Shown one piece after another: positions 1-64,000 of a DNA stretch of 64,000 nt. Source of the DNA: Silurus meridionalis (taxonomy: Eukaryota > Chordata > Actinopteri > Siluriformes > Siluridae); the NCBI RefSeq assembly GCF_014805685.1, contig NC_060899.1, positions 9,702,868 through 9,766,867 of the forward strand, read 5' to 3'. The notes below the pieces were generated by a model. That model made no database searches. It worked only from the letters and a program-made list of their open reading frames with translations, and was not told where the DNA came from. Made by a program: the position numbers and the translations under genes. Within the stretch, counting starts at the first letter, position 1, and each line of letters starts with the position of its first letter.

Positions 1-381
1 TGAAGGTAATCCAACAATGCGGATATTCTTCCTCCTTCCTCTGTTTTCAAGGTCTTCAGCCCGTTCGCCCATGTCATGTACTAGTTTCTCAAGGGATTGT
101 AGCTTAGCCTTGATCGGGGTTACCACGTCTTCCATATCCGATATCCTCGTTTCCACTTCAGTAATCCGCTTATTATGCTCGTCTAGTTCAGAATGATGCA
201 GTTGTAACAACTGCGATATCGGGTCCATTTTTTCATCAATGAGCTTGGAGATATTGGCTGTAATCTCCACAACCGCGTCAGACAGCGGAGTCGCGGGCGA
301 GCTCGTATTAGTATTAGCAGTTTCAGCTCGCTCATCGGCCTCCTCAGAGCTGTTGGCAATATGCGTTTTCGTACGTGGCAT
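1..381 (-). CDS. L1-type LINE ORF1 protein, N-terminal part (runs off window)
   Basis: Reading the minus strand from the ATG at 381-379 gives 127 codons open to the window edge. The protein starts MPRTKTHIANSSEEADERAE, is rich in Glu/Lys heptad-like spacing over residues about 50-110 (coiled-coil character), and reaches the segment DLENRGRRKNIRIVGLP at residues about 110-126. That segment is typical of fish L1/Tx1 ORF1 proteins, just before the RNA-recognition-motif-like domain. ORF1p is an RNA-binding trimer that coats LINE RNA. The start is chosen because the frame opens just downstream of GC-rich leader sequence and no earlier ATG lies in frame. No stop or frameshift is visible in this part, so the copy may be young. 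Whether ORF2 follows cannot be judged, since it lies outside the window. Confidence 0.85.
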   Translation of the reverse strand, partial: MPRTKTHIANSSEEADERAETANTNTSSPATPLSDAVVEITANISKLIDEKMDPISQLLQLHHSELDEHNKRITEVETRISDMEDVVTPIKAKLQSLEKLVHDMGERAEDLENRGRRKNIRIVGLPS

Positions 382-540
382 GCTCTCTGTTTGCCTCGAA
401 TTAGTTATTTATGCTCATAATGGCAACCACAAGACATAAACGTGTTAAAATTATAATATTCGGGTTATAATAATAGGAAACTCAGCAAAGAGACATTACT
501 GCTCAACTACACACAGCCTCCCTTCAAGCCGCCATCTTGA
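382..540 (-). mobile_element. L1 5' untranslated leader
   Basis: Sequence directly upstream, on the minus strand, of the L1 ORF1 start. It ends near a run reading GCCGCCATCTTGAAAACC on the plus strand, a composition typical of LINE leaders. The exact 5' end is uncertain because no target-site duplication was recognised. Confidence 0.5.
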
Positions 541-619
541 AAACCTCGCCACACTGATTTTTGGTAGATCTTATATAAATGGATATGTAACTGTGGCCAA
601 ATTCTCGCTTTGTCTTTTT

Positions 620-1302
620 ATCGGTTATGTCTTTTTTATGTCGCCGAACCCTGATATCTCGAGCACAAGGGGGGAAAAATTTGCCATTTAACGTCAGTTA
701 TCTCGATCGGCACTGTGCAGCCGCAGAAAAACTTGCGAAAGTGGCGGAAAAATCAAACCTTACAGATGCTACAGGAGTTGTATTGTATAATGGTGAATCT
801 CTGCTGTTAGTTAGTGCACATATGCCTTTTGTTGTTAAATGTTATGCAATGAATGGGAGGCGAAAGCAGCGCTTGGTAGGACCGCGGCGCGGAGCGTGAA
901 GGTGAGAGTGTGGAAGTTTAAATAGGAGCTGGTGATGAGTGCTAAATGAGCACCATATGTGCGCGATTGAAGCCGGGAGCTTCAGAGAAAGCGGCAGAGA
1001 AAGCACCTGACACGCCGAAGGGGGCGTAGCAGGTGGATTCCTGACAGTTAACAAACATGTACTGTATGTATATTTTTACAGCATGCCTTCATCAAACAAA
1101 TCGCGGCAAAGCTGTTGTGTAAAAAACCCTCCAAAAACACGTGCATGCACATTCTCATTTATTAACGCACATCATGTACATAAAGAAATTTCAAGCACGT
1201 TAATATATTGCCGCCATATTGATTTTCGTTTATCTCGATCATCGGTTATCTCGATGCTTTTTGGCAACCCCCTAGGACATCGACCTAACCGGGTTCCACT
1301 GT
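620..1302 (-). repeat. Repeat A, copy 1 (composite DNA repeat)
   Basis: On the minus strand this begins at 1302 with GTGGAACCCGGTTAGGTCG and ends near 620 with GACATAAAAAAGACATAACC. The same order of sequence blocks is present in 8963-13286 on the plus strand, so this is a dispersed repeat of about 0.7 kb. The ends share a GTCGA/GACATAACC theme like the termini of pogo/Tigger-type DNA transposons, but no transposase is present and the class is an inference. It carries an LTR-like insert at 840-1046. Confidence 0.7.
840..1046 (-). mobile_element. LTR remnant inside repeat A copy 1
   Basis: On the minus strand it begins TGTCAGGAATCCACCTGC and ends GCATAACA, the same ends as the longer LTR at 12533-13039, which sits at the equivalent site of the other repeat A copy. 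GTTAA-like motifs lie on both sides. The central 300 bp or so, with the polyadenylation-signal region seen in the other copy, is missing here, so this is an internally deleted solo LTR. Confidence 0.65.
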
Positions 1303-2117
1303 AGTTTTTATGGGCAGGCCAGAATTTGTCTAGTGAAATGTTTCAGTGTGTTGTTTGCTGTCAGAATTGTCATGAACACATTTCTTTTTACAGCATAATT
1401 TTAAACTGAACACCTGTACAAATTGGTACACAGATGTGGTTGCTGGCAGTTAGTAGAGATAACGTGTATTTATACATTTCTCATGTTACTAACTATGCTA
1501 TCAGTGATCTAACTAAGAATTTAACAGGCTTTGCTTGCATTGTAGCCAAAATGACAAATTTATATTGCTTTAACAAACCAAAGTAGCTTGTTTAACTATG
1601 TATGTCAAATGACCATCTAGGTCATGTTCTTACAGAGGACTAAATTAATGGACACATTTTACATTTTACTTGTTGATGCAATCATACATCATTTTGCCCA
1701 CCAACAACATTATATTTAAACACAGTCAGGGTGTCAAACCATTAAACTCTTTTAAAGTTACAACATTTAGGAATGTTCATTTGGTCTGTCTTTTAGAAGT
1801 AAACTATTAAAATATGTGGATAATAGTGGATAAGTAGATCATCTTCAAAATAAAACTGTGGCGCATATCTGGGTTATGGCTTTACATAATGGTTTAAAAA
1901 ACTAAATTGTTGAGTTTTTATGACTGGCAGATCAGTTATTTTAATGAACTGGTTCAAGGACATCAGATCTTTTGATGTATCACATGTAGGGCTACCCCAT
2001 GTAGCGTCTGGCACAGGTCATTTAGACTTCATGTTCCAGGCATTCCTTTTAACCTATGACATTTACATCTCAATCAAAAGGTGAAACTTTTATTGGGGAT
2101 GGTATATCCGTAAAGCG
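1303..2117. other. AT-rich intronic or upstream DNA, nothing recognised
   Basis: No open frame, repeat terminus or exon-like segment stands out. Spo11 exons upstream of 4494 were looked for here and none could be supported. Confidence 0.5.
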
Positions 2118-2347
2118 TCACACTCCCCCTCCGAAGACACTAAACAGGACCAAACCCTGAACTCTTGTTAAATTTACCGGGACCCATAAAACAATAAACT
2201 CATAAAACTCATAAAACAATCCAAACTCGAAACTAGATCCAGCATGGCTGCTTGTGACAAACACACACAACCAGCTCCAGAACGTTTGGATTTTACCACA
2301 AGACAGATAACCCCCAGAAGACTGATAACACAAGCCAGTCTCTATAC

Positions 2348-2568
2348 CACACACACACACACACACACGCGCGCATACACGCACACACACACACACGCAC
2401 ACAATCACACAGTCACACACACACACACACACACACACACACCACCCCGAAAGCCAGATAACCCCCCTGGCCTCTCTGGTTGAATTCACAGCGACCCTCA
2501 GACCATAAAACAATTTACTCTCGGAACTCGGACCCAGTACGTCTGTTTGTGACACACACACATATGCA

Positions 2569-2631
<63 letters not shown>
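2348..2631. repeat. Clustered (CA)n microsatellites
   Basis: Three CA-rich tracts occur at about 2348-2412, 2414-2442 and 2551-2631. They are separated by imperfect copies of a spacer containing CCATAAAACAAT and a motif like ACTCGGACCCAGTACG; a related copy precedes the cluster at about 2186-2260. The open frames over it are low-complexity translations of CA/TG and not genes. Confidence 0.9.
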
Positions 2632-2632
<1 letters not shown>

Positions 2633-2639
2633 AAAAGGG

Positions 2640-3079
2640 AGCATTCTTTTATTAATTAAATAATAGAATGTCCCACTTCACATGATACAAACATACATCT
2701 TGTTTGTATCTTCTTCTATAAATAAAGCAAGTGTTTAACTCTACATCAATATTATTTAAACCTTAAAATGTTTAGTAATATAACTCTGTGTTAAATGTTG
2801 TCTCTTCTCTTCTTAAGGCTTGATTGACTTAGAATTATCTGTTCTTTACTTTCCTGACAAGGGTGCATTTTATTTTTTAGAATACAACATTGTATTAACA
2901 TCAGTTAATTACTGATCTCTGTAAGTTAATGTACCTCTGCCTTATACTGTCATTTCTTTTCATGTTTAGTATCCAAATGCAAATGAAATGTACCATACCG
3001 TCTTAATTCACTTTGAATAAAACTTTAAAGTCCTCCAAAAGCAAGTATAGCCCGAAAACCATGCCCACAGATGCATGAA
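2640..3079. other. AT-rich DNA, nothing recognised
   Basis: Contains an exon-like stretch bounded by TTTTTTAG (about 2880) and GTAAGT (about 2921), but all three frames are closed, so it is not annotated as coding. Confidence 0.4.
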
Positions 3080-4097
3080 CATAGGAAGTTTTTCCCTCCA
3101 AAATTTCAGGCCATAGCATTGGCCATTCCCCCAAGGATGGGTGGGGTTCAGGACCTTTAAAACATCTTGAACCCAACCAGTCAGGGTTCAGTCGGGTCCA
3201 GTCAGAGTTCAGTCAAGAAAGCAACTCGCTCACTTGGCTCGACCGGAAAGGCCTGAAGGCCCGGGGGGCCAATGGCCCGGAGAGTCGGACGCTTCGAACA
3301 GCTCAGCAGCGACTCTTCGGGGACGAGATCTCAAATCTCTTTTGAGATCTTCCAGCAAGCTTTATCTTCAAAACACCAACTGCTCTGATCTTCAGGAGAA
3401 GATGGGAGAACATCTGACTCCATCCTAACCGACTCGTCCAAGATTCTTTTGTCTACCGCATCCGGACTCTTGTGCAACAAGTCAATGCAAGTAACCGGTT
3501 TACCAACTAATTTAGATGCGTGTTAAGTTTGAACCCCTTAATATTAAGGCGAATTTAAATTTCCGTGACGATTTCTCAGTTAGGATGTGATTAATTTGAA
3601 GCTTAAGCTGCCTTTCCTCCCTTTTTCTCCTTCTTCTTTTCCTTTCTCTTCCTCCTCTCCTAATTTCAACTTCCTTTTTTTTCTTTTCATTTCAATTTTT
3701 TTTATTTCTTTTTGTTTGTTTGTTTCTGTAGTTAGTTTTATGTTGTGTTTGTCTCATTCATTAAATCCCGTATTTTTCATAAGTGATTGTCTCTGAGTAC
3801 GTTTCATAAATGCAAAGTTCCTGCAACATCAGGTCTAAACTACATGCTGTATTTAATTTAATTTAATTTACGGTATAAAGTAAAAGGGGGTTATGTCTTT
3901 CTTGGCCAGGGAGATACCTCTTTTATAGAATTAATATAAAATTATACTGTCTGTTTGCCAGACGAACAGACAAATAAGTGTAATGTTAATTCCATTACCG
4001 TCAATTCAACTTAACTTAAATATTTATAATTACTTATAAATATTTACCTTTCTTTGCGAGCTAAATTCGCTACATATAATGGTGGAGAATGTGGGCA
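3080..4097 (+). mobile_element. Probable endogenous retrovirus-type LTR with primer-binding-site-like motif
   Basis: The segment has a repeated GGTTCAGTC / GTCCAGTCAGAGTTCAGTC promoter-like block at about 3183-3215, a long pyrimidine tract at 3610-3730, and ends TTCGCTACA at 4074. Six bases later TGGTGGAGAATGTGGGCA (4080-4097) starts with TGG, as a tRNA primer-binding site should. I recognise this type of leader from fish endogenous retroviruses. The 5' boundary is a guess, no partner LTR or gag-pol is in the window, and the copy would be a solo or truncated LTR. Confidence 0.4.
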
Positions 4098-4369
4098 GAC
4101 TGTGCTTCCAACTATATACTCAATTTGTCTGTATTATAAGTTTGTCCCTTTATCCCCCAGTCGCTACACCCAAAATAAGCTGTAGTTAAGATTATCAGCC
4201 GGTAGTACCTGTAGGTCTGTTGCAACACACGATGTATTGATTTATAAAATATTCAAATTAATAATCTAATAATAAATATAGTAATTGAAATATAATACCT
4301 GTAATATAAAATATAATTATAAGTATTTGTAAAAACCCAAGCGGGGGCCTTTGTAGGTGGTACAGTAAT

Positions 4370-4456
4370 CAAATGATTAGAGTACAGGTTGTATCAGGTC
4401 TTATATAATCGTCTGATCAATCGCTTATCAAAATAATCATTTTGTTGCAGCCCTAA
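4370..4456 (+). mobile_element. Terminus of a hAT-like non-autonomous element
   Basis: Ends in GTTGCAGCCCTAATTA, preceded by AATC-rich sequence. The same terminus occurs at 49955-49975. The complement AGGGCTGCAAC is a common end of fish hAT-like elements. The opposite end was not found, so this is a truncated copy lying immediately before a spo11 exon. Confidence 0.45.
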
Positions 4457-4493
4457 TTACATGACATCTAAGTTATTTCTTTGTACTTCTTAG

Positions 4494-4582
4494 GTTTAGC
4501 AAATTAGTTGGTCTACTTCTGACAATGGGTGGCACTGTATCAACTCTGCGAAGTGACTGCCCTTCAACTGTGATGAAGTTTG
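4494..4582 (+). CDS. spo11: spo11 exon encoding the segment before the winged-helix core
   Basis: This 89-nt exon follows a pyrimidine-rich acceptor ending TTCTTAG and is followed by the donor GTGAGA. In frame it reads 29 codons: FSKLVGLLLTMGG at the start and RSDCPSTVMKF at the end. It corresponds to the SPO11 region with VGLQM and a later SD-P---KF motif. It begins with one base completing a previous codon and ends with one base (phase 1), which fits exactly with the exon at 30241. Spo11 is the topoisomerase-VI-A-like transesterase that makes meiotic double-strand breaks in the nucleus. The first half of the exon matches the family only loosely, so identity rests on the C-terminal half and on phase. 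Upstream exons are not found in the window. Confidence 0.72.
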
Positions 4583-5690
4583 GTGAGAGAATCTTATTTT
4601 ATGAAGTTTTATGAGTGTTTATATTAGTATTATAAATATTATATATATTAGATTAAATTTTAGATATTAGATCAGAAAGGATGTCACTGAAAACAGATGC
4701 CACACTGTACCTTTCCCCCTATGCATTCACACTATAATTAGAGTATCTAGCATGAATGTATTTTAGTTATTGATAATTCTGGCATGTGCTGTCAAAGTAG
4801 AGATCAGACTTTTGCTAGAGTTAAAGAGCAGAACTCACTGTGCCACAGTAAAACAAACACTATCTTTAATCTTATCATTTTGTAGTCTTGTTTAATTTAT
4901 AATACTTAATATCAGTTCTCTAGCTGTAGAATGTGAAAAAATATACAGTACATAGGCAAATCAGGTTACTTCTATTGTGAAAATTGTTGTGAATGAACAA
5001 TAAATGGCAGAATGCTATAAAGGTAATCTTAATATATTTAAAAATTAAAACATAGTTATAACAGTTACGGGGTTTGTTGATTTGTTTGAATACGAATTTG
5101 GTTTTAATTTAGTTGTTTAGCAGTTCCTTTGAAGTTTAGTGTTACAAGCCTGTTTAGCCCATAAACATTACATTTAATTAAAAAAAAATTTTGATAGGCA
5201 TAGAAGCTGTTTATTAATATTTAGTACAAAAGTTCTAGAAAATAAAATATTATGTAGTCCTATCTTCTGATTTTGTCTCAATCTGTATAGTCAGTGTCAA
5301 GCATTACAAGGTAGTGGTGAAGGTATCCCAATCCCTTCTTTTCCCCAATCTTTAAAAGAAAATTTCAGAGCAGACAAATTGAGGCTATGTTACAAGTTGA
5401 ACTCTGGTAGTAAAAAGGAATTGTCAATGAAATACACAAATGAGCCATAAAAGTTAAGGGTTAAAGATTAACTTCTAACATAGTGATGGTCAGAGTGTAG
5501 AGAAAGGATCTGCTGAAGAAACATGCAAGCTCAGAGTAGGTGAGTTTGTGTCATGCCTTGCATGCTTCTATCTAGAATAAGTTCAATAGCCAGACCTTTA
5601 TCCAGTCTAACTGTTAACCTGTGCATTTCAAAGTAAACTCAGGGAAGAAACAACACCAAACTAACAACTGAATAAAAACTTACATTACGT
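4583..5690. other. Start of a 25.7-kb spo11 intron, AT-rich and unannotated
   Basis: Intronic sequence after the donor at 4583. No element termini or coding similarity recognised. Confidence 0.5.
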
Positions 5691-5788
5691 AACAGAGTTT
5701 TTTTCATCAAGATCTTGTATTGATGATGGGAGTGTAGGTGGTTGCCAGTCCATGTGTGAAAATGATGTTTCATGCTCCCTTCAGCTAG

Positions 5789-5998
5789 TCAGCTGACCTT
5801 CTTTCTGATTCTTTGGGAACATAACTTTGATGAACCTCCACCTAAACAATTGCAGCATCCCCAGATCATAGCACTGCCCCCACAGGCTTGTACATTAGGC
5901 ACTAGACATGATGGGTGCATCAGTTCATCCGCCTCTCTTCTTACCCTGATGCACCCATCACTCTGGAACAGTGTAAATCTGAACTCATCAGACCACAT
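5789..5998 (-). pseudogene. Tc1-like transposase fragment
   Basis: A 69-codon minus-strand stretch begins MWSDEFRFTLFQSDGC and continues to GGSAMIWGCC. The WSDE motif holds the first Asp of the DDE triad of Tc1/mariner transposases, and the GGGS-MVWGC-like block is the usual sequence about 60 residues later. The C-terminal part, with the second Asp and the Glu, is missing, so no active enzyme is encoded. Confidence 0.8.
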
Positions 5999-6290
5999 GA
6001 CCTTCTTCCATTACTCTAGAGCAGGGGTGGCCAACCCGTGGCTCGCGAGCCGCATGCGGCTCTTTGGCTGGTTTTATGCGGCTCTTACGTTCATATCGAA
6101 GTTTGTGTTTGTTTTTTAATGTGCGTGTTCGCTTTGCTTGAGTTCAATACGGTATTTTTAAGACTTAAATGAGCTTGCCCCTACTGGGAAACTTTGCGGT
6201 ATATCAGACCTGGGCAAACCACGGCCCGCGGGCCACATCCGGCCCTTTGTACATCCCTGTCTGTCCCGCGTGAGGCCAATCATAAATTAC

Positions 6291-6730
6291 AGGGATGCAC
6301 CGAAAATTTTCGCCCGAAATACCTAAATCACCGAAACAACACGGCAGAAACACAATTGTAATGACGCAATAAAAAATCGCAGCCAGCACACGGTTATCTG
6401 GATAAGAGCAACATGTCTGCGGTGTGCGGATAGCGATTTGCAAAACATGTAATGCTGAAATTTCAAGAGGGGGTGTATCTGCAAAGAGTTTCTACAAGTC
6501 GGGTTTAATTTAACACCTGAAATCCAAACATCCCGATTGCCATTCTTAATATGAGAAGAACGGGGTGCAGAAAAGTAAAGTCAATCCGAGCATGCGCACT
6601 CCGTCTGTAGTGGACGTTTTTGAAAAGGCAGGAAAGTTTTCCAGTGATGGTGCCAAGGCAAAACGTATAAATCAAAAAATTATGGATTTCATTGCCTTTT
6701 CAATTGAATTTTCATTTCGGTGCATCCCTA
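6291..6730 (+). mobile_element. Nested hAT-derived element with transposase remnant
   Basis: Bounded by AGGGATGCACCGAAA (6291) and TTTCGGTGCATCCCT (ends about 6729), an inverted terminal pair. Between them, about 6605-6690 on the plus strand reads VVDVFEKAGKFSSDGAKAKR followed by INQKIMDFIA. This resembles the N-terminal part, after the BED zinc finger, of ZBED-like hAT transposases. It is an internally deleted derivative. The 8-bp target duplication is not clear. Confidence 0.7.
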
Positions 6731-7267
6731 AAATATTATCGTTGGTGTGGCTCTCTGACACAATTCAGGTTTCTCATGTGGCCCCTTGTAAAAATTAATT
6801 TTGATTAAATTACCCTGCGGTATATTCATCTCACGCACATGCGCATTTGACGAAAATACCGTATTGAACTCAAGCGAAGTGAACACGCACATAAAAAAAA
6901 CCACACAAAAAGTCTGTGTTTTCTACCCTGAAACACGTGAAATCAAAGCATCGATCTGTTCTGACTGACACCCATGTAAAAGAATTGCTTCGAGTGGCAA
7001 CAACGGAATACAAGGCAGATTTGAAGGGGATTGTTCAAGGCAAGGAATGCCAAAAGTCCCACTAAGTAACATGCATAGTAAAAGAAAAACGCTATTGTAA
7101 ATTATTATATTTTTGTTTGTGGACTTGGTTGAACTGAGAGTTTGTGTGTGAGACAGTGCACACAATGTTCATTGTTGAAAATGACTGTCCTGTGGTCTTA
7201 GAACTGTAGGAGTCAATTTCTGTCATTATGTTGGTGTGTGACATTTACAATAAATCTGGCTGAGCAG

Positions 7268-7269
<2 letters not shown>

Positions 7270-7334
<65 letters not shown>
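7270..7334. repeat. (TG)n microsatellite
   Basis: An uninterrupted TG dinucleotide run of about 32 units inside the hAT element. Confidence 0.97.
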
Positions 7335-7339
<5 letters not shown>

Positions 7340-7740
7340 AAGGGATGGGTGATGTTCATGTGTGCCCGTGTGTATGATGTGGCTCTTTGCAGGTAACACA
7401 GTAAAAAATGTCTCTGGGTCGCTGACTGGTTGGCCACCCCTGCTCTAGAGTTCAATCTTTATGCTCCCTAGCAAATTAAAATCTTTTTTCCAAGTAGCCT
7501 TACTGATAAGTGTTTTTTTAGGCTACACAGCTGTTTAGTTCCAATCCCTTGAGTTCTCTTCACATTGTGCATGTGGAAATGCTCTTACTTTCACTATTAA
7601 ACATAGCCGTGAGTTCAGAGTAGGTTTAAATACTGTCGACCATCAGCTTGGTGTTTCCCGGGTTTTAAGTTCTTATCATTCGTTCTTAATCTTGCCTTAT
7701 ATATTTCATTGATACTGCATTCCAAAATTTTGGCACTGAC

Positions 7741-8673
7741 CTATAGCAGTCTCCAGGTCCATCCGTGGAGGCGAAATATGTGCTGGAGGGCCAGCTTGGC
7801 GGTTTCCTTGGCAGACGGCAGCTTGGGTAGAGTGATGAAGTGGCCCATATTTGAAAACCGATCAATGACCGCCATAACAACAGTGTTGCCATTGGAAGCG
7901 GGCAGCCTGGTAACAAAGTCCATTGCAAGGTGTGACCACGGATGTTTTGGGATAGGAAGGGGCTGGGTCAGGTAGGATGAGGATGGGTGCCTTGGTGAAT
8001 CGCCGCTTAAGCTAAAAAAAACGCCTTCTCAGCTTCAGGGCCCCAAAGGAACAAGCTTTACTGGGCAGGATGCAGCCATGTGCCCTTTACCTCTGCAGTA
8101 GAGGCATAGACCTAGTGACCGACGTCTCTCTTTCTCGGTGGGGGTCAGGTGGTGGCGTCCTATGTCCATGGCCTGCGGCAGAGAGAAAGAACGGGTGGCG
8201 GGACCCTGAAGTATGAGGTGGGGAACTGCTTGTAGGGGAAGGACAGTGAGGATCAAGGGCCTAAGCGGAGCAACGACGCTACTGGTGGTGTTCCCTTATG
8301 CGCTGATCGATGCGTGTAGCCAAGGAGATCAGAGAATCCAGATCCCGGAGTGGATCACGAGTTCATCCTTAACGGCAGAGGAGAGGCCCTGGTGGAAGGT
8401 ATCATAAAGTGCTGCGTGATCCCTTCTGCTGTCAATGGTCTGGGTCTGGAAGTCAGCCACGAACTCTGCCACAAAGCGATGCCCCTGTGTGGCCAAAATT
8501 AGGGAGCAGGCACGGCCGGGGAGCCAGAGGACAGAGTAGTTTCCAGGGGGAAACAGGTCAGTAACAGAAAGTTAAATACAACAGGGGAAGAACGCTGGAG
8601 AGTAATCGGAGCAAGCCTTGACGACAGTCTGGCACCGATTGGAGGTTTCTTGTGTCCTTACGTTAGACGCCAT
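7741..8673 (-). pseudogene. Collapsed Ty3/gypsy gag-pol remnant
   Basis: On the minus strand, a gag start (ATG at 8673) and later gag sequence lead to a CCHC zinc knuckle: CLYCRGKGHMAASC at about 8085-8125, with C-X2-C-X4-H-X4-C spacing. A short piece like the RT/RNase H boundary follows ([16 protein letters not shown] at about 7975-8020). It is joined directly to an integrase core fragment, [20 protein letters not shown] (7923 downwards), with its VIDRFS motif. Protease and most of reverse transcriptase are absent, and gag is interrupted by stops. Large internal deletions have collapsed a typical 4-5 kb element to under 1 kb. Confidence 0.8.
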
Positions 8674-8962
8674 TTCCGTGTAGCAGGTTGCAAGGGGGCG
8701 GTTCCATGGTAATGGAGGCGGCAATGCTGGAAGTTCTCAAGCTGGCTGGCGTGGATTTGAAATTCATCTACCTGTTAATGCAATGAATGGAAAATGATGT
8801 CTGCACTCTCCAAAAATAATTCTTTGAGTTGGGGGGTTGGCCAGCCAAAGAGGCCGGCCAAAGAGGGCAGAGGGGAAGTGGCCTAGCACTCTTCACTGGT
8901 ATTGAAAGAATTATTATTATAATAGTTTTTTTTTTTTTTACATTTATACCTGTTTTACAGAA
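8674..8962. other. Unassigned sequence between gypsy remnant and repeat A
   Basis: Includes GC-rich leader-like sequence next to the gag start and a poly-T run at about 8928-8940. It could be retrotransposon leader, but no LTR end is identifiable. Confidence 0.3.
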
Positions 8963-9106
8963 TAGTGGAACCCGGTTATGTCGAGGGCCTAGGGGACACC
9001 AAAAAGCGTCGAGATAACCAATGATCGAGATAAACGAAAACCAATATGGCGGCAGTATATTAACGTGCTTGAAATTTCTTTATGTACATGATGTGCGTTA
9101 ATAAAT

Positions 9107-10937
9107 AATAATAATAATAATAATAATAATAAGTTTAATTTATATAGCACCTTTCCCAAGCTCAAGGACGCTTTACAGGGTACAATATTTCAAGGCAGAT
9201 GAAATATAATGAACATACATGAACATAAACATATTCGTCGGACATTTGCCCAGGACGAAGGATCACATGCAGCTGCATGAGTTAATAACAGAGACAACAC
9301 AGACACAAAAACATACAGAACAAGAGAAAGAACACTACATAGTACATGAAACATACACCACATTTCAGGAAAATTAAGGACTCCTAACACATATGCATTG
9401 ATTGATAGTGGAGGTTGAAAAGGTGGGTCTTAAGCCTTGATTTAAATTCAGTCAAAGTGGTGATGGTTCTGAGTGCAATTGGTAGGGAGTTCCATAGTAT
9501 TGGAGCAATGACAGAAAAGGATCTGCCACCCGCAGAGGATAGACGGTATCTAGGAACCCATAGAAGTTCCGAATTTGAAGACCGGAGTGATCGTGAAGGA
9601 ACATAGGATGAGAGAAGATCAGAAAGATAGGGGGGAGAAAGAGCATTTAGTGCCTTTTAAGTGAGCAGTATGATTTTATATTTTATGCGAGATGAGACTG
9701 GAAGCCAGTGAAGATCAAATAATATAGGGGTAATGTGGGCAGATTTTTTATTGGAGGTTAACATTCTGGCAGCCGAGTTTTGTATGTACTGTAAACGTGA
9801 GATTGAGTGAGCTGATAAACCAGAGAAGAGTGAATTGCAGTAGTCGAGACGGACGTAATCAGAGCATGCACTAATATTTCTGCATCATTTCTGCAGATAA
9901 AAGGTCGAAGTTTGACAATGCGTTGCAGGTGAAAAAAGACGTTTTAGAGAGGCTGCGAATATGGGCATCAAAGGATAGTGAGGGGTCGAGTATAATACCT
10001 AAATTTCTAACAGTAGCTGAGGGGAAAATCGTAGTAGCATCCAGATCAAGACTAAAGTCCACAGAGTTGTTTTTTATTAGAGATGGGGGACCAGTTATCA
10101 GAATGTTTTACCCAGATTCAAGCTAAGAAAATTTGAGTGTAGCAATTGTTTTAACTCGCTAACACAAGAGGAGAGTGAGGATTTAACAAGCAGTATATAA
10201 CTGAATATCATCAGCATAACAATAACTAAAACCATGTCTACGAATGATGTTGCCAAGTGGCTAAATGTACAGAATGAATAGTAGTGGGCCAAGAACAGAG
10301 CCCTGTGGGACACCCTGTTTAAGTAAGACAGTAGGAGATTTGGAGTTGTGTATGGAGATGTGACATTGCCTGCCTGTGAGATAGGAGGAAAACCAGGATA
10401 GTGAAGAGCCTGATATGCCAAATTCCGCTAAGCGGAAAAGTAAGATCTTATGACAGACAGTATCAAAGGCAGAGCTGAGGTCTAATAACAGAAGTATAGT
10501 GAGACTACCAATGAGTAAAAGATCATTAACAACCTTTACTAGCGCAGTCTCCGTGCTATGCTGTTGGCGGAAGCCAGATTGAAAAATATCTAAGAGTTTA
10601 TTACCAATTAGGAATGACTGCAGCTGAGAGGCCACAGCCTTTTCCATGATCTTTGATACAAATGGCAGGTTGGAAATAGGGCGGTAGTTGGATAAGTCTG
10701 CCGGGTCCAGATTAGTCTTTTTGAGTATGGAAGTAACAGCAGCAGTCTTAAGTGACACAGGTACAGTAGAGGAGATAAATGACATATTAATGAGGTGGCA
10801 GATGGGGGCAGAAATCGCCAATGTACAGTCTTTTAGCAGGAAAGTAGGTGCAGGATCAAGAGTGCATGATGAGGAGTTAGATTTTTGTATTAACTCAGTG
10901 ATTAATGAGGAATTGGTTAGGGCTAGCGTTGTCAGAG
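9107..10937 (-). mobile_element. L2/CR1-like LINE, 5' truncated, inserted in repeat A
   Basis: The 3' end lies at the left: a (TAA)n tail at 9107-9132, then on the minus strand a terminal sequence with a TATAAATTAAACTTATT-like end. The 5' end is at 10937. AATAAAT occurs at 9100-9106 and 10938-10944 as the target duplication. The minus strand codes, in broken frames, a reverse transcriptase of the L2/CR1 (Jockey superfamily) type and its C-terminal domain, including LHWLPVSSRIKYKI near 9690-9730. Confidence 0.88.
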
Positions 10938-10956
10938 AATAAATGAGAATGTACAC
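10098..10956 (-). pseudogene. L2/CR1-type reverse transcriptase, frameshifted
   Basis: The minus-strand frame from about 10940 contains LSNYRPISNLPFVSKIMEKA (fingers), QSGFRQQHSTETALVKVVND, LLLLDLSSAFDTVCH (palm motif A, Asp present) and LLKQGVPQGSVLGPLLFILY (motif B). The YADD catalytic motif is visible at about 10210-10225 but in a shifted frame with a stop soon after. The endonuclease domain is missing through 5' truncation. The first 18 or so bases of the long open frame belong to repeat A and Tc1 flank, not to the LINE. Confidence 0.85.
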
Positions 10957-12431
10957 TGGCGATCAAAATTAGAGAACAATGTATAAACAATTGAACAATT
11001 CTGAAATAATGTCATCTTCACTGCTCAACAGTTGAAGGAGTTTTTGTCCTGTTTATACCATGCTACCAGAACATCTTTTCCACAAAATAACTAAGTCATT
11101 AAAAAAAAAACATTATTTTGCAGAAAACACACTGATCAAAATTAGAGAACAACAATGACTGTAGCATGGAAAAAGATTACAACAAAATTTTCTGAAGGTT
11201 ACAACAGTCAGCAATTAGTAGGAAGTGTACAGGCCTCTGCTCTGAATGACTTCAGCACATCTGCGGCCACAGGACAGCACTAGTCTCTCACACTGCTCTG
11301 GTGTGATTTTGGTCCACTCTTCTTCCAGTCTCCTCCACAGTTCGGTTACTGTATTGGGTTTCTTGGCCATAACTTTGTCGGCAAGGATTTTCCAGAGGTT
11401 CTCTATTGGGTTGAAAACAGGACTCTGGGCAGGCCATGTCATTATTTCAATGTTTTCAGTTTCAAGGAACTGCTTTACCCGTTTTGGTGTGTAACATGGA
11501 GCGTTGTCCTGCATGAACACTGCATGAAGAAGGTTCTGATAAACATTTGCATTCACTCTGCCATGTAGCTGTATAAGAGGCTCAACTCCTGCTGCAGAAA
11601 ACATGCACCAAACCATTACACTTCCTCCTCCACTTTTCACTGAAGTGAACTTTGGACCAGTTCTCCTCTGTCCACACAACATGCTTAGTCTAGCCTTTTA
11701 ATTCTTTCTGCTAATGAGAGTTTTGGTAACTGCAGAGTGGGCTTTCAGTCCAAATGCTCTTAAACGTCGAGACACTATATGACGAGACAGATCCTTACCC
11801 TGTTCAGCGCTGAATTGGTGAGCAATTCCAGCTGCAGTGTGGAAACGATTGCCCATTGAGATCCTCCGCAGTATCCTGTCCTCTCTTGTATTTGTCTTCC
11901 GTGGACGACCAGCCTTCTTGGCGGACTTGAATGAGTTTGTGATGTTGTAAAGAGTTAATATTCTTGAAATCACAGATTTGGAACGACCAACTTGTCTTGC
12001 TATGGCTGATAGGGTCAACCCTTTGGCCTTCATCTGGACAACCTGCTGCCGGAGGCTTTCAGTCACTTTAGAACGGCCCACCATCTTGCAGAGTCAGTAA
12101 AACTGTAAGTTAGGCTGCCAGTAAATAGAGGTTGACAGATAATCAAGGAAATTAGCACCAGGTACTAGATTAATACCTCCAATAACAGATTAATACCTCC
12201 AATAACTGGGAGGTATCTGAAAGTGTTCTCTAATTTTGATCAGTGTGTTTTCTGTTAAATATTTGGTTTTTTTTTTTTTTTTTAAATGCCTCAGTTAATT
12301 TGTGGAAAAGGTGTTCTGGTAGCATGGTATAGACAAGACAAAAACTCCCTCAACTGTTGAGCAGTGAAGATGACTTTATTTCAGAATTGTTCAATTGTTT
12401 ATAAATTGTTCTCTAATTTTGATCACCAGTG
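10954..12431 (-). mobile_element. Tc1-like transposon with long inverted repeats (IR/DR type), 1.48 kb
   Basis: Starts CACTGGCGATCAAAATTAGA and ends with the near complement TCTAATTTTGATCACCAGTG, with TA at 10952-10953 and 12432-12433 as the target duplication. The terminal inverted repeats are about 210 bp long, and each contains a second inner copy of the GATCAAAATTAGAGAAC motif (11133-11149; 12224-12245 in complement). This is the IR/DR arrangement of transposase-binding sites known from Sleeping Beauty-type elements. The transposase on the minus strand is broken. Confidence 0.95.
11215..12084 (-). pseudogene. Tc1 transposase with internal deletion removing the first catalytic Asp
   Basis: The ATG at 12084 opens a bipartite paired-type DNA-binding domain: SLRQQVVQMKAKGLTLSAIA, then GRPRKTN (the GRPR AT-hook-like linker) and a second helix-turn-helix ending KTLISRKN at 11698. 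After a stop (TAA at 11695-11697) the sequence continues in two frames and jumps to the block GGGSVMVWC. The stretch with the WSDES motif is deleted. The second Asp (QDNAPCYTPKRVKQFLETEN) and the Glu (FNPIENLWKILADK) remain. The protein is about 280 residues where about 340 is usual, so it cannot be active. Confidence 0.9.
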
Positions 12432-12532
12432 TACATGCACGTGTTTTTTGAGTTATTTTTTTTACACAACAGCGTTGCCACGATTTGTTTGATGAAGGCA
12501 GGCTATAAAAATGTACATACATGTTTGTTAAC

Positions 12533-13039
12533 TGTCAGGAAACCACCTGCCATGCCCCCTCTGGCAGCTGTCAAACCTCCGCTTTCTCTGAAGCTACCGG
12601 CTTCAATCGCGCACATTTAGCACTCATCACCAGCTCCTATTTAAACCCCTCACTTCCACACTCTTACCGTCCGTTACTGTTGGTATATGTTGGTTCACGG
12701 CGGTCGTTGTTATCGTTCATGCGTATCCTGGTACGTGCCTTCCCACTCAGGCGCCGCTCTCTCTCAACGGCTGCGCTTTTCTTCCCAAAGCGCATCGCGG
12801 ATTCCCCCGATCCTGCTGTTGTTAATTCTATGCTTTTGCAGCTTATCCCACGTTCTACCAAGGGCACCCGTGGATACAGACTGCCTCTTTTCAGTTTGGG
12901 ATTTAGTGGACCGCGATCCCAGAGCGCACCACTGGAAATATTCACTTTCAAGGCGAGTGTTTGTGTTTGGCTTTGCCCTGTGTTGCAATAAACTGTTTTG
13001 CTTTCACTTCGGCTTTCGCCTCCCGTTCATCGCATAACA
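12533..13039 (+). mobile_element. Solo LTR of the TGTCAGG family inside repeat A copy 2
   Basis: Begins TGTCAGGAAACCACCTGCC and ends CATCGCATAACA, TG...CA as in retrotransposon LTRs. CTCCTATTTAAAC at about 12635-12647 is a TATA-like promoter, and AATAAACTG at about 12987 is a polyadenylation signal. TTAAC motifs flank it. The same LTR occupies the equivalent site in copy 1, so it was carried along when repeat A spread. The open frames across it are incidental. Confidence 0.75.
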
Positions 13040-13286
13040 TTTAACAACAAAAGGCATATGTGCACCAACTAACAGCAGAAATTTACCAGTATAGAATACA
13101 AACCACCGTCGATTCTCGATACAAACCTTTATTATATTCTCCAACATTGCAAACATAAAGATCGCTCACGAAATCACAAAAAAAAACAGCGGCGATTGAG
13201 ATAACTGACGTTAAGTGGCAAATTTGCCCTCCCCCTTGTGCTCGAGATATTAGGGTTCGTCGACATAAAATAATCGACATAACCGA

Positions 13287-13671
13287 TGCATCTGGCACCC
13301 AAAGACTCACTGCAAGGGTGTGAGTTGGGTGACTAAGTTTGAAAAATATTCTGCCCCGGGTAGGAACTGACCACAGTCTTCTGCAGTACCTGAACAGAAT
13401 GGTCTTTCCAGTCACCCCACCTCCTGGTTGGCCCTTTCCACTTGTGACTAATGGGAGATACCTTGATTGACAGCCATCTTTAGCATCTACATAAAACAGG
13501 TCCAGACTCTCATACAGGTTGTTTTTTCCTTTGTTTAAGTTTCCTGCATCACTCCATATATCTTATTTTTAATAATGGAAAATGCAGATGAGAAACACAA
13601 CATTTGGCTGTCATTACACATCCTGCTATCTATTTCTAGAAATGTCTAAATTCTTTTGATTAAAATTAAAA
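13287..13671. other. Unassigned intronic DNA
   Basis: No repeat boundary or coding similarity recognised. Confidence 0.4.
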
Positions 13672-13886
13672 ATTAAAAGTATTCAGACCCTTTACTCAGA
13701 ACTTTTTGTTGAAACAGCTTTGGCAGCAATTAAAGCCTTGATTTCCCCCTAGATTGGGGAATTTTTTGTAATTCTTCATTGCAAATCCTCTGAATCAGGT
13801 TGGATGGGGACCGTTTGTGGACAGCCACTTCCAGGTCTCTCCAGAGATGTTCAGTAGGGTTTAAGTCAGGGCTTTGCCTGGGAGTT
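13672..13886 (-). mobile_element. Tc1-like transposon end with C-terminal transposase remnant
   Basis: Begins with AAAGTATTCAGACCCTTTAC, an inner terminal sequence common in fish Tc1 elements. The minus strand then reads [20 protein letters not shown] at about 13820-13880. The NPTE block holds the Glu of the DDE triad. It is cut at about 13886 by pyrimidine-rich sequence, so only about 70 residues remain. Confidence 0.8.
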
Positions 13887-14382
13887 GTCCCTACTCCTGT
13901 GTTGTTTTGGCTCCCGTGCCACCTGTTTTTTAAGGATACCAAAGACATTAATTCGGGGGCAAATTATCTCACTGGTTTTAATGGCCCTGAAATTATTCTT
14001 GCCACCCTGCCTGCTCTGGTTCCTGTTCCCAACCCTGTCTCTGATCCTTGTTCTGCTCCGAATTGTCCTGTTACTTGTTTGGACTGCTTTTTCCGTTTGT
14101 GTGTTTGCTCTACCCTTTATTTTTCTGTTTGCTGGCATTTGCAATTTCTGTTGGAAAATTTGGACTGTTTTTTTGGATTCAGATTTTGGTTCTTCCTACG
14201 TTGTCTGTCCGCTCTCAGATTTTGGACTGTTATTTTGGACTCGCTTTTGGCTCTATGGATTTGGAACTGTTTTTTGAACTGTATTTTTTTCCCTGCCTGT
14301 TTAATATATTGAAGGCTGTTCACCATACTGCTGTTGTGTCCTGCATTTGGGGCCTCCTTCTATTCACCACATCCTTCTGACA
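13887..14382 (+). mobile_element. Pyrimidine-rich LTR-like segment
   Basis: A C/T-rich strand with several CTGTT- and GGACTG-type repeats lies between the broken Tc1 and a block ending CACCACATCCTTCTGACA at 14382. Composition and the final CA suggest an LTR. No TG start, partner LTR or target duplication could be fixed. The long open frames on both strands show no recognisable protein. Confidence 0.35.
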
Positions 14383-14589
14383 GAACAATCGATCCCTGTC
14401 CCTGCCTGTTCCTAACATTGCGGTTCAGTACAGCAGAGATTTTCAGCCATCTACACAGGGTAGCATAACAAGTAACTAGGATGTTGGGGAAGAACAGTAA
14501 TCTTTGCAAAACTAAATGGATGAGTTATGGTCTCCATGTTGAAAAAGAGGCAAAGAAACAAAGCACTAAATATAGTGAAACATATTTGT

Positions 14590-15036
14590 TCCAGCGGTGC
14601 GTGAGTGAAGGGCGGAGTAGGACGGAACGAGCGGTAAGAAACACCTGCAGCTGATGAGAGAGAGAGCCTCAGGGAGAGAGAGCCGTCAAGCTGTGAAAAG
14701 TGTAGGGGTCTCAGAACAGTGACTGAGCACGGGCAGGCACTGGTAAAAGATGTGCTGACTGATGAGTGTACTCGGGCAGTTGCCCGGGAAAGGCGTGTCG
14801 ATCTGTGAATGAGATGGGCGGAGGCCGAAGAAAGGCAAGTTGATCCGCGCGTGGGCGCCGGGCATCAAGCTGGAAAGGTGTCCCCGAACCGTGACACTGT
14901 GGGTGAGCCCTGGCATGATTACTGGAAAGTAAAGCGCTAGGTTGAAAAGAAAAGAAAAGAAAAGAAAGCTCGGCTTGATGAACGATTGCCTGTCTTGCTT
15001 TCTTCCAGCACGGAACCGGTGAGTTTGCTACAATAA
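14590..15036. other. GC-rich segment before the family B array, possibly LTR or leader
   Basis: Contains purine-rich GAGAGAGAG blocks, an (AAAAG)n run at 14946-14968 and ends GAGTTTGCTACA at 15032, just before the first B unit. It looks like a retroelement LTR or leader but no ends are provable. Confidence 0.3.
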
Positions 15037-15046
15037 ATAATAAAAA

Positions 15047-15866
15047 ATATAGCTGCAAGCAGCGATGGCAGGCCCTCGCACATTTGTGTATCGCTATACG
15101 GTGCCTCCCAGAAAACAATGCACGGTGGGCAAGTGCATCAATGGGTAAATATCAGTGGACTATTTTATGTGGGGACTGTAGGTAAAAGAAACCCCACATA
15201 TTAGACAAAAGGGGGCGCTAGTGAGACACTTAAGAGACACACTGTTGTCCGACTTTTTTGTCCACACTTGTGATGTATGTGACTTGTCAAATGTGATGTA
15301 TCAATCGCATGAATATCCTAGGAGGAGTATTTAAAAGTTCACCACATGCAACTGTCAAAAAATCCACCTTTTGTGACTGACACACTTCCTTGTCCAAGAT
15401 TTACAATAGGTACATCGATGCAATCGGAATCCTTGGCTGAACATACACAGCACGCGTCATCCGAATAAGACATTTTTTGCTTTAGATATTAGACACTCCC
15501 TGTTTCCCTGAATTCGCCATAAATTTGTCGCCTCGCCATGGCAGCACCGTTCGAGATATCAAAAATCCCTTCGCAATTTAGCAAGTCCAATGTCTCGGCA
15601 TCATGTTCCCCACGGGGGAGCTCATAGTTTAGAGGAAGAAAGTTGTTCGGCTCGATGAGATCTATATGGGTACCAACTCTCGTACATGTGCGTACATAAT
15701 TGCCCGATCTGTGCACGAATGTTTGTTTTTTAATACAGGGGGCGCTACAGAACCCCCCTGCCACGCCCGTATTCCAGCCTTTGTCCGGCTCTAGTGACAA
15801 AGGACTCTGACGTTTATGCCAAATTTCAAGAGTTTTCGAGCATGTTAAGGGACCCCAAATGGCCAA

Positions 15867-15902
<36 letters not shown>
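15047..15902 (+). repeat. Family B unit 1
   Basis: Head motif TATAGCTGCAAGCAGCGATGG at the left; the right end is TGGCCAATGTGTGTAAAA followed by a poly-A run (15874-15902). Within it are the shared modules TTTAAAAGTTCACC, GGGGGCGCTA (15211 and 15736) and TTCGAGATATCAAAAATC. It is a short unit of about 0.85 kb with few modules. No protein is supported. Confidence 0.85.
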
Positions 15903-15906
<4 letters not shown>

Positions 15907-17875
15907 GCTGCAAGCAGCGATGGCGGCCTCGCACATTTGTGTATCGCTATCGGTGCCCCCAGAAAACAATGCACGGGGTGCAAGTGCATCAAGTGGGTAA
16001 ATATCAGTGGACTATTTTATGTTGTTACTGACCCATTTGGGGACTGTAAGTAAAAGAAACCCCACATTTTAGACAAACGGGGGCGCTAGAGGGCCACTTA
16101 AGAGACACACCCTTGTCCGACAATTTTTGGACACACTTAACAGCCGACAAATGTGATGTATGTGTCAAATTTCCAGTTAATTTAAGCATGCCAAAAGCCT
16201 TAAATATGCCTGAAATAAAATGTAAGTTTGACGCGTTGCCATGAGAACAGCGTTCGAGATATCAAAAATCACTTTGCAAATTATCATCTACAATGTCTCG
16301 CCATCGCATGAATATCCTAGGAGGAGTATTTAAAAATTCACCACATGCAACTGTCAAAAAAATCCACCTTTTGTGACTGACACATTTCCTGGCGCCTGTT
16401 GGTGGCGCTATGTCCAAGATTCACAATAGGCACATCGATGCGATCGGAATCCTTGGCCGAACATACACACTGCGTGTCATCCGAATAAGACACTTCCTGT
16501 TTCTCCGAATTCGCCATAAATTTGTCGCCTCGCCATGGCAGCACCGTTCGAGATATCAAAAATCCCTTCGCAATTTAGCAAGTCCAATGTCTCGGCATCA
16601 TGTTCGCCACGTTTGATGTCAATCGCATAAATTCCCTAGGAGGAGTATTTAAAAGTTCACCGCATACACTTATAAAACAAACCAAAATGGCTGACTTCCT
16701 GTTGGGCGTAGCTCATAGTTTAGAGGGTGAAAGTTGTTCGGGTCGATGAGATCTATATGCCTACCAACTCTCGTTCATGTGCGTACATGTTTGCCTGATC
16801 TGTGCACCAATATTTGTTTTTACATTACAGGGGGCGCTACAGAGCCCTATTGCCACGCCTATGTTCCAGCCTTTGACCGGTCCTAATGGCAGACGATTTT
16901 GACGTCTGTGGCAAATCTCCGGTGTTTTCGAGCATGTTAAGGCACACAAAGTGCATGCCAAAGGCTTAAATATGGCTGAAATAAAAGTAAAGTTTGACGC
17001 GTTGCCATGGGAACGGTGTTCGAGATATCAAAATCCTTCACAATTTATCATCTACAATGTCTCGGCGTCATGTTGACCACGTTTGGTGTCAATCGCATAA
17101 ATATCCTGGAAGGAGTATTTAAAAGTTCACCACATGCAACTGTCAAAAAATCCACCTTTTGTGACTGACACACTTCCTGGCGCCTGTTGGTGGCGCTATG
17201 TCCAAGATTCACAATAGGCACATCGATGCGATCGGAATCCTTGGCCGAACATACACACCGCGTGTCGTCCGAATTAAACATTTTTTGCTTTAGATATTAA
17301 ACACTTCCTGTTCTCCGAATTCGCCATAAATTTGTCGCCTCGCCATGGCAGCACCGTTCGAGATATCAAAAATCCCTTCGCAATTTAGCAAGTCCAATGT
17401 CTCGGCATCATGTTCGCCACGTTTGATGTCAATCGCATAAATTCCCTAGGAGGAGTATTTAAAAGTTCACCGCATACACTTATAAAACAAACCAAAATGG
17501 CTGACTTCCTGTTGGGCGTAGCTCATAGTTTAGAGGGCGAAAGTTGTTCGGGTCGATGAGATCTATATGCATACCAACTCTCGTTCATGTGCGTACATAA
17601 TTGCCCGATCTGTGCACGAATGTTTGTTTTTGAATTACAGGGGGCGCTACAGAGCCCTATTGCCACGCCTATGTTCCAGCCTTTGACCGGTCCTAATGGC
17701 AGACGATTTTGACGTCTGTGGCAAATTTCAAGAGTTTTCGAGCATGTTAAGGGACCCCAAATGGCCAATGTGTGTAAAAAATAAAAAAAATAAAAAAAAA
17801 TTCTAAGGAAAACAATAGGGCTTCGCACCTCTGGTGCAGGCCATTCTGGCCTGCTCCTCGGTGCTCGGGCCCTAA
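15903..17875 (+). repeat. Family B unit 2, with complete hairpin tail
   Basis: Head at 15904. It contains several roughly 320-bp modules, each with CTTCCTG, a GGCGCT core, an AGGAGTATTTAAAAGTTCACC block and CGAGATATCAAAAATCC. The tail at 17801-17875 runs from TTCTAAGGAAAACAATAGGG to GGTGCTCGGGCCCTAA and contains the palindrome GCAGGCCATTCTGGCCTGC. An (AAT)n run follows. Confidence 0.88.
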
Positions 17876-17895
17876 TAATAATAATAATAATAATA

Positions 17896-19106
17896 ATTAA
17901 AGCTGCAAGCAGCGATGTGCGGGCCCTCGCCGGGCTCACCGCCACCCGGTGACCTGAGGAAAACAGTGAACAGTGGGGCGAGGTGCATGTAAGCGAGTAA
18001 AGACGGGAGAATTATGGCACAGTCATTTCAAAGTGCCACACTTATTGTTGCCAGCAGGTGGCGCTATGACTATAACTAAATATGGAAATGTAGATCTGTT
18101 CAGATCAGGAGTCTTATCAATCATGTGAAGTTTGGGGCAGATTGGACATTATGTCCGAGTTATAGCAACTTCCCTATTTCATGGCGAATTCTCGAATTTT
18201 GTCAGACCACCATGGACACGCCCTTCGACGAAAACTCTTGATCTTTGCAAGGTAACATTGCAAAGGCCTTTAGATTATACCTACCAAATTTGGTGTTGAT
18301 CTGAACAAATCTCAACTGTTATTCCCATGGCAAGACATTGACACTTGTCGCGGCGCCATGGACACGCCCTTTAACGCACGCTAAAGATCTTCACAATTCA
18401 CTAGCGCAAACGTCTTACGATAAGACTAGCCAAAAAAAAAGGGGATGGCAATACATTTCTAGGAGTAGTTCATTGCACAGTAAAACATGTCACTTCCTGT
18501 TGCCAGCAGGTGGCGCTATGACTATTACTAAATATGGAAATGTAGGTCTGGTCAGATCCGGAGTCTTATCAATCATGTGAAGTTTGGGGCAGATTGGACA
18601 TTGTATGTCCGAGTTATAGCAACTTCCGTTTTCATGGCGAATCGTTGAAATTTGTCAGACCACCAAGGACACGCCCTCTGACGAAAACTCTAGATCTTCG
18701 CAATTTAACATTGCAAAGGCCTTTAGATTATGCATGCTAAATTTGGTGTTGATCTGAACAAATCTCTAGGAGGAGTTCGTTAAAATATGACATGTGCGAA
18801 TGGCAAAATCAGTCAAAAATTTGCTCGTACAATTAAAAATACCCAACTTCCTGTTGGGTGTCGGATTTCGTACCAAGAGACCTTTTTGTAGGTCTTAGTG
18901 AGTTACAAGTGTGTACCGATTTTCAGACATGTACGTGAAACGTAGTTCGAGCCACACACCGTTGAACGTGTATAGGTGGCGCTACTGAGCCGGTTCTGCC
19001 ACATCCACTTTCAAGGAACATGGCGTACCTAATCTTTCAACTTTGTTCTCTGTGTACGCAAAGTTTCGTGAGTTTTCGATGAAAAAAAATGCAAATAATA
19101 ATAAAA
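17896..19106 (+). repeat. Family B unit 3, divergent subtype
   Basis: Shares the head AGCTGCAAGCAGCGATG and the GGGCCCTCGC start but then differs: GGGCTCACCGCCACCCGGTG, followed by two copies of a module containing GTTGCCAGCAGGTGGCGCTA (18048 and 18500) and GTGAAGTTTGGGGCAGATTG. It is a recognisable second subfamily of the same teleost repeat, sitting inside the array of the first. CCAGCAGGTGGCGCT at 18051-18065 and 18503-18517 matches the CTCF core consensus. Confidence 0.85.
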
Positions 19107-20738
19107 TATAGCTGCAAGCAGCGATGGCGGGCCCTCGCACATTTGTGTATCGCTATACGGTGCCCCCCAGAAAACAATGCACGGTGTGCAAGTGCATCAA
19201 GTGGGTAAATATCAGTGGACTATTTTATGTTGTTACTGACCCATTTGGGGACTGTAAGTGAAAGAAACCTCACATTTTAGACAAACGGGGGCGCTAGTGG
19301 GCCACTTAAGAGACACACCCTTGTCCGACAATTTTTGGACACACTTAACAGCCGACAAATGTGATGTATGTGTTAAATTTCAAGTTAATCTAAGCACGCC
19401 AAAAGCCTTAAATATGCCTGAAATAAAATGTAAGTTTGACGTTGCCATGAGAACAGCGTTCGAGATAACAAAATCACTTTGCAAATTATCATCTACAATG
19501 TTTTGCCATCATGGTGATTACGTTTGGTGGCAATCGCATGAATATCCTAGGAGGAGTATTTAAAAGTTCACCACATGCAACTGTCAAATAATCCACCTTT
19601 TGTGACTGACACACTTCCTGGCGCCTGTTGGTGGCGCTATGTCCAAGATTCACAATAGGCACATCGATGCGATCGGAATCCTTGGCCGAACATACACACC
19701 GCGTGTCGTCCGAATTAAACATTTTTTGCTTTAGATATTAGACACTTCCTGTTTCTCTGAATTCGCCATAAATTTGTCGCCTCGCCATGGCAGCACCGTT
19801 CGAGATATCAAAAATCCCTTCACAATTTCGCAAGTGCAATGTCTCGGCATCATGTTCACCACTTCTGATGTTAATCGCATGAATTCCCTAGGAGGAGTAT
19901 TTAAAAGTTCACCACATGCACTTTTGAAACCATCCAAAATGGCCGACTTCCTGTTGGGCGGAGATAATAGGTTTGATTGTGAAAGTTGTTCGGGTCGATG
20001 GGATCTATATGCCTACCAACTCTCGTTCATGTGCGTACATGTTTGCCTGATTTAAAAGTTCACCACATGCAACTGTCAAAAAATCCACCTTTTGTGACTG
20101 ACACACTTCCTGGCGCCTGTTGGTGGCGCTATGTCCAAGATTCACAATAGGCAAATCGATGCGATTGGAATCCTTGGCCGAACATACACACCGCGTGTCG
20201 TCCGAATTAAACATTTTTTGCTTTAGATATTAAACACTTCCTGTTCTCCGAATTCGCCATAAATTTGTCGCCTCGCCATGGCAGCAGCGTTCAAGATATC
20301 AAAAATCCCTTCGCAATTTAGCAAGTCCAATGTCTCGGCATCATGTTCGCCACGTTTGATGTCAATCGCATAAAATCCCTAGGAGGAGTATTTAAAAGTT
20401 CACCGCATGCACTTATAAAACAAACCAAAATGGCTGACTTCCTGTTGGGCGTAGCTCATAGTTTAGAGGGCGAAAGTTGTTCGGGTCGATGAGGTCTATA
20501 TGCGTACCAACTCTCGTACATGTGCGAACATAATTGCCCGATCTGTGCACGAATGTTTGTTTTTTAATTACAGGGGGCGCTACAGAGCCCCCCTGCCACG
20601 CCTGTATACCAGCCTTTGTACGGCCCTAGTGACAAAGGACTCTGACGTGTGTGCAAAATTTCAAGAGTTTTCGAGTATGTTAAGGGACCTCTAATGACCA
20701 ATGTGTGTAAAAAAAAAAAAAAAAAATAAATAAATAAA
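19107..20738 (+). repeat. Family B unit 4
   Basis: Standard head at 19107, then modules in the usual order, ending GTGTGTAAAA plus poly-A and (AAAT)n. At about 20050 the order is broken: TGTTTGCCTGA is joined directly to TTTAAAAGTTCACCACATGC, an internal deletion or template switch between modules. Confidence 0.85.
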
Positions 20739-21815
20739 TATAGCTGCAAGCAGCGATGGCGGGCCCTCGCACATTTGTGAATCGCTATACGGTGCCTTCC
20801 AGAAAACAATGCACGGTGGGCAAGTGCATCAAGTGGGTAAATAGCAGTGGACTATTTTATGTTGTTACTGACCCATTTGTGGACTGTAGGTAAAAGAAAC
20901 CCCACATTTTAGACAAACGGGGGCACTAGTGAGCCATTTAAGAGACACACCATTGTCCGACCTTTTTGTCCACACTTGTGATGTATGTGACTTGTCAAAT
21001 GTGATGTATATGTCAAATTTCAAGATAATCTAAGCACGCCAAAAGCCTTAAATATGCCTGAAATAAAAGTAAAGTTTGACGCGTTGCCATGGGAACAGCG
21101 TTCGAGATATCAAAAATCACGTTGCAATTTATCATCTACAATGTCTCCGCATCATGTTAATTACGTTTGGTGTCAATCGCATAAATATCCTGGGAGGAGT
21201 ATTTAAAAGGTCACCACATGCAACTCTAAAAAAAATCCACCTTTTGTGACTGACACACTTCCTGGCGCCTGTTGGTGGCGCTATGTCCAAGATTCACAAT
21301 AGGCACATAGATATTAAACACTTCCTGTTCTCCGAATTCGCCATAAATTTGTCGCCTCGCCATGGCAGCACCGTTTGAGATATCAAAAATCCCTTCGCAA
21401 TTTAGCAAGTCCAATGTCTCGGCATCATGGTCACCACGTTTGATGTCAATCGCATGAATTCCCTAGGAGGAGTATTTAAAAGTTCACCGCATGCACTTAT
21501 AAAACAAACCAAAATGGCTGACTTCCTGTTGGGCGGAGCTCATAGTTTAGAGCGCGAAAGTTGTTCGGGTCGATGAGGTCTATATGCGTACAAACTCTCG
21601 TACATGTGCGAACATAATTGCCCGATCTGTGCACGAATGTTTGTTTTTTAATTACAGGGGGCGCTACAGAGCCCCCCTGCCACGCCTGTATACCAGCCTT
21701 TGTAAGGCTCTAGTGACAAAGGACTCTGACGTGTGTGCCAAATTTCAACAGTTTTCGAGTATGTTAAGGGACCCCAAATGGCCAATGTGTGTAAAAAAAA
21801 AAAAAAAAGAATAAA
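20739..21815 (+). repeat. Family B unit 5
   Basis: Head at 20739, end at the poly-A near 21793-21808. A deletion at about 21308 joins AGGCACATAGATATTAAACAC, removing the GATCGGAATCCTTGGCC segment that other units carry. Confidence 0.85.
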
Positions 21816-23778
21816 ATATAGCTGCAAGCAGCGATGGCGGGCCCTCGCACATGTGTGTATCGCTATACGGTGCCCCCCAGAAAACAATGCACGGTGTGCA
21901 AGTGCATCAAGTGGGTAAATATCAGTGGACTATTTTATGTTGTTACTGACCCATTTGGGGACTGTAAGCAAAAGAAACCCCACATTTTAGACAAACAGGG
22001 GCACTAGTGAGCCATTTAAGAGACACACCATTGTCCGACCTTTTTGGACACACTTAACAGCCGACAAATGTGATGTATGTGTCAAATTTCAAGTTAATCT
22101 AAGCACGCCAAAAGCCTTAAATATGCCTGAAATAAAATGTAAGTTTGACGCGTTGCCATGAGAACAGCGTTCGAGATATCAAAAATCACTTTGCAAATTA
22201 TCATCTACAATGTCTCACCATCATTTTGATTATGTTTGGTGGCAATCGCATGAATATCCTAGGAGGAGTATTTAAAAGTTAACCACATGCAACTGTCAAA
22301 AAATCCACCTTTTGTGACTGACACACTTCCTGGCGCCTGTTGGTGGCGCTATGTCCAAGATTCACAATAGGCACATTGATGCGATCGGAATCCTTGGCGA
22401 ACATATACACTGCGTGTCATCCGAATAAGACATTTTTTGCTTTAGATATTAGACACTTCCTGTTTCTCTGAATTCGCCATAAATTTGTCGCCTCGCCATG
22501 GCTGCACCGTTTAAAATATAAAAAAATCCCTTCACAATTTAGCAAGTGCAATGTCTCGGCATCATGTTCACCATGTTTGATGTCAATCGCATGAATTCCC
22601 TAGGAGGAGTATTTAAAAGTTCACCGCATGCACTTATGAAACCATCCAAAATGTCCGACTTCCTGTTGGGCGGAGCTAATAGGTTTAATTGTGAAAGTTG
22701 TTCGGGTCGATGAGATCTATATGCATACCAACTCTCTTACATGTGTGTACATGTTTGCCCCATCTGTGCACCGATATTTGTTTTTGCATTACAGGGGGCG
22801 CTACAGAGCCCTATTGCCATGCCTATGTTCCAGCCTTCGAACGGTCCTAATGGCAGACGACTTTGACGTCTGTGCCAAGTCTCCGGTGTTTTCGAGCATG
22901 TTAAGGCACACAAAGTGCATGCCAAATGCTTAAATATGCCTGAAATAAAAGTAATGTTTGAGGCGTTGCCATGGGAACGGTGTTCAAGATATCAAAAATC
23001 CCTTTGCAATTTATCATCTACAATGTCTCGGCATCATGTTGACCACGTTTGGTGTCAATCGCATAAATATCCTGGAAGGAGTATTTAAAAGTTCACCACA
23101 TGCAACTGTCAAAAAATCCACCTTTTGTGACTGACACACTTCCTGGCGCCTGTTGGTGGCGCTATGTCCGAGATTCACAATAGGCACATCGATGCGATCG
23201 GAATCCTTGGCCGAACATACACACCGCGTGTCGTCCGAATAAGACATTTTTTGCTTTAGATATTAAACACTTCCTGTTCTCCGAATTCGCCATAAATTTG
23301 TCGCCTCGCCATGGCAGCAGCGTTCGAGATATCAAAAATCCCTTCGCAATTTAGCAAGTCCAATGTCTCGGCATCATGTTCGCCACGTTTGATGTCAATC
23401 GCATGAATTCCCTAGGAGGAGTATTTAAAAGTTCACCGCATGCACTTATAAAACAAACCAAAATGGCTGACTTCCTGTTGGGCGTAGCTCATAGTTTAGA
23501 GCGCGAAAGTTGTTCGGCTCAATGAGGTCTATAGGCGTACCAACTCTTGTACATGTGCGAACATAATTGCCCGATCTGTGCACGAATGTTTGTTTTTTAA
23601 TTACAGGGGGCGCTACAGAGCCCCCCTGCCACGCCTGTATACCAGCCTTTCTAAGGCCCTAGTGACAAAGGACTCTGACGTGTGTGCCAAATTTCAAGAG
23701 TTTTCGAGTATGTTAAGGGACCTCTAATGACCAATGTGTGTAAAAAAAAAAAAAAATAAATAAAAAAATAATAATAAA
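21816..23778 (+). repeat. Family B unit 6
   Basis: Head at 21816. Contains two full GGGGGCGCTACAG modules and a complete ATTCCGATC...CACATCGATG module on the minus sense, ending in poly-A and (AAT)n-like sequence. Confidence 0.85.
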
Positions 23779-26238
23779 TATAGCTGCAAGCAGCGATGGC
23801 GGGCCCTCGCACATTTGTGTATCGCTATACGGTGCCTCCCAGAAAACAATGCACGGTGGGCAAGTGCATCAAGTGGGTAAATATCAGTGGACTATTGTAT
23901 GTTGTTACTGACCTATTTGGGGACTGTGGGTAAAAGAAACCCCACATTTAAAACAAACGGGGGCGCTAGTGAGACACTTAAGAGACACACACTTGTCCGA
24001 CTTTTTTGTCCACACCTAACAGCCGACAAATGTGATGTATGTGTCAAATTTCAAGTTAATCTTAACATGCCAAAAGCCTTAAATATGCCTCAAATTAAAG
24101 TTAAGTTTGACGCGTTGCCATGAGAACAGTGTTCGAGATATCAAAAATCACATTGCAGTTTATCATCTACAATGTCTCGGCATCATGTTGCTTAAGTTTG
24201 GTGTCAATCGCATGAATATTCTAGGAGGAGTATTTAAAAGTTCACCGCATGCACTTATAAAACAACCCAACATGGCCGACTTCCTGTTGGGCGGAGCTAA
24301 TAGGTTTGATTGTGAAAGTTGTTCAGGTCTATGAGATCTATATGCATACCAACTCTTGTACATGTGCGTACATGTTTGCCCAATTTGTGCACCGATCATT
24401 TTTTTTGCATTACAGGGGGCGCTACAGAGCCCTACTGCCACGTCTGTGCCTAATCTCCGGTGTTTTTGAGCATGTTAAGGCACTCAAAGTGCATGCCAAG
24501 TGCTTAATTACGCCTGAAAATGAAAGTAAAGTTTGACGTTGCTATGGGAACAGCGTTTGATATATCAAAAATTCCTCCTCAATTTATCATCTACAATGTC
24601 TCGGCATCATGTTGACCACTTTTGGTGTCAATCGCATAAATATCCTGGGAGGAGTATTTAAAAGTTCACCACATGCAACTGTCAAAAAATCCACCTTTTG
24701 TGACTGAAACACTTCCTGGCGCCTGTTGGTGGCGCTATGCCCGAGATTCACAATAGGCACATTGATGCGATCGGAATCCTTGTCCGAACATATACACAGC
24801 ATGTCATCCGAATAAGACATTTTTTGCTTTAGATATTAGACACTAACTTTTTCACTGAATTCGCCATAAATTTGTCGCCTCGCCACGGCAGCACCGTTCA
24901 AAATATCAAAAATCCCTTCGCAATTTAGCAAGGGCAATGTCTCGGCATCATGTTCTCCACGTTTGATGTCAATTGCATGAATTCCCTAGGAGGAGTATTT
25001 AAAAGTTCACCACATGCACTTATAAAACAACCCAACATGGCCGACTTCCTGTTGGGCGGAGCTAATAGGTTTAATTGTGAAAGTTGTTCGGGTCGATGAG
25101 ATCTATATGCATACCAACTCTCTTACATGTGTGTACATGTTTGCCCCATCTGTGCACCGATATTTGTTTTTGCATTACAGGGGGCGCTACAGAGCCCTAT
25201 TGCCACGCCTATGTTCCAGTCTTCGACCGGTCCTAATGGCAGACGATTTTGACGTCTGTGCCAAATCTCCGGTGTTTTCGAGCATGTTAAGACACACAAA
25301 GTGCATGCCAAATGCTTAAATATGCCTGAAATAAAAGTAAAGTTTGAGGCGTTGCCATGGGAACGTTGTTCAAGATATCAAAAATCCCTTCGCAATTTAT
25401 CATCTACAATGTCTCGGCATCATGTTGACCACGTTTGGTGTCAATCGCATAAATATCCTGGAAGGAGTATTTAAAAGTTCACCACATGCAACTGTCAAAA
25501 AATCCACCTTTTGTGACTGACACACTTCCTGGCGCCTGTTGGTGGCGCTATGTCTGAGATTCACAATAGGCACATCGATGCGATCGGGATCCTTGGCCGA
25601 ACATACACACCGCTTGTCGTCCGAATAACACATTTTTTGCTCTAGATATTAAACACTTCCTGTTCTCCAAATTCGCCATAAATTTGTCGCCTTGCCATGG
25701 CAGCAGCGTTCGAGATATCAAAAATCCCTTCGCAATTTAGCAAGTCCAATGTCTCGCCATCATGTTCGCCACGTTTGATGTCAATCGCATGAATTCCCTA
25801 GGAGGAGTATTTAAAAGTTCACCGCATGCACTTATAAAACAAACCAAAATGGCTGACTTCCTGTTGGGCGTAGCTCATAGTTTAGAGGGCGAAAGTTGTT
25901 CGGCTCGATGAGGTCTATATGCGTACCAACTCTCGTACATGTGTGTACATAATTGCCCGATCTGTGCACGAATGTTTGTTTTTTAATTACAGGGGGCGCC
26001 ACAGAGCCCCCCTGCCATGCCTGTATACCAGCCTTTCTAAGGCCCTAGTGACAAAGGACTCTGACGTGTATGCCAAATTTCAAGAGTTTTCGAGTATGGT
26101 AAGGGACCTCTAATGACCAATGTGTGTAAAAAATAAAAAAAATAAAATAAAAAAAATAATAAATTCTAAGGAAACCAATAGGGCTTCGCACCTCTGGTGC
26201 AGGCCATTCTGGCCTGCTCCTCGGTGCTCGGGCCCTAA
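23779..26238 (+). repeat. Family B unit 7, with complete tail
   Basis: Head at 23779; a 2.4-kb unit. The tail 26164-26238 with the GCAGGCC...GGCCTGC hairpin ends GGGCCCTAA and abuts the next head (AATATAGCTACAAGC) without any spacer, showing that units are joined head-to-tail. Confidence 0.88.
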
Positions 26239-29200
26239 ATATAGCTACAAGCAGCGATGGCGGCCTCGCACATTTGTGTATCGCTATACGGTGCCCCCCA
26301 GAAAACAATGCACGGTGTGCAAGTGCATCAAGTGGGTAAATATCAGTGGACTATTTTATGTTGTTACTGACCCATTTGGGGACTGTAAGTAAAAGAAACC
26401 CCACATTTTAGACAAACAGGGGCGCTAGTGGGCCACTTAAGAGACACACCCTTGTCCGACCTTTTTGGACACACTTAACAGCCGACAAATGTGATGTATG
26501 TGTCAAATTTCAAGTTAATCTAAGCACGCCAAAAGCCTTAAATATGCCTGAAATAAAATGTAAGTTTGACGTTGCCATGAGAACAGCGTTCGAGATATCA
26601 AAAATCACTTTGCAAATTATCATCTACAATGTCTCGCCATCATTTTGATTATGTTTGGTGGCAATCGCATGAATATCATAGGAGGAGTATTTAAAAGTTA
26701 CCCACATGCAACTGTCAAAAAATCCACCTTTTGTGACTGACACACTTCCTGGTGCCTGTTAGTGGCGCTATGTCCAAGATTCACAATAGGCACATTGATG
26801 CGATCGGAATCCTTGGCCGGACATACACACTGCGTGTCATCCGAATAAGACATTTTTTGCTTTAGATATTAGACACTAACTTTTTCCCTGAATTCGCCAT
26901 AAATTTGTCGCCTCGCCACGGCAGCACCGTTCGAAATATCAAAAATCTCTTCGCAATTTAGCAAGGGCAATGTCTCGGCATCATGTTCTCCACGTTTGAT
27001 GTCAATTGCATGAATTCCCTAGGAGGAGTATTTAAAAGTTCACCACATGCACTTATAAAACAACCCAATATGGCCGACTTCCTGTTGGGCGGAGCTAATA
27101 GGTTTAATTGTGAAAGTTGTTCGGGTCGATGAGATCTATATGCATACCAACTCTCTTACATGTGTGTACATGTTTGCCCCATCTGTGCACCGATATTTGT
27201 TTTGCATTACAGGGGCGCTACAGAGCCCTATTGCCACGCCTATGTTCCAGCCTTGACCAGTCCTAATGGCAGACGACTTTGACGTCTGTGCCAAATCTCC
27301 GGTGTTTTCGAGCATGTTAAGGCACACAAAGTGCATGCCAAATGCTTAAATATGCCTGAAATAAAAGTAAAGTTTGAGGCGTTGCCATGGGAACGGTGTT
27401 CAAGATATCAAAAATCCCTTCACAATTTATCATCTACAATGTCTCGGCATCATGTTGACCACGTTTGGTGTCAATCGCATAAATATCCTGGAAGGAGTAT
27501 TTAAAAGTTCACCACATGCAACTGTCAAAAAATCCACCTTTTGTGACTGACACACTTCCTGGCGCCTGTTGGTGGCGCTATGTCCGAGATTCACAATAGG
27601 CACATCGATGCGATCGGAATCCTTGGCCGAACATACACACCGCGTGTCGTCCGAATAAGACATTTTTTACTTTAGATATTAAACACTTCCTATTCTCCGA
27701 ATTCGCCATAAATTTGTCGCCTCGCCATGGCAGCACCGTTCGAGATATCAAAAATCACTTTGCAAATTATCATCTACAATGTCTCGCCATCATTTTGATT
27801 ATGTTTGGTGGCAATCGCATGAATATCCTAGGAGGAGTATTTAAAAGTTACCCACATGCAACTGTCAAAAAATCCACCTTTTGTGACTGACACACTTCCT
27901 GGTGCCTGTTAGTGGCGCTATGTCCAAGATTCACAATAGTCACATTGATGCGATCGGAATCCTTGGCCGGACATACACACTGCGTGTCATCCGAATAAGA
28001 CATTTTTTGCTTTAGATATTAGACACTAACTTTTTCCCTGAATTCGCCATAAATTTGTCGCCTCGCCACGGCAGCACCGTTCGAGATATCAAAATCCTTC
28101 GCAATTTAGCAAGGGCAATGTCTCGGCATCATGTTCTCCACGTTTGATGTCAATTGCATGAATTCCCTAGGAGGAGTATTTAAAAGTTCACCACATGCAC
28201 TTATAAAACAACCCAATATGGCCGACTTCCTGTTGGGCGGAGCTAATAGGTTTAATTGTGAAAGTTGTTCGGGTCGATGAGATCTATATGCATACCAACT
28301 CTCTTACATGTGTGTACATGTTTGCCCCATCTGTGCACCGATATTTTTTTTGCATTACAGGGGGCGCTACAGAGCCCTATTGCCACGCCTATGTTCCAGC
28401 CTTCGACCAGTCCTAATGGCAGACGACTTTGACGTCTGTGCCAAATCTCCGGTGTTTTCGAGCATGTTAAGGCACACAAAGTGCATGCCAAATGCTTAAA
28501 TATGCCTGAAATAAAAGTAAAGTTTGAGGCGTTGCCATGGGAACGGTGTTCAAGATATCAAAAATCCCTTCACAATTTATCATCTACAATGTCTCGGCAT
28601 CATGTTGACCACGTTTGGTGTCAATCGCATAAATATCCTGGAAGGAGTATTTAAAAGTTCACCACATGCAACTGTCAAAAAATCCACCTTTTGTGACTGA
28701 CACACTTCCTGGCGCCTGTTGGTGGCGCTATGTCCGAGATTCACAATAGGCACATCGATGCGATCGGAATCCTTGGCCGAACATACACACCGCGTGTCGT
28801 CCGAATAAGACATTTTTTACTTTAGATATTAAACACTTCCTATTCTCCGAATTCGCCATAAATTTGTCGCCTCGCCATGGCAGCACCGTTCGAGATATCA
28901 AAAATCCCTTCGCAATTTAGCAAGTCCAATGTCTCGCCATCATGTTCGCCACGTTTGATGTCAATCGCATGAATTCCCTAGTCGGAGTATTTAAAAGTTC
29001 ACCGCATGCACTTATAAAACAAACCAAAATGGCTGACTTCCTGTTGGGCGTAGCTCATAGTTTAGAGGGCGAACATGTGCGAACATAACATAACATAACA
29101 TAATTGCCCGATCTGTGCACGAATGTTTGTTTTTTAATTACAGGGGGCGCTACAGAGCCCCCCTGCCACGCCTGTATACCAGCCTTTCTAAGGCCCTAGT

Positions 29201-29380
29201 GACAAAGGACTCTGACGTGTGTGCCAAATTTCAAGAGTTTTCGAGTATGTTAAGGGACCTCTAATGACCAATGTGTGTAATAAAAAAAATAATAATAATA
29301 ATAAATTCTAAGGAAAACAATAGGGCTTCGCACCTCTGGTGCAGGCCATTCTGGCCTGCTCCTCGGTGCTCGGGCCCTAA
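26239..29380 (+). repeat. Family B unit 8, expanded by an internal 1,150-bp tandem duplication
   Basis: Head at 26240 (with GCTACAAGC in place of GCTGCAAGC). The segment starting CGTTCGAGATATCAAAAATC at 26587 begins again at 27737. The two halves are almost identical through about 28880, so the unit has grown to over 3 kb. The tail is at 29306-29380. A short (ATAAC)n run near 29086-29102 interrupts the usual sequence. Confidence 0.88.
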
Positions 29381-29711
29381 TAAATAAATAAATAAATAAA
29401 TAAATTCTAAGGAAAACAATAGGGCTTCACACCTCTGGTGCAGGCCATTCTGGCCTGTTCCTCGGTGCTCGGGCCCTAATAAACGACACAAAAACAATAG
29501 GGTCCTACGCACCTTTGGTGCTCGGGCCCTAATAAAAAACGACACAATTACAATAGGGTCCTACGCACCATAGGTGCTCGGGCCCTAATAATAATAAATT
29601 CTAAGGAAAACAATAGGGCTTCGCACCTCTGGTGCAGGCCATTCTGGCCTGCTCCTCGGTGCTCGGGCCCTAATAAATTCTTAGGAAAACAATAGGGCTT
29701 CGCACCTCTGG
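29381..29711 (+). repeat. Mini-array of family B tails
   Basis: After the tail of unit 8 come five more tail copies without bodies: 29404-29479 (long), 29480-29532 (short), 29533-29587 (short), 29599-29673 (long) and 29677-29711 (cut off). Long copies contain the GCAGGCCATTCTGGCCTGC hairpin. Short copies lack it and read GCACCTTTGGTGC or GCACCATAGGTGC before TCGGGCCCTAA. Spacers are (AAAT)n or (AAT)n. Confidence 0.9.
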
Positions 29712-30180
29712 TTATTTATTTATTTATTTTATTATTATTTATACCTGTCTGTACTACACTCTTTAACTGCTATTTACTGCACCTCTCACTGTATTATACT
29801 GTTTACATGCTGTTTTTTGCACTACATTGTTCTGTTTATATTCACTCCCGGGTATAGTTTTTACAGTTCTCCTTGCACAGTACTGTATAATCAAAGTATA
29901 CAGTAGGTTTACTGGTCGGCACTATATTGGGGTTTGTGTCATGTCTTGTCTTGTGTTGTCTGTCTGTACTGTTTTTTGTCTGCACTGTTTGTACTAGGTT
30001 ACACTCGATGCCTTTTCTTACTGATAAACTGAAGGGTTAATTGAGAGTTCTTATTTGGTAGTAGAAAATGCAGTATACTAAATAAGATTAATAGGACAAT
30101 CCCCTGAAACCCCTAACACCCCCCCCTGGAAATGAATGGTGTATTTAGAGCTTGCAGTATTTAAGTATTATATTTACTGT
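29712..30180. other. Unassigned repeat-like sequence before a spo11 exon
   Basis: Begins with (TTTA)n and contains runs of TGTCTGTACTG-like motifs at about 29950-29995 that look like the 3' part of a dispersed fish repeat. No class assigned. Confidence 0.3.
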
Positions 30181-30240
30181 GTTTTCTAAAAAAAAAAAAA
30201 AATGCTTTATAATATTAAGTAGACATTTCTCCGTTCACAG

Positions 30241-30307
30241 CCCTGATTTTGAAAGCCCTGTCAGCAATTTACAAACTTGTCCAAAGTGATTCATATGTAA
30301 CCAAAAG
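30241..30307 (+). CDS. spo11: spo11 exon encoding the helix before the catalytic tyrosines
   Basis: A 67-nt exon between the acceptor TTCTCCGTTCACAG and the donor GTATGT. The first two bases complete a codon begun at 4582 (G plus CC, Ala). It then reads LILKALSAIYKLVQSDSYVT plus Lys and leaves AG of an Arg codon. This matches the SPO11 segment LVLKILS-IYKLVQSN-YATKR before the active site. Phase fits both neighbours. It is too short to show as an open frame and sits about 500 bp after the end of the family B array. Confidence 0.93.
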
Positions 30308-30692
30308 GTATGTATGACAAATAATAAGGAATTGAAAATGTAAATATGTTGTAAATGTAATGACACACACACTCGCATTACACTGCACAACAAAGTTCTT
30401 GCTTCTTGAGCACTGTTGGGTGTTCCTTATAGATTTTTGGCTGCTGATCATGAAAATCACATAAAAATTTGCCAATCACACACCGTTTCATTGCAATCTT
30501 TAGTTTTGTCATGTTTTTTCTTATATTTGTGTCCAAAAAATATTTATTTCTGTAAGAGACCTATAAAGTTTAAAAGCTGTTCTGTGGAAGTATGCAGCCC
30601 GGGAAGGCCGAAACCAGCTTCACACTGTCTCAGCAGGCTATAAAAGTGGCTTTCATACACAGATGCTGCTAAACGGATTAATATAGAACTTA

Positions 30693-31764
30693 CAGTGTAT
30701 ATAGTGAGGAAAATAAGTATTTGAACACCCTGCTATTTTGCAAGTTCTCCCACTTAGAAATCATGGAGAGGTCTGAAATTGTCATCGTAGGTGCATGTCC
30801 ACTGTGAAAGACATAATCTAAAAAAAAAAAAATCCAGAAATCACAATGTATGATTGTTTTAACTATTTATTTGTATGATACAGCTGCAAATAAGTATTTG
30901 AACACCTGAGAAAGTCAATGTTAATATTTGGTACAGCAGTAGCCTTTGTTTGCAATTACAGAGGTCAAACGTTTCCTGTAGTTTTTCACCAGGTTTGCAC
31001 ACATTGCAGGAGGGATTTTGGCCCACTCCTCCACACAGATCTTCTCTAGATTGTTCAGGTTTCTGGCCTGTCGCTGAGAAACACGGAGTTTGAGCTCCCT
31101 CCAAAGATTCTCTATTGGGTTTAGGTCTGGAGACTGGCTAGGTCACGCCAGAACCTTGATATGCTTCTTACAGAGCCACTCCTTGGTTATCCTGGCTGTG
31201 TGCTTCGGGTCATTGTCATGTTGGAAGACCCAGCCTCGACCCATCTTCAATGCGCTAACTGAGGGAAGGAGGTTGTTCCCCAAAATCTCGCAATTCATGG
31301 CCCCGGTCATCCTGTCCTTAATACAGTGCAGTCGCCCAGTCCCATGTGCAGAAAAACACCCCGAAAGCATGATGCTACCACCCCCATGCTTCACAGTAGG
31401 GACGGTGTTCTTGGGATGGTACTCATCATTCTTCTTCCTCCAAACATGTTTAGTGGAACCAACAGTAACCTTGGAAACGGTGGTCCCAGCTCTTTTCAGG
31501 TCATTGACCAGCTCCTCCCGTGTAGGTCTGGGCTGATTTCTTACCTTCCTTAGGATCATTGAGACCCCACGAGGTGAGATCTTGCATGGAGCCCCAGTCA
31601 GAGGGAGATTGACAGTCATGTTTAGCTTCTTCCATTTTCTAATGATTGCTCCAACAGTGGACCTTTTTTCACCAAGCTGCTTGGCAAATTCAGACCCCTC
31701 CATGATTTCTAAGTGGGAGAACTTGCAAAATAGCAGGGTTTTCAAATACTTATTATCCTCACTG
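30693..31764 (-). mobile_element. Tc1-like transposon, 1.07 kb, internally deleted
   Basis: Both ends carry a roughly 70-bp inverted repeat with AAATAAGTATTTGAACACCC and GCAAGTTCTCCCACTTAGAA. TA duplications are at 30691-30692 and 31765-31766. The left end has an extra TATATAGTG-like insertion. The transposase runs on the minus strand. Confidence 0.92.
30880..31745 (-). pseudogene. Tc1 transposase, deleted and nonsense-mutated
   Basis: The 200-codon minus-strand frame (31745-31143) contains a helix-turn-helix ([20 protein letters not shown]), the linker segment and [18 protein letters not shown], then [15 protein letters not shown] and [20 protein letters not shown] (second catalytic Asp). 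Between TVSKVTV and GSTKHVW about 60 residues with the WSDET motif are missing. The Trp codon before [14 protein letters not shown] is TGA, cutting off the Glu motif, which is still readable downstream to about 30930. Confidence 0.88.
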
Positions 31765-31766
31765 TA

Positions 31767-32224
31767 GCTATTGTTTCAGAATATAGCATTGACTCAGTAG
31801 CACTGTAACAAGTAATTTAGATGTTATTTTATACAGGATGATTGTATCACTCTATATAGCTCGTCAATGTCATAAGTCATGATGCATTCTGCTATATTTG
31901 TGGCGATTATACGCTTGTTCATCTAAATTGTCAATGACTGCTTTTTTGAAGAAAGCATATCATCTAAACGTCAGCTGTGAATTTCAATAAGACAAGGAAT
32001 CGGTTTGTTGTGTGACATGTGCTGTCTATCTGAAGCTTGGATCAGAGGCACTCAAAAGACAATGCCGTTTGCTGTCCTGATGATAACTGGAGAGGGAGTA
32101 CTGGAAGACATTGTGAGACTGTTACTTCTGATTGACTAATGTGTCTGGTTTCTCTGCCAAAAAAAGGTCAATTGAATACCCTAATATGCCTTCAGCAATG
32201 AGACCCGTGTGATATGATGTCAGT
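31767..32224. other. Unassigned intronic DNA
   Basis: May include flanks of the transposon-like gene that follows; no termini recognised. Confidence 0.3.
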
Positions 32225-33520
32225 CTTCCAATTCCGAAACTATTTTAGAGGAATGGACCTTAGATGAATCAGATGAAGAAACTGCAATGCAACCGACATT
32301 GATCCGGCTTTTGAACAGTATTCCTCAGGCGATCCACATCTTATAACACGGTCACAATTTAAAAATCTGGTCAGATATTTGGATCTGTCAAAAGCAAAAA
32401 AAGCTAAATTGCCGGGTTTGAGACTGCAGGAATGTTGTTTGCTGTCAGCAGGTCCGAAATGTTTTTTTCGATCCGCCAAGATGATATAATGAAATTCTTT
32501 GCACAAGTTGACAGTCTCTGTTTCTGTGTTGACATCGAAGGATTGTTCTCGGCTTTGGATTGTGACCATGACCTGCAAGAGTGGTGTCTTGCAGGTCTCT
32601 AATGATTTGTCAAAGCCTCGAAGCTGTTCTGTTACACAATGGCAACATTCAACCTGCAATACCCATAGGCTATGCAGCACACATGAAAGAAATTTATGAG
32701 AACATGGAAATGTTGCTGAAGCACATCCAGTACAGCAAGTACAACTGGAATATCTGTGGAGATCTGAAAGTCATTGCTCTGTTACTGGGACTGCAGCTCG
32801 GCTATTTCAAGTACTGTTGTTTCATCTGTAAATAATACAGTTGTGCCAATTAGTCACATTATTGTAGACAGAGCTGGCTACTTCGTAAAAAGTTATTTCC
32901 AGGACAGAAAAATGTGGTGCATAAGCCGTTTGTTGACCCGGCAACGATTTTCTTGCCTCCTCCTTATGAAGGATTTCATGAAAGCAATGAATAAAGAAGG
33001 TGAAGGATTTCATTATTTAGAACAGATGTTCCCAAGAATAACTGAGGGAAAGTTCAAAAAGGGGATTTTTGTTGGCCCTCAGATCAGATATGTTATAAGT
33101 CACAAGCAGTTTGAAGATCTGCTGGTTGGGCTAGAAAAGATTGCCTGGATAGATGTTGTTGACTTCTGTTTTCTTGGCAATTACAGAGCCCCACATTACA
33201 TTCAGCTGGCAGACAAACTTCTTAAAGCATACAAAACAATGAAGTGCAACATGCCACTCAAGATTAATTTCCCCTTACTCACACTTGGATTTTTTTTTCC
33301 TGCAAATCTCTGTGCTGTCAGTGACAAACACAGTGAAAGTTTTCACCAGGACATTGCTACAATGGAAAAACGATATTAGGGCAACTGGAATCCATCAATG
33401 CTTGCTGCCTACTGTTGGACACTGCAACGTGATGCACCAGACATTGAATACAAACAACAATCACAAGCAAAACACTGTTAATTTTGTTGAACTTAATGGC
33501 ATATTAGAAACATAAAACTG
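32225..33520 (+). pseudogene. Decayed transposon-like gene of an unassigned multicopy family
   Basis: Successive plus-strand frames read VLLHNGNIQPAIPIGYAAHM and YNWNICGDLKVIALLLGLQL (about 32625-32800), then after a frameshift EQMFPRITEGKFKKGIFVGP, AWIDVVDFCFLGNYRAPHYI and SDKHSESFHQDIATMEKRY (to 33378). A stop (TAG) replaces the next Gln codon, and the frame goes on to WNPSMLADYCWTLQRDAPD. I recognise this pattern from a family found in many copies in fish and invertebrate genomes, where the motif SDEHGERFHQDI recurs. I cannot name its superfamily or role. It is intronic in spo11, with several frame breaks, and therefore dead. Confidence 0.6.
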
Positions 33521-33765
33521 ATTAAATACATTATTGCCGGTAAACAGTTAACTGTCTATTTCTCAGATTTCCTATGTGATGCAGCAAAACCAAAACTATA
33601 TTTGTGCATACCCACCAGGTTCCTGTCACAATCAGCAAATACCTTTCAAGAAGCAAAACTTACAAAAAAATTGTTGTGCAGTGTTAAGGTTGTAAATGGA
33701 TTATAGAATGTGCTTTTGTTTTTTTTAAACTGAAATGCTTTTGACTTGCATCTTGTGGAAAACAG

Positions 33766-33874
33766 GGATATCTATTATAATGACCCCCAGCTATTTGGAT
33801 CACAGAAGACTTTGGATACAATTGTTGATGATATATCATGCCTGCTCAAAGTTCCTCGGAGGAGCCTACACGTG
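33766..33874 (+). CDS. spo11: spo11 exon with the catalytic tyrosine pair
   Basis: A 109-nt exon between GTGGAAAACAG and GTACAC. The first G completes the Arg codon from 30307. It then reads DIYYNDPQLFGSQKTLDTIV followed by DDISCLLKVPRRSLHV, ending in phase 0. The RDIYY block is the SPO11/TopVIA active site: the tyrosine pair is kept, and a Tyr in it attacks DNA to form the covalent 5'-phosphotyrosyl link. The open frame starting MHLVEN upstream is intron read-through. The exon lies between the two inverted family B arrays. Confidence 0.96.
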
Positions 33875-34809
33875 GTACACATGCAGCACACATGCACTTT
33901 TATGGACCTTTTAAAAACCCTGTTGATGTGGTCATTAACATATCTAAAGCATTGCTTGTGTTTCAAATTTAAATTAACTTTTTACTGCTTTTACTGTTCA
34001 GAAAAAAAAAAATTCTAATGTTGCTTAGTAGTATTCTGGACCCAACTGTCCACATCTTTTTTTTTTTTAAGTTGGTGTACAATCTCTATTATTGTTCCTG
34101 AGTCATACCATTTTCAAGGTAATTCTGCGAGCCATCTTTTGCTTTCCATTCAAGCAATGCAGCTTATGTTTTATATTGGCCTGTGTGCAATGCAGTTGGT
34201 GGGCCATCAGGGTCAGCAACGCCTTCTCTGCTGGTCTAATAATGAAAAATCACTTACATTCAACAGTTTTTTCCATAATGATCAGATTTTGAGTTGGAGA
34301 CACCATCTATCAGGTGCACATTAATCCACTTTTGTTTGGATGGTCAGAGAATGCACTAGTCAAAGCTAGCAAACTACAACTCTAGCAAACTGCACAAGCT
34401 CAAATATAATTGTAACCTAATAGCGGTTATTTTTTTATTTATTTCAGAATGACTCACAAAGGAGAAGAAATTGATTTGGTCACATATACTTACAAGGCCA
34501 TTTTTAATTTATATATAATTAATAATATTATAATATTATTGCATAATACTACACAATAACACATGGTAATTAAACAGGGAAATGATCTAAAGTCGTTTTC
34601 ATTTCTCTCTGTTTGGAGTCTCCCCAACATATGAAATACAAATACCCTCTGGGATTCATTTAAAGCCAAATTGAATCACTATTTGGTAATGACAAGTTCT
34701 AGATATTGGCATAGCATCAGATTCCTTCCAGTTTATTTTGTATCCTGACATATTAGAATATAATGAAATAATTTTCATTAATAAAGCTACACTCCATCCT
34801 ACCGAAAGC

Positions 34810-34815
<6 letters not shown>
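33875..34815. other. Start of a 17.5-kb spo11 intron, mostly unassigned
   Basis: AT-rich. At about 34455-34510 the plus strand reads KGEEIDLVTYTYKAIFN, resembling the N-terminal region of ZMYM-like hAT transposases (compare 56430), suggesting a hAT remnant. Confidence 0.35.
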
Positions 34816-34886
<71 letters not shown>

Positions 34887-34889
<3 letters not shown>

Positions 34890-36008
34890 TGGCGGCTACT
34901 GGTCTGTCAGAGAGGGGAAGCTCATTTTCGGCCTACATCATAAAATTGTCTATTTATTTAAAAGTAAATTCTGCCCTACGTTCCTTTTCAAGAAAATGGT
35001 CTGTGACCCTGTCGTACCAACTAGGAGTCTTTTCAAGTGACTTGACCAGTGTCCTCTCAATGGCCAGCAGAGCTAGGCTGCTTAAACGGCCTTGGCCCAT
35101 TGTGTTTCGGGTGTAGGACTTGAGTCGCTTTAAACAGGAGAAGCTCCTTTCTACACCTGCAGATGTAGCTCCAATTGTTGCCACTAATGAGAACAGTTTG
35201 TAAAGCTGAGGCATTGCACTGTCCAACTCCATGTCTTTAAGGAACACCAAGTAATCACACAGCTTTCCCCTGTTACCCTGCAAGTCCTGATCTGAATACA
35301 GGACTTGAAGTTCTGACCTCAGTCTTCCTGAATCAAAGTGATGGCCATGAATGAAGGAATGAATGAATGAATGAACGATCTAAAAAAAAAATATTAAACT
35401 CTGTAAAACTGAAACAAGGAATGTGGTGTATAATTGTGTGAAATGTATGATGAAAATCAAGCAATTTCACCAAGCAAATATCAAAGAAATAGGTTGCAGC
35501 AGTTTTATTTCGACTGAACTTGAGAAATCCGCGATGGGACTGAGCGAATAGCTTCAGTGATTCCTTATAGTACAGAATCGCTGTCAGTCAAAAGGAGATG
35601 CAGTCTTCGACAGACCCTCCAATCATCACGCAGAAGCTCGAGTCCGGGCCAGCCCACTCCCATTCACCCCAGAGACGCTGAGCGTCCGTGGGCGGGACAT
35701 AATCGCAGCGTTATCCAATGACCGTCTAGTTTCAAGCGCTGAAAAAACCGTTCAAAGCAGCCCCATTGAATTCAATGGACGCTGGGCTTCAATAGGGAAA
35801 TGCACTGTGACGCTGCGGCAATGTATGAGAAGGAAATCGAGTCAGCCGACCTGCTATATGTAACTGATTCTGAACGAACTCGTCTTTGAGATGAACGTTT
35901 TCTAACGCATTTTAGTCAATAAAATGTTAATACAATAGTACATATTTGACCATTAATTTTGTGACATTATAAGGAAGCCGAGCTTCCTTGCAGTCTTAAA
36001 GAAATTGC

Positions 36009-36013
<5 letters not shown>
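34887..36013 (-). mobile_element. hAT element (ZMYM6-like lineage), 1.13 kb, internally deleted
   Basis: The left end is CAGTGGCGGCTACTGG and the right end is AAATTGCCTCTG, imperfect inverted ends CAGWGGC. ATATATAT on both sides is consistent with an 8-bp duplication but cannot be proved inside the microsatellite. The minus strand codes only the C-terminal part of a hAT transposase. The rest (35400-36000) is non-coding, with an (AATG)n run at 35350-35378. Confidence 0.8.
34954..35283 (-). pseudogene. hAT transposase C-terminal dimerisation domain
   Basis: 109 codons, with LYKLFSLVATIGATSAGVER and SFSCLKRLKSYTRNTMGQGR followed by LSSLALLAIE. This is the hAT C-terminal (Dimer_Tnp_hAT) signature: an S-ERSFS-LKRIK-Y-R-TM-Q-RL-LAL-IE pattern. 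The catalytic core upstream is absent, so it is a deletion derivative. Confidence 0.88.
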
Positions 36014-36085
<72 letters not shown>

Positions 36086-36119
36086 TATATAAAGTTACGT
36101 TTTTTTTTCTGAAGAGTTT

Positions 36120-36797
36120 AGCCAGGTTTGCCCAGGTTCTTGTTCCAGGTAGCCAGGTTTGCCCAGATGTTTGTTCAGTATCTTGTCATTTCAAGATTTG
36201 ACTACTGCAACTCTCTGCTGTCAGGTCTTCCCCTGAACGCTATTCGTCAAGTGCAAACGATCCAAAACGCAGCTGCATGACTTCAATTCAATCTGCCCTA
36301 GTTCTCCCACTCCACCCCACTGCTGCGCTCCCTTCACTGGCTTCCAGTAGCTGCACGTATCAGATTCAAAACACTGATGCTTGCCTACAAGGCATAAAAT
36401 GGACCAGCGCCATCTTACCTCTGAGACCTCATCACATCTCGCACTGCACCACACTGTCTGAGATCCTCCACCACTGCTCGACTGGTACCACGTCTCTCAA
36501 AATGAGAGGTAAGTATACTTCAATGCTCTTCTCTGTTCTGGCACCGAGGTGGAATGAACTTCCCCTAGAAGTCTGTCCCTGACTATCTTCAAGTGACGAT
36601 TGAAGACCTACCTCTTGCTGAAACACTTAAATTAGACCTTCCAAGTTTGCTTTGTAGAATTCAAGAGTTATATTTATATTAAGTTTGTAATCTTGCGTAC
36701 CAGTGTACATTTATTCATTGCTAGAGACGCAAAGCACTTTTGTATGTCGCTCTGGATAATGGCATCTGATAAATGCCACAAATGTAAATGTAAATGA
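36120..36797 (+). mobile_element. CR1/L2-like LINE 3' end
   Basis: Broken plus-strand frames read ISRFDYCNSLLSGLPLNAIR, RSLHWLPVAARIRFKTLMLA and HRGGMNFP, the C-terminal reverse-transcriptase part of CR1/L2 LINEs. The 3' end GTCGCTCTGGATAATGGCATCTGATAAATGCC plus (AAATGT)n is the tail type common in fish L2-like LINEs and the SINEs that use them. Stops and a frameshift are present. Confidence 0.82.
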
Positions 36798-37675
36798 AGC
36801 CAAAACATTTGCCATCACCTTACAGTTTAAATTAATAAGGCTTTTTGGTCTAAAATTAGCACAGTCAGTTGAATCTTTTTTTACAGTCAGAATCAGTGTT
36901 AACAATGCTTCCATAAAAAGTACTAGGTAAAACTTTAAATGCTTCTGTATAGACTTCTGTTAAAATTGGGGCCAATATATCAACATACTTTTTATAGTAT
37001 TCAGTTGGAAACCCATCTGCCCCTGTCGATTTGCCAGACTTCATTGAGATTATGGCATCTTTGACCTCTTCCTGTGTAATGGGGAGATCTAGATACTCTG
37101 ATTGCAAGACATTATATTAGAAAAAAAAAATATATATACTTTAGTGTATACTTTAGTGTATACTGTAAAAAGCTTGCCTGCTTTTTCACCTCCTTCATAA
37201 ATAAATAAATCATAAATCTAGTCCATAGTCTAAATAATGCCTTTCCAGCTTTATTATTGTATATATTTTGTAACTGAAACTTGTATTGACAAATATCCTG
37301 AAATAAATCATTAGATTAATGTCTAGCCAGTTCCTTCTCCAGTAAACAAATAGTTGCTTCCAAGTTCTTAAACAAGTCTCTTCATGCCATTTTTTTACCC
37401 GTGCTGCTTGGGCAATAGCTTTCTGTCTAATATATGCCTTTGAGGCCTACCATACAGATGCCAAGATATCAGTGCTTATAATATTTCATTTAAAGAAAGA
37501 GGTCAGATCATCAGCTAGCAACTTCCCAAACTGCTTATTTTGTAATAATGCAGTATTTAAATGCCACCTTCTTTTTCTATCAACTTCTGTGTATAGAGCT
37601 ATATTCAATTCCACTGTTACATGGTGTGATAACACTATTGCTCCAATATTACAATCTACAATTTGCATACATTTT
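36798..37675 (-). pseudogene. L1-like ORF2 fragment (reverse transcriptase N-terminal part)
   Basis: On the minus strand: LDLPITQEEVKDAIISMKSG then KSTGADGFPTEYYKKYVDIL (about 37090-36980), then after a frameshift TLILTVKKDSTDCANFRPKS and LINLNCKVMANVLA (to about 36800). This is the L1/Tx1 fingers region, with GADG-P-E-YK and the NFRPISLLN-like block. Upstream minus-strand sequence to 37668 continues the endonuclease-RT linker. Both ends are cut, by a family B tail and by the CR1/L2 tail. Confidence 0.8.
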
Positions 37676-37680
37676 ATTTA

Positions 37681-37761
37681 TTAGGGCCCGAGCACCGAGG
37701 AGCAGGCCAGAATGGCCTGCACCAGAGGTGCGAAGCCCTATTGTTTTCCTTCGAATTTTTT
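37681..37761 (-). repeat. Isolated family B tail (inverted)
   Basis: Reads TTAGGGCCCGAGCACCGAGG on the plus strand, the complement of the tails at 17801 and 29306, with the GCAGGCCAGAATGGCCTGC hairpin. A second tail follows directly as the start of the next unit. Confidence 0.9.
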
Positions 37762-39256
37762 ATTAGGGCCCGAGCACCGAGGAGCAGGCCAGAATGGCCT
37801 GCACCAGAGGTGCGAAGCCCTATTGTTTTCCTTAGAATTTATTATTTATTTATTTATTTTATTTTATTTAATTTTTTTTTTTACACACATGGGCCATTTG
37901 GGATTCCTTAACATGCTCGAAAACTCTTGAAATTTGGCACACACGTCAGAGTCCTTTGTCACTAGAGCCGGACAAAGGCTGGTATACAGGCGTGGCAGGG
38001 GGGCTCTGTAGCGCCCCCTGTAATTAAAAAACAAACATTCGTGCACAGATCGGGCAATTATGTTCGCACATGTACGAGAGTTGGTACGCATATAGATCTC
38101 ATCAACCCGAACAACTTTCGCCCTCTAAACTATGAGCTACGCCCAACAGGAAGCCATTTTGGTTTGTTTTATAAGTGCATGCGGTGAACTTTTAAATACT
38201 CCTCCTAGGAAATTTATGCGATTGACACCAAACGTGGCGAACATGATGGCGAGACATTGGACTTGCTAAATTGCGAAGGGATTTTTGATATCTCGAACGG
38301 TGCTGCCATGGCGAGGCGACAAATTTATGGCGAATTCGGAGAACAGGAAGTGTTTAATATCTAAAGCAAAAAATGTCTTATTCGGACGACAAGCGGTGTG
38401 TATGTTCGGCCAAGGATTCCGATCGCATCGATGTGCCTATTGTGAATCTTGGACATAGCGCCACCAACAGGCGCCAGGAAGTGTGTCAGTCACAAAAGGT
38501 GGATTTTTTGACAGTTGCATGTGGTGAACTTTTAAATACTCCTTCCAGGATATTTATGCGATTGACACCAAACATGGTCAACATGATGCCGAGACATTGT
38601 AGATAATAAATTGCGAAGGGATTTTTGATATCTCGAACACCGTTCCCATGGCAACGCGTCAAACTTTACTTTTATTTCAGGCATATTTAAGCACTTGGCA
38701 TGCACTTTGTGTGCCTTAACATGCTCGAAAACACCGGAAATTTGGGAATCCAAACACAAAAGGTGGATTTTTTGACAGTTGCATGTGGTGAACTTTTAAA
38801 TACTCCTCCTAGGATATTCATGCGATTGCCACCAAACGTAATCAACATGATGGCGAGACATTGTAGATGATAATTTGCAAAGTGATTTTTGATATCTCGA
38901 ACGCTGTTCTCATGGCAACGCGTCAAACTTACCTTTTATTTCAGGCATATTTAAGGCTTTTGGCGTGCATAGATTAACTTGAAATTTGACACATACATCA
39001 CATTTGTCGGCTGTTAAGTGTGGACAAAAAGGTCGGACAACGGTGTGTCTCTTAAGTGGCCCACTAGCGCCCCCGTTTGTCTAAAATGTGGGGTTTCTTT
39101 TACCTACAGTCCCCAAATGGGTCAGTAACAACATAAAATAGTCCACTGATATTTACCAACTTGATGCACCTGCACACCGTGCATTGTTTTCTGGGGGGCA
39201 CCGTATAGCGATACACAAATGTGCGAGGGCCCGCCATCGCTGCTTGCAGCTATATT
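37762..39256 (-). repeat. Family B unit 9 (inverted)
   Basis: Tail at 37762-37837, head complement CGCTGCTTGCAGCTATA ending 39254. Module order is as in the plus array but on the other strand. It includes one plus-strand open frame beginning MSYSDDKRCVCSAK (38373-38606), the recurrent 77-codon frame of this family. Confidence 0.87.
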
Positions 39257-39341
39257 TAGGGACCGAGCACCGAGGAGCAGGCCAGAATGGCCTGCACCAG
39301 AGGTGCAAAGCCCTATTGTTTTCCTTAGAATTTATTATTAT

Positions 39342-39380
<39 letters not shown>

Positions 39381-40142
39381 TTGGTCATTAGAGGTCCCTT
39401 AACATACTCGAAAACTCTTGAAATTTGGCACACACGTCAGAGTCCTTTGTCACTAGGGCCTTAGAAAGGCTGGTATACAGGCGTGGCAGGGGGGCTCTGT
39501 AGCGCCCCCTGTAATTAAAAAACAAACATTCGTGCACAGATCGGGCAATTATGTTCGCACATGTACGAGAGTTGGTACGCCTATAGACCTCATTGAGCCG
39601 AACAACTTTCGCCCTCTAAACTATGAGCTACGCCCAACAGGAAGTCAGCCATTTTGGTTTGTTTTATAAGTGCATGCGGTGAACTTTTAAATACTCCTTC
39701 TAGGATATTCATGCGATTGCCACCAAACATAATCAAAATGATGGCGAGACATTGTAGATGATAATTTGCAAAGTGATTTTTGATATCTCGAACGCTGTTC
39801 TCATGGCAACGCGTCAAACTTACCTTTTATTTCAGGCATATTTAAGGCTTTTGGCGTGCATAGATTAACTTGAAATTTGACACATACATCACATTTGTCG
39901 GCTGTTAAGTGTGGACAAAAAGGTCGGACAACGGTGTGTCTCTTAAGTGGCCCACTAGCGCCCCCGTTTGTCTAAAATGTGGGGTTTCTTTTACCTACAG
40001 TCCCCAAATGGGTCAGTAACAACATAAAATAGTCCACTGATATTTACCAACTTGATGCACCTGCACACCGTGCATTGTTTTCTGGGGGCACCGATAGCGA
40101 TACACAAATGTGCGAGGGCCGCCATCGCTGCTGCAGCTATAT
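39257..40142 (-). repeat. Family B unit 10 (inverted)
   Basis: Tail 39257-39333, poly-T 39345-39373, head complement ending about 40142. Its last 60 bases (40086-40142) show the first of a series of one- to few-base deletions that mark the next 2 kb. Confidence 0.87.
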
Positions 40143-41620
40143 TTAGGGACCGAGCACCGAGGAGCAGGCCAGAATGGCCTGCACCAGAGGTGCAAAGCCC
40201 TATTGTTTTCCTTAGAATTTATTATTATTATTTTTTTTATTTTTTTTTATTTATTTATTTTTTTTTACACACATTGGTCATTAGAGGTCCCTTAACATAC
40301 TCGAAAACTCTTGAAATTTGGCACACACGTCAGAGTCCTTTGTCACTAGGGCCTTAGAAAGGCTGGTATACAGGCGTGGCAGGGGGGCTCTGTAGCGCCC
40401 CCTGTAATTAAAAAACAAACATTCGTGCACAGATCGGGCAATTATGTTCGCACATGTACGAGTTGGTACGCCTATAGACCTCATTGAGCCGAACAACTTC
40501 GCCCTCTAAACTATGAGCTCGCCCAACAGGAAGCCATTTTGGTTTGTTTTATAAGTGCATGCGGTGAACTTTTAAATACTCCTCCTAGGAAATTTATGCG
40601 ATTGACACCAAACGTGGCGAACATGATGGCGAGACATTGGACTTGCTAAATTGCGAAGGATTTTGATATCTCGAACGGTGCTGCCATGGCGAGGCGACAA
40701 ATTTATGGCGGTCGGAGAACAGGAAGTGTTTAATATCTAAAGCAAAAATGTCTTATTCGGACGACAAGCGGTGTGTATGTTCGGCCAAGGATTCCGATCG
40801 CATCGATGTGCCTATTGTGAATCTTGGACATAGCGCCACCAACAGGCGCCAGGAAGTGTGTCAGTCACAAAAGGTGGATTTTTTGACAGTTGCATGTGGT
40901 GAACTTTTAAATACTCCTTCCAGGATATTTATGCGATTGACACCAAACATGGTCAACATGATGCCGAGACATTGTAGATAATAAATTGCGAAGGATTTTG
41001 ATATCTCGAACACCGCTCCCATGGCAACGCTCAAACTTTACTTTTATTTCAGGCATATTTAAGCACTTGGCATGCACTTTGTGTGCCTTAACATGCTCGA
41101 AAACACCGGAAATTTGGGAATCCAAACACAAAAGGTGGATTTTTTGACAGTTGCATGTGGTGAACTTTTAAATACTCCTCCTAGGATATTCATGCGATTG
41201 CCACCAAACGTAATCAACATGATGGCGAGACATTGTAGATGATAATTTGCAAAGTGATTTTGATATCTCGAACGCTGTTCTCATGGCAACGTCAAACTTA
41301 CCTTTTATTTCAGGCATATTTAAGGCTTTTGGCGTGCATAGATTAACTTGAAATTTGACACATACATCACATTTGTCGGCTGTTAAGTGTGGACAAAAGG
41401 TCGGACAACGGTGTGTCTCTTAAGTGGCCCACTAGCGCCCCGTTTGTCTAAAATGTGGGGTTTCTTTTACCTACAGTCCCCAAATGGGTCAGTAACAACA
41501 TAAAATAGTCCACTGATATTTACCAACTTGATGCACCTGCACACCGTGCATTGTTTTCTGGGGGCACCGTATAGCGATACACAAATGTGCGAGGGCCGCC
41601 ATCGCTGCTGCAGCTATATT
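40143..41620 (-). repeat. Family B unit 11 (inverted), deletion-riddled copy
   Basis: Largely a copy of unit 9 (offset about 2,375), preceded by a part like unit 10. Against those neighbours it shows short losses such as CGAAGGGATTTTTGAT to CGAAGGATTTTGAT, GCGAATTCGGAG to GCGGTCGGAG, and GCTTGCAG to GCTGCAG, with very few substitutions. Confidence 0.87.
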
Positions 41621-42500
41621 TAGGGACCGAGCACCGAGGAGCAGGCCAGAATGGCCTGCACCAGAGGTGCAAAGCCCTATTGTTTTCCTTAGAATTTATT
41701 ATTATTATTTTTTTATTTTTTTATTTATTTATTTTTTTACACATTGGTCATTAGAGGTCCCTTAACATACTCGAAAACTCTTGAAATTTGGCACACACGT
41801 CAGAGTCCTTTGTCACTAGGGCCTTAGAAAGGCTGGTATACAGGCGTGGCAGGGGGCTCTGTAGCGCCTGTAATTAAAAACAAACATTCGTGCACAGATC
41901 GGGCAATTATGTTCGCACATGTACGAGTTGGTACGCCTATAGACCTCATTGAGCGAACAACTTCGCCCTCTAAACTATGAGCTACGCCCAACAGGAAGTC
42001 AGCCATTTTGGTTTGTTTTATAAGTGCATGCGGTGAACTTTTAAATACTCCTTCTAGGATATTCATGCGATTGCCACCAAACATAATCAAAATGATGGCG
42101 AGACATTGTAGATGATAATTTGCAAAGTGATTTTGATATCTCGAACGCTGTTCTCATGGCAACGCGTCAAACTTACATTTTATTTCAAGCATATTTAAGG
42201 CTTTTAGCGTGATTAGATTAACTTGAAATTTGACACATACATCACATTTGTCGGCTGTTAAGTGTGTCCAAAAAGGTCGGACAAGGGTGTGTCTCTTAAG
42301 TGGCCCACTAGCGCCCCTGTTTGTCTAAAATGTGGGGTTTCTTTTACTTACAGTCCCCAAATGGGTCAGTAACAACATAAAATAGTCCACTGATATTTAC
42401 CCACTTGATGCACTTGCACACCGTGCATTGTTTTCTGGGGGGCACCGTATAGCGATACACAAATGTGCGAGGGCCCGCCATCGCTGCTTGCAGCTATATT
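41621..42500 (-). repeat. Family B unit 12 (inverted)
   Basis: Tail at 41621-41697. Until about 42120 it matches unit 10 with further short deletions (for example GCGCCCCCTGTAATT to GCGCCTGTAATT), after which the sequence is regular up to the head complement CGCTGCTTGCAGCTATA near 42498. Confidence 0.87.
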
Positions 42501-43956
42501 TTTTATTTATTTATTTTTTTTTACACACGTTGGCCATTTGGGGTCCCTTAACATGCTCGAAAACTCTTGAAATTTGGCATAAAGGTCAGAGTCCTTTGTC
42601 ACTAGAGCCGGACAAAGGCTGGAATACGGGCGTGGCAGGGGGGCTCTGTAGCGCCCCCTGTAATTCAAAAACAAACATTCGTGCACAGATCGGGCAAGTA
42701 TGTACGCACATGTACGAGAGTTGGTACCCATATAGATCTCATCGAGCCGAACAACTTTCGCCCTCTAAACTATGAGCTCCGCCCAACAGGAAGTCAGCCA
42801 TTTTGGTTTGTTTTATAAGTGCATGCGGTGAACTTTTAAATACTCCGACTAGGGAATTCATGCGATTGACATCAAACGTGGTGAACATGATGCCGAGACA
42901 TTGCACTTGCTAATTTGCGAAGGGATTTTTGATATCTCGAACGCTGCTGCCATGGCGAGGCGACAAATTTATGGCGAATTCGGAGAACAGGAAGTGTTTA
43001 ATATCTAAAGCAAAAAAATTTTTATTCGGACGACACGCGGTGTGTATGTTCGGCCAAGGATCCCGATCGCAGCGATGTGTCTATTGTGAATCTCGGACAT
43101 AGCGCCACCAACAGGCGCCACGAAGTGTGTCAGTCACAAAAGGTGGATTTTTTGACAGTTGCATGTGGTGAACTTTTAAATACTCCTCCCAGGATATTTA
43201 CGTGATTGACACCAAACGTGGTCAACATGATGGTGAGACATTGTAGATAATAAATTGCAAAGGAATTTTTGATATCTCGAACGCTGTTCCCATGGCAACG
43301 CGTCAAACTTTACTTTTATTTCAGGCATATTTAACTCTTGGCATGCACTTTGGGTGCCTTAACATGCTCAAAAACACCGGAAATTTGGCACAGACGTCAA
43401 AGTCGTCTGCCATTAGGACCGGTCAAAGGCTGGAACATAGGCGTGGCAATAGGGCTCTGTAGCACCCCCTGTAATGCAAAAAACAAATATTGGTGCACAG
43501 ATCGGGAAAACATGTACGCACATGTACGAGAGTTGGTTTGCATATAGATCTCATCGACCCAAACAACTTTCACAATCAAACCTATTAGCTCCGCCCAACA
43601 GGAAGTCGGCCATTCTGGATGGTTTCAAAAGTGCATGTGGTGAACTTTTAAATACTTCTCCTAGGGAATTCATGCGATTGACATCAAACGTCGTGAACAT
43701 GATTCTGAGACATTGCACTTGCTAAATTGTGAAGGGATTTTTGATATCTCAAACGGTGCTGCCATGGCGAGGCGACAAATTTATGGCGAATTCAGAGAAA
43801 CAGGAAGTGTCTAATATCTAAAGCAAAAAAATGTCTTATTGTATGACACGCGGTTTGTATGTTCAGCCAAGGATTCCGATTGCATCGATGTACCTATTGT
43901 GAATCTTGGACATAGCACCACCAACAGGCGCCAGGAAGTGTGTCAGTCACAAAATT
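42501..43956 (-). repeat. Family B unit 13 (inverted, truncated)
   Basis: Begins with the poly-T end of a unit (no tail) and proceeds through modules to about 43956, where it stops inside the GCGCCAGGAAGTGTGTCAG module at the junction with the gypsy element. The head is missing. Confidence 0.85.
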
Positions 43957-44009
43957 CTCAAACCATGAACCAGGAAGTGTCTCAGTCACAAAATTCTCAA
44001 ACCATGAAC
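43931..44009. repeat. Tandem duplication across the array/gypsy junction
   Basis: About 39 bp, CCAGGAAGTGTGTCAGTCAC followed by AAAATTCTCAAACCATGAA, is present twice in a row with one substitution. The first half belongs to family B and the second to the following sequence, so the duplication arose after the junction formed. Confidence 0.85.
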
Positions 44010-44048
44010 ATGTAAATAGCATTATTTGCATTTACCAGATTAAGAAAA

Positions 44049-44336
44049 TCAACCTATTACAAAGTCAGCAAATTTCTGAGGCAATTTCTTTTGTCTCTGG
44101 GGCTTAGCATATGCCACATTTTGGTTACACACAGTATTAGGTGCAAGCCTCTCTGAGTCCTCTGACATTGTCTGTTGCTCTGCATTCATCGCACCATCAT
44201 CACAATCCTCTTTCTTACTGCCCTGCTTGTTTTCTGCTTCTCTCTCTACATATTTATTTACGAATGTTGTGTTGCGAGTATATTGGGCTCCAGTAGGTGA
44301 TTCAACCGTTATTTGGTTCCTAGCTTTTCTGACCAC
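44049..44336 (-). pseudogene. Gypsy pol C-terminal tail
   Basis: 95 codons, charged: NKQGSKKEDCDDGAMNAEQQ, then PQRQKKLPQKFADFVIG at the end. It is the low-complexity tail after the integrase core. An SH3-like or chromodomain fold is not evident. Confidence 0.6.
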
Positions 44337-44389
44337 TGTGTAAGGTGTTGCATTAAATGGAATGGTAAACTTGTCGATCTTGTCCTGTC

Positions 44390-44656
44390 TCAGAAGAACT
44401 CGTCTCCAACCCCTACATTTGAGTATTCTGCCTTGCGATGTTCATCCGCATACAGTTTATATTTCCCCTTTTTCTCTGCATCGTAGTCGTGAACTTCAAG
44501 ATCAGTATCAGATGTAAGATCAGGTAGCTTGCCTCTCATCTTTCTTTTGAACAGAAGCTCAGCTGGACTTTTGCCGGTGGTATTATGCACAATTCCTCTG
44601 TACACTGTGACATACTTCCTGAGTTCTTTTTGCAAGTCAAGTCCTTCTGACTGCAA
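44390..44656 (-). pseudogene. Gypsy integrase C-terminal part
   Basis: Reads LQKELRKYVTVYRGIVHNTT and GKSPAELLFKRKMRGKLPDL, the conserved T-H-TTG-SPAELLF block after the integrase core. It is separated from the core by a frameshift or small deletion. Confidence 0.85.
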
Positions 44657-44668
44657 TTCTGATACGTT

Positions 44669-45265
44669 TCATGATTGAAGCATTTTGGCGCTCAAGCCAT
44701 TTGCTTGTGCCCATTTAGGCGTCGTTTTCAGGCGTTTGATTCCGTTTGCCACACAAAAATCCTTGAATTTATCTGACCTGAATTGAGGTCCGTTGTCGGA
44801 CTTCAGTGTAAGTGGAAGTCCATGTCGGCTAAATATATCCTCAAGACTATCAAACACTTTTGTTGCAGTGGTGGAGGTTAGTATGTCATACTCATAATAC
44901 CTACTGTAATAATCCACTACAACTAGGATTGAGTGTTTTGATGGCAATGGTCCAAGTAGATTCACTGCTAGATCTTGCCATGGTCCATCTGGCAATGGTG
45001 CAGGCTGCAGTGGTTCTGGAGCATCAGGGCGAGACACAATTTGACAACCATGACATGATTTGCTAAATCTTTCTGCAGCTTTGTCCATGCCAGGCCACCA
45101 TACTTTTGTTCTCAGATGTTGTTTGGTTCCAACAATACCCATATGTCCTGCATGTGCCAGTGAAATTGCTCGTGCTTGTATTGTTTTTGGAAGAACAATG
45201 CACGTTCCACGTAGTACTATAAACCCTACAACACACAGCTCATTAGCTACAGGTTCATACGTCAT
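44669..45265 (-). pseudogene. Gypsy integrase zinc finger and catalytic core
   Basis: Reads AHAGHMGIVGTKQHLRTKVW with WWPGMDK and CHGCQ (HHCC zinc-binding domain), then GPWQDLAVNLLGPLPSKHSI (first Asp) and LTLKSDNGPQFRSDKFKDFC (second Asp). The frame breaks at AQANGLSAKMLQS, so the stretch that should hold the third acidic residue is disrupted. It would have inserted the cDNA. Confidence 0.9.
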
Positions 45266-45272
45266 ACACCTT

Positions 45273-45623
45273 TCAAAATGTCCACTCTATTGTGTTTCTC
45301 AGCTCTATGAGTTCTGAATCTTTTTCCGAAGCTTCCTCCACTTCTCTTGTAGTCAGGGCTCTTGGGGTGGCGCTGATGGCCACAAATCTCACATACTCAT
45401 CCGATTCATGCGAGTGTTTTTCTCTCATTGCAGTGCTTCCCAGGAGTCGTGATAATGGATCAGCAATGTTTTCTTTTCCAGAAACACAAACAACCTTAAA
45501 GTTATATGGTTGAAGACGCAAAACCCATCGCTCAACAAGGGCACAGGGCTTGGAACGTGGACCATATATTGACTCTAATGGCTTATGGTCTAATGGCTTA
45601 TGGTCAAACTGTCTGCCATACAC
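45273..45623 (-). pseudogene. Gypsy RNase H end and linker
   Basis: Reads RWVLRLQPYNFKVVCVSGKE with NIADPLSRL, the conserved end of the gypsy RNase H region (K-N--AD-LSR). A small duplication (FDHKPLDHKPLESIYG) is visible near the start. The region with the first RNase H acidic residues is broken. Confidence 0.85.
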
Positions 45624-45705
45624 ATAGGGGTGTAGCCTCTCGCAGGCCTATACAAGGGCCTCCCTCTCAGTCTGATAGTAACATCTCTCACAGTCTGATA
45701 GACTT

Positions 45706-46392
45706 TTACTGATGTAGCAAACTGTCACCATTTGTCCTTTTTGTCCGAAATTCTGAAGCGTTTTGTGGTTCTCTGGCCTCTGCCACAGCTCTGACTCTCT
45801 TCTCAGTGGGACCAATGCCTTTTTGTGTGAGCAGAATTCCCATGAAATTTAAGTGATCCATGCCAAACTGACATTTTGAAGGATTCAGGGTTAGCCCGCT
45901 CTCTCTTAAACGTTTCATGACGGCATGTAGACATTGCATATGTGCTTCCTGATCAGCTGCATGAACAATCACATCGTCTGAGATGTTTTCAACTCCCTCT
46001 ATTCCAGCGAGGGCAGATGCTATCTCATGTTGGTATTGTTCACTTGCAGAGGATACTCCAAAGATGAGCCGTTTGTATCTGTATACCCCATTGTGGACTG
46101 CAAATGTTGTAATCTGACGAGACTGTGGTGTCAACTCCAGTTGGTGGTATCCCCACTTAAGATCTAGCTTGCTAAAAAACTTGGATCCGTTCATGCTTTG
46201 TAAGAGCTCATCGACAGTGGGGATGGGGCATCGCTCTCTGATGATTGCTCGATTGGCTTGTCGCATGTCAAGACATAGTCTGATTTCAGAATTGGCTTTT
46301 GGCACTATTACAACTGGATTAACCCATGGTGTATGTCCGTTCACTTCTTCTATGATGTCCATTTTTAGGAGTTCTTTTATCTTTTCCTCCAC
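45706..46392 (-). pseudogene. Gypsy reverse transcriptase
   Basis: 229 codons. Motifs in order: TPWVNPVVIVPKANSEIRLC, FFSKLDLKWGYHQLELT (palm motif A Asp), FGVSSASEQYQHEIAS (B) and VENISDDVIVHAADQEAH (the catalytic Asp pair). The Asp residues are intact, but the frame ends before the thumb and connection at about 45706. Confidence 0.92.
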
Positions 46393-46416
46393 AGGACCCC
46401 TCAGATTAAACGGTAT

Positions 46417-46974
46417 TCATCTTAAAGGCTGTGCCACTAGCTGAACATTTCGGTCTATATATAAGCTGATTTGTTTGGTTTTCAGCTTACCAACTCCTTG
46501 GAAAACTTCTGGGTATTGTGAATGAAGTGTTTGTTTGAGGTCCGTTATTGCTGCAATGTTTGTGCCTATCTTCAGCACTCCAAGTTTCATAGCAGTATCT
46601 CTCCCCAGTAACGGTTCTCCAGTCCCTTTGATGACAATGAACTCTGCAGATACCATCCGGTTGTCTATTCTAGCTTCACACTCAAAAGCTCCCTTTATTG
46701 GCAAAGGTTTATCGGATGAGTAAAAGAACAGTTTGATCTCTGTTTCTTGTATGTATGAATGGCATTTGATATTCATTGATTTCAGTCTTTCCCACGTACT
46801 TTCATCAATGATATTGCTGGTTGCACCTGAGTCTTCAAGCATTTTTAAATTGAAATTTCCCAAGCAAACATTTAGTCTATCGTCTATGTAATTATCTTGG
46901 ATGACAAATGCATATTCAGGTTGACCTTCAACTTGGTTTCCTGTTTGCTGCTTTACATTTTTAGTCTTGCACAT
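46417..46974 (-). pseudogene. Gypsy protease and RT N-terminal region
   Basis: Reads KMLEDSGATSNIIDESTWER, with the D-S-G active site of retropepsins, then GEPLLGRDTAMKLGVLKIG (the LLGRD block closing the protease). It ends just before RT, where a frame break lies at about 46400-46417. Confidence 0.88.
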
Positions 46975-47059
46975 TTTTGAGAAATGGTCTCATCCTTTAC
47001 ATTTATGGCATGTCTGACCTCTCACGGGACATTTTAAATCTATCCCTAAGTGATCAGAA

Positions 47060-47747
47060 TTAACACATTCGATAGCACTGTTTATTCACCTTACTGCACT
47101 CTGCATGTTGTTTTCCCTTGAATTTCCCTTTAATTTGTTTTCCTCTTTTGTTCCAGACACGATTCACAGACTCTTTATCAGGTGTAGATGTCTCACTAAC
47201 CGATGATGCACCCATCTGTTCCTCTATCCGTTCACAGAGCGCGGCAACCTCCAATGCACAATCTAGTGTGAGGTTAGGTCCCTACTCCAAAAGTTTGCGA
47301 CGCACATATGTTGACGAACATTTGCCTACTATGGCATCCCGAATCTGATTATTCATGTCATCCACAAATGCACAGTCTCTTGCTGCCTGTCTGAGACGTG
47401 TTGCAAACTGCTGAACCATCTCTCCGGGGTTTTGGGAAAGTTTATAAAATGATTGCCTTGCATACGCATTATTTACGCATGGAACGAAGTATGCATTCAA
47501 AGCTGCAATGGCCTCGTTATAATCAACAGCTTTGTTATAATCAACAAATATCCTGAACATCAGGTCCAGCATGATGCAAAAGAAGTGCTCTGCGTCTCTG
47601 ACGAACTGCCGCTGTTGCGTCCTCAGCAATTATCAGTCCTTTTCCGTCCGCGTAAAGTTCAAATGATGTCAGCCACCTTGTCCATCCTGGACCAAGAGTT
47701 GCGGGATCTTTGTAGCACTCAAACGTAGGAATACCTGACTTTTCCAT
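47060..47747 (-). pseudogene. Gypsy gag, in three frames
   Basis: Starts MEKSGIPTFECYKDPATLGP at 47747, followed by WTRWLTSFELYADGKG, then a shifted frame with YKLSQNPGEMVQQFATRLRQ (47629-47282), the capsid region, and a third frame with CERIEEQMGASS (47254-47060). A cysteine/histidine cluster with CHKC-like spacing follows at about 46985-47015 but is out of frame. Confidence 0.85.
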
Positions 47748-47795
47748 CGTGTATAATCAGTACTAATATTCACACTGCTGCATCCTTGTCGCCAA

Positions 47796-48051
47796 TGTTG
47801 TGTATCTGTTTTATATACCTCGTTTATCTTATTAACTTAGTCACACGCCAATCAGGATTCTGAACAGCATTTTTACTCGTTTTCTCAAGCACACTACACA
47901 TATTCAACATCCCGCTCCTAGTATGTATTGCACTGCTCTAAAGGCTACTGCAATCTATTAAATAGGCTAATAACTGTCATTTAGGTTATGATGTGTTGCC
48001 TGCTATGCTTTTACGCATAGAACAACAATATTTCTTTTAGCCTGCATAACA
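47796..48051 (-). mobile_element. Gypsy 5' LTR
   Basis: On the minus strand it runs from TGTTATGCAGGCTAAAAG to GATACACAACA, i.e. TG...CA, and is followed directly by the TTGGCGACAAGG leader. About 256 bp. No second copy in the window, so it is assigned from its ends and position. Confidence 0.75.
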
Positions 48052-48280
48052 TTATCATTTATAGTAGGTAGTTTATCATAATATGTGTAGCTTTCAACAA
48101 AATAATTACACCCTACCTAGTGTAGTTGGATGGTAGTTAAAATTGCACTTATTGATTTGGTTACTTTTAATTAATGTCATAATTTTTTGTGATTATACTA
48201 AAAAGGTCCTAAACTGAGTTAAGTAAGGCAAAGCTCCAGTGCAGCTTTAAAGGCTTATTTAAACTGAATATATTATAAGT
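48052..48280. other. Unassigned AT-rich DNA
   Basis: Nothing recognised between the gypsy LTR and the SINE. Confidence 0.4.
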
Positions 48281-48858
48281 GGATACCAGCAGCCATATCA
48301 CCCTGTAGCCCAAGACAGCTTGCCCACTGAAGCTAAGCAGGGTTGAGCCTGGCCAGTACTTGGATGGGAGACCACCTGGGAAAAACCAGGTTGCTGCTGG
48401 TAGAGGTGTTAGTGAGACCAGCAGGGGGTGCTCACCCTGTGGTCTGTGTGGGTCCTAACACCCCAGTATAGTGACAGGGACACTATACTGTAAAAAAAAA
48501 AAAAAAGCACCGTCCTTCGGATGAGACGTTAAACTGAGGTCCTGACTCTCTGTGGTCATTAAAAAATCCCAAGATGTCTTTCGAAAACGAGTATGGGTGT
48601 GCCCCGGCATCCTGGCCAAACTTGCCCGCTGGCCTATTAATCATCCCCTCATATTAATTGACTATATCACTCTATCTCCTCTCCACTAATATGCTGGTGT
48701 GTGGTGGGCGTTCTGGTGCAATATGGCTGCCGTCGCATCATCCAGGTGGATGCTGCACATTGGTGGTGGTTGAGGAGAATCCCCCTTTTCATATGTAAAG
48801 CGCTTTGAGTGCTGCAGAAAAGCGCTATATAAATGTAACGAATTATTATTATTATTAA
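48281..48858 (+). mobile_element. SINE3-type retroposon derived from 5S rRNA
   Basis: The first 120 bp or so follow 5S rRNA: CATATCACCCTGTAG, GAAGCTAAGCAGGGTTGAGC (A box region) and TACTTGGATGGGAGACCACC (C box), with CTGGGAAAAACCAGG. The middle contains a conserved GGATGAGACGTTAAACTGAG core. The 3' end AAAGCGCTTTGAGTG...CGCTATATAAATG plus (ATT)n is an LINE-type tail. An (A)n run at 48494-48507 interrupts the body. It would be transcribed by RNA polymerase III from the internal 5S-type promoter. Confidence 0.92.
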
Positions 48859-49191
48859 GTAATATGTTGTGTGTCTAATACAATCTAATACTGGGCTACA
48901 ATTAGCCCAGGAGCTGTATGGTTCTTGGTTCTAAAAGTTTGATCATTATTAGTAGTTGTACAGAAGATTTTGGGCTAATGTTAATTTATTAGATATTAAT
49001 CAGTGCTTGACTCATTAATATCATTCTATTAATAGATTGGTGTGCTAAGAGTAACATTAGAGTCTTTATATAAACCGAGTTTATTAAGCAAAGTCTCTTG
49101 TGACAAAAATTATAATAAGAACATTATAGCAGTCAACTTATCTGTTTTCAAACGTGACTTACTGACTTACTGCTATGTTCATGTCAGGGAT

Positions 49192-49460
49192 CCACCTGCC
49201 ACACCCCCTCGGCGGCTGTCATGCTGCCGCTCTCTCTGCCGCTCCCGGCTTTGATTACCGACACTGGTTCTTCATTAACTATTCACCTACATAAACGCCT
49301 GTTTCAGAGTCACCGGCTGTCGGTTCTTGAACGTCATGCTACCGATCCTCGTGGATCCTCGACCGCCAGCATTCCCCATGTTTATTGAATGGAGAGAGCA
49401 CAACACAGAGTCAGGGAGAGTTACGAACCGTTTTCTCCGCGTGGTCTGAGCCGTTGACCG
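49192..49460 (+). mobile_element. LTR fragment of the TGTCAGG family
   Basis: Begins TGTCAGGGATCCACCTGCC and continues CACCCCCTCGGCGGCTGTCA, related to the starts at 12533 and 54431. CACCGGCTGTCGGTTCTTGA at about 49312 also recurs at 54534. The 3' end is not clear. Confidence 0.65.
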
Positions 49461-51329
49461 TTTAAATGCTGGTTTTCAATGTTTGTATATTTAATTTATG
49501 CATTATATATTTTAATTATTATACAAAAATGTATTATATATTTTAGATGCTTATATTTTCACAACTGAACAAAATATCTGTGTAATTTTTAAAAACAGAA
49601 ATTGTCAAAAATGTTATTATAATTTAGATTGATTTTTTTAAGCATGGTTGCCAACTTGCCATCTGCAAAATAAAATACAAATGTTAATTTACACAAATCG
49701 CATTACCTTGTATGCTTAAATGCTGGGTTTTGTTTGTTTGTTTTTTACAGAACGAAACAACCCAGCAGGAGTAAATTTGTTTAAAAGAGAAATCCCCCAT
49801 GTACTCAACAAGCATTTAACAACCTTTATACATAAATACCCTGAATTAGGCTTTAATATAGTTATAAGTAAAACATCTAATAATAATAATAAAAAAAATC
49901 AGATTAATCAGTTAATCTGAAATGAATAAATTAAACAATCATCCGATTAATTGATTGCACGGTTGCAGCCCTAGTAATTACTATTTGGCCATTTCATTAA
50001 AAATGAACTGGTTTCCTCTGACTTTTGCACAGTACTGTACTATAAATTGAGGTAGACCAGATATAAATGGTTTGATGAGTGTTTTGCTTAAAATTTGTGT
50101 AAAGTCTTTATATTCTTAATATCATTTCTTTGTGAATCCGATACAATTTTGTTCAAGCATATAAAGTGGATATAAAAAACTCAAGACTTAACCTAGGATT
50201 TTGTGAATTTAAAATGGCACTAAGAGAAATATTTTTTTTTATGTGATATGATAACAAAAAAAAAAATCTCAATTGATAAACAAAGAGAAACATTTAAGAC
50301 CAGTTTGGTTTTTAGGTATGCACAGCATTTAGGGATTTTGTTTTAATACATTTTGCTTACACTACACCACTCAAATTTCCATTGATAATTTCCCCTGAAC
50401 TCTTGTTAAATCTGAGCACAATCACATGCCCAATTATAAAAGGGTGCTGAATTTAAGGCTAAACTGATGTTATTGATTTCACATATGAACAGTGGCTGCT
50501 TCTTTAAGCTGCCTCTAGCAGTACACTTATGACATTTTATGATGTTGCTGGTGTTAGATCTTGCCCTTAGTTGTCTAAGCAGAGGCAAAGTCACATATAC
50601 TTACAGCAACCCACTTTCAAGATAAGTGCTTTATTATCGTTATTACTCTTTTTAAAACTGCAAAAGGTGAAAAACAACACTGGATATACCTATATATTAA
50701 AAAGATGGCTAAAAGGTTTTTTTTTTTTGGCTGAACTCTACAGATGCATGATGAAGTGATAATGCATTAAGAGCATGCCAGATTATGGTACTTATTTTTG
50801 TTTGAAAAATAATAGATCAGTCACTAATATTTTTTTGGAAATCTACACAGTGCAAGCATGGACAAAACTTGTCTTGTTTTATTACACTTGAGTTTTTTAA
50901 CCCTGTACAAACAGTTTCACAATGCCATACAGGTAGATAGAGCTAAAAGTTATTGGTCTATTTTAAAATGAAAGAAATGATCATCCTCTCTAATGAAAAA
51001 CCAAGACATTGTAACCTGTTATTGGCCACAACAACGACCTGGTATTTGTTTAACTGACAATGTGAAAATTGTTTTGTAGACATTTATGTAACTGTACACA
51101 AAAATTTGCAAACAAATATATACATTGTAATACATATCTTTTATTATTGAAATGCCTTTGAGAATCATGAAGTTCATATGTTTTTGTCAAATTGTTTAAC
51201 CCTAGTACTGAGGCCATTTAACTCGTTCTTAGAGTTGTAAGAACTGTTAAAAATCCATATACATAAAACCATTTTAATATACTGTACAGTATATAAAATT
51301 AAGGATTAATGTGTGTGCTCCCTTTACAG
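49461..51329. other. AT-rich spo11 intron sequence
   Basis: Only one repeat end is recognised: ATTGCACGGTTGCAGCCCTA at about 49955-49972, the same hAT-like terminus as at 4456. Short open frames here have no recognisable product. Confidence 0.45.
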
Positions 51330-51410
51330 TGTGCCAGTACAAAAGGATTAATCTCTGGTGATTTGTGTTACTTGGAGGAAGATGGGACAAGGGTGGACTG
51401 TACCTCTACT
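51330..51410 (+). CDS. spo11: spo11 exon between the winged-helix and Toprim domains
   Basis: An 81-nt exon between CTCCCTTTACAG and GTAAGT, phase 0 at both ends. It reads CASTKGLISGDLCYLEEDGT then RVDCTST, matching the SPO11 block STSKGLI-G-L-Y-EEDGT--NC after RRSLHI. The splice to the preceding exon gives SLHV-CASTKG. The next exon starts 6,991 bp downstream. No stop or frame break. Confidence 0.95.
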
Positions 51411-51603
51411 GTAAGTCAGCAACATGGCCAAGCTCTACTTTGATACTAGTCTAGCATCCACACATTAAACATGTTTGTGTAGCTGTAGTGAAACAAAGCT
51501 GCCTAGTACTTTTGATTATGGGATTTAATTTATTTTGAGATTATTTCAAATTTGGAAAAGCTAATAATCTGGCTATTCTTAAAACAGGTTTATATTTAAT
51601 ATA

Positions 51604-51909
51604 CACTATATTGATAAAAATATCAGGACAACTGACTTACCCAGCCACATGTGGTTCTTTTCCAAACTTATGTCAAAGCTGAAGGCACACAATTGTATTG
51701 GGTGTCCTTGGATGCAGTAGCAAAAAATTTTTCCTACACTTGAACTAGGAGACCCAAACCTGTTCCAGCATGACAATGCCCCAGTGCACAAAGCCAGCTC
51801 CATGAAGATATGTTTTGCATAGATTGGAGTGGAAGCTCTCCTGCTGTATACGTTGCTCATAAAGCACATACTTATGACCAGGTGTCCGCAAACCTTTGAC
51901 AATATAGTG
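51604..51909. mobile_element. Short Tc1-like non-autonomous element
   Basis: Ends CACTATATTG and CAATATAGTG are inverted. TA precedes the left end; the right flank is CA in place of TA. Inside, TTCCAGCATGACAATGCCCC is a remnant of the transposase block coding FQHDNAP. About 0.3 kb. Confidence 0.75.
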
Positions 51910-52239
51910 CATGTGTAACCAGTTGTATTTTGATCTTATCCAGTATTCTTTCAGTAATATACCTTGCATTTCACAACTATTTAGAACAGGGGCGAGGCCA
52001 AAAATTTTTTAAACAGGGTGGGCAAACCAAAAAGTATTGTATGAAAGCTGCATGCCAAATTACGGAAAATAAATGAACTATTATAAATGAACTTACGTTC
52101 AATTGTCGTCCTACAATATTAGTCGATTGAGCTTCCGGCTAAACACTGAGATGATATCATAATCACCTGTATCTGTCAGTTCATGTTCAAAAGACAGCAG
52201 AGACAAATCGCTTAGACGAACAGTAAGCACTAAAGACCG

Positions 52240-52400
52240 TAGACAGGTTTTAATGCGGTTTGAAATGGGGAGGGTTGCTTTAGGAAGAGCATCCAGCGTA
52301 AAAACGTGCCAAATCGAATATGCGGTTTATGAAAACGAATGATCTGCTGTGGCAAACCCCTAATAGGAGAACCCGAAAGAAAGTTGTAGAGAACAGTCTT
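52240..52400 (+). mobile_element. 3' end of an RTE-like LINE or related SINE
   Basis: Contains AGGAAGAGCATCCAGCGTAA and GATCTGCTGTGGCAAACCCC plus TAATAGGAGAACCCGAAAG. The final block is shared with the end of the LINE at 62900-62965, so it is a 3'-end fragment of that lineage or a SINE using its tail. Confidence 0.7.
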
Positions 52401-52449
52401 TTAACACTGCATGATGTCATCGGGAGAGTAATAGGGGCTCATTTAAATT

Positions 52450-53260
52450 AGTTGACGTTTGGAAAGATGTTCTTAGGTCCTGTCCAGCATCTGCCTTTTG
52501 TTTTAGTTGCTCAGCCTGTGACAGGTATGGCTGGTAACTATAGTCCTTTTGTTGCACAAGTGTTGATTAAAATTTTTGTATCAAATGTTACTAGAAGAAA
52601 CAGGAACTTTTTTGTTTGCATTTGTTGCAAAAGAGTGTCAGTTTCTAGTTTAGTTAAGTTTCTAGTTTTGGTTTCAGAATACACTGTTAATGTTTTTAAG
52701 ATCGCATCAAGTAGTGTCAGGATCTTGGTTGAAAAAGCCCAACTTAGAGTCCCACCTTGTGTCCTTGAGTAAAGGTTTGTAATTGATTGTCTGTCAGAAT
52801 TGCTGTCTACAGGGTTACTTTAAAAAATGGTTTGGATTTATAATAATCGTCTGGATTTCTTGCCTGATGTTTTCAACTTTATTATTGAAAAGGTTAATGA
52901 AATTATTACTACCTATTGATGGTGTGCATGTTAGTGCAGTGCTTTTATTTCCTGTTAATTTCGCTACCGTGCTCTAGGATTAAAACACAATACAAATTCA
53001 AATCTAGGATTATGCTTGTTATTTTCTATGAGGGTAAAGAAATATGCTGATCTAGCAGCACTAAGAGATTTTCTATAATTTAGGAGGCTCTCCTTCCATG
53101 CTATTTGAAATACTGTGAATTTTGTTTGACGGCATTTACGTTCTAATTTCCGAGTGGTCTGATTTAAGGTGCGCGTGTGATCATTATACCACTGTGCTAA
53201 TTTTTTTTCTTCCTGATCATGTTGGTCTTGAGGGGAGCTACATCATCTAGAGTAGGGGTC
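52450..53260 (-). pseudogene. L2-like LINE fragment (endonuclease-RT linker)
   Basis: On the minus strand: TRTLNQTTRKLERKCRQTKF then TVFQIAWKESLLNYRKSLSA and YFFTLIENNKHNPRF (about 53190-53000), then SIGSNNFINLFNNKVENIRQ near 52910. This linker precedes the reverse transcriptase in L2/CR1 LINEs. It is probably the continuation of the endonuclease piece at 53960-54180, interrupted by an LTR and other insertions. Stops present. Confidence 0.72.
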
Positions 53261-53375
53261 GCCCGCAAAAACAACTTGAGTCGCCCAACTTGAGGCCTTT
53301 TCTAAAAATAGCTCACCATATCGCCACTTCCCAGCGAGCTGCATCTAATTTTTATTTTATTTTTTTTTTTAACTC

Positions 53376-53772
53376 TGTCAAGGATACACCAAGAGTCGGA
53401 AACCGGTGTATGGTTAAACACCTTGTCTTTATTTAGTCTAAACATATACAAGGCAGAGGCTTGAGGACGAACCGTAATGCAGGTAGAATCCGTAATGCAA
53501 GTAGTCCAAGGATGATTGCCAATTTGAATTGTTAAAGGCAAACCTATCTTAAGCGCTTTCTCCGAAGCTTGGAGCATGGAAGTACGGGGCATACTAGTGG
53601 TAGGAAGTCTGGTTGATCTCTCATGGCAACGAGTAGATCCGACAGTGAGTGAGGTGGAATGGGGACCTTCTAAAGCGGAACGGTAATGGGGAACAGGTGT
53701 AGGTGATTAGAGCAGGGAGCGGTTTAATGAGAGTTAGAGCCTTGGAGGGAGTGGCTGGTGGTTCCCTGAAAA
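53376..53772 (-). mobile_element. LTR of the TGTCAGG family (minus)
   Basis: On the minus strand it starts near 53772 with CAGGGAACCACCAGCCACTC, passes CTAATCACCTACACCTGTTC, and ends GTGTATCCTTGACA. The 5' TGT is mutated to T-rich sequence. It is inserted within the L2-like LINE pieces. Confidence 0.6.
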
Positions 53773-53878
53773 AATCACACTTGCATTGGTGTGAATTTAA
53801 AAATAACAATATTAAAATATAGATGACTAGATAAAGATGAATATCATTAATTATTAATAATAACACATAGTTATAGGT

Positions 53879-53906
53879 AAATAATAATAATAATAATAAC
53901 AATAAC

Positions 53907-53942
<36 letters not shown>
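53879..53942. repeat. (AAT)n microsatellite
   Basis: AATAATAAT run with two AAC interruptions. Confidence 0.95.
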
Positions 53943-53959
53943 AATAAGAGGTACTAATG

Positions 53960-54180
53960 CAATGACTGAGGCAGATTTGAAAAAACATAAGGTAATGGTC
54001 TGAAATATGTGTGTCCACCACTATGAGTGAGTCCTATGACATTCTGATTAATTCCAACTGAATCTAGTATAGACTAAAAAAAAGTCACCAACAATTAATG
54101 CTTTGTCTAAAAAAGTAGCAAAATTTGTGATGAAATCGGCAAATTCTATGAGAAAAGAGTAGGGCCCGGGGGGGTCTATA
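53960..54180 (-). pseudogene. L2-like LINE endonuclease fragment
   Basis: The minus strand reads IEFADFITNFATFLDKALIV then GDF, matching the LINE apurinic-type endonuclease segment before the GDFN motif (the Asn is lost here at a junction). It is in line with the linker piece at 52450-53260. Confidence 0.65.
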
Positions 54181-54208
54181 AATAATAATTAATGGAATTG
54201 ACCTACTA

Positions 54209-54300
54209 GACCACATGTGTCAAACTCAAGGCCCGCGGGCCACATCTGGCCCGATGTACAATAATATTTAATTTTATATAAATCTATTATCATTGTTATT
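54209..54300 (+). mobile_element. hAT-like element end
   Basis: CATGTGTCAAACTCAAGGCC followed by CGCGGGCCACATCTGGCCC is a typical 5' end of fish hAT-like elements; a related block is at 6205-6245. The other end is missing. Confidence 0.55.
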
Positions 54301-54430
54301 ATTGTTATTGCGAAATGAAGCGCTGATAACACAAACTACAGATTCCATAATGCAGCGCTTTGATGTCGAGAAAAATATTCGAACTAACCTTATCTAGAGT
54401 GTGTTTTAATCCAACTAATATCCATCCAAC

Positions 54431-54815
54431 TGTCAGGGATTCCCCTGCCACGCCCCCCTCAGTGGCTGTCAGGGATTCACCTGCCACGCCCCCCTCGGTA
54501 GCAGTCATGCTGCCTATGCTATGCCGCGCCGTCACAGGCTGTCGGTTCTTGAATGTCTTGCTGGTCATCCCGCGTTTCCTCGACCGCCAGCCTTCCCGCT
54601 GGTTCTGTCTCCAGACTCTGTTTCCGGTTGGATTACTCTTGGCCATTGGAGTTGTACTTTCGTTTCCGGATTCTAGTTCTGTTGTGGATTACTCGTCCCG
54701 AGCGGATATTCTTTGTTTGTTTCTCGCCACGGCTAAGTGTTTTTGTTGAACTGTGAAAATAAACTATGATTGAGTTATTTCCGCTATTTCCGGCGTGACT
54801 TTGCCTTCAAAAGGA
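54431..54815 (+). mobile_element. LTR of the TGTCAGG family (plus)
   Basis: Starts TGTCAGGGATTCCCCTGCC; the first roughly 38 bp are repeated at once (TGTCAGGGATTCACCTGCC at 54469). AATAAACTATG at about 54759 is a polyadenylation-type signal. It runs directly into the minisatellite, so its end is uncertain. Confidence 0.6.
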
Positions 54816-54819
54816 CTGG

Positions 54820-55370
54820 GAGGCATGGCTTCGCCTTCAGATGGACTTGGAGGTGAGCCGTCGCCTTGTGTGAAACGTGGAGGCGAGACGTCGCCTGGAG
54901 AGGAACACTGAGGCGTGACTTCACCTTCAGAAGCACTTCAAGGCGTGGCTTCGCCTTCAGATGGACTTGGAGGTGCGGCTTCGCCTTCAGATGGACTTGG
55001 AGGTGTGGCTTCGCCTTCAGGGCAACTTAAGTGTGAGACGTTGCCTCCGGAGGAGCTCTGAGGCAAAACGTTACCTTCAGGAGAGCTCGTAGGCGAGACG
55101 TCACCTTCAAGAGAGCCCGCAGGCATTACGTCGCCTTCAGGGGAGCTCGGGAGCGAGATGTGACCTTCAGTGGAGCTCGGGAGCGAGATGTCGCCTCCGG
55201 GGGAGCTCGGGAGCGAGACGTCGCCTCCGGGGGAGCTCGGGAGCGAGACGTCGCCTCTGGGGGAGCTCGGGAGAGAGACGTCGCCTCCGGGGGAGCTCGG
55301 GAGCGAGACGTCGCCTTCGGGGGAGCTCGGGAGCGAGACGTCTTCTTCAGGGAGCTTGGGAGGGACCTTG
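54820..55370. repeat. 30-bp minisatellite with coding periodicity
   Basis: A unit like GGGAGCTCGGGAGCGAGACG plus TCGCCTCCGG is repeated about five times nearly perfectly at 55196-55350, with more diverged 30-bp copies back to about 54820. The period is a multiple of three, so every frame repeats each 10 residues. Confidence 0.92.
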
Positions 55371-55538
55371 GGCTGTCATGCCACCTTCATAGGCACTCAG
55401 AGTCGCAACGGCACCGCCAGCGTGATTTGCGGGCAAAATGTCGTCTCTGGATGAGCTCAGGGGCGATACGTCGCCTTCCGGGGAACTTGGTGGTGACATT
55501 TTGTCCGAGTCACGGCCCAGGGGCTGTACGACCTCCAT
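54938..55538 (-). pseudogene. Retroelement-like ORF made of decapeptide repeats
   Basis: An ATG at 55538 (minus strand) lies about 110 bp downstream of the LTR at 55647-56023. It opens MEVVQPLGRDSDKMSPPSSP and passes into repeats of the type SSPEGDVSLP. After a frame break near 55350 the repeats continue down to 54938, where a stop occurs. The position after an LTR suggests a gag-like leader ORF. No known domain is visible, and plus-strand open frames over the same repeats are shadows of the periodicity. Confidence 0.5.
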
Positions 55539-55646
55539 CTTGCAGAGCGAAACCTCCCCTTGTCCCGGTGGGTCTTGCAGCGACCGATCGGGTCACGTGG
55601 AGGCCACGGTGATAACCCAATCATGTTTTTTGAAGGTCTGTTATTC

Positions 55647-55717
55647 TGTCAGGGAGCAAATGAACAGAGTACAGCTCGCTCGGGTTTAATAACGAGAGAG
55701 AGAGAGAGATACACGCA

Positions 55718-55754
<37 letters not shown>

Positions 55755-56023
55755 ATACGCACACACACGGCAGTCTTTAGGAAAGAGGTAATCCGGGATG
55801 CGCTTTGGGGAGACAGCGCAGCCGCGGAGAGAGTGTAGAGTCCGGAAGGAACGGAGCGCATAAGGACACGTAACACATTCAATAACGGACAAAGGAGTGA
55901 GTGTGAGTGAGCAGCTTATGTAGGAGCGGGACTGAGTGATAATGAGCCCCAGGTGTGCGTGATTAAGCTGGAAGCGGAGGCATGACAGCCACCAAAAGGG
56001 GCGTGGCAGATGGATTCCCGACA
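55647..56023 (-). mobile_element. LTR of the TGTCAGG family (minus), TG...CA ends intact
   Basis: On the minus strand it runs from TGTCGGGAATCCATCTGCCA to TTTGCTCCCTGACA. It contains CCGCTCCTACATAAGCTGC, a TATA-like box, and GA/CA microsatellites at about 55691-55768. It faces the LTR at 54431 across the minisatellite. Confidence 0.75.
55691..55768. repeat. (GA)n and (CA)n microsatellites
   Basis: GAGAGAGAGAGAG is followed by a CA run with one TC interruption, inside the LTR. Confidence 0.93.
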
Positions 56024-56399
56024 ATATCAGTGGCCAGCAAAGCTTTCTCTGCTAGTCTTAACACTATCAGAAGCACTGACCTACATTTGCAACCTAAATT
56101 CTAATATTTGTTTCATAAAAATTTATTTATTTATTCCCAACAGTCTATTCTCTTCATTTTGTAGCGCTTCTCTTGGCTGCACTGCTTCCTCCAGTATGTG
56201 TATGTGGATGTTATATTTTTTTGTCCAATTAGATTTCAGCCTCTATGTGCTGCCATGTCAATTTAATCTGCCCAGAGCAGATTTACAATAGGGAATATTA
56301 GCAACCAGTCTGTTTCTTTCAGCTAGCTGTCCATGGAAAGCGTCAGCATTTTTCCGTCCTCTGATTTTGACATGTGTAGTGCTCTGCACACATTAATAC

Positions 56400-56580
56400 A
56401 TCTGAGATAGACTTTTTTTATGCCTATGGAGGAAAAGAAATTGATTTGGTCTCTGACATTCCTAAAAATCCATTTTTAAGAAAAGCTAGACATCGTGAGG
56501 AGAGGTCAGCCAACCCCGAAGCTAGCTAGCTTGTCTCAGCCAAGGTTTGTTCGCCACTTCTGTGCTGTGCGTCAGGGGCA
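56400..56580 (+). pseudogene. hAT transposase N-terminal remnant
   Basis: The plus strand reads GGKEIDLVSDIPKNPFLRKA then RHREERSANPEAS and a stop; the next frame gives LSQPRFVRHFC. This is the linker before the zinc-finger part of ZMYM-like hAT transposases (EIDLV / FVRHF pattern). Confidence 0.55.
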
Positions 56581-56639
56581 GAAGCTGGCTTCAAAAAAAG
56601 CAGACACAAGTGCTTTTTTTAGTGCTTAGCCCATATGCC

Positions 56640-56845
56640 GCACACTGCGGGGGGTTTTTTTGCTAAAGAAAACCAGTGTTTTTCATGTCCTGTGGTCTGA
56701 TGAGACTTGTTTGGTTCAGATGGTGTCCAGCATATGTGATGACACCCTGGTGAGGAGTACCAAGAAAATTGTTTCTTCCGTACAGGTGGTGGTAACATCC
56801 TGGTCTGGGGCTGCACGAGTGGTACTGGGGAGCTGCGGTTCATTG
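56640..56845 (+). pseudogene. Tc1-like transposase fragment
   Basis: The plus strand reads HVLWSDETCLVQMVSSICDD; WSDET contains the first catalytic Asp. In the next frame GGGNILVWGC-like sequence follows (GGTGGTGGTAACATCCTGGT). A short internal fragment with no ends. Confidence 0.7.
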
Positions 56846-57260
56846 AGGGGAAATTTGAATTTGTATAGCGCTTTTAACAATGGACATTGTCTCAAAGCAG
56901 CTTTACAGAGATCATGTGGTAAGAAAGAATTAGTGAGATTGTTCTTTATAACTGTAAGTTTGTCCATAATGAGCAAGCCGGTGGCAACTGAGATAGCATA
57001 AGGAAGACAACCTTGAGAGTAACCTGATTTAAGAGGGAATCCATCCTCATCTGGGTTGCAATAAAATGTCTATTTATTACAGCTTAACAGTGTTAATGTG
57101 TGCAGTGATGGTGATCAGATGCAAACTGTAGTCCTGAGTCAGTGTAGCAGAATGATGACATTAACTCCAATCCAAATCCTAAAAGTTCCTGTTCTTACTC
57201 CGTAATTTCATGGATCCCCAGGGTGTTGATAAGAAACCATCCTCAGCTGCACAAAGTTAG
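56846..57260 (+). repeat. Dispersed fish repeat with GCGCTTTTAACAATGGACAT start
   Basis: TTGTATAGCGCTTTTAACAA, then GACATTGTCTCAAAGCAGCT and later GGGAATCCATCCTCATCTGG, are hallmarks of a repeat common in fish genomes, probably an L2-tailed SINE or LINE 3' end. The class is uncertain. Confidence 0.55.
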
Positions 57261-57682
57261 CTTTATTTGAAGAGAACACCATCCAGAGGCAGGCCAAGAG
57301 GAAGTGGGCAGATTCGAGGAGAGGGGCTGGAACAGATCATTGCACATGCCTTTCTATGATTGCGCACTGCACACTTTATACATGCACACACTTCTGTTTC
57401 TCGCCTTTGTACATTTTTAATTTTTGTTTTTTGTTGTCTGTTTTTCTTGTCTTTAATTTCTGTCATAGACTGCTTAAAGGATTCACAAAGTCAAAATTTT
57501 ATTGTATGCTGTAATAGACTGTTTTCTGTACATATGACACATGATACTTATATTGTAGCATTCATATTTCCCTTAATTGGAGACTTAAAAAGTCTCAATT
57601 TTGCTTTATCATGACAAGACATAAATTAGATCCATAAGCACATGGCTTATCAAGGTTAATGTGAAAGATCTTGAGTTTGAAT

Positions 57683-58165
57683 CCAGGTAAAAAATTAATG
57701 CAACTCTGGATGTAAATGTATGCTGTGACCTTGCATAAGCGTATTGAAATGTTAATCAAAGCAAAAGGTGGTCCAAATATTAGATATAATAGAGGTTTTA
57801 AAGCGGGGGTCACCAACCTTTTTGAAACTGAGAGCTACTTCTTGGGGACCAATTAATGTGAAGGGCTACCAGTTTTATACACACAGTTTTTAGTTTGATC
57901 TGAAATAACACATTTGCTTAATTTACCTTTTATTATATGTTATTATTAATAATTACTGATATTCATCTATGTGAAGACACTGATCATGTTAATGATTTCT
58001 CATAATAATTATCATCAATGATTTAACAAAGTAGGAAACATCTACTTTTAGAAAAGGCCCGCAGGCTACTCATGTGGTCCTTGCAGACTACCGTTGGTGA
58101 CCCCTGTTTTAAAGTGTGTGACTTTTTCTGCCCAGGCATTGTATGTTTATATTGTCTAATTTCCT
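57683..58165. mobile_element. Tc1-like terminal segment, interrupted by a hAT MITE
   Basis: TGCATAAGCGTATTGAAATG and GGTCCAAATATTAGATATAA, then after the insert GTGTGACTTTTTCTGCCCAG, match the order at 59222-59400. It is therefore a second copy of that Tc1-like end. Confidence 0.7.
57804..58106. mobile_element. hAT MITE, 303 bp, perfect 8-bp target duplication
   Basis: Ends CGGGGGTCACCAAC and GTTGGTGACCCCTG. TTTTAAAG is repeated at 57796-57803 and 58107-58114. It has no coding capacity. Confidence 0.92.
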
Positions 58166-58401
58166 AGACAGTGGATCTTGAGTTTAAAGACCTCTGAATC
58201 CTGATCATAAATTGCTGTCTTAAACTGCTTTTGCATCGCCTATTTTAAGTTTTACTGAAAAATTATTTGCAATAAATAGTGTTATGCTTCAGCTGTTATT
58301 ACAAATTTCATCTATATCTTTATCACTTTTTATATAGACTTCTGTAATATAATGTTTTAATAACATGTTTAATGACTTTATTATTATTGTTATAAACTTA
58401 G

Positions 58402-58438
58402 GTGGTGCCTGTGTCCTCTAGTGTCAGTGGAATCATAA
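58402..58438 (+). CDS. spo11: spo11 mini-exon, 37 nt
   Basis: Acceptor TATAAACTTAG, donor GTATCC. Reads VVPVSSSVSGII and leaves an A that is completed by AT of the next exon (Asn). It corresponds to the SPO11 block AVPSN-QGIRN. The usual Arg of GIRN is replaced by Ile (codon ATA where a one-base change would give AGA). The donor is canonical only in its GT, so splicing may be weak. Phase fits both sides (0 in, 1 out). Confidence 0.82.
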
Positions 58439-58510
58439 GTATCCTTTTTATTTACATAAACAGTCATTGCAATGTGTTCTTTGAAGTTGTTTGTTGTCCT
58501 TAATATTAAG

Positions 58511-58620
58511 ATATTGTGTCATCTGCAAAATTTGTTCTAGTCATTGAAAAAGATGCAACTTTCCAGAGACTTGTGGATGATGAATTTTGCATTAATTTCT
58601 ATCCATGCATTATTATAACA
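58511..58620 (+). CDS. spo11: spo11 exon with the first Toprim acidic residue
   Basis: A 110-nt exon, acceptor TTAATATTAAG, donor GTAAGT. After the split Asn it reads IVSSAKFVLVIEKDATFQRL then VDDEFCINFYPCIIIT, phase 0. FVL-VEKDATFQRL is the SPO11/TopVIA Toprim motif; its Glu coordinates Mg2+. The DxD-containing exons that should follow are not present up to 64000, so the gene goes on beyond the window. The preceding intron is only 72 bp, against 7-26 kb for most others here. Confidence 0.95.
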
Positions 58621-58789
58621 GTAAGTATCAATGTTGCTGTATAATAATCACATTTTGAGCACAGAAATCTATATTCATCATGTATCATTGTCATCTTTAT
58701 TTACTGCTTTGTCCTGCTCAAAATCATAGTGGAGTCATAGCCTTCCTTGGAACACAACAAATACATACTTTTTTAGATCAAACACCAAA

Positions 58790-59410
58790 CAAAAAGTCAC
58801 CTGAGCTTGAACTTGCTTGAGCCCTTGTGGCTTTTAGGTCACAATGTAATGGAAAAAGGTAATGTGTTTTAAGGAGTCCAGATTTACCCGAATACAAAAT
58901 AATTGATGCATCAGGGTAAGAAGAGAGGCAAATGAAGCCCAATTGCCTAATGCACAAGCCTGTGGGGGCAGTGGTATTCTTTGTTTTATTACGTTCAGCT
59001 GACTACCTGAATATACTGAAACCAGGCTTTTTTCTGAAATGTTTTTCCTTCCTGATGGCATTGGCATATTTCAAGATGACAGTGCCAGGATTTAGTTTGT
59101 GAAAGATTGCTTCAGGGAGTTAGAGACATGATTTTACTCATGGATTTGCCACTATAAAGTCCAGACCTTAACTTTGCTGAGAAGATTTTCCATAGTGGTC
59201 TGACTCCCATCATCAATACAAGGTCCGGGTGAAATATGAATGCAACTATGGATGGAATTGTATGTTGTGATCTTGCATAAGCGTATTGAAATGTTAATCA
59301 AAGCAAAAGTTGGTCCAAATATTAGATATAATAGAAGTATTAAAGTCTGTGACTTTTTATGCCCAGGCATTATATGTTTATATTGTCTGATTTCTAAGAC
59401 AGTGGATGAG
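58790..59410 (+). mobile_element. Tc1-like transposon, decayed
   Basis: The same family as 5700-7650 in opposite orientation: TGATGCATCAGGGTAAGAAG mirrors CTTCTTACCCTGATGCACC at 5938. CAAGATGACAGTGCCAGGAT is a remnant of the transposase QDDSA block. The terminal part 59222-59400 is duplicated at 57683-58165. Many stops. Confidence 0.72.
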
Positions 59411-59726
59411 ATTGCCTTATTGCTGTGTTGAAATGGAGGGTAGCAGAGTTCCAGGATCCTTTTGCTTCTAGTGGGGCAGGTGATGTGTTGGTAGAAGTTT
59501 GGTGTTTGAGGTTGGCATAGTTAAAGCATAGTAAGCACTGTATCCTGGTGAGTCTGATGTTAAGTCTTAGTGTTCACATAAAGCAGTGTCAATATTCACC
59601 TGAGGTGAAATGTAAATAGCACTGACTATGACTAAATTCAATTCCTGAAGAAAGAAACATATGACACCCCAACTCTGACACCAGAAAGTAAGAATTATAA
59701 AACCAAATCTAAAAATAATTGAATTA
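59411..59726. other. Unassigned intronic DNA
   Basis: Nothing recognised before the Tc1 insertion. Confidence 0.4.
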
Positions 59727-61273
59727 CAGTGGGGCAAAAAATGTATTTAGTCATCCACCAATTGTGCAAGTTCTCCCACTTAAAAAGATGAGAGAGGCCT
59801 GTAATTTTCATCATGGGTACACTTTAACTATAAGAGAAAAAATGAGAAAAATAATTTATTTGCAAATTATGGTGGTCAATAACAAAAGTTCATCTCAATA
59901 CTTTGTTATATACAGTTTGTTGGCAATGACAACGATCAAACGTTTTCTGTAAGTCTCCACAAGGTTTTTACACACTGTTGCTGGTGGTTTGGCCCATTCC
60001 TTTATGCAGATCTCCTCTAGAGCAGTGATGTTTCGAGGCTGTTGCTGGGCAACACGGATTTTCAACTCACTCCAAAGATTTTCTATGGGGTCGAGATCTG
60101 GAGACGGACATGTACTGGCTTAAGCAGGCAGACACGTCTGGCACTGCAGGATTTGAGTTCCTGGTGGTGTAGTGTGTTACTGATGGTAGCATTTGTTACT
60201 TTGGTCCCAGCTCTCTGCAGGTCATTCACTAGGTCCCCCCATGTGGTTCTGGGATTTTTGCTCACCGTTCTTGTGATAATTTTGACCCCACGGGGTGAGA
60301 TCTTGCGTGGAGCCCCAGATCGAGGTAGATTATGAGTGGTATTGTATGTCTTCCATTTTCTAATTGTTACGACTTCTTTTTGTTAGTCTAGGGTTTGAAG
60401 CTGTAACATTCATACTGTGATCATTCTGTGGATAGGCAGGGGAAAAGGACACTTAAACCAAATATAACACAAATAATTTATTTGACTAATTAGGAACAAA
60501 AGGAAGTGACAATGTATATACAATATTTACACAAGTAATCAAACCAAAAACATAATAAATAATCCCACAGGAGAGAGGGGACGGGAGTGGCACTAAAGAA
60601 AATAACACAATAAAACAAACCCAACTAACTCGGTATAAAACACTAACATAACACTAAACAAAGCAAGTTTCCGGTGCCTTTACATGCCCTAGCTTACCTA
60701 CCCTAAACTACCCAAAATACATAAGCAGCGCACACTCCTAGCTAGTGTCTCTAAACATAACACCATCTACATGTTACAAGATGTAAGTCACGTGACATAC
60801 TACCTGCCCAACACTCCTGGGGAAAACGCAAAGGTTGTTATCAGAATATAAACACTACACATGAAAACAAACAAGATAACAATAAATTTTAACTCAACAA
60901 ATGTTGTACAAACCCAAGTCGAAAGGAAAAAAACAAGAATAAATGTTTTAACCACAACAAGGTGCAAAACAAAAGGCGCTCTCCTTAACGTTCCTGCAGT
61001 CCTCTTTTTAAGCAGCAAACCGGATTGGCCACAAGAGCAGTCACGTCACAAACGATGATTACGTCCCTAGCCAATAGCAGTCCAAATGGGGAGGAACCTT
61101 AAGAAAATGACACGAAGGAGAAACAATAAAGAGAAAAAAACACCCACACAAATAAACATCTACTGGGACGTAACACTAATAATTGCTCCCACAGTTGATT
61201 TCTTTACACCAAGCTTCTTACCTATTGCAGATTCAGTCTTCCCAGCCTGGTGCAGGTCTACAATTTTTTTTCA
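59727..61273 (-). mobile_element. Tc1-like transposon, internally deleted and right-truncated, carrying a solo LTR
   Basis: The left end CAGTGGGGCAAAAAATGTAT follows TA at 59725-59726. On the minus strand, 60083-60265 reads [20 protein letters not shown] and [20 protein letters not shown], the linker after the DNA-binding domain. At about 60100 it is joined to sequence from the far C-terminus, so the whole DDE core is deleted. The N-terminal HTH resumes after the LTR at 61181-61260. The right end is replaced by a LINE. Confidence 0.85.
60365..61175. mobile_element. Solo LTR, 811 bp, with perfect 5-bp target duplication
   Basis: Begins TGTTACGACTTC and ends GGGACGTAACA, with 7-bp inverted ends TGTTACG/CGTAACA. 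CTAAT is duplicated at 60360-60364 and 61176-61180. Removing the LTR and one CTAAT restores the Tc1 sequence, so it arose by LTR-LTR recombination of an element inserted in the Tc1. The LTR family is not identified. Confidence 0.93.
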
Positions 61274-62968
61274 GACAGAGCTGCCAGCACGACGGCCAAG
61301 TCCCACACAGGAAAATGACAGAGAGAGAATGTTGGATAGTGTGGAGATGGTGAAGCAGAAAGTGGATTAGTAAGGATGAAGTGAGAGCAGCGATTAAGAG
61401 GATGAAGAGTGAAAAGTTCGTAGGACCCAATGACATACTGGTAGAAGCATGGGGATGTTAAGGGGAGATGGCAGTGGAGTTTCCAAAAAGATTGTTAAAC
61501 AGGATACCGTTTTTTGAGAGAAAGAGCTTTCTTTTAGAGAAAGTGTATGACAGGGTGCCGAGAGAAATGTTGTGGTATTGTATCAGAAAGACAGGTGTGT
61601 CAGAAAAGTATGTGAGGGTGGTGCAGGACATGTATGAGGACAGTGTGACAGCAGTGATGTGTGCAGTAGGAACGACAGACGGGTTCAATGTGGAGGTTGG
61701 AATAAAGGAGATGTGCATAAGGAGATGTGAATAAGGGAGATGTCACACTATTAAATTATGGGAAAGAGTGGTGGAAACCAGGCTGAGAGAAGAGGTGACC
61801 ATATGTGAGCAGCAGTATGGTTTCATGCTGAGGAAGAGCACTACAGATGCAATATTTGCTTTGAGAATGTTAATGGAGAAGTATAGAGAAGGTCTGAAGA
61901 GTTGCCTTGTGTGTTTGTGGATTTAGAGAAAGCATACGACAAGGTGCCGAGAGAGGAGTTGTGGTATTGTAAGAGAAAGTCAGGTGTGTTAGAAAAGTAC
62001 GTGAGGGTGGTGCAGGACATGTATGAGGACAGTGTGATAGCAGTGAAGTGTGCAGTAGGAATGACAGACTGGTTCAAAGTGGAGGTTGGACTGCATCAAG
62101 GATCGGCTCTGGGCCCTTTCCTGTTTGCAAGTGGTGATGGACAGGTTGACAGACAAGGTCAGACAGGAGACTCCGTGGACTATGATGTTTGTGGATGATT
62201 TTGTGATTATTGGTGAAAGTAGGGAGCAGGTTGAGAAGAGCCTGGAGAGGTGGAGGTACGTGCTGGAGAGAAGGGGAATGAAAGTTAGGAGTATGACAGA
62301 GTACATGTGTGTGAATGAGAGGGAGGGCAGTGGAGTGGTGCGGTTGCAGGGAGAAGAGGTGGTGCAGGTGGAGGTGTTTAGGTACCTGGGTCAACAGTGC
62401 CAAGTAATAGAGAGTGTGTTAGAGAAGTGAAGCAAGAGTGCAGGCAGGGCGGAGTGGGTGGAGAAGAGTGGCAGGATTTATTTGTGATAGAAGCGTATCT
62501 GCCAAAGTGAAAGGGAACATTTATAGGACTTTTGTGAGACCTGCGATGTTGTATGGTTTAGAGACAGTGGCACTGAATAAAAGACAGGAGGTGGAGCTGG
62601 AGGTAGCAGAGTGAAGATGTTGAAGTTTTTGTTGGGAGTGACGAGGATGGACAGGTTTAGAAATTAGTTTGTTAGAGGGACAGCGCATGTAGGATGTTTT
62701 GGAAACAAGGTGAGGGAGGTGTGATTAAGATGGTTTGGACATGTGCAGAGGAGGGACATGGCGTATATTGGTAGGAGAATGCTGAGGATGAAGCCACCAG
62801 GAAGGAGGAAAAGAGGAAGGCTAAGGAGGAGGTTTATGGATGTGGTGAGGGAGGACATGCAGGTGGTTGGGTTGAAAGAGGCAGATGTAGAGGACAGGGG
62901 GGTATGAAAAAGGATGATCCGCTGTGGTGACCCCTAATGGGAGAAGCCGAAAGAAGAAGAAGACGAAG
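61274..62968 (+). mobile_element. RTE-like LINE, 5' truncated, with internal duplication
   Basis: The plus strand codes in broken frames a LINE reverse transcriptase and C-terminal domain, and ends GCTGTGGTGACCCCTAATGG then GAGAAGCCGAAAGAAGAAGA, an A/G-rich tail. About 230 bp coding VYDRVPREMLWYC to CAVGTTDGFNVEVG (61540-61700) repeats the segment at 61925-62090 but lies upstream of the motif that should precede it. Confidence 0.85.
61800..62920 (+). pseudogene. RTE-like reverse transcriptase, frameshifted
   Basis: Motifs: CEQQYGFMLRKSTTDAIFAL (61810-61870), [20 protein letters not shown] (motif A, Asp present), [16 protein letters not shown] (B), and [20 protein letters not shown] (FVDD in place of the usual FADD; both Asp present). 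Then VFRYLGQQCQ and, in another frame, LRWFGHVQRR-like sequence near 62720-62760, typical of the RTE C-terminus. At least three frame breaks. Confidence 0.85.
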
Positions 62969-63790
62969 ATAAATTAAATTGAATCCTCAATCTCTGAATA
63001 CTCAAAGTTGTGAAGCTATGTTTATATTTTCTCCCTGTTGTTTTGTGTAACCGTTGTTAAGTTTGCATTACTCAGGAATATTGACATGAGAATCGTCATG
63101 TGGCTATTTCAATACTCTGAAGTCTTCCTGAACTTATGTTTTCATGATATTAGGAACGTTTTACCTGCTTTTTCATTATGCTTGTAAAATTATCACTAGG
63201 TCAAGTTCTGTATTTTCGGTTGACAATAACTCATATCTTGTTTTAATGCTGAAGATATTCTCTATATGTCTGATTATGGACGAATAGCATACTGGTGATC
63301 CTCATGTGTTTTTTTTATTTTGCTTTGTTATTTAAGGCAGAGTATGATATTATTTCTCCCTTAATTACAACCTTAAATGTTAACCACAGTAAGGATAGTG
63401 ACACTGAATCTGTTTTATATGTTAGTAAAAAATTGCAGATTGTTTAAGATATAAACTGGTAAAATTTATTACACTCGACCAACATGGGTCTGGGTTTAAA
63501 AACAGTAAAAATGAATAGATTGTATACTAATAGATATGAGTAGCTAGCTCTGTCATGTGCAATAACCGTAACCCATCTTATATTAGGAAAATGGTAGATA
63601 TGTTTATAAATTATTAAATAAATGTCTAAAATTATAAATAATAACAAAAAATGAACAAAAATAAAGAGTACATTGTGATGGCAGCCAATCTCACCAGCAC
63701 CATCTTGGTATCGCCATTTATTATTAGTTTTCACCAATGAAAACATTTGAGAGGAAAAATATAACAAAAAGCCTTAGGACTGTTGAGCAG
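62969..63790. other. AT-rich intron, nothing recognised
   Basis: The next spo11 exon (expected to begin with the GKGVPDLN block) was looked for here and not found. Confidence 0.5.
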
Positions 63791-64000
63791 GTACAAACCC
63801 GATTCCAAAAAAGTTGGGACCCTGTACAAATTGTGAATAAAAAAGAAATGCAATAATTTACAAATTTTATAACTTTTTTGTATTTTATTTACAATAGAAT
63901 ATATTGTATAACATATCAAATGTTGAAAGTGAGACATTTTGAAATGTCATGCCAAATATTGGCTTTTTTTGGATTTCATGAGAGCTACACATTCCAAGAA
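63791..64000 (+). mobile_element. Left part of a widespread fish DNA transposon family
   Basis: TACAAACCCGATTCCAAAAA followed by AGTTGGGACCCTGTACAAAT is a well-known terminus of a high-copy fish DNA element. The rest lies outside the window. I do not assign the superfamily. Confidence 0.6.

What the first reader, a model, noticed from the sequence alone, without database searches (positions are those of the whole stretch)
4494..58620. Cryptic spo11 gene spread over more than 54 kb of transposon-filled introns
Six exons of 37-110 nt, all with GT-AG borders and mutually consistent phases, encode about 164 continuous codons of a Spo11 protein, including the RDIYY active-site block and the VIEKDATF Toprim motif. 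None would be found by open-frame length. Seen: exon borders, frames and motifs. Known: these motifs define SPO11/TopVIA. Inferred: the gene is functional, since no stop or frameshift was found in any exon.
Basis: partly seen in the sequence, partly recalled or inferred. Interest (0 to 1): 0.85.

Follow-up and report, generated by a model that had tools for sequence, protein, structure and literature searches.

The report
Ordinary catfish spo11, very long introns
The window holds the middle six exons of a catfish's normal spo11 gene (the enzyme that cuts DNA to start meiotic recombination), already predicted in public databases and unusual mainly for introns swollen with repeats.

Summary
Six GT-AG exons (window 4494-58620) encode 164 open codons, identical at 164 of 164 residues to NCBI's predicted Silurus meridionalis SPO11 isoform X4. 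In the window's own 742.6-Mb assembly the other seven exons lie on the same contig and strand: 13 exons, 12 of 12 introns GT-AG, 384 codons, 117,335 bp from start codon to stop. A PF04406 search gave one match. Human and mouse Spo11 are given as 14.0 kb and 13 exons (PMC3966222, passage), so what stands out is intron growth (up to 37.5 kb). Two introns carry arrays of a dispersed repeat, inverted relative to each other around exons 4-5. Two NCBI isoforms equal exon 2 skipping (like mammalian SPO11-alpha) and joint exon 7+8 skipping, which removes the Toprim glutamate. The latter junction occurs in 8 of 127 suitable database proteins, from eight fishes, though six of the eight are otherwise incomplete. 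Verdict: ordinary, known gene; the isoform is the only lead.

The parts
4494..4582 (+). spo11 exon 3 (89 nt)
   Evidence: AG/GT borders, identity to P0050
4583..30240 (+). intron 3-4, 25,658 bp; repeat block 15032-29483
30241..30307 (+). spo11 exon 4 (67 nt)
30308..33765 (+). intron 4-5, 3,458 bp
33766..33874 (+). spo11 exon 5 (109 nt): RDIYY block with the catalytic tyrosine
   Evidence: the one PF04406 match of the assembly search
33875..51329 (+). intron 5-6, 17,455 bp; repeat block 37677-43954 inverted relative to intron 3-4; integrase and reverse-transcriptase frames on the - strand at 44669-45286 and 45706-46416
51330..51410 (+). spo11 exon 6 (81 nt)
51411..58401 (+). intron 6-7, 6,991 bp
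58402..58438 (+). spo11 exon 7 (37 nt), absent together with exon 8 from isoform X7
58439..58510 (+). intron 7-8, 72 bp
58511..58620 (+). spo11 exon 8 (110 nt): VIEKDATF, start of the Toprim domain

Best explanation
The six exons are exons 3-8 of an intact 13-exon spo11 gene, by our searches the only one, of a Silurus catfish, most likely Silurus meridionalis. The protein is the meiotic DNA-cutting subunit: a winged-helix domain with the catalytic tyrosine (exon 5) and a Toprim metal-binding domain (E in exon 8, DxD in exon 9). Two protomers pair so that the tyrosine of one meets the metal pocket of the other, and together they cut both DNA strands. Shown here: gene anatomy, frame, motifs, one locus, exact match to database proteins. 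Inferred from the family: the biochemistry and the meiotic role. The great length comes from repeat and transposon growth inside introns, removed by ordinary splicing (inferred).
For: 164/164 identity to P0050; 13 exons in order on one strand, 12 of 12 introns GT-AG, 384 codons then stop; the model reproduces P0050 exactly by dropping exon 2 and P0170 exactly by dropping exons 7+8; PF04406 gives one match in 742,560,071 bases and the 11 rows of the P0050 search all lie at this locus; both SPO11 domains of P0050 score over the Pfam cut-offs; the 10 Foldseek matches with E <= 0.001 are all Topo VI A or Spo11 chains; roles of mouse Y138, E224, D277 and D279 from PMC11922745 (passages).
Against: No RNA was examined; the NCBI proteins are predictions. 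No relative's DNA was available, so dN/dS was not computed. The assembly is unnamed and its contig C16 (17,276,953 bp) is not exactly as long as the NCBI contig behind P0050 (17,279,140 bp), so the species is inferred and other Silurus species were not compared. The genome search scores only its best candidates. The predicted model of P0050 has only moderate confidence (mean pLDDT 66.4, pTM 0.51) and low TM-scores (0.30-0.41 by query length).
Confidence: 0.97

Rival explanations
1. A decaying or non-functional spo11 copy whose exons are intact only because decay is recent.
For: Very long, repeat-rich introns; Silurus-specific residues, such as FCINFYPC where Ictalurus has FCTQFYPC and Xenotaenia FCTKLSPC.
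Against: All 13 exons open with 12 of 12 GT-AG introns, no second copy found that could take over, 87.8% identity over the fragment to Ictalurus, catalytic motifs kept.
Confidence: 0.02
2. A chance chain of short open frames resembling Spo11.
For: Each exon is short (37-110 nt).
Against: Shuffled windows reach at most 26.6 bits against 72-77 bits for the best hit; exact match to a database protein; flanking exons found in order.
Confidence: 0.001
3. The inverted repeat arrays in introns 3-4 and 5-6 are functional: they pair in the pre-mRNA and favour circular RNA or skipping of exons 4 and 5.
For: 124 of 124 matches of 200 bp or more between the two introns are inverted, none direct; the longest is 2,141 bp at 91.6%; they flank exons 4-5. 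That inverted repeats flanking exons can promote circular RNAs is recalled, from no call.
Against: The repeat is dispersed in the assembly, often in arrays (180 matches of a 600-base piece, a lower bound), so its presence needs no function, and the orientation of a whole array may be set by one event (inference); losing exons 4+5 (67+109 = 176 nt) would break the frame.
Confidence: 0.04

Closest known systems
Silurus meridionalis SPO11 isoforms X4 and X7 (NCBI predictions, P0050 and P0170)
   Same: Window fragment identical over 164 residues to P0050; the whole-locus gene model reproduces both proteins exactly.
   Different: Nothing in the proteins; contig lengths differ by 2,187 bp.
Mammalian Spo11 gene (mouse, human)
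   Same: 13 exons; a 38-codon exon 2 that can be skipped in frame (this locus: 114 nt; mammals: 38 amino acids, PMC3966222 passage); same kinds of catalytic motif.
   Different: 14.0 kb in mammals (PMC3966222 passage) against 117 kb here.
Archaeal topoisomerase VI subunit A (1d3y, 2zbk)
   Same: Winged-helix plus Toprim architecture; phmmer of P0050 E 7.8e-24 and 6.1e-28, better than yeast Spo11 8urq at 7.5e-12.
   Different: A topoisomerase subunit, not a meiotic protein.

Membership tests
SPO11 / TopVIA | TP6A_N (winged-helix) domain with RD[IL]YY tyrosine block | tested here: met
   PF04406 E 2.9e-23 on the fragment; RDIYY in exon 5
SPO11 / TopVIA | Toprim domain with metal-binding glutamate (VEKDA-type motif) | tested here: met
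   VIEKDATF in exon 8; PF21180 204.9 bits on P0050
SPO11 / TopVIA | Toprim DxD motif | tested here: met
   DADPHG in exon 9, outside the window at C16:9769552-9769651
SPO11 / TopVIA | Complete open reading frame at one locus | tested here: met
   13 exons, 384 codons and one stop at the end, 12 of 12 introns GT-AG
SPO11 / TopVIA | Fold like Topo VI A | tested here: met
   10 of 10 Foldseek hits with E <= 0.001 are Topo VI A or Spo11, but from a moderate-confidence model and with TM-scores of 0.30-0.41
SPO11 / TopVIA | Meiotic expression and double-strand-break activity | not testable with these tools
   no RNA or biochemistry available

The most novel reading that the evidence does not exclude
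Fishes make, beside normal SPO11, a conserved in-frame isoform that drops exons 7+8 (49 codons) and with them the first strand, helix and second strand of the Toprim domain, including the metal-binding glutamate, while keeping the tyrosine and DxD. Paired with a normal subunit it could form a dimer with at most one working active site (a nickase) or act as a brake on break formation.
Probability: 0.07. Interest if true: 0.6.

Novelty: already known. Interest (0 to 1): 0.15.

Why it matters
As a gene find it adds nothing new: the protein is already in NCBI. It is a clean example of a gene of 14.0 kb in mammals (PMC3966222, passage) reaching 117 kb in a teleost by intron growth, against the general teleost tendency to short introns described in PMC9438311 (abstract and one section seen). 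If the exon 7+8-skipping isoform proved to be translated and conserved, it would bear on how cells limit dangerous SPO11 cuts.

Tried and rejected
Human SPO11 typed from recall found four of the six exons clearly (E 1e-4 or better), exon 3 only weakly (E 0.50) and not exon 7; catfish proteins replaced it. An earlier GT inside CACGTG as donor of exon 5 was set aside because the protein keeps the valine. My first borders for exons 11 and 12 were one base off and were corrected. Exons 1-2 and 9-13 gave no believable tblastn hit inside the window (rows with E < 2 shown) and lie outside it. A 32077-32127 match to the GKG block at E 10 was chance: exon 9 is at C16:9769552. Structure prediction of isoform X7 against X4 (mean pLDDT 58.8 against 66.4; pTM 0.40 against 0.51) leans towards a damaged Toprim domain in X7 but decides nothing: both models are weak and the two also differ by exon 2. 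A PDB search with 37 residues around RDIYY found nothing; the joined 164 residues did. An alignment-based count of exon 7+8 loss flagged 9 of 153 proteins; the ninth (P0184) keeps the exon 7+8 residues and lacks the next stretch, so I use 8. Papers, all seen as listings unless said: 'Silurus meridionalis' with 'spo11' gave two papers, neither on this gene by title and abstract start; 'spo11, catfish, meiosis, intron' two, likewise; 'spo11, isoform, toprim, exon skipping' one plant paper; four or more of 'spo11, zebrafish, isoform, alternative splicing, exon skipping' 691, of which 15 listed, none a fish SPO11 isoform paper by title. Passages of the Spo11 review PMC12203943 name mammalian alpha/beta and plant splice variants. 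These searches cover only the open library, so I do not claim that the isoform is unpublished.

Full report
OBSERVATION. They are far above chance: 20 dinucleotide-preserving shuffles of the window reach at most 26.6 bits with three fish SPO11 queries, while the window's top five scores are 77.4 to 43.9 bits with the Ictalurus query, 72.0 to 38.9 with Hemibagrus and 75.9 to 30.8 with carp. Pfam finds TP6A_N (E 2.9e-23) and the beginning of the Spo11 Toprim domain (E 3.1e-06) in the joined peptide.

IDENTITY. A search of 5.8 billion proteins with a query containing the fragment gave Silurus meridionalis SPO11 isoform X4 (P0050) as best hit; over the fragment it is identical at 164 of 164 positions, with Ictalurus furcatus next by score at 87.8% and Clarias gariepinus at 84.8%. 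A truncated Pangasianodon isoform is 90% identical over 70% of the fragment. The window lies at C16:9702868-9766867 of an unnamed assembly of 742,560,071 bases in 285 contigs. C16 is 17,276,953 bp; the NCBI contig behind P0050 is 17,279,140 bp. The species is therefore very probably S. meridionalis, but other Silurus species were not compared.

WHOLE GENE. Searching the own assembly with P0050 and P0170 placed the exons on C16, + strand, in order. The borders are: exon 1 9669571-9669671 (from the ATG), 2 9669785-9669898, 3-8 in the window, 9 9769552-9769651, 10 9769892-9769929, 11 9770514-9770590, 12 9780619-9780730, 13 9786786-9786905 (to the stop). Twelve of 12 introns are GT-AG; the product has 384 residues and ends in one stop. 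The span from start codon to stop is 117,335 bp. Introns are 113, 37462, 25658, 3458, 17455, 6991, 72, 8064, 240, 584, 10028 and 6055 bp. The PF04406 search found one match in the assembly, in exon 5, and all 11 rows of the P0050 search lay on C16 at this locus, so there is no sign of a second copy; both searches score only their best candidates.

ISOFORMS. Dropping exon 2 from the model gives P0050 (X4) letter for letter; dropping exons 7 and 8 gives P0170 (X7) letter for letter. X6 and X2 share the first 307 residues of the full model and take sequence from intron 11-12 (C16:9777495 on) and intron 12-13 (C16:9783064 on). Exon 2 is 114 nt, 38 codons; in mammals the exon 2 that distinguishes SPO11-beta from SPO11-alpha is also 38 residues (PMC3966222, passages; alpha skips and beta includes exon 2: PMC7165175, start of abstract). 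Of 131 collected proteins with enough flanking sequence, 6 lack exon 2 by alignment: P0006, P0046, P0050, P0088, P0090, P0091.

Exons 7 and 8 (37 and 110 nt) break the frame singly but keep it together (147 nt). The same exon 6 to exon 9 junction occurs in 8 of the 127 proteins, among 187 collected, that carry both the tyrosine block and GKG[VYF]PD; 116 of the 127 carry the glutamate motif, and the other three without it (P0008, P0037, P0048) do not have this junction. The eight are P0009 Sinocyclocheilus grahami, P0012 Scleropages formosus, P0013 Salmo trutta, P0014 Oryzias sinensis, P0017 Labeo rohita, P0022 Callorhinchus milii, P0170 S. meridionalis and P0177 Tachysurus fulvidraco. Against this: the first search admitted only short proteins, so 8 of 127 is not a frequency; six of the eight (all but P0170 and P0177) lack a normal beginning and may be faulty gene models; all are database proteins whose RNA support I did not see. 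That the Callorhinchus entry comes from a transcriptome is recalled only.

In the X4 model the skipped stretch (residues 150-198) holds three strands and two helices, and P0050's Pfam Toprim match starts at residue 169, while that of X7 begins only at profile position 29 of 170. In mouse, E224A SPO11 binds DNA but cannot cut, and mixed with Y138F it only nicks (PMC11922745, passages). By a simple consensus score with recalled base frequencies, exon 7 has the weakest donor and exon 8 the lowest acceptor score of the six window exons; the 72-bp intron between them is near the teleost short-intron peak of around 76 bp (PMC9438311, section 5). Splicing noise or model error is the default reading.

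INTRONS. Ten of the 36 open frames of 120 aa or more were scanned against Pfam: 8 had hits at E <= 0.01, of Tc1- or Sleeping Beauty-type transposase, hAT dimerisation, integrase or reverse-transcriptase kind, two of them (31143-31775 and 62065-62430) below the curated cut-offs; 2 (32768-33379 and 46417-46989) had none. Two blocks, 15032-29483 and 37677-43954, are built of one repeat family; 124 of 124 matches of at least 200 bp between the two introns are inverted. A 600-base piece has 180 matches, a lower bound, on at least 20 contigs, often in arrays such as C19:9976749-9997379. It is therefore a common dispersed repeat that has landed in spo11, not a feature of spo11.

VERDICT. A correct reading of raw sequence by the first stage, of a gene that is real, apparently single and intact, but ordinary and already predicted in public databases. 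Its size is notable against 14.0 kb in mammals; spo11 of other catfishes could not be measured here.

Noticed in passing
window 15032-29483 and 37677-43954: Arrays of a dispersed repeat in introns 3-4 and 5-6, inverted relative to each other (124 of 124 matches of 200 bp or more), flanking exons 4-5; 180 matches of a 600-base piece in the assembly, a lower bound.
   Followed up: partly
window 58402-58620: Exons 7 and 8, separated by a 72-bp intron, are jointly skipped in frame in isoform X7; the same junction is seen in predicted SPO11 proteins of eight fishes, six of them otherwise incomplete.
   Followed up: partly
C16:9777495 (L016) and C16:9783064 (L017): The differing ends of NCBI isoforms X6 and X2 are encoded at least in part inside introns 11-12 and 12-13 and replace the end of the Toprim domain.
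   Followed up: partly
window 32768-33379 (+): A 203-codon stop-to-stop frame overlapping intron 4-5 with no Pfam hit at E <= 0.01; looks mobile-element-like by recall only.
   Followed up: no
window 54792-55362: Tandem repeat with a 30-bp period that is open in long frames on both strands.
   Followed up: no
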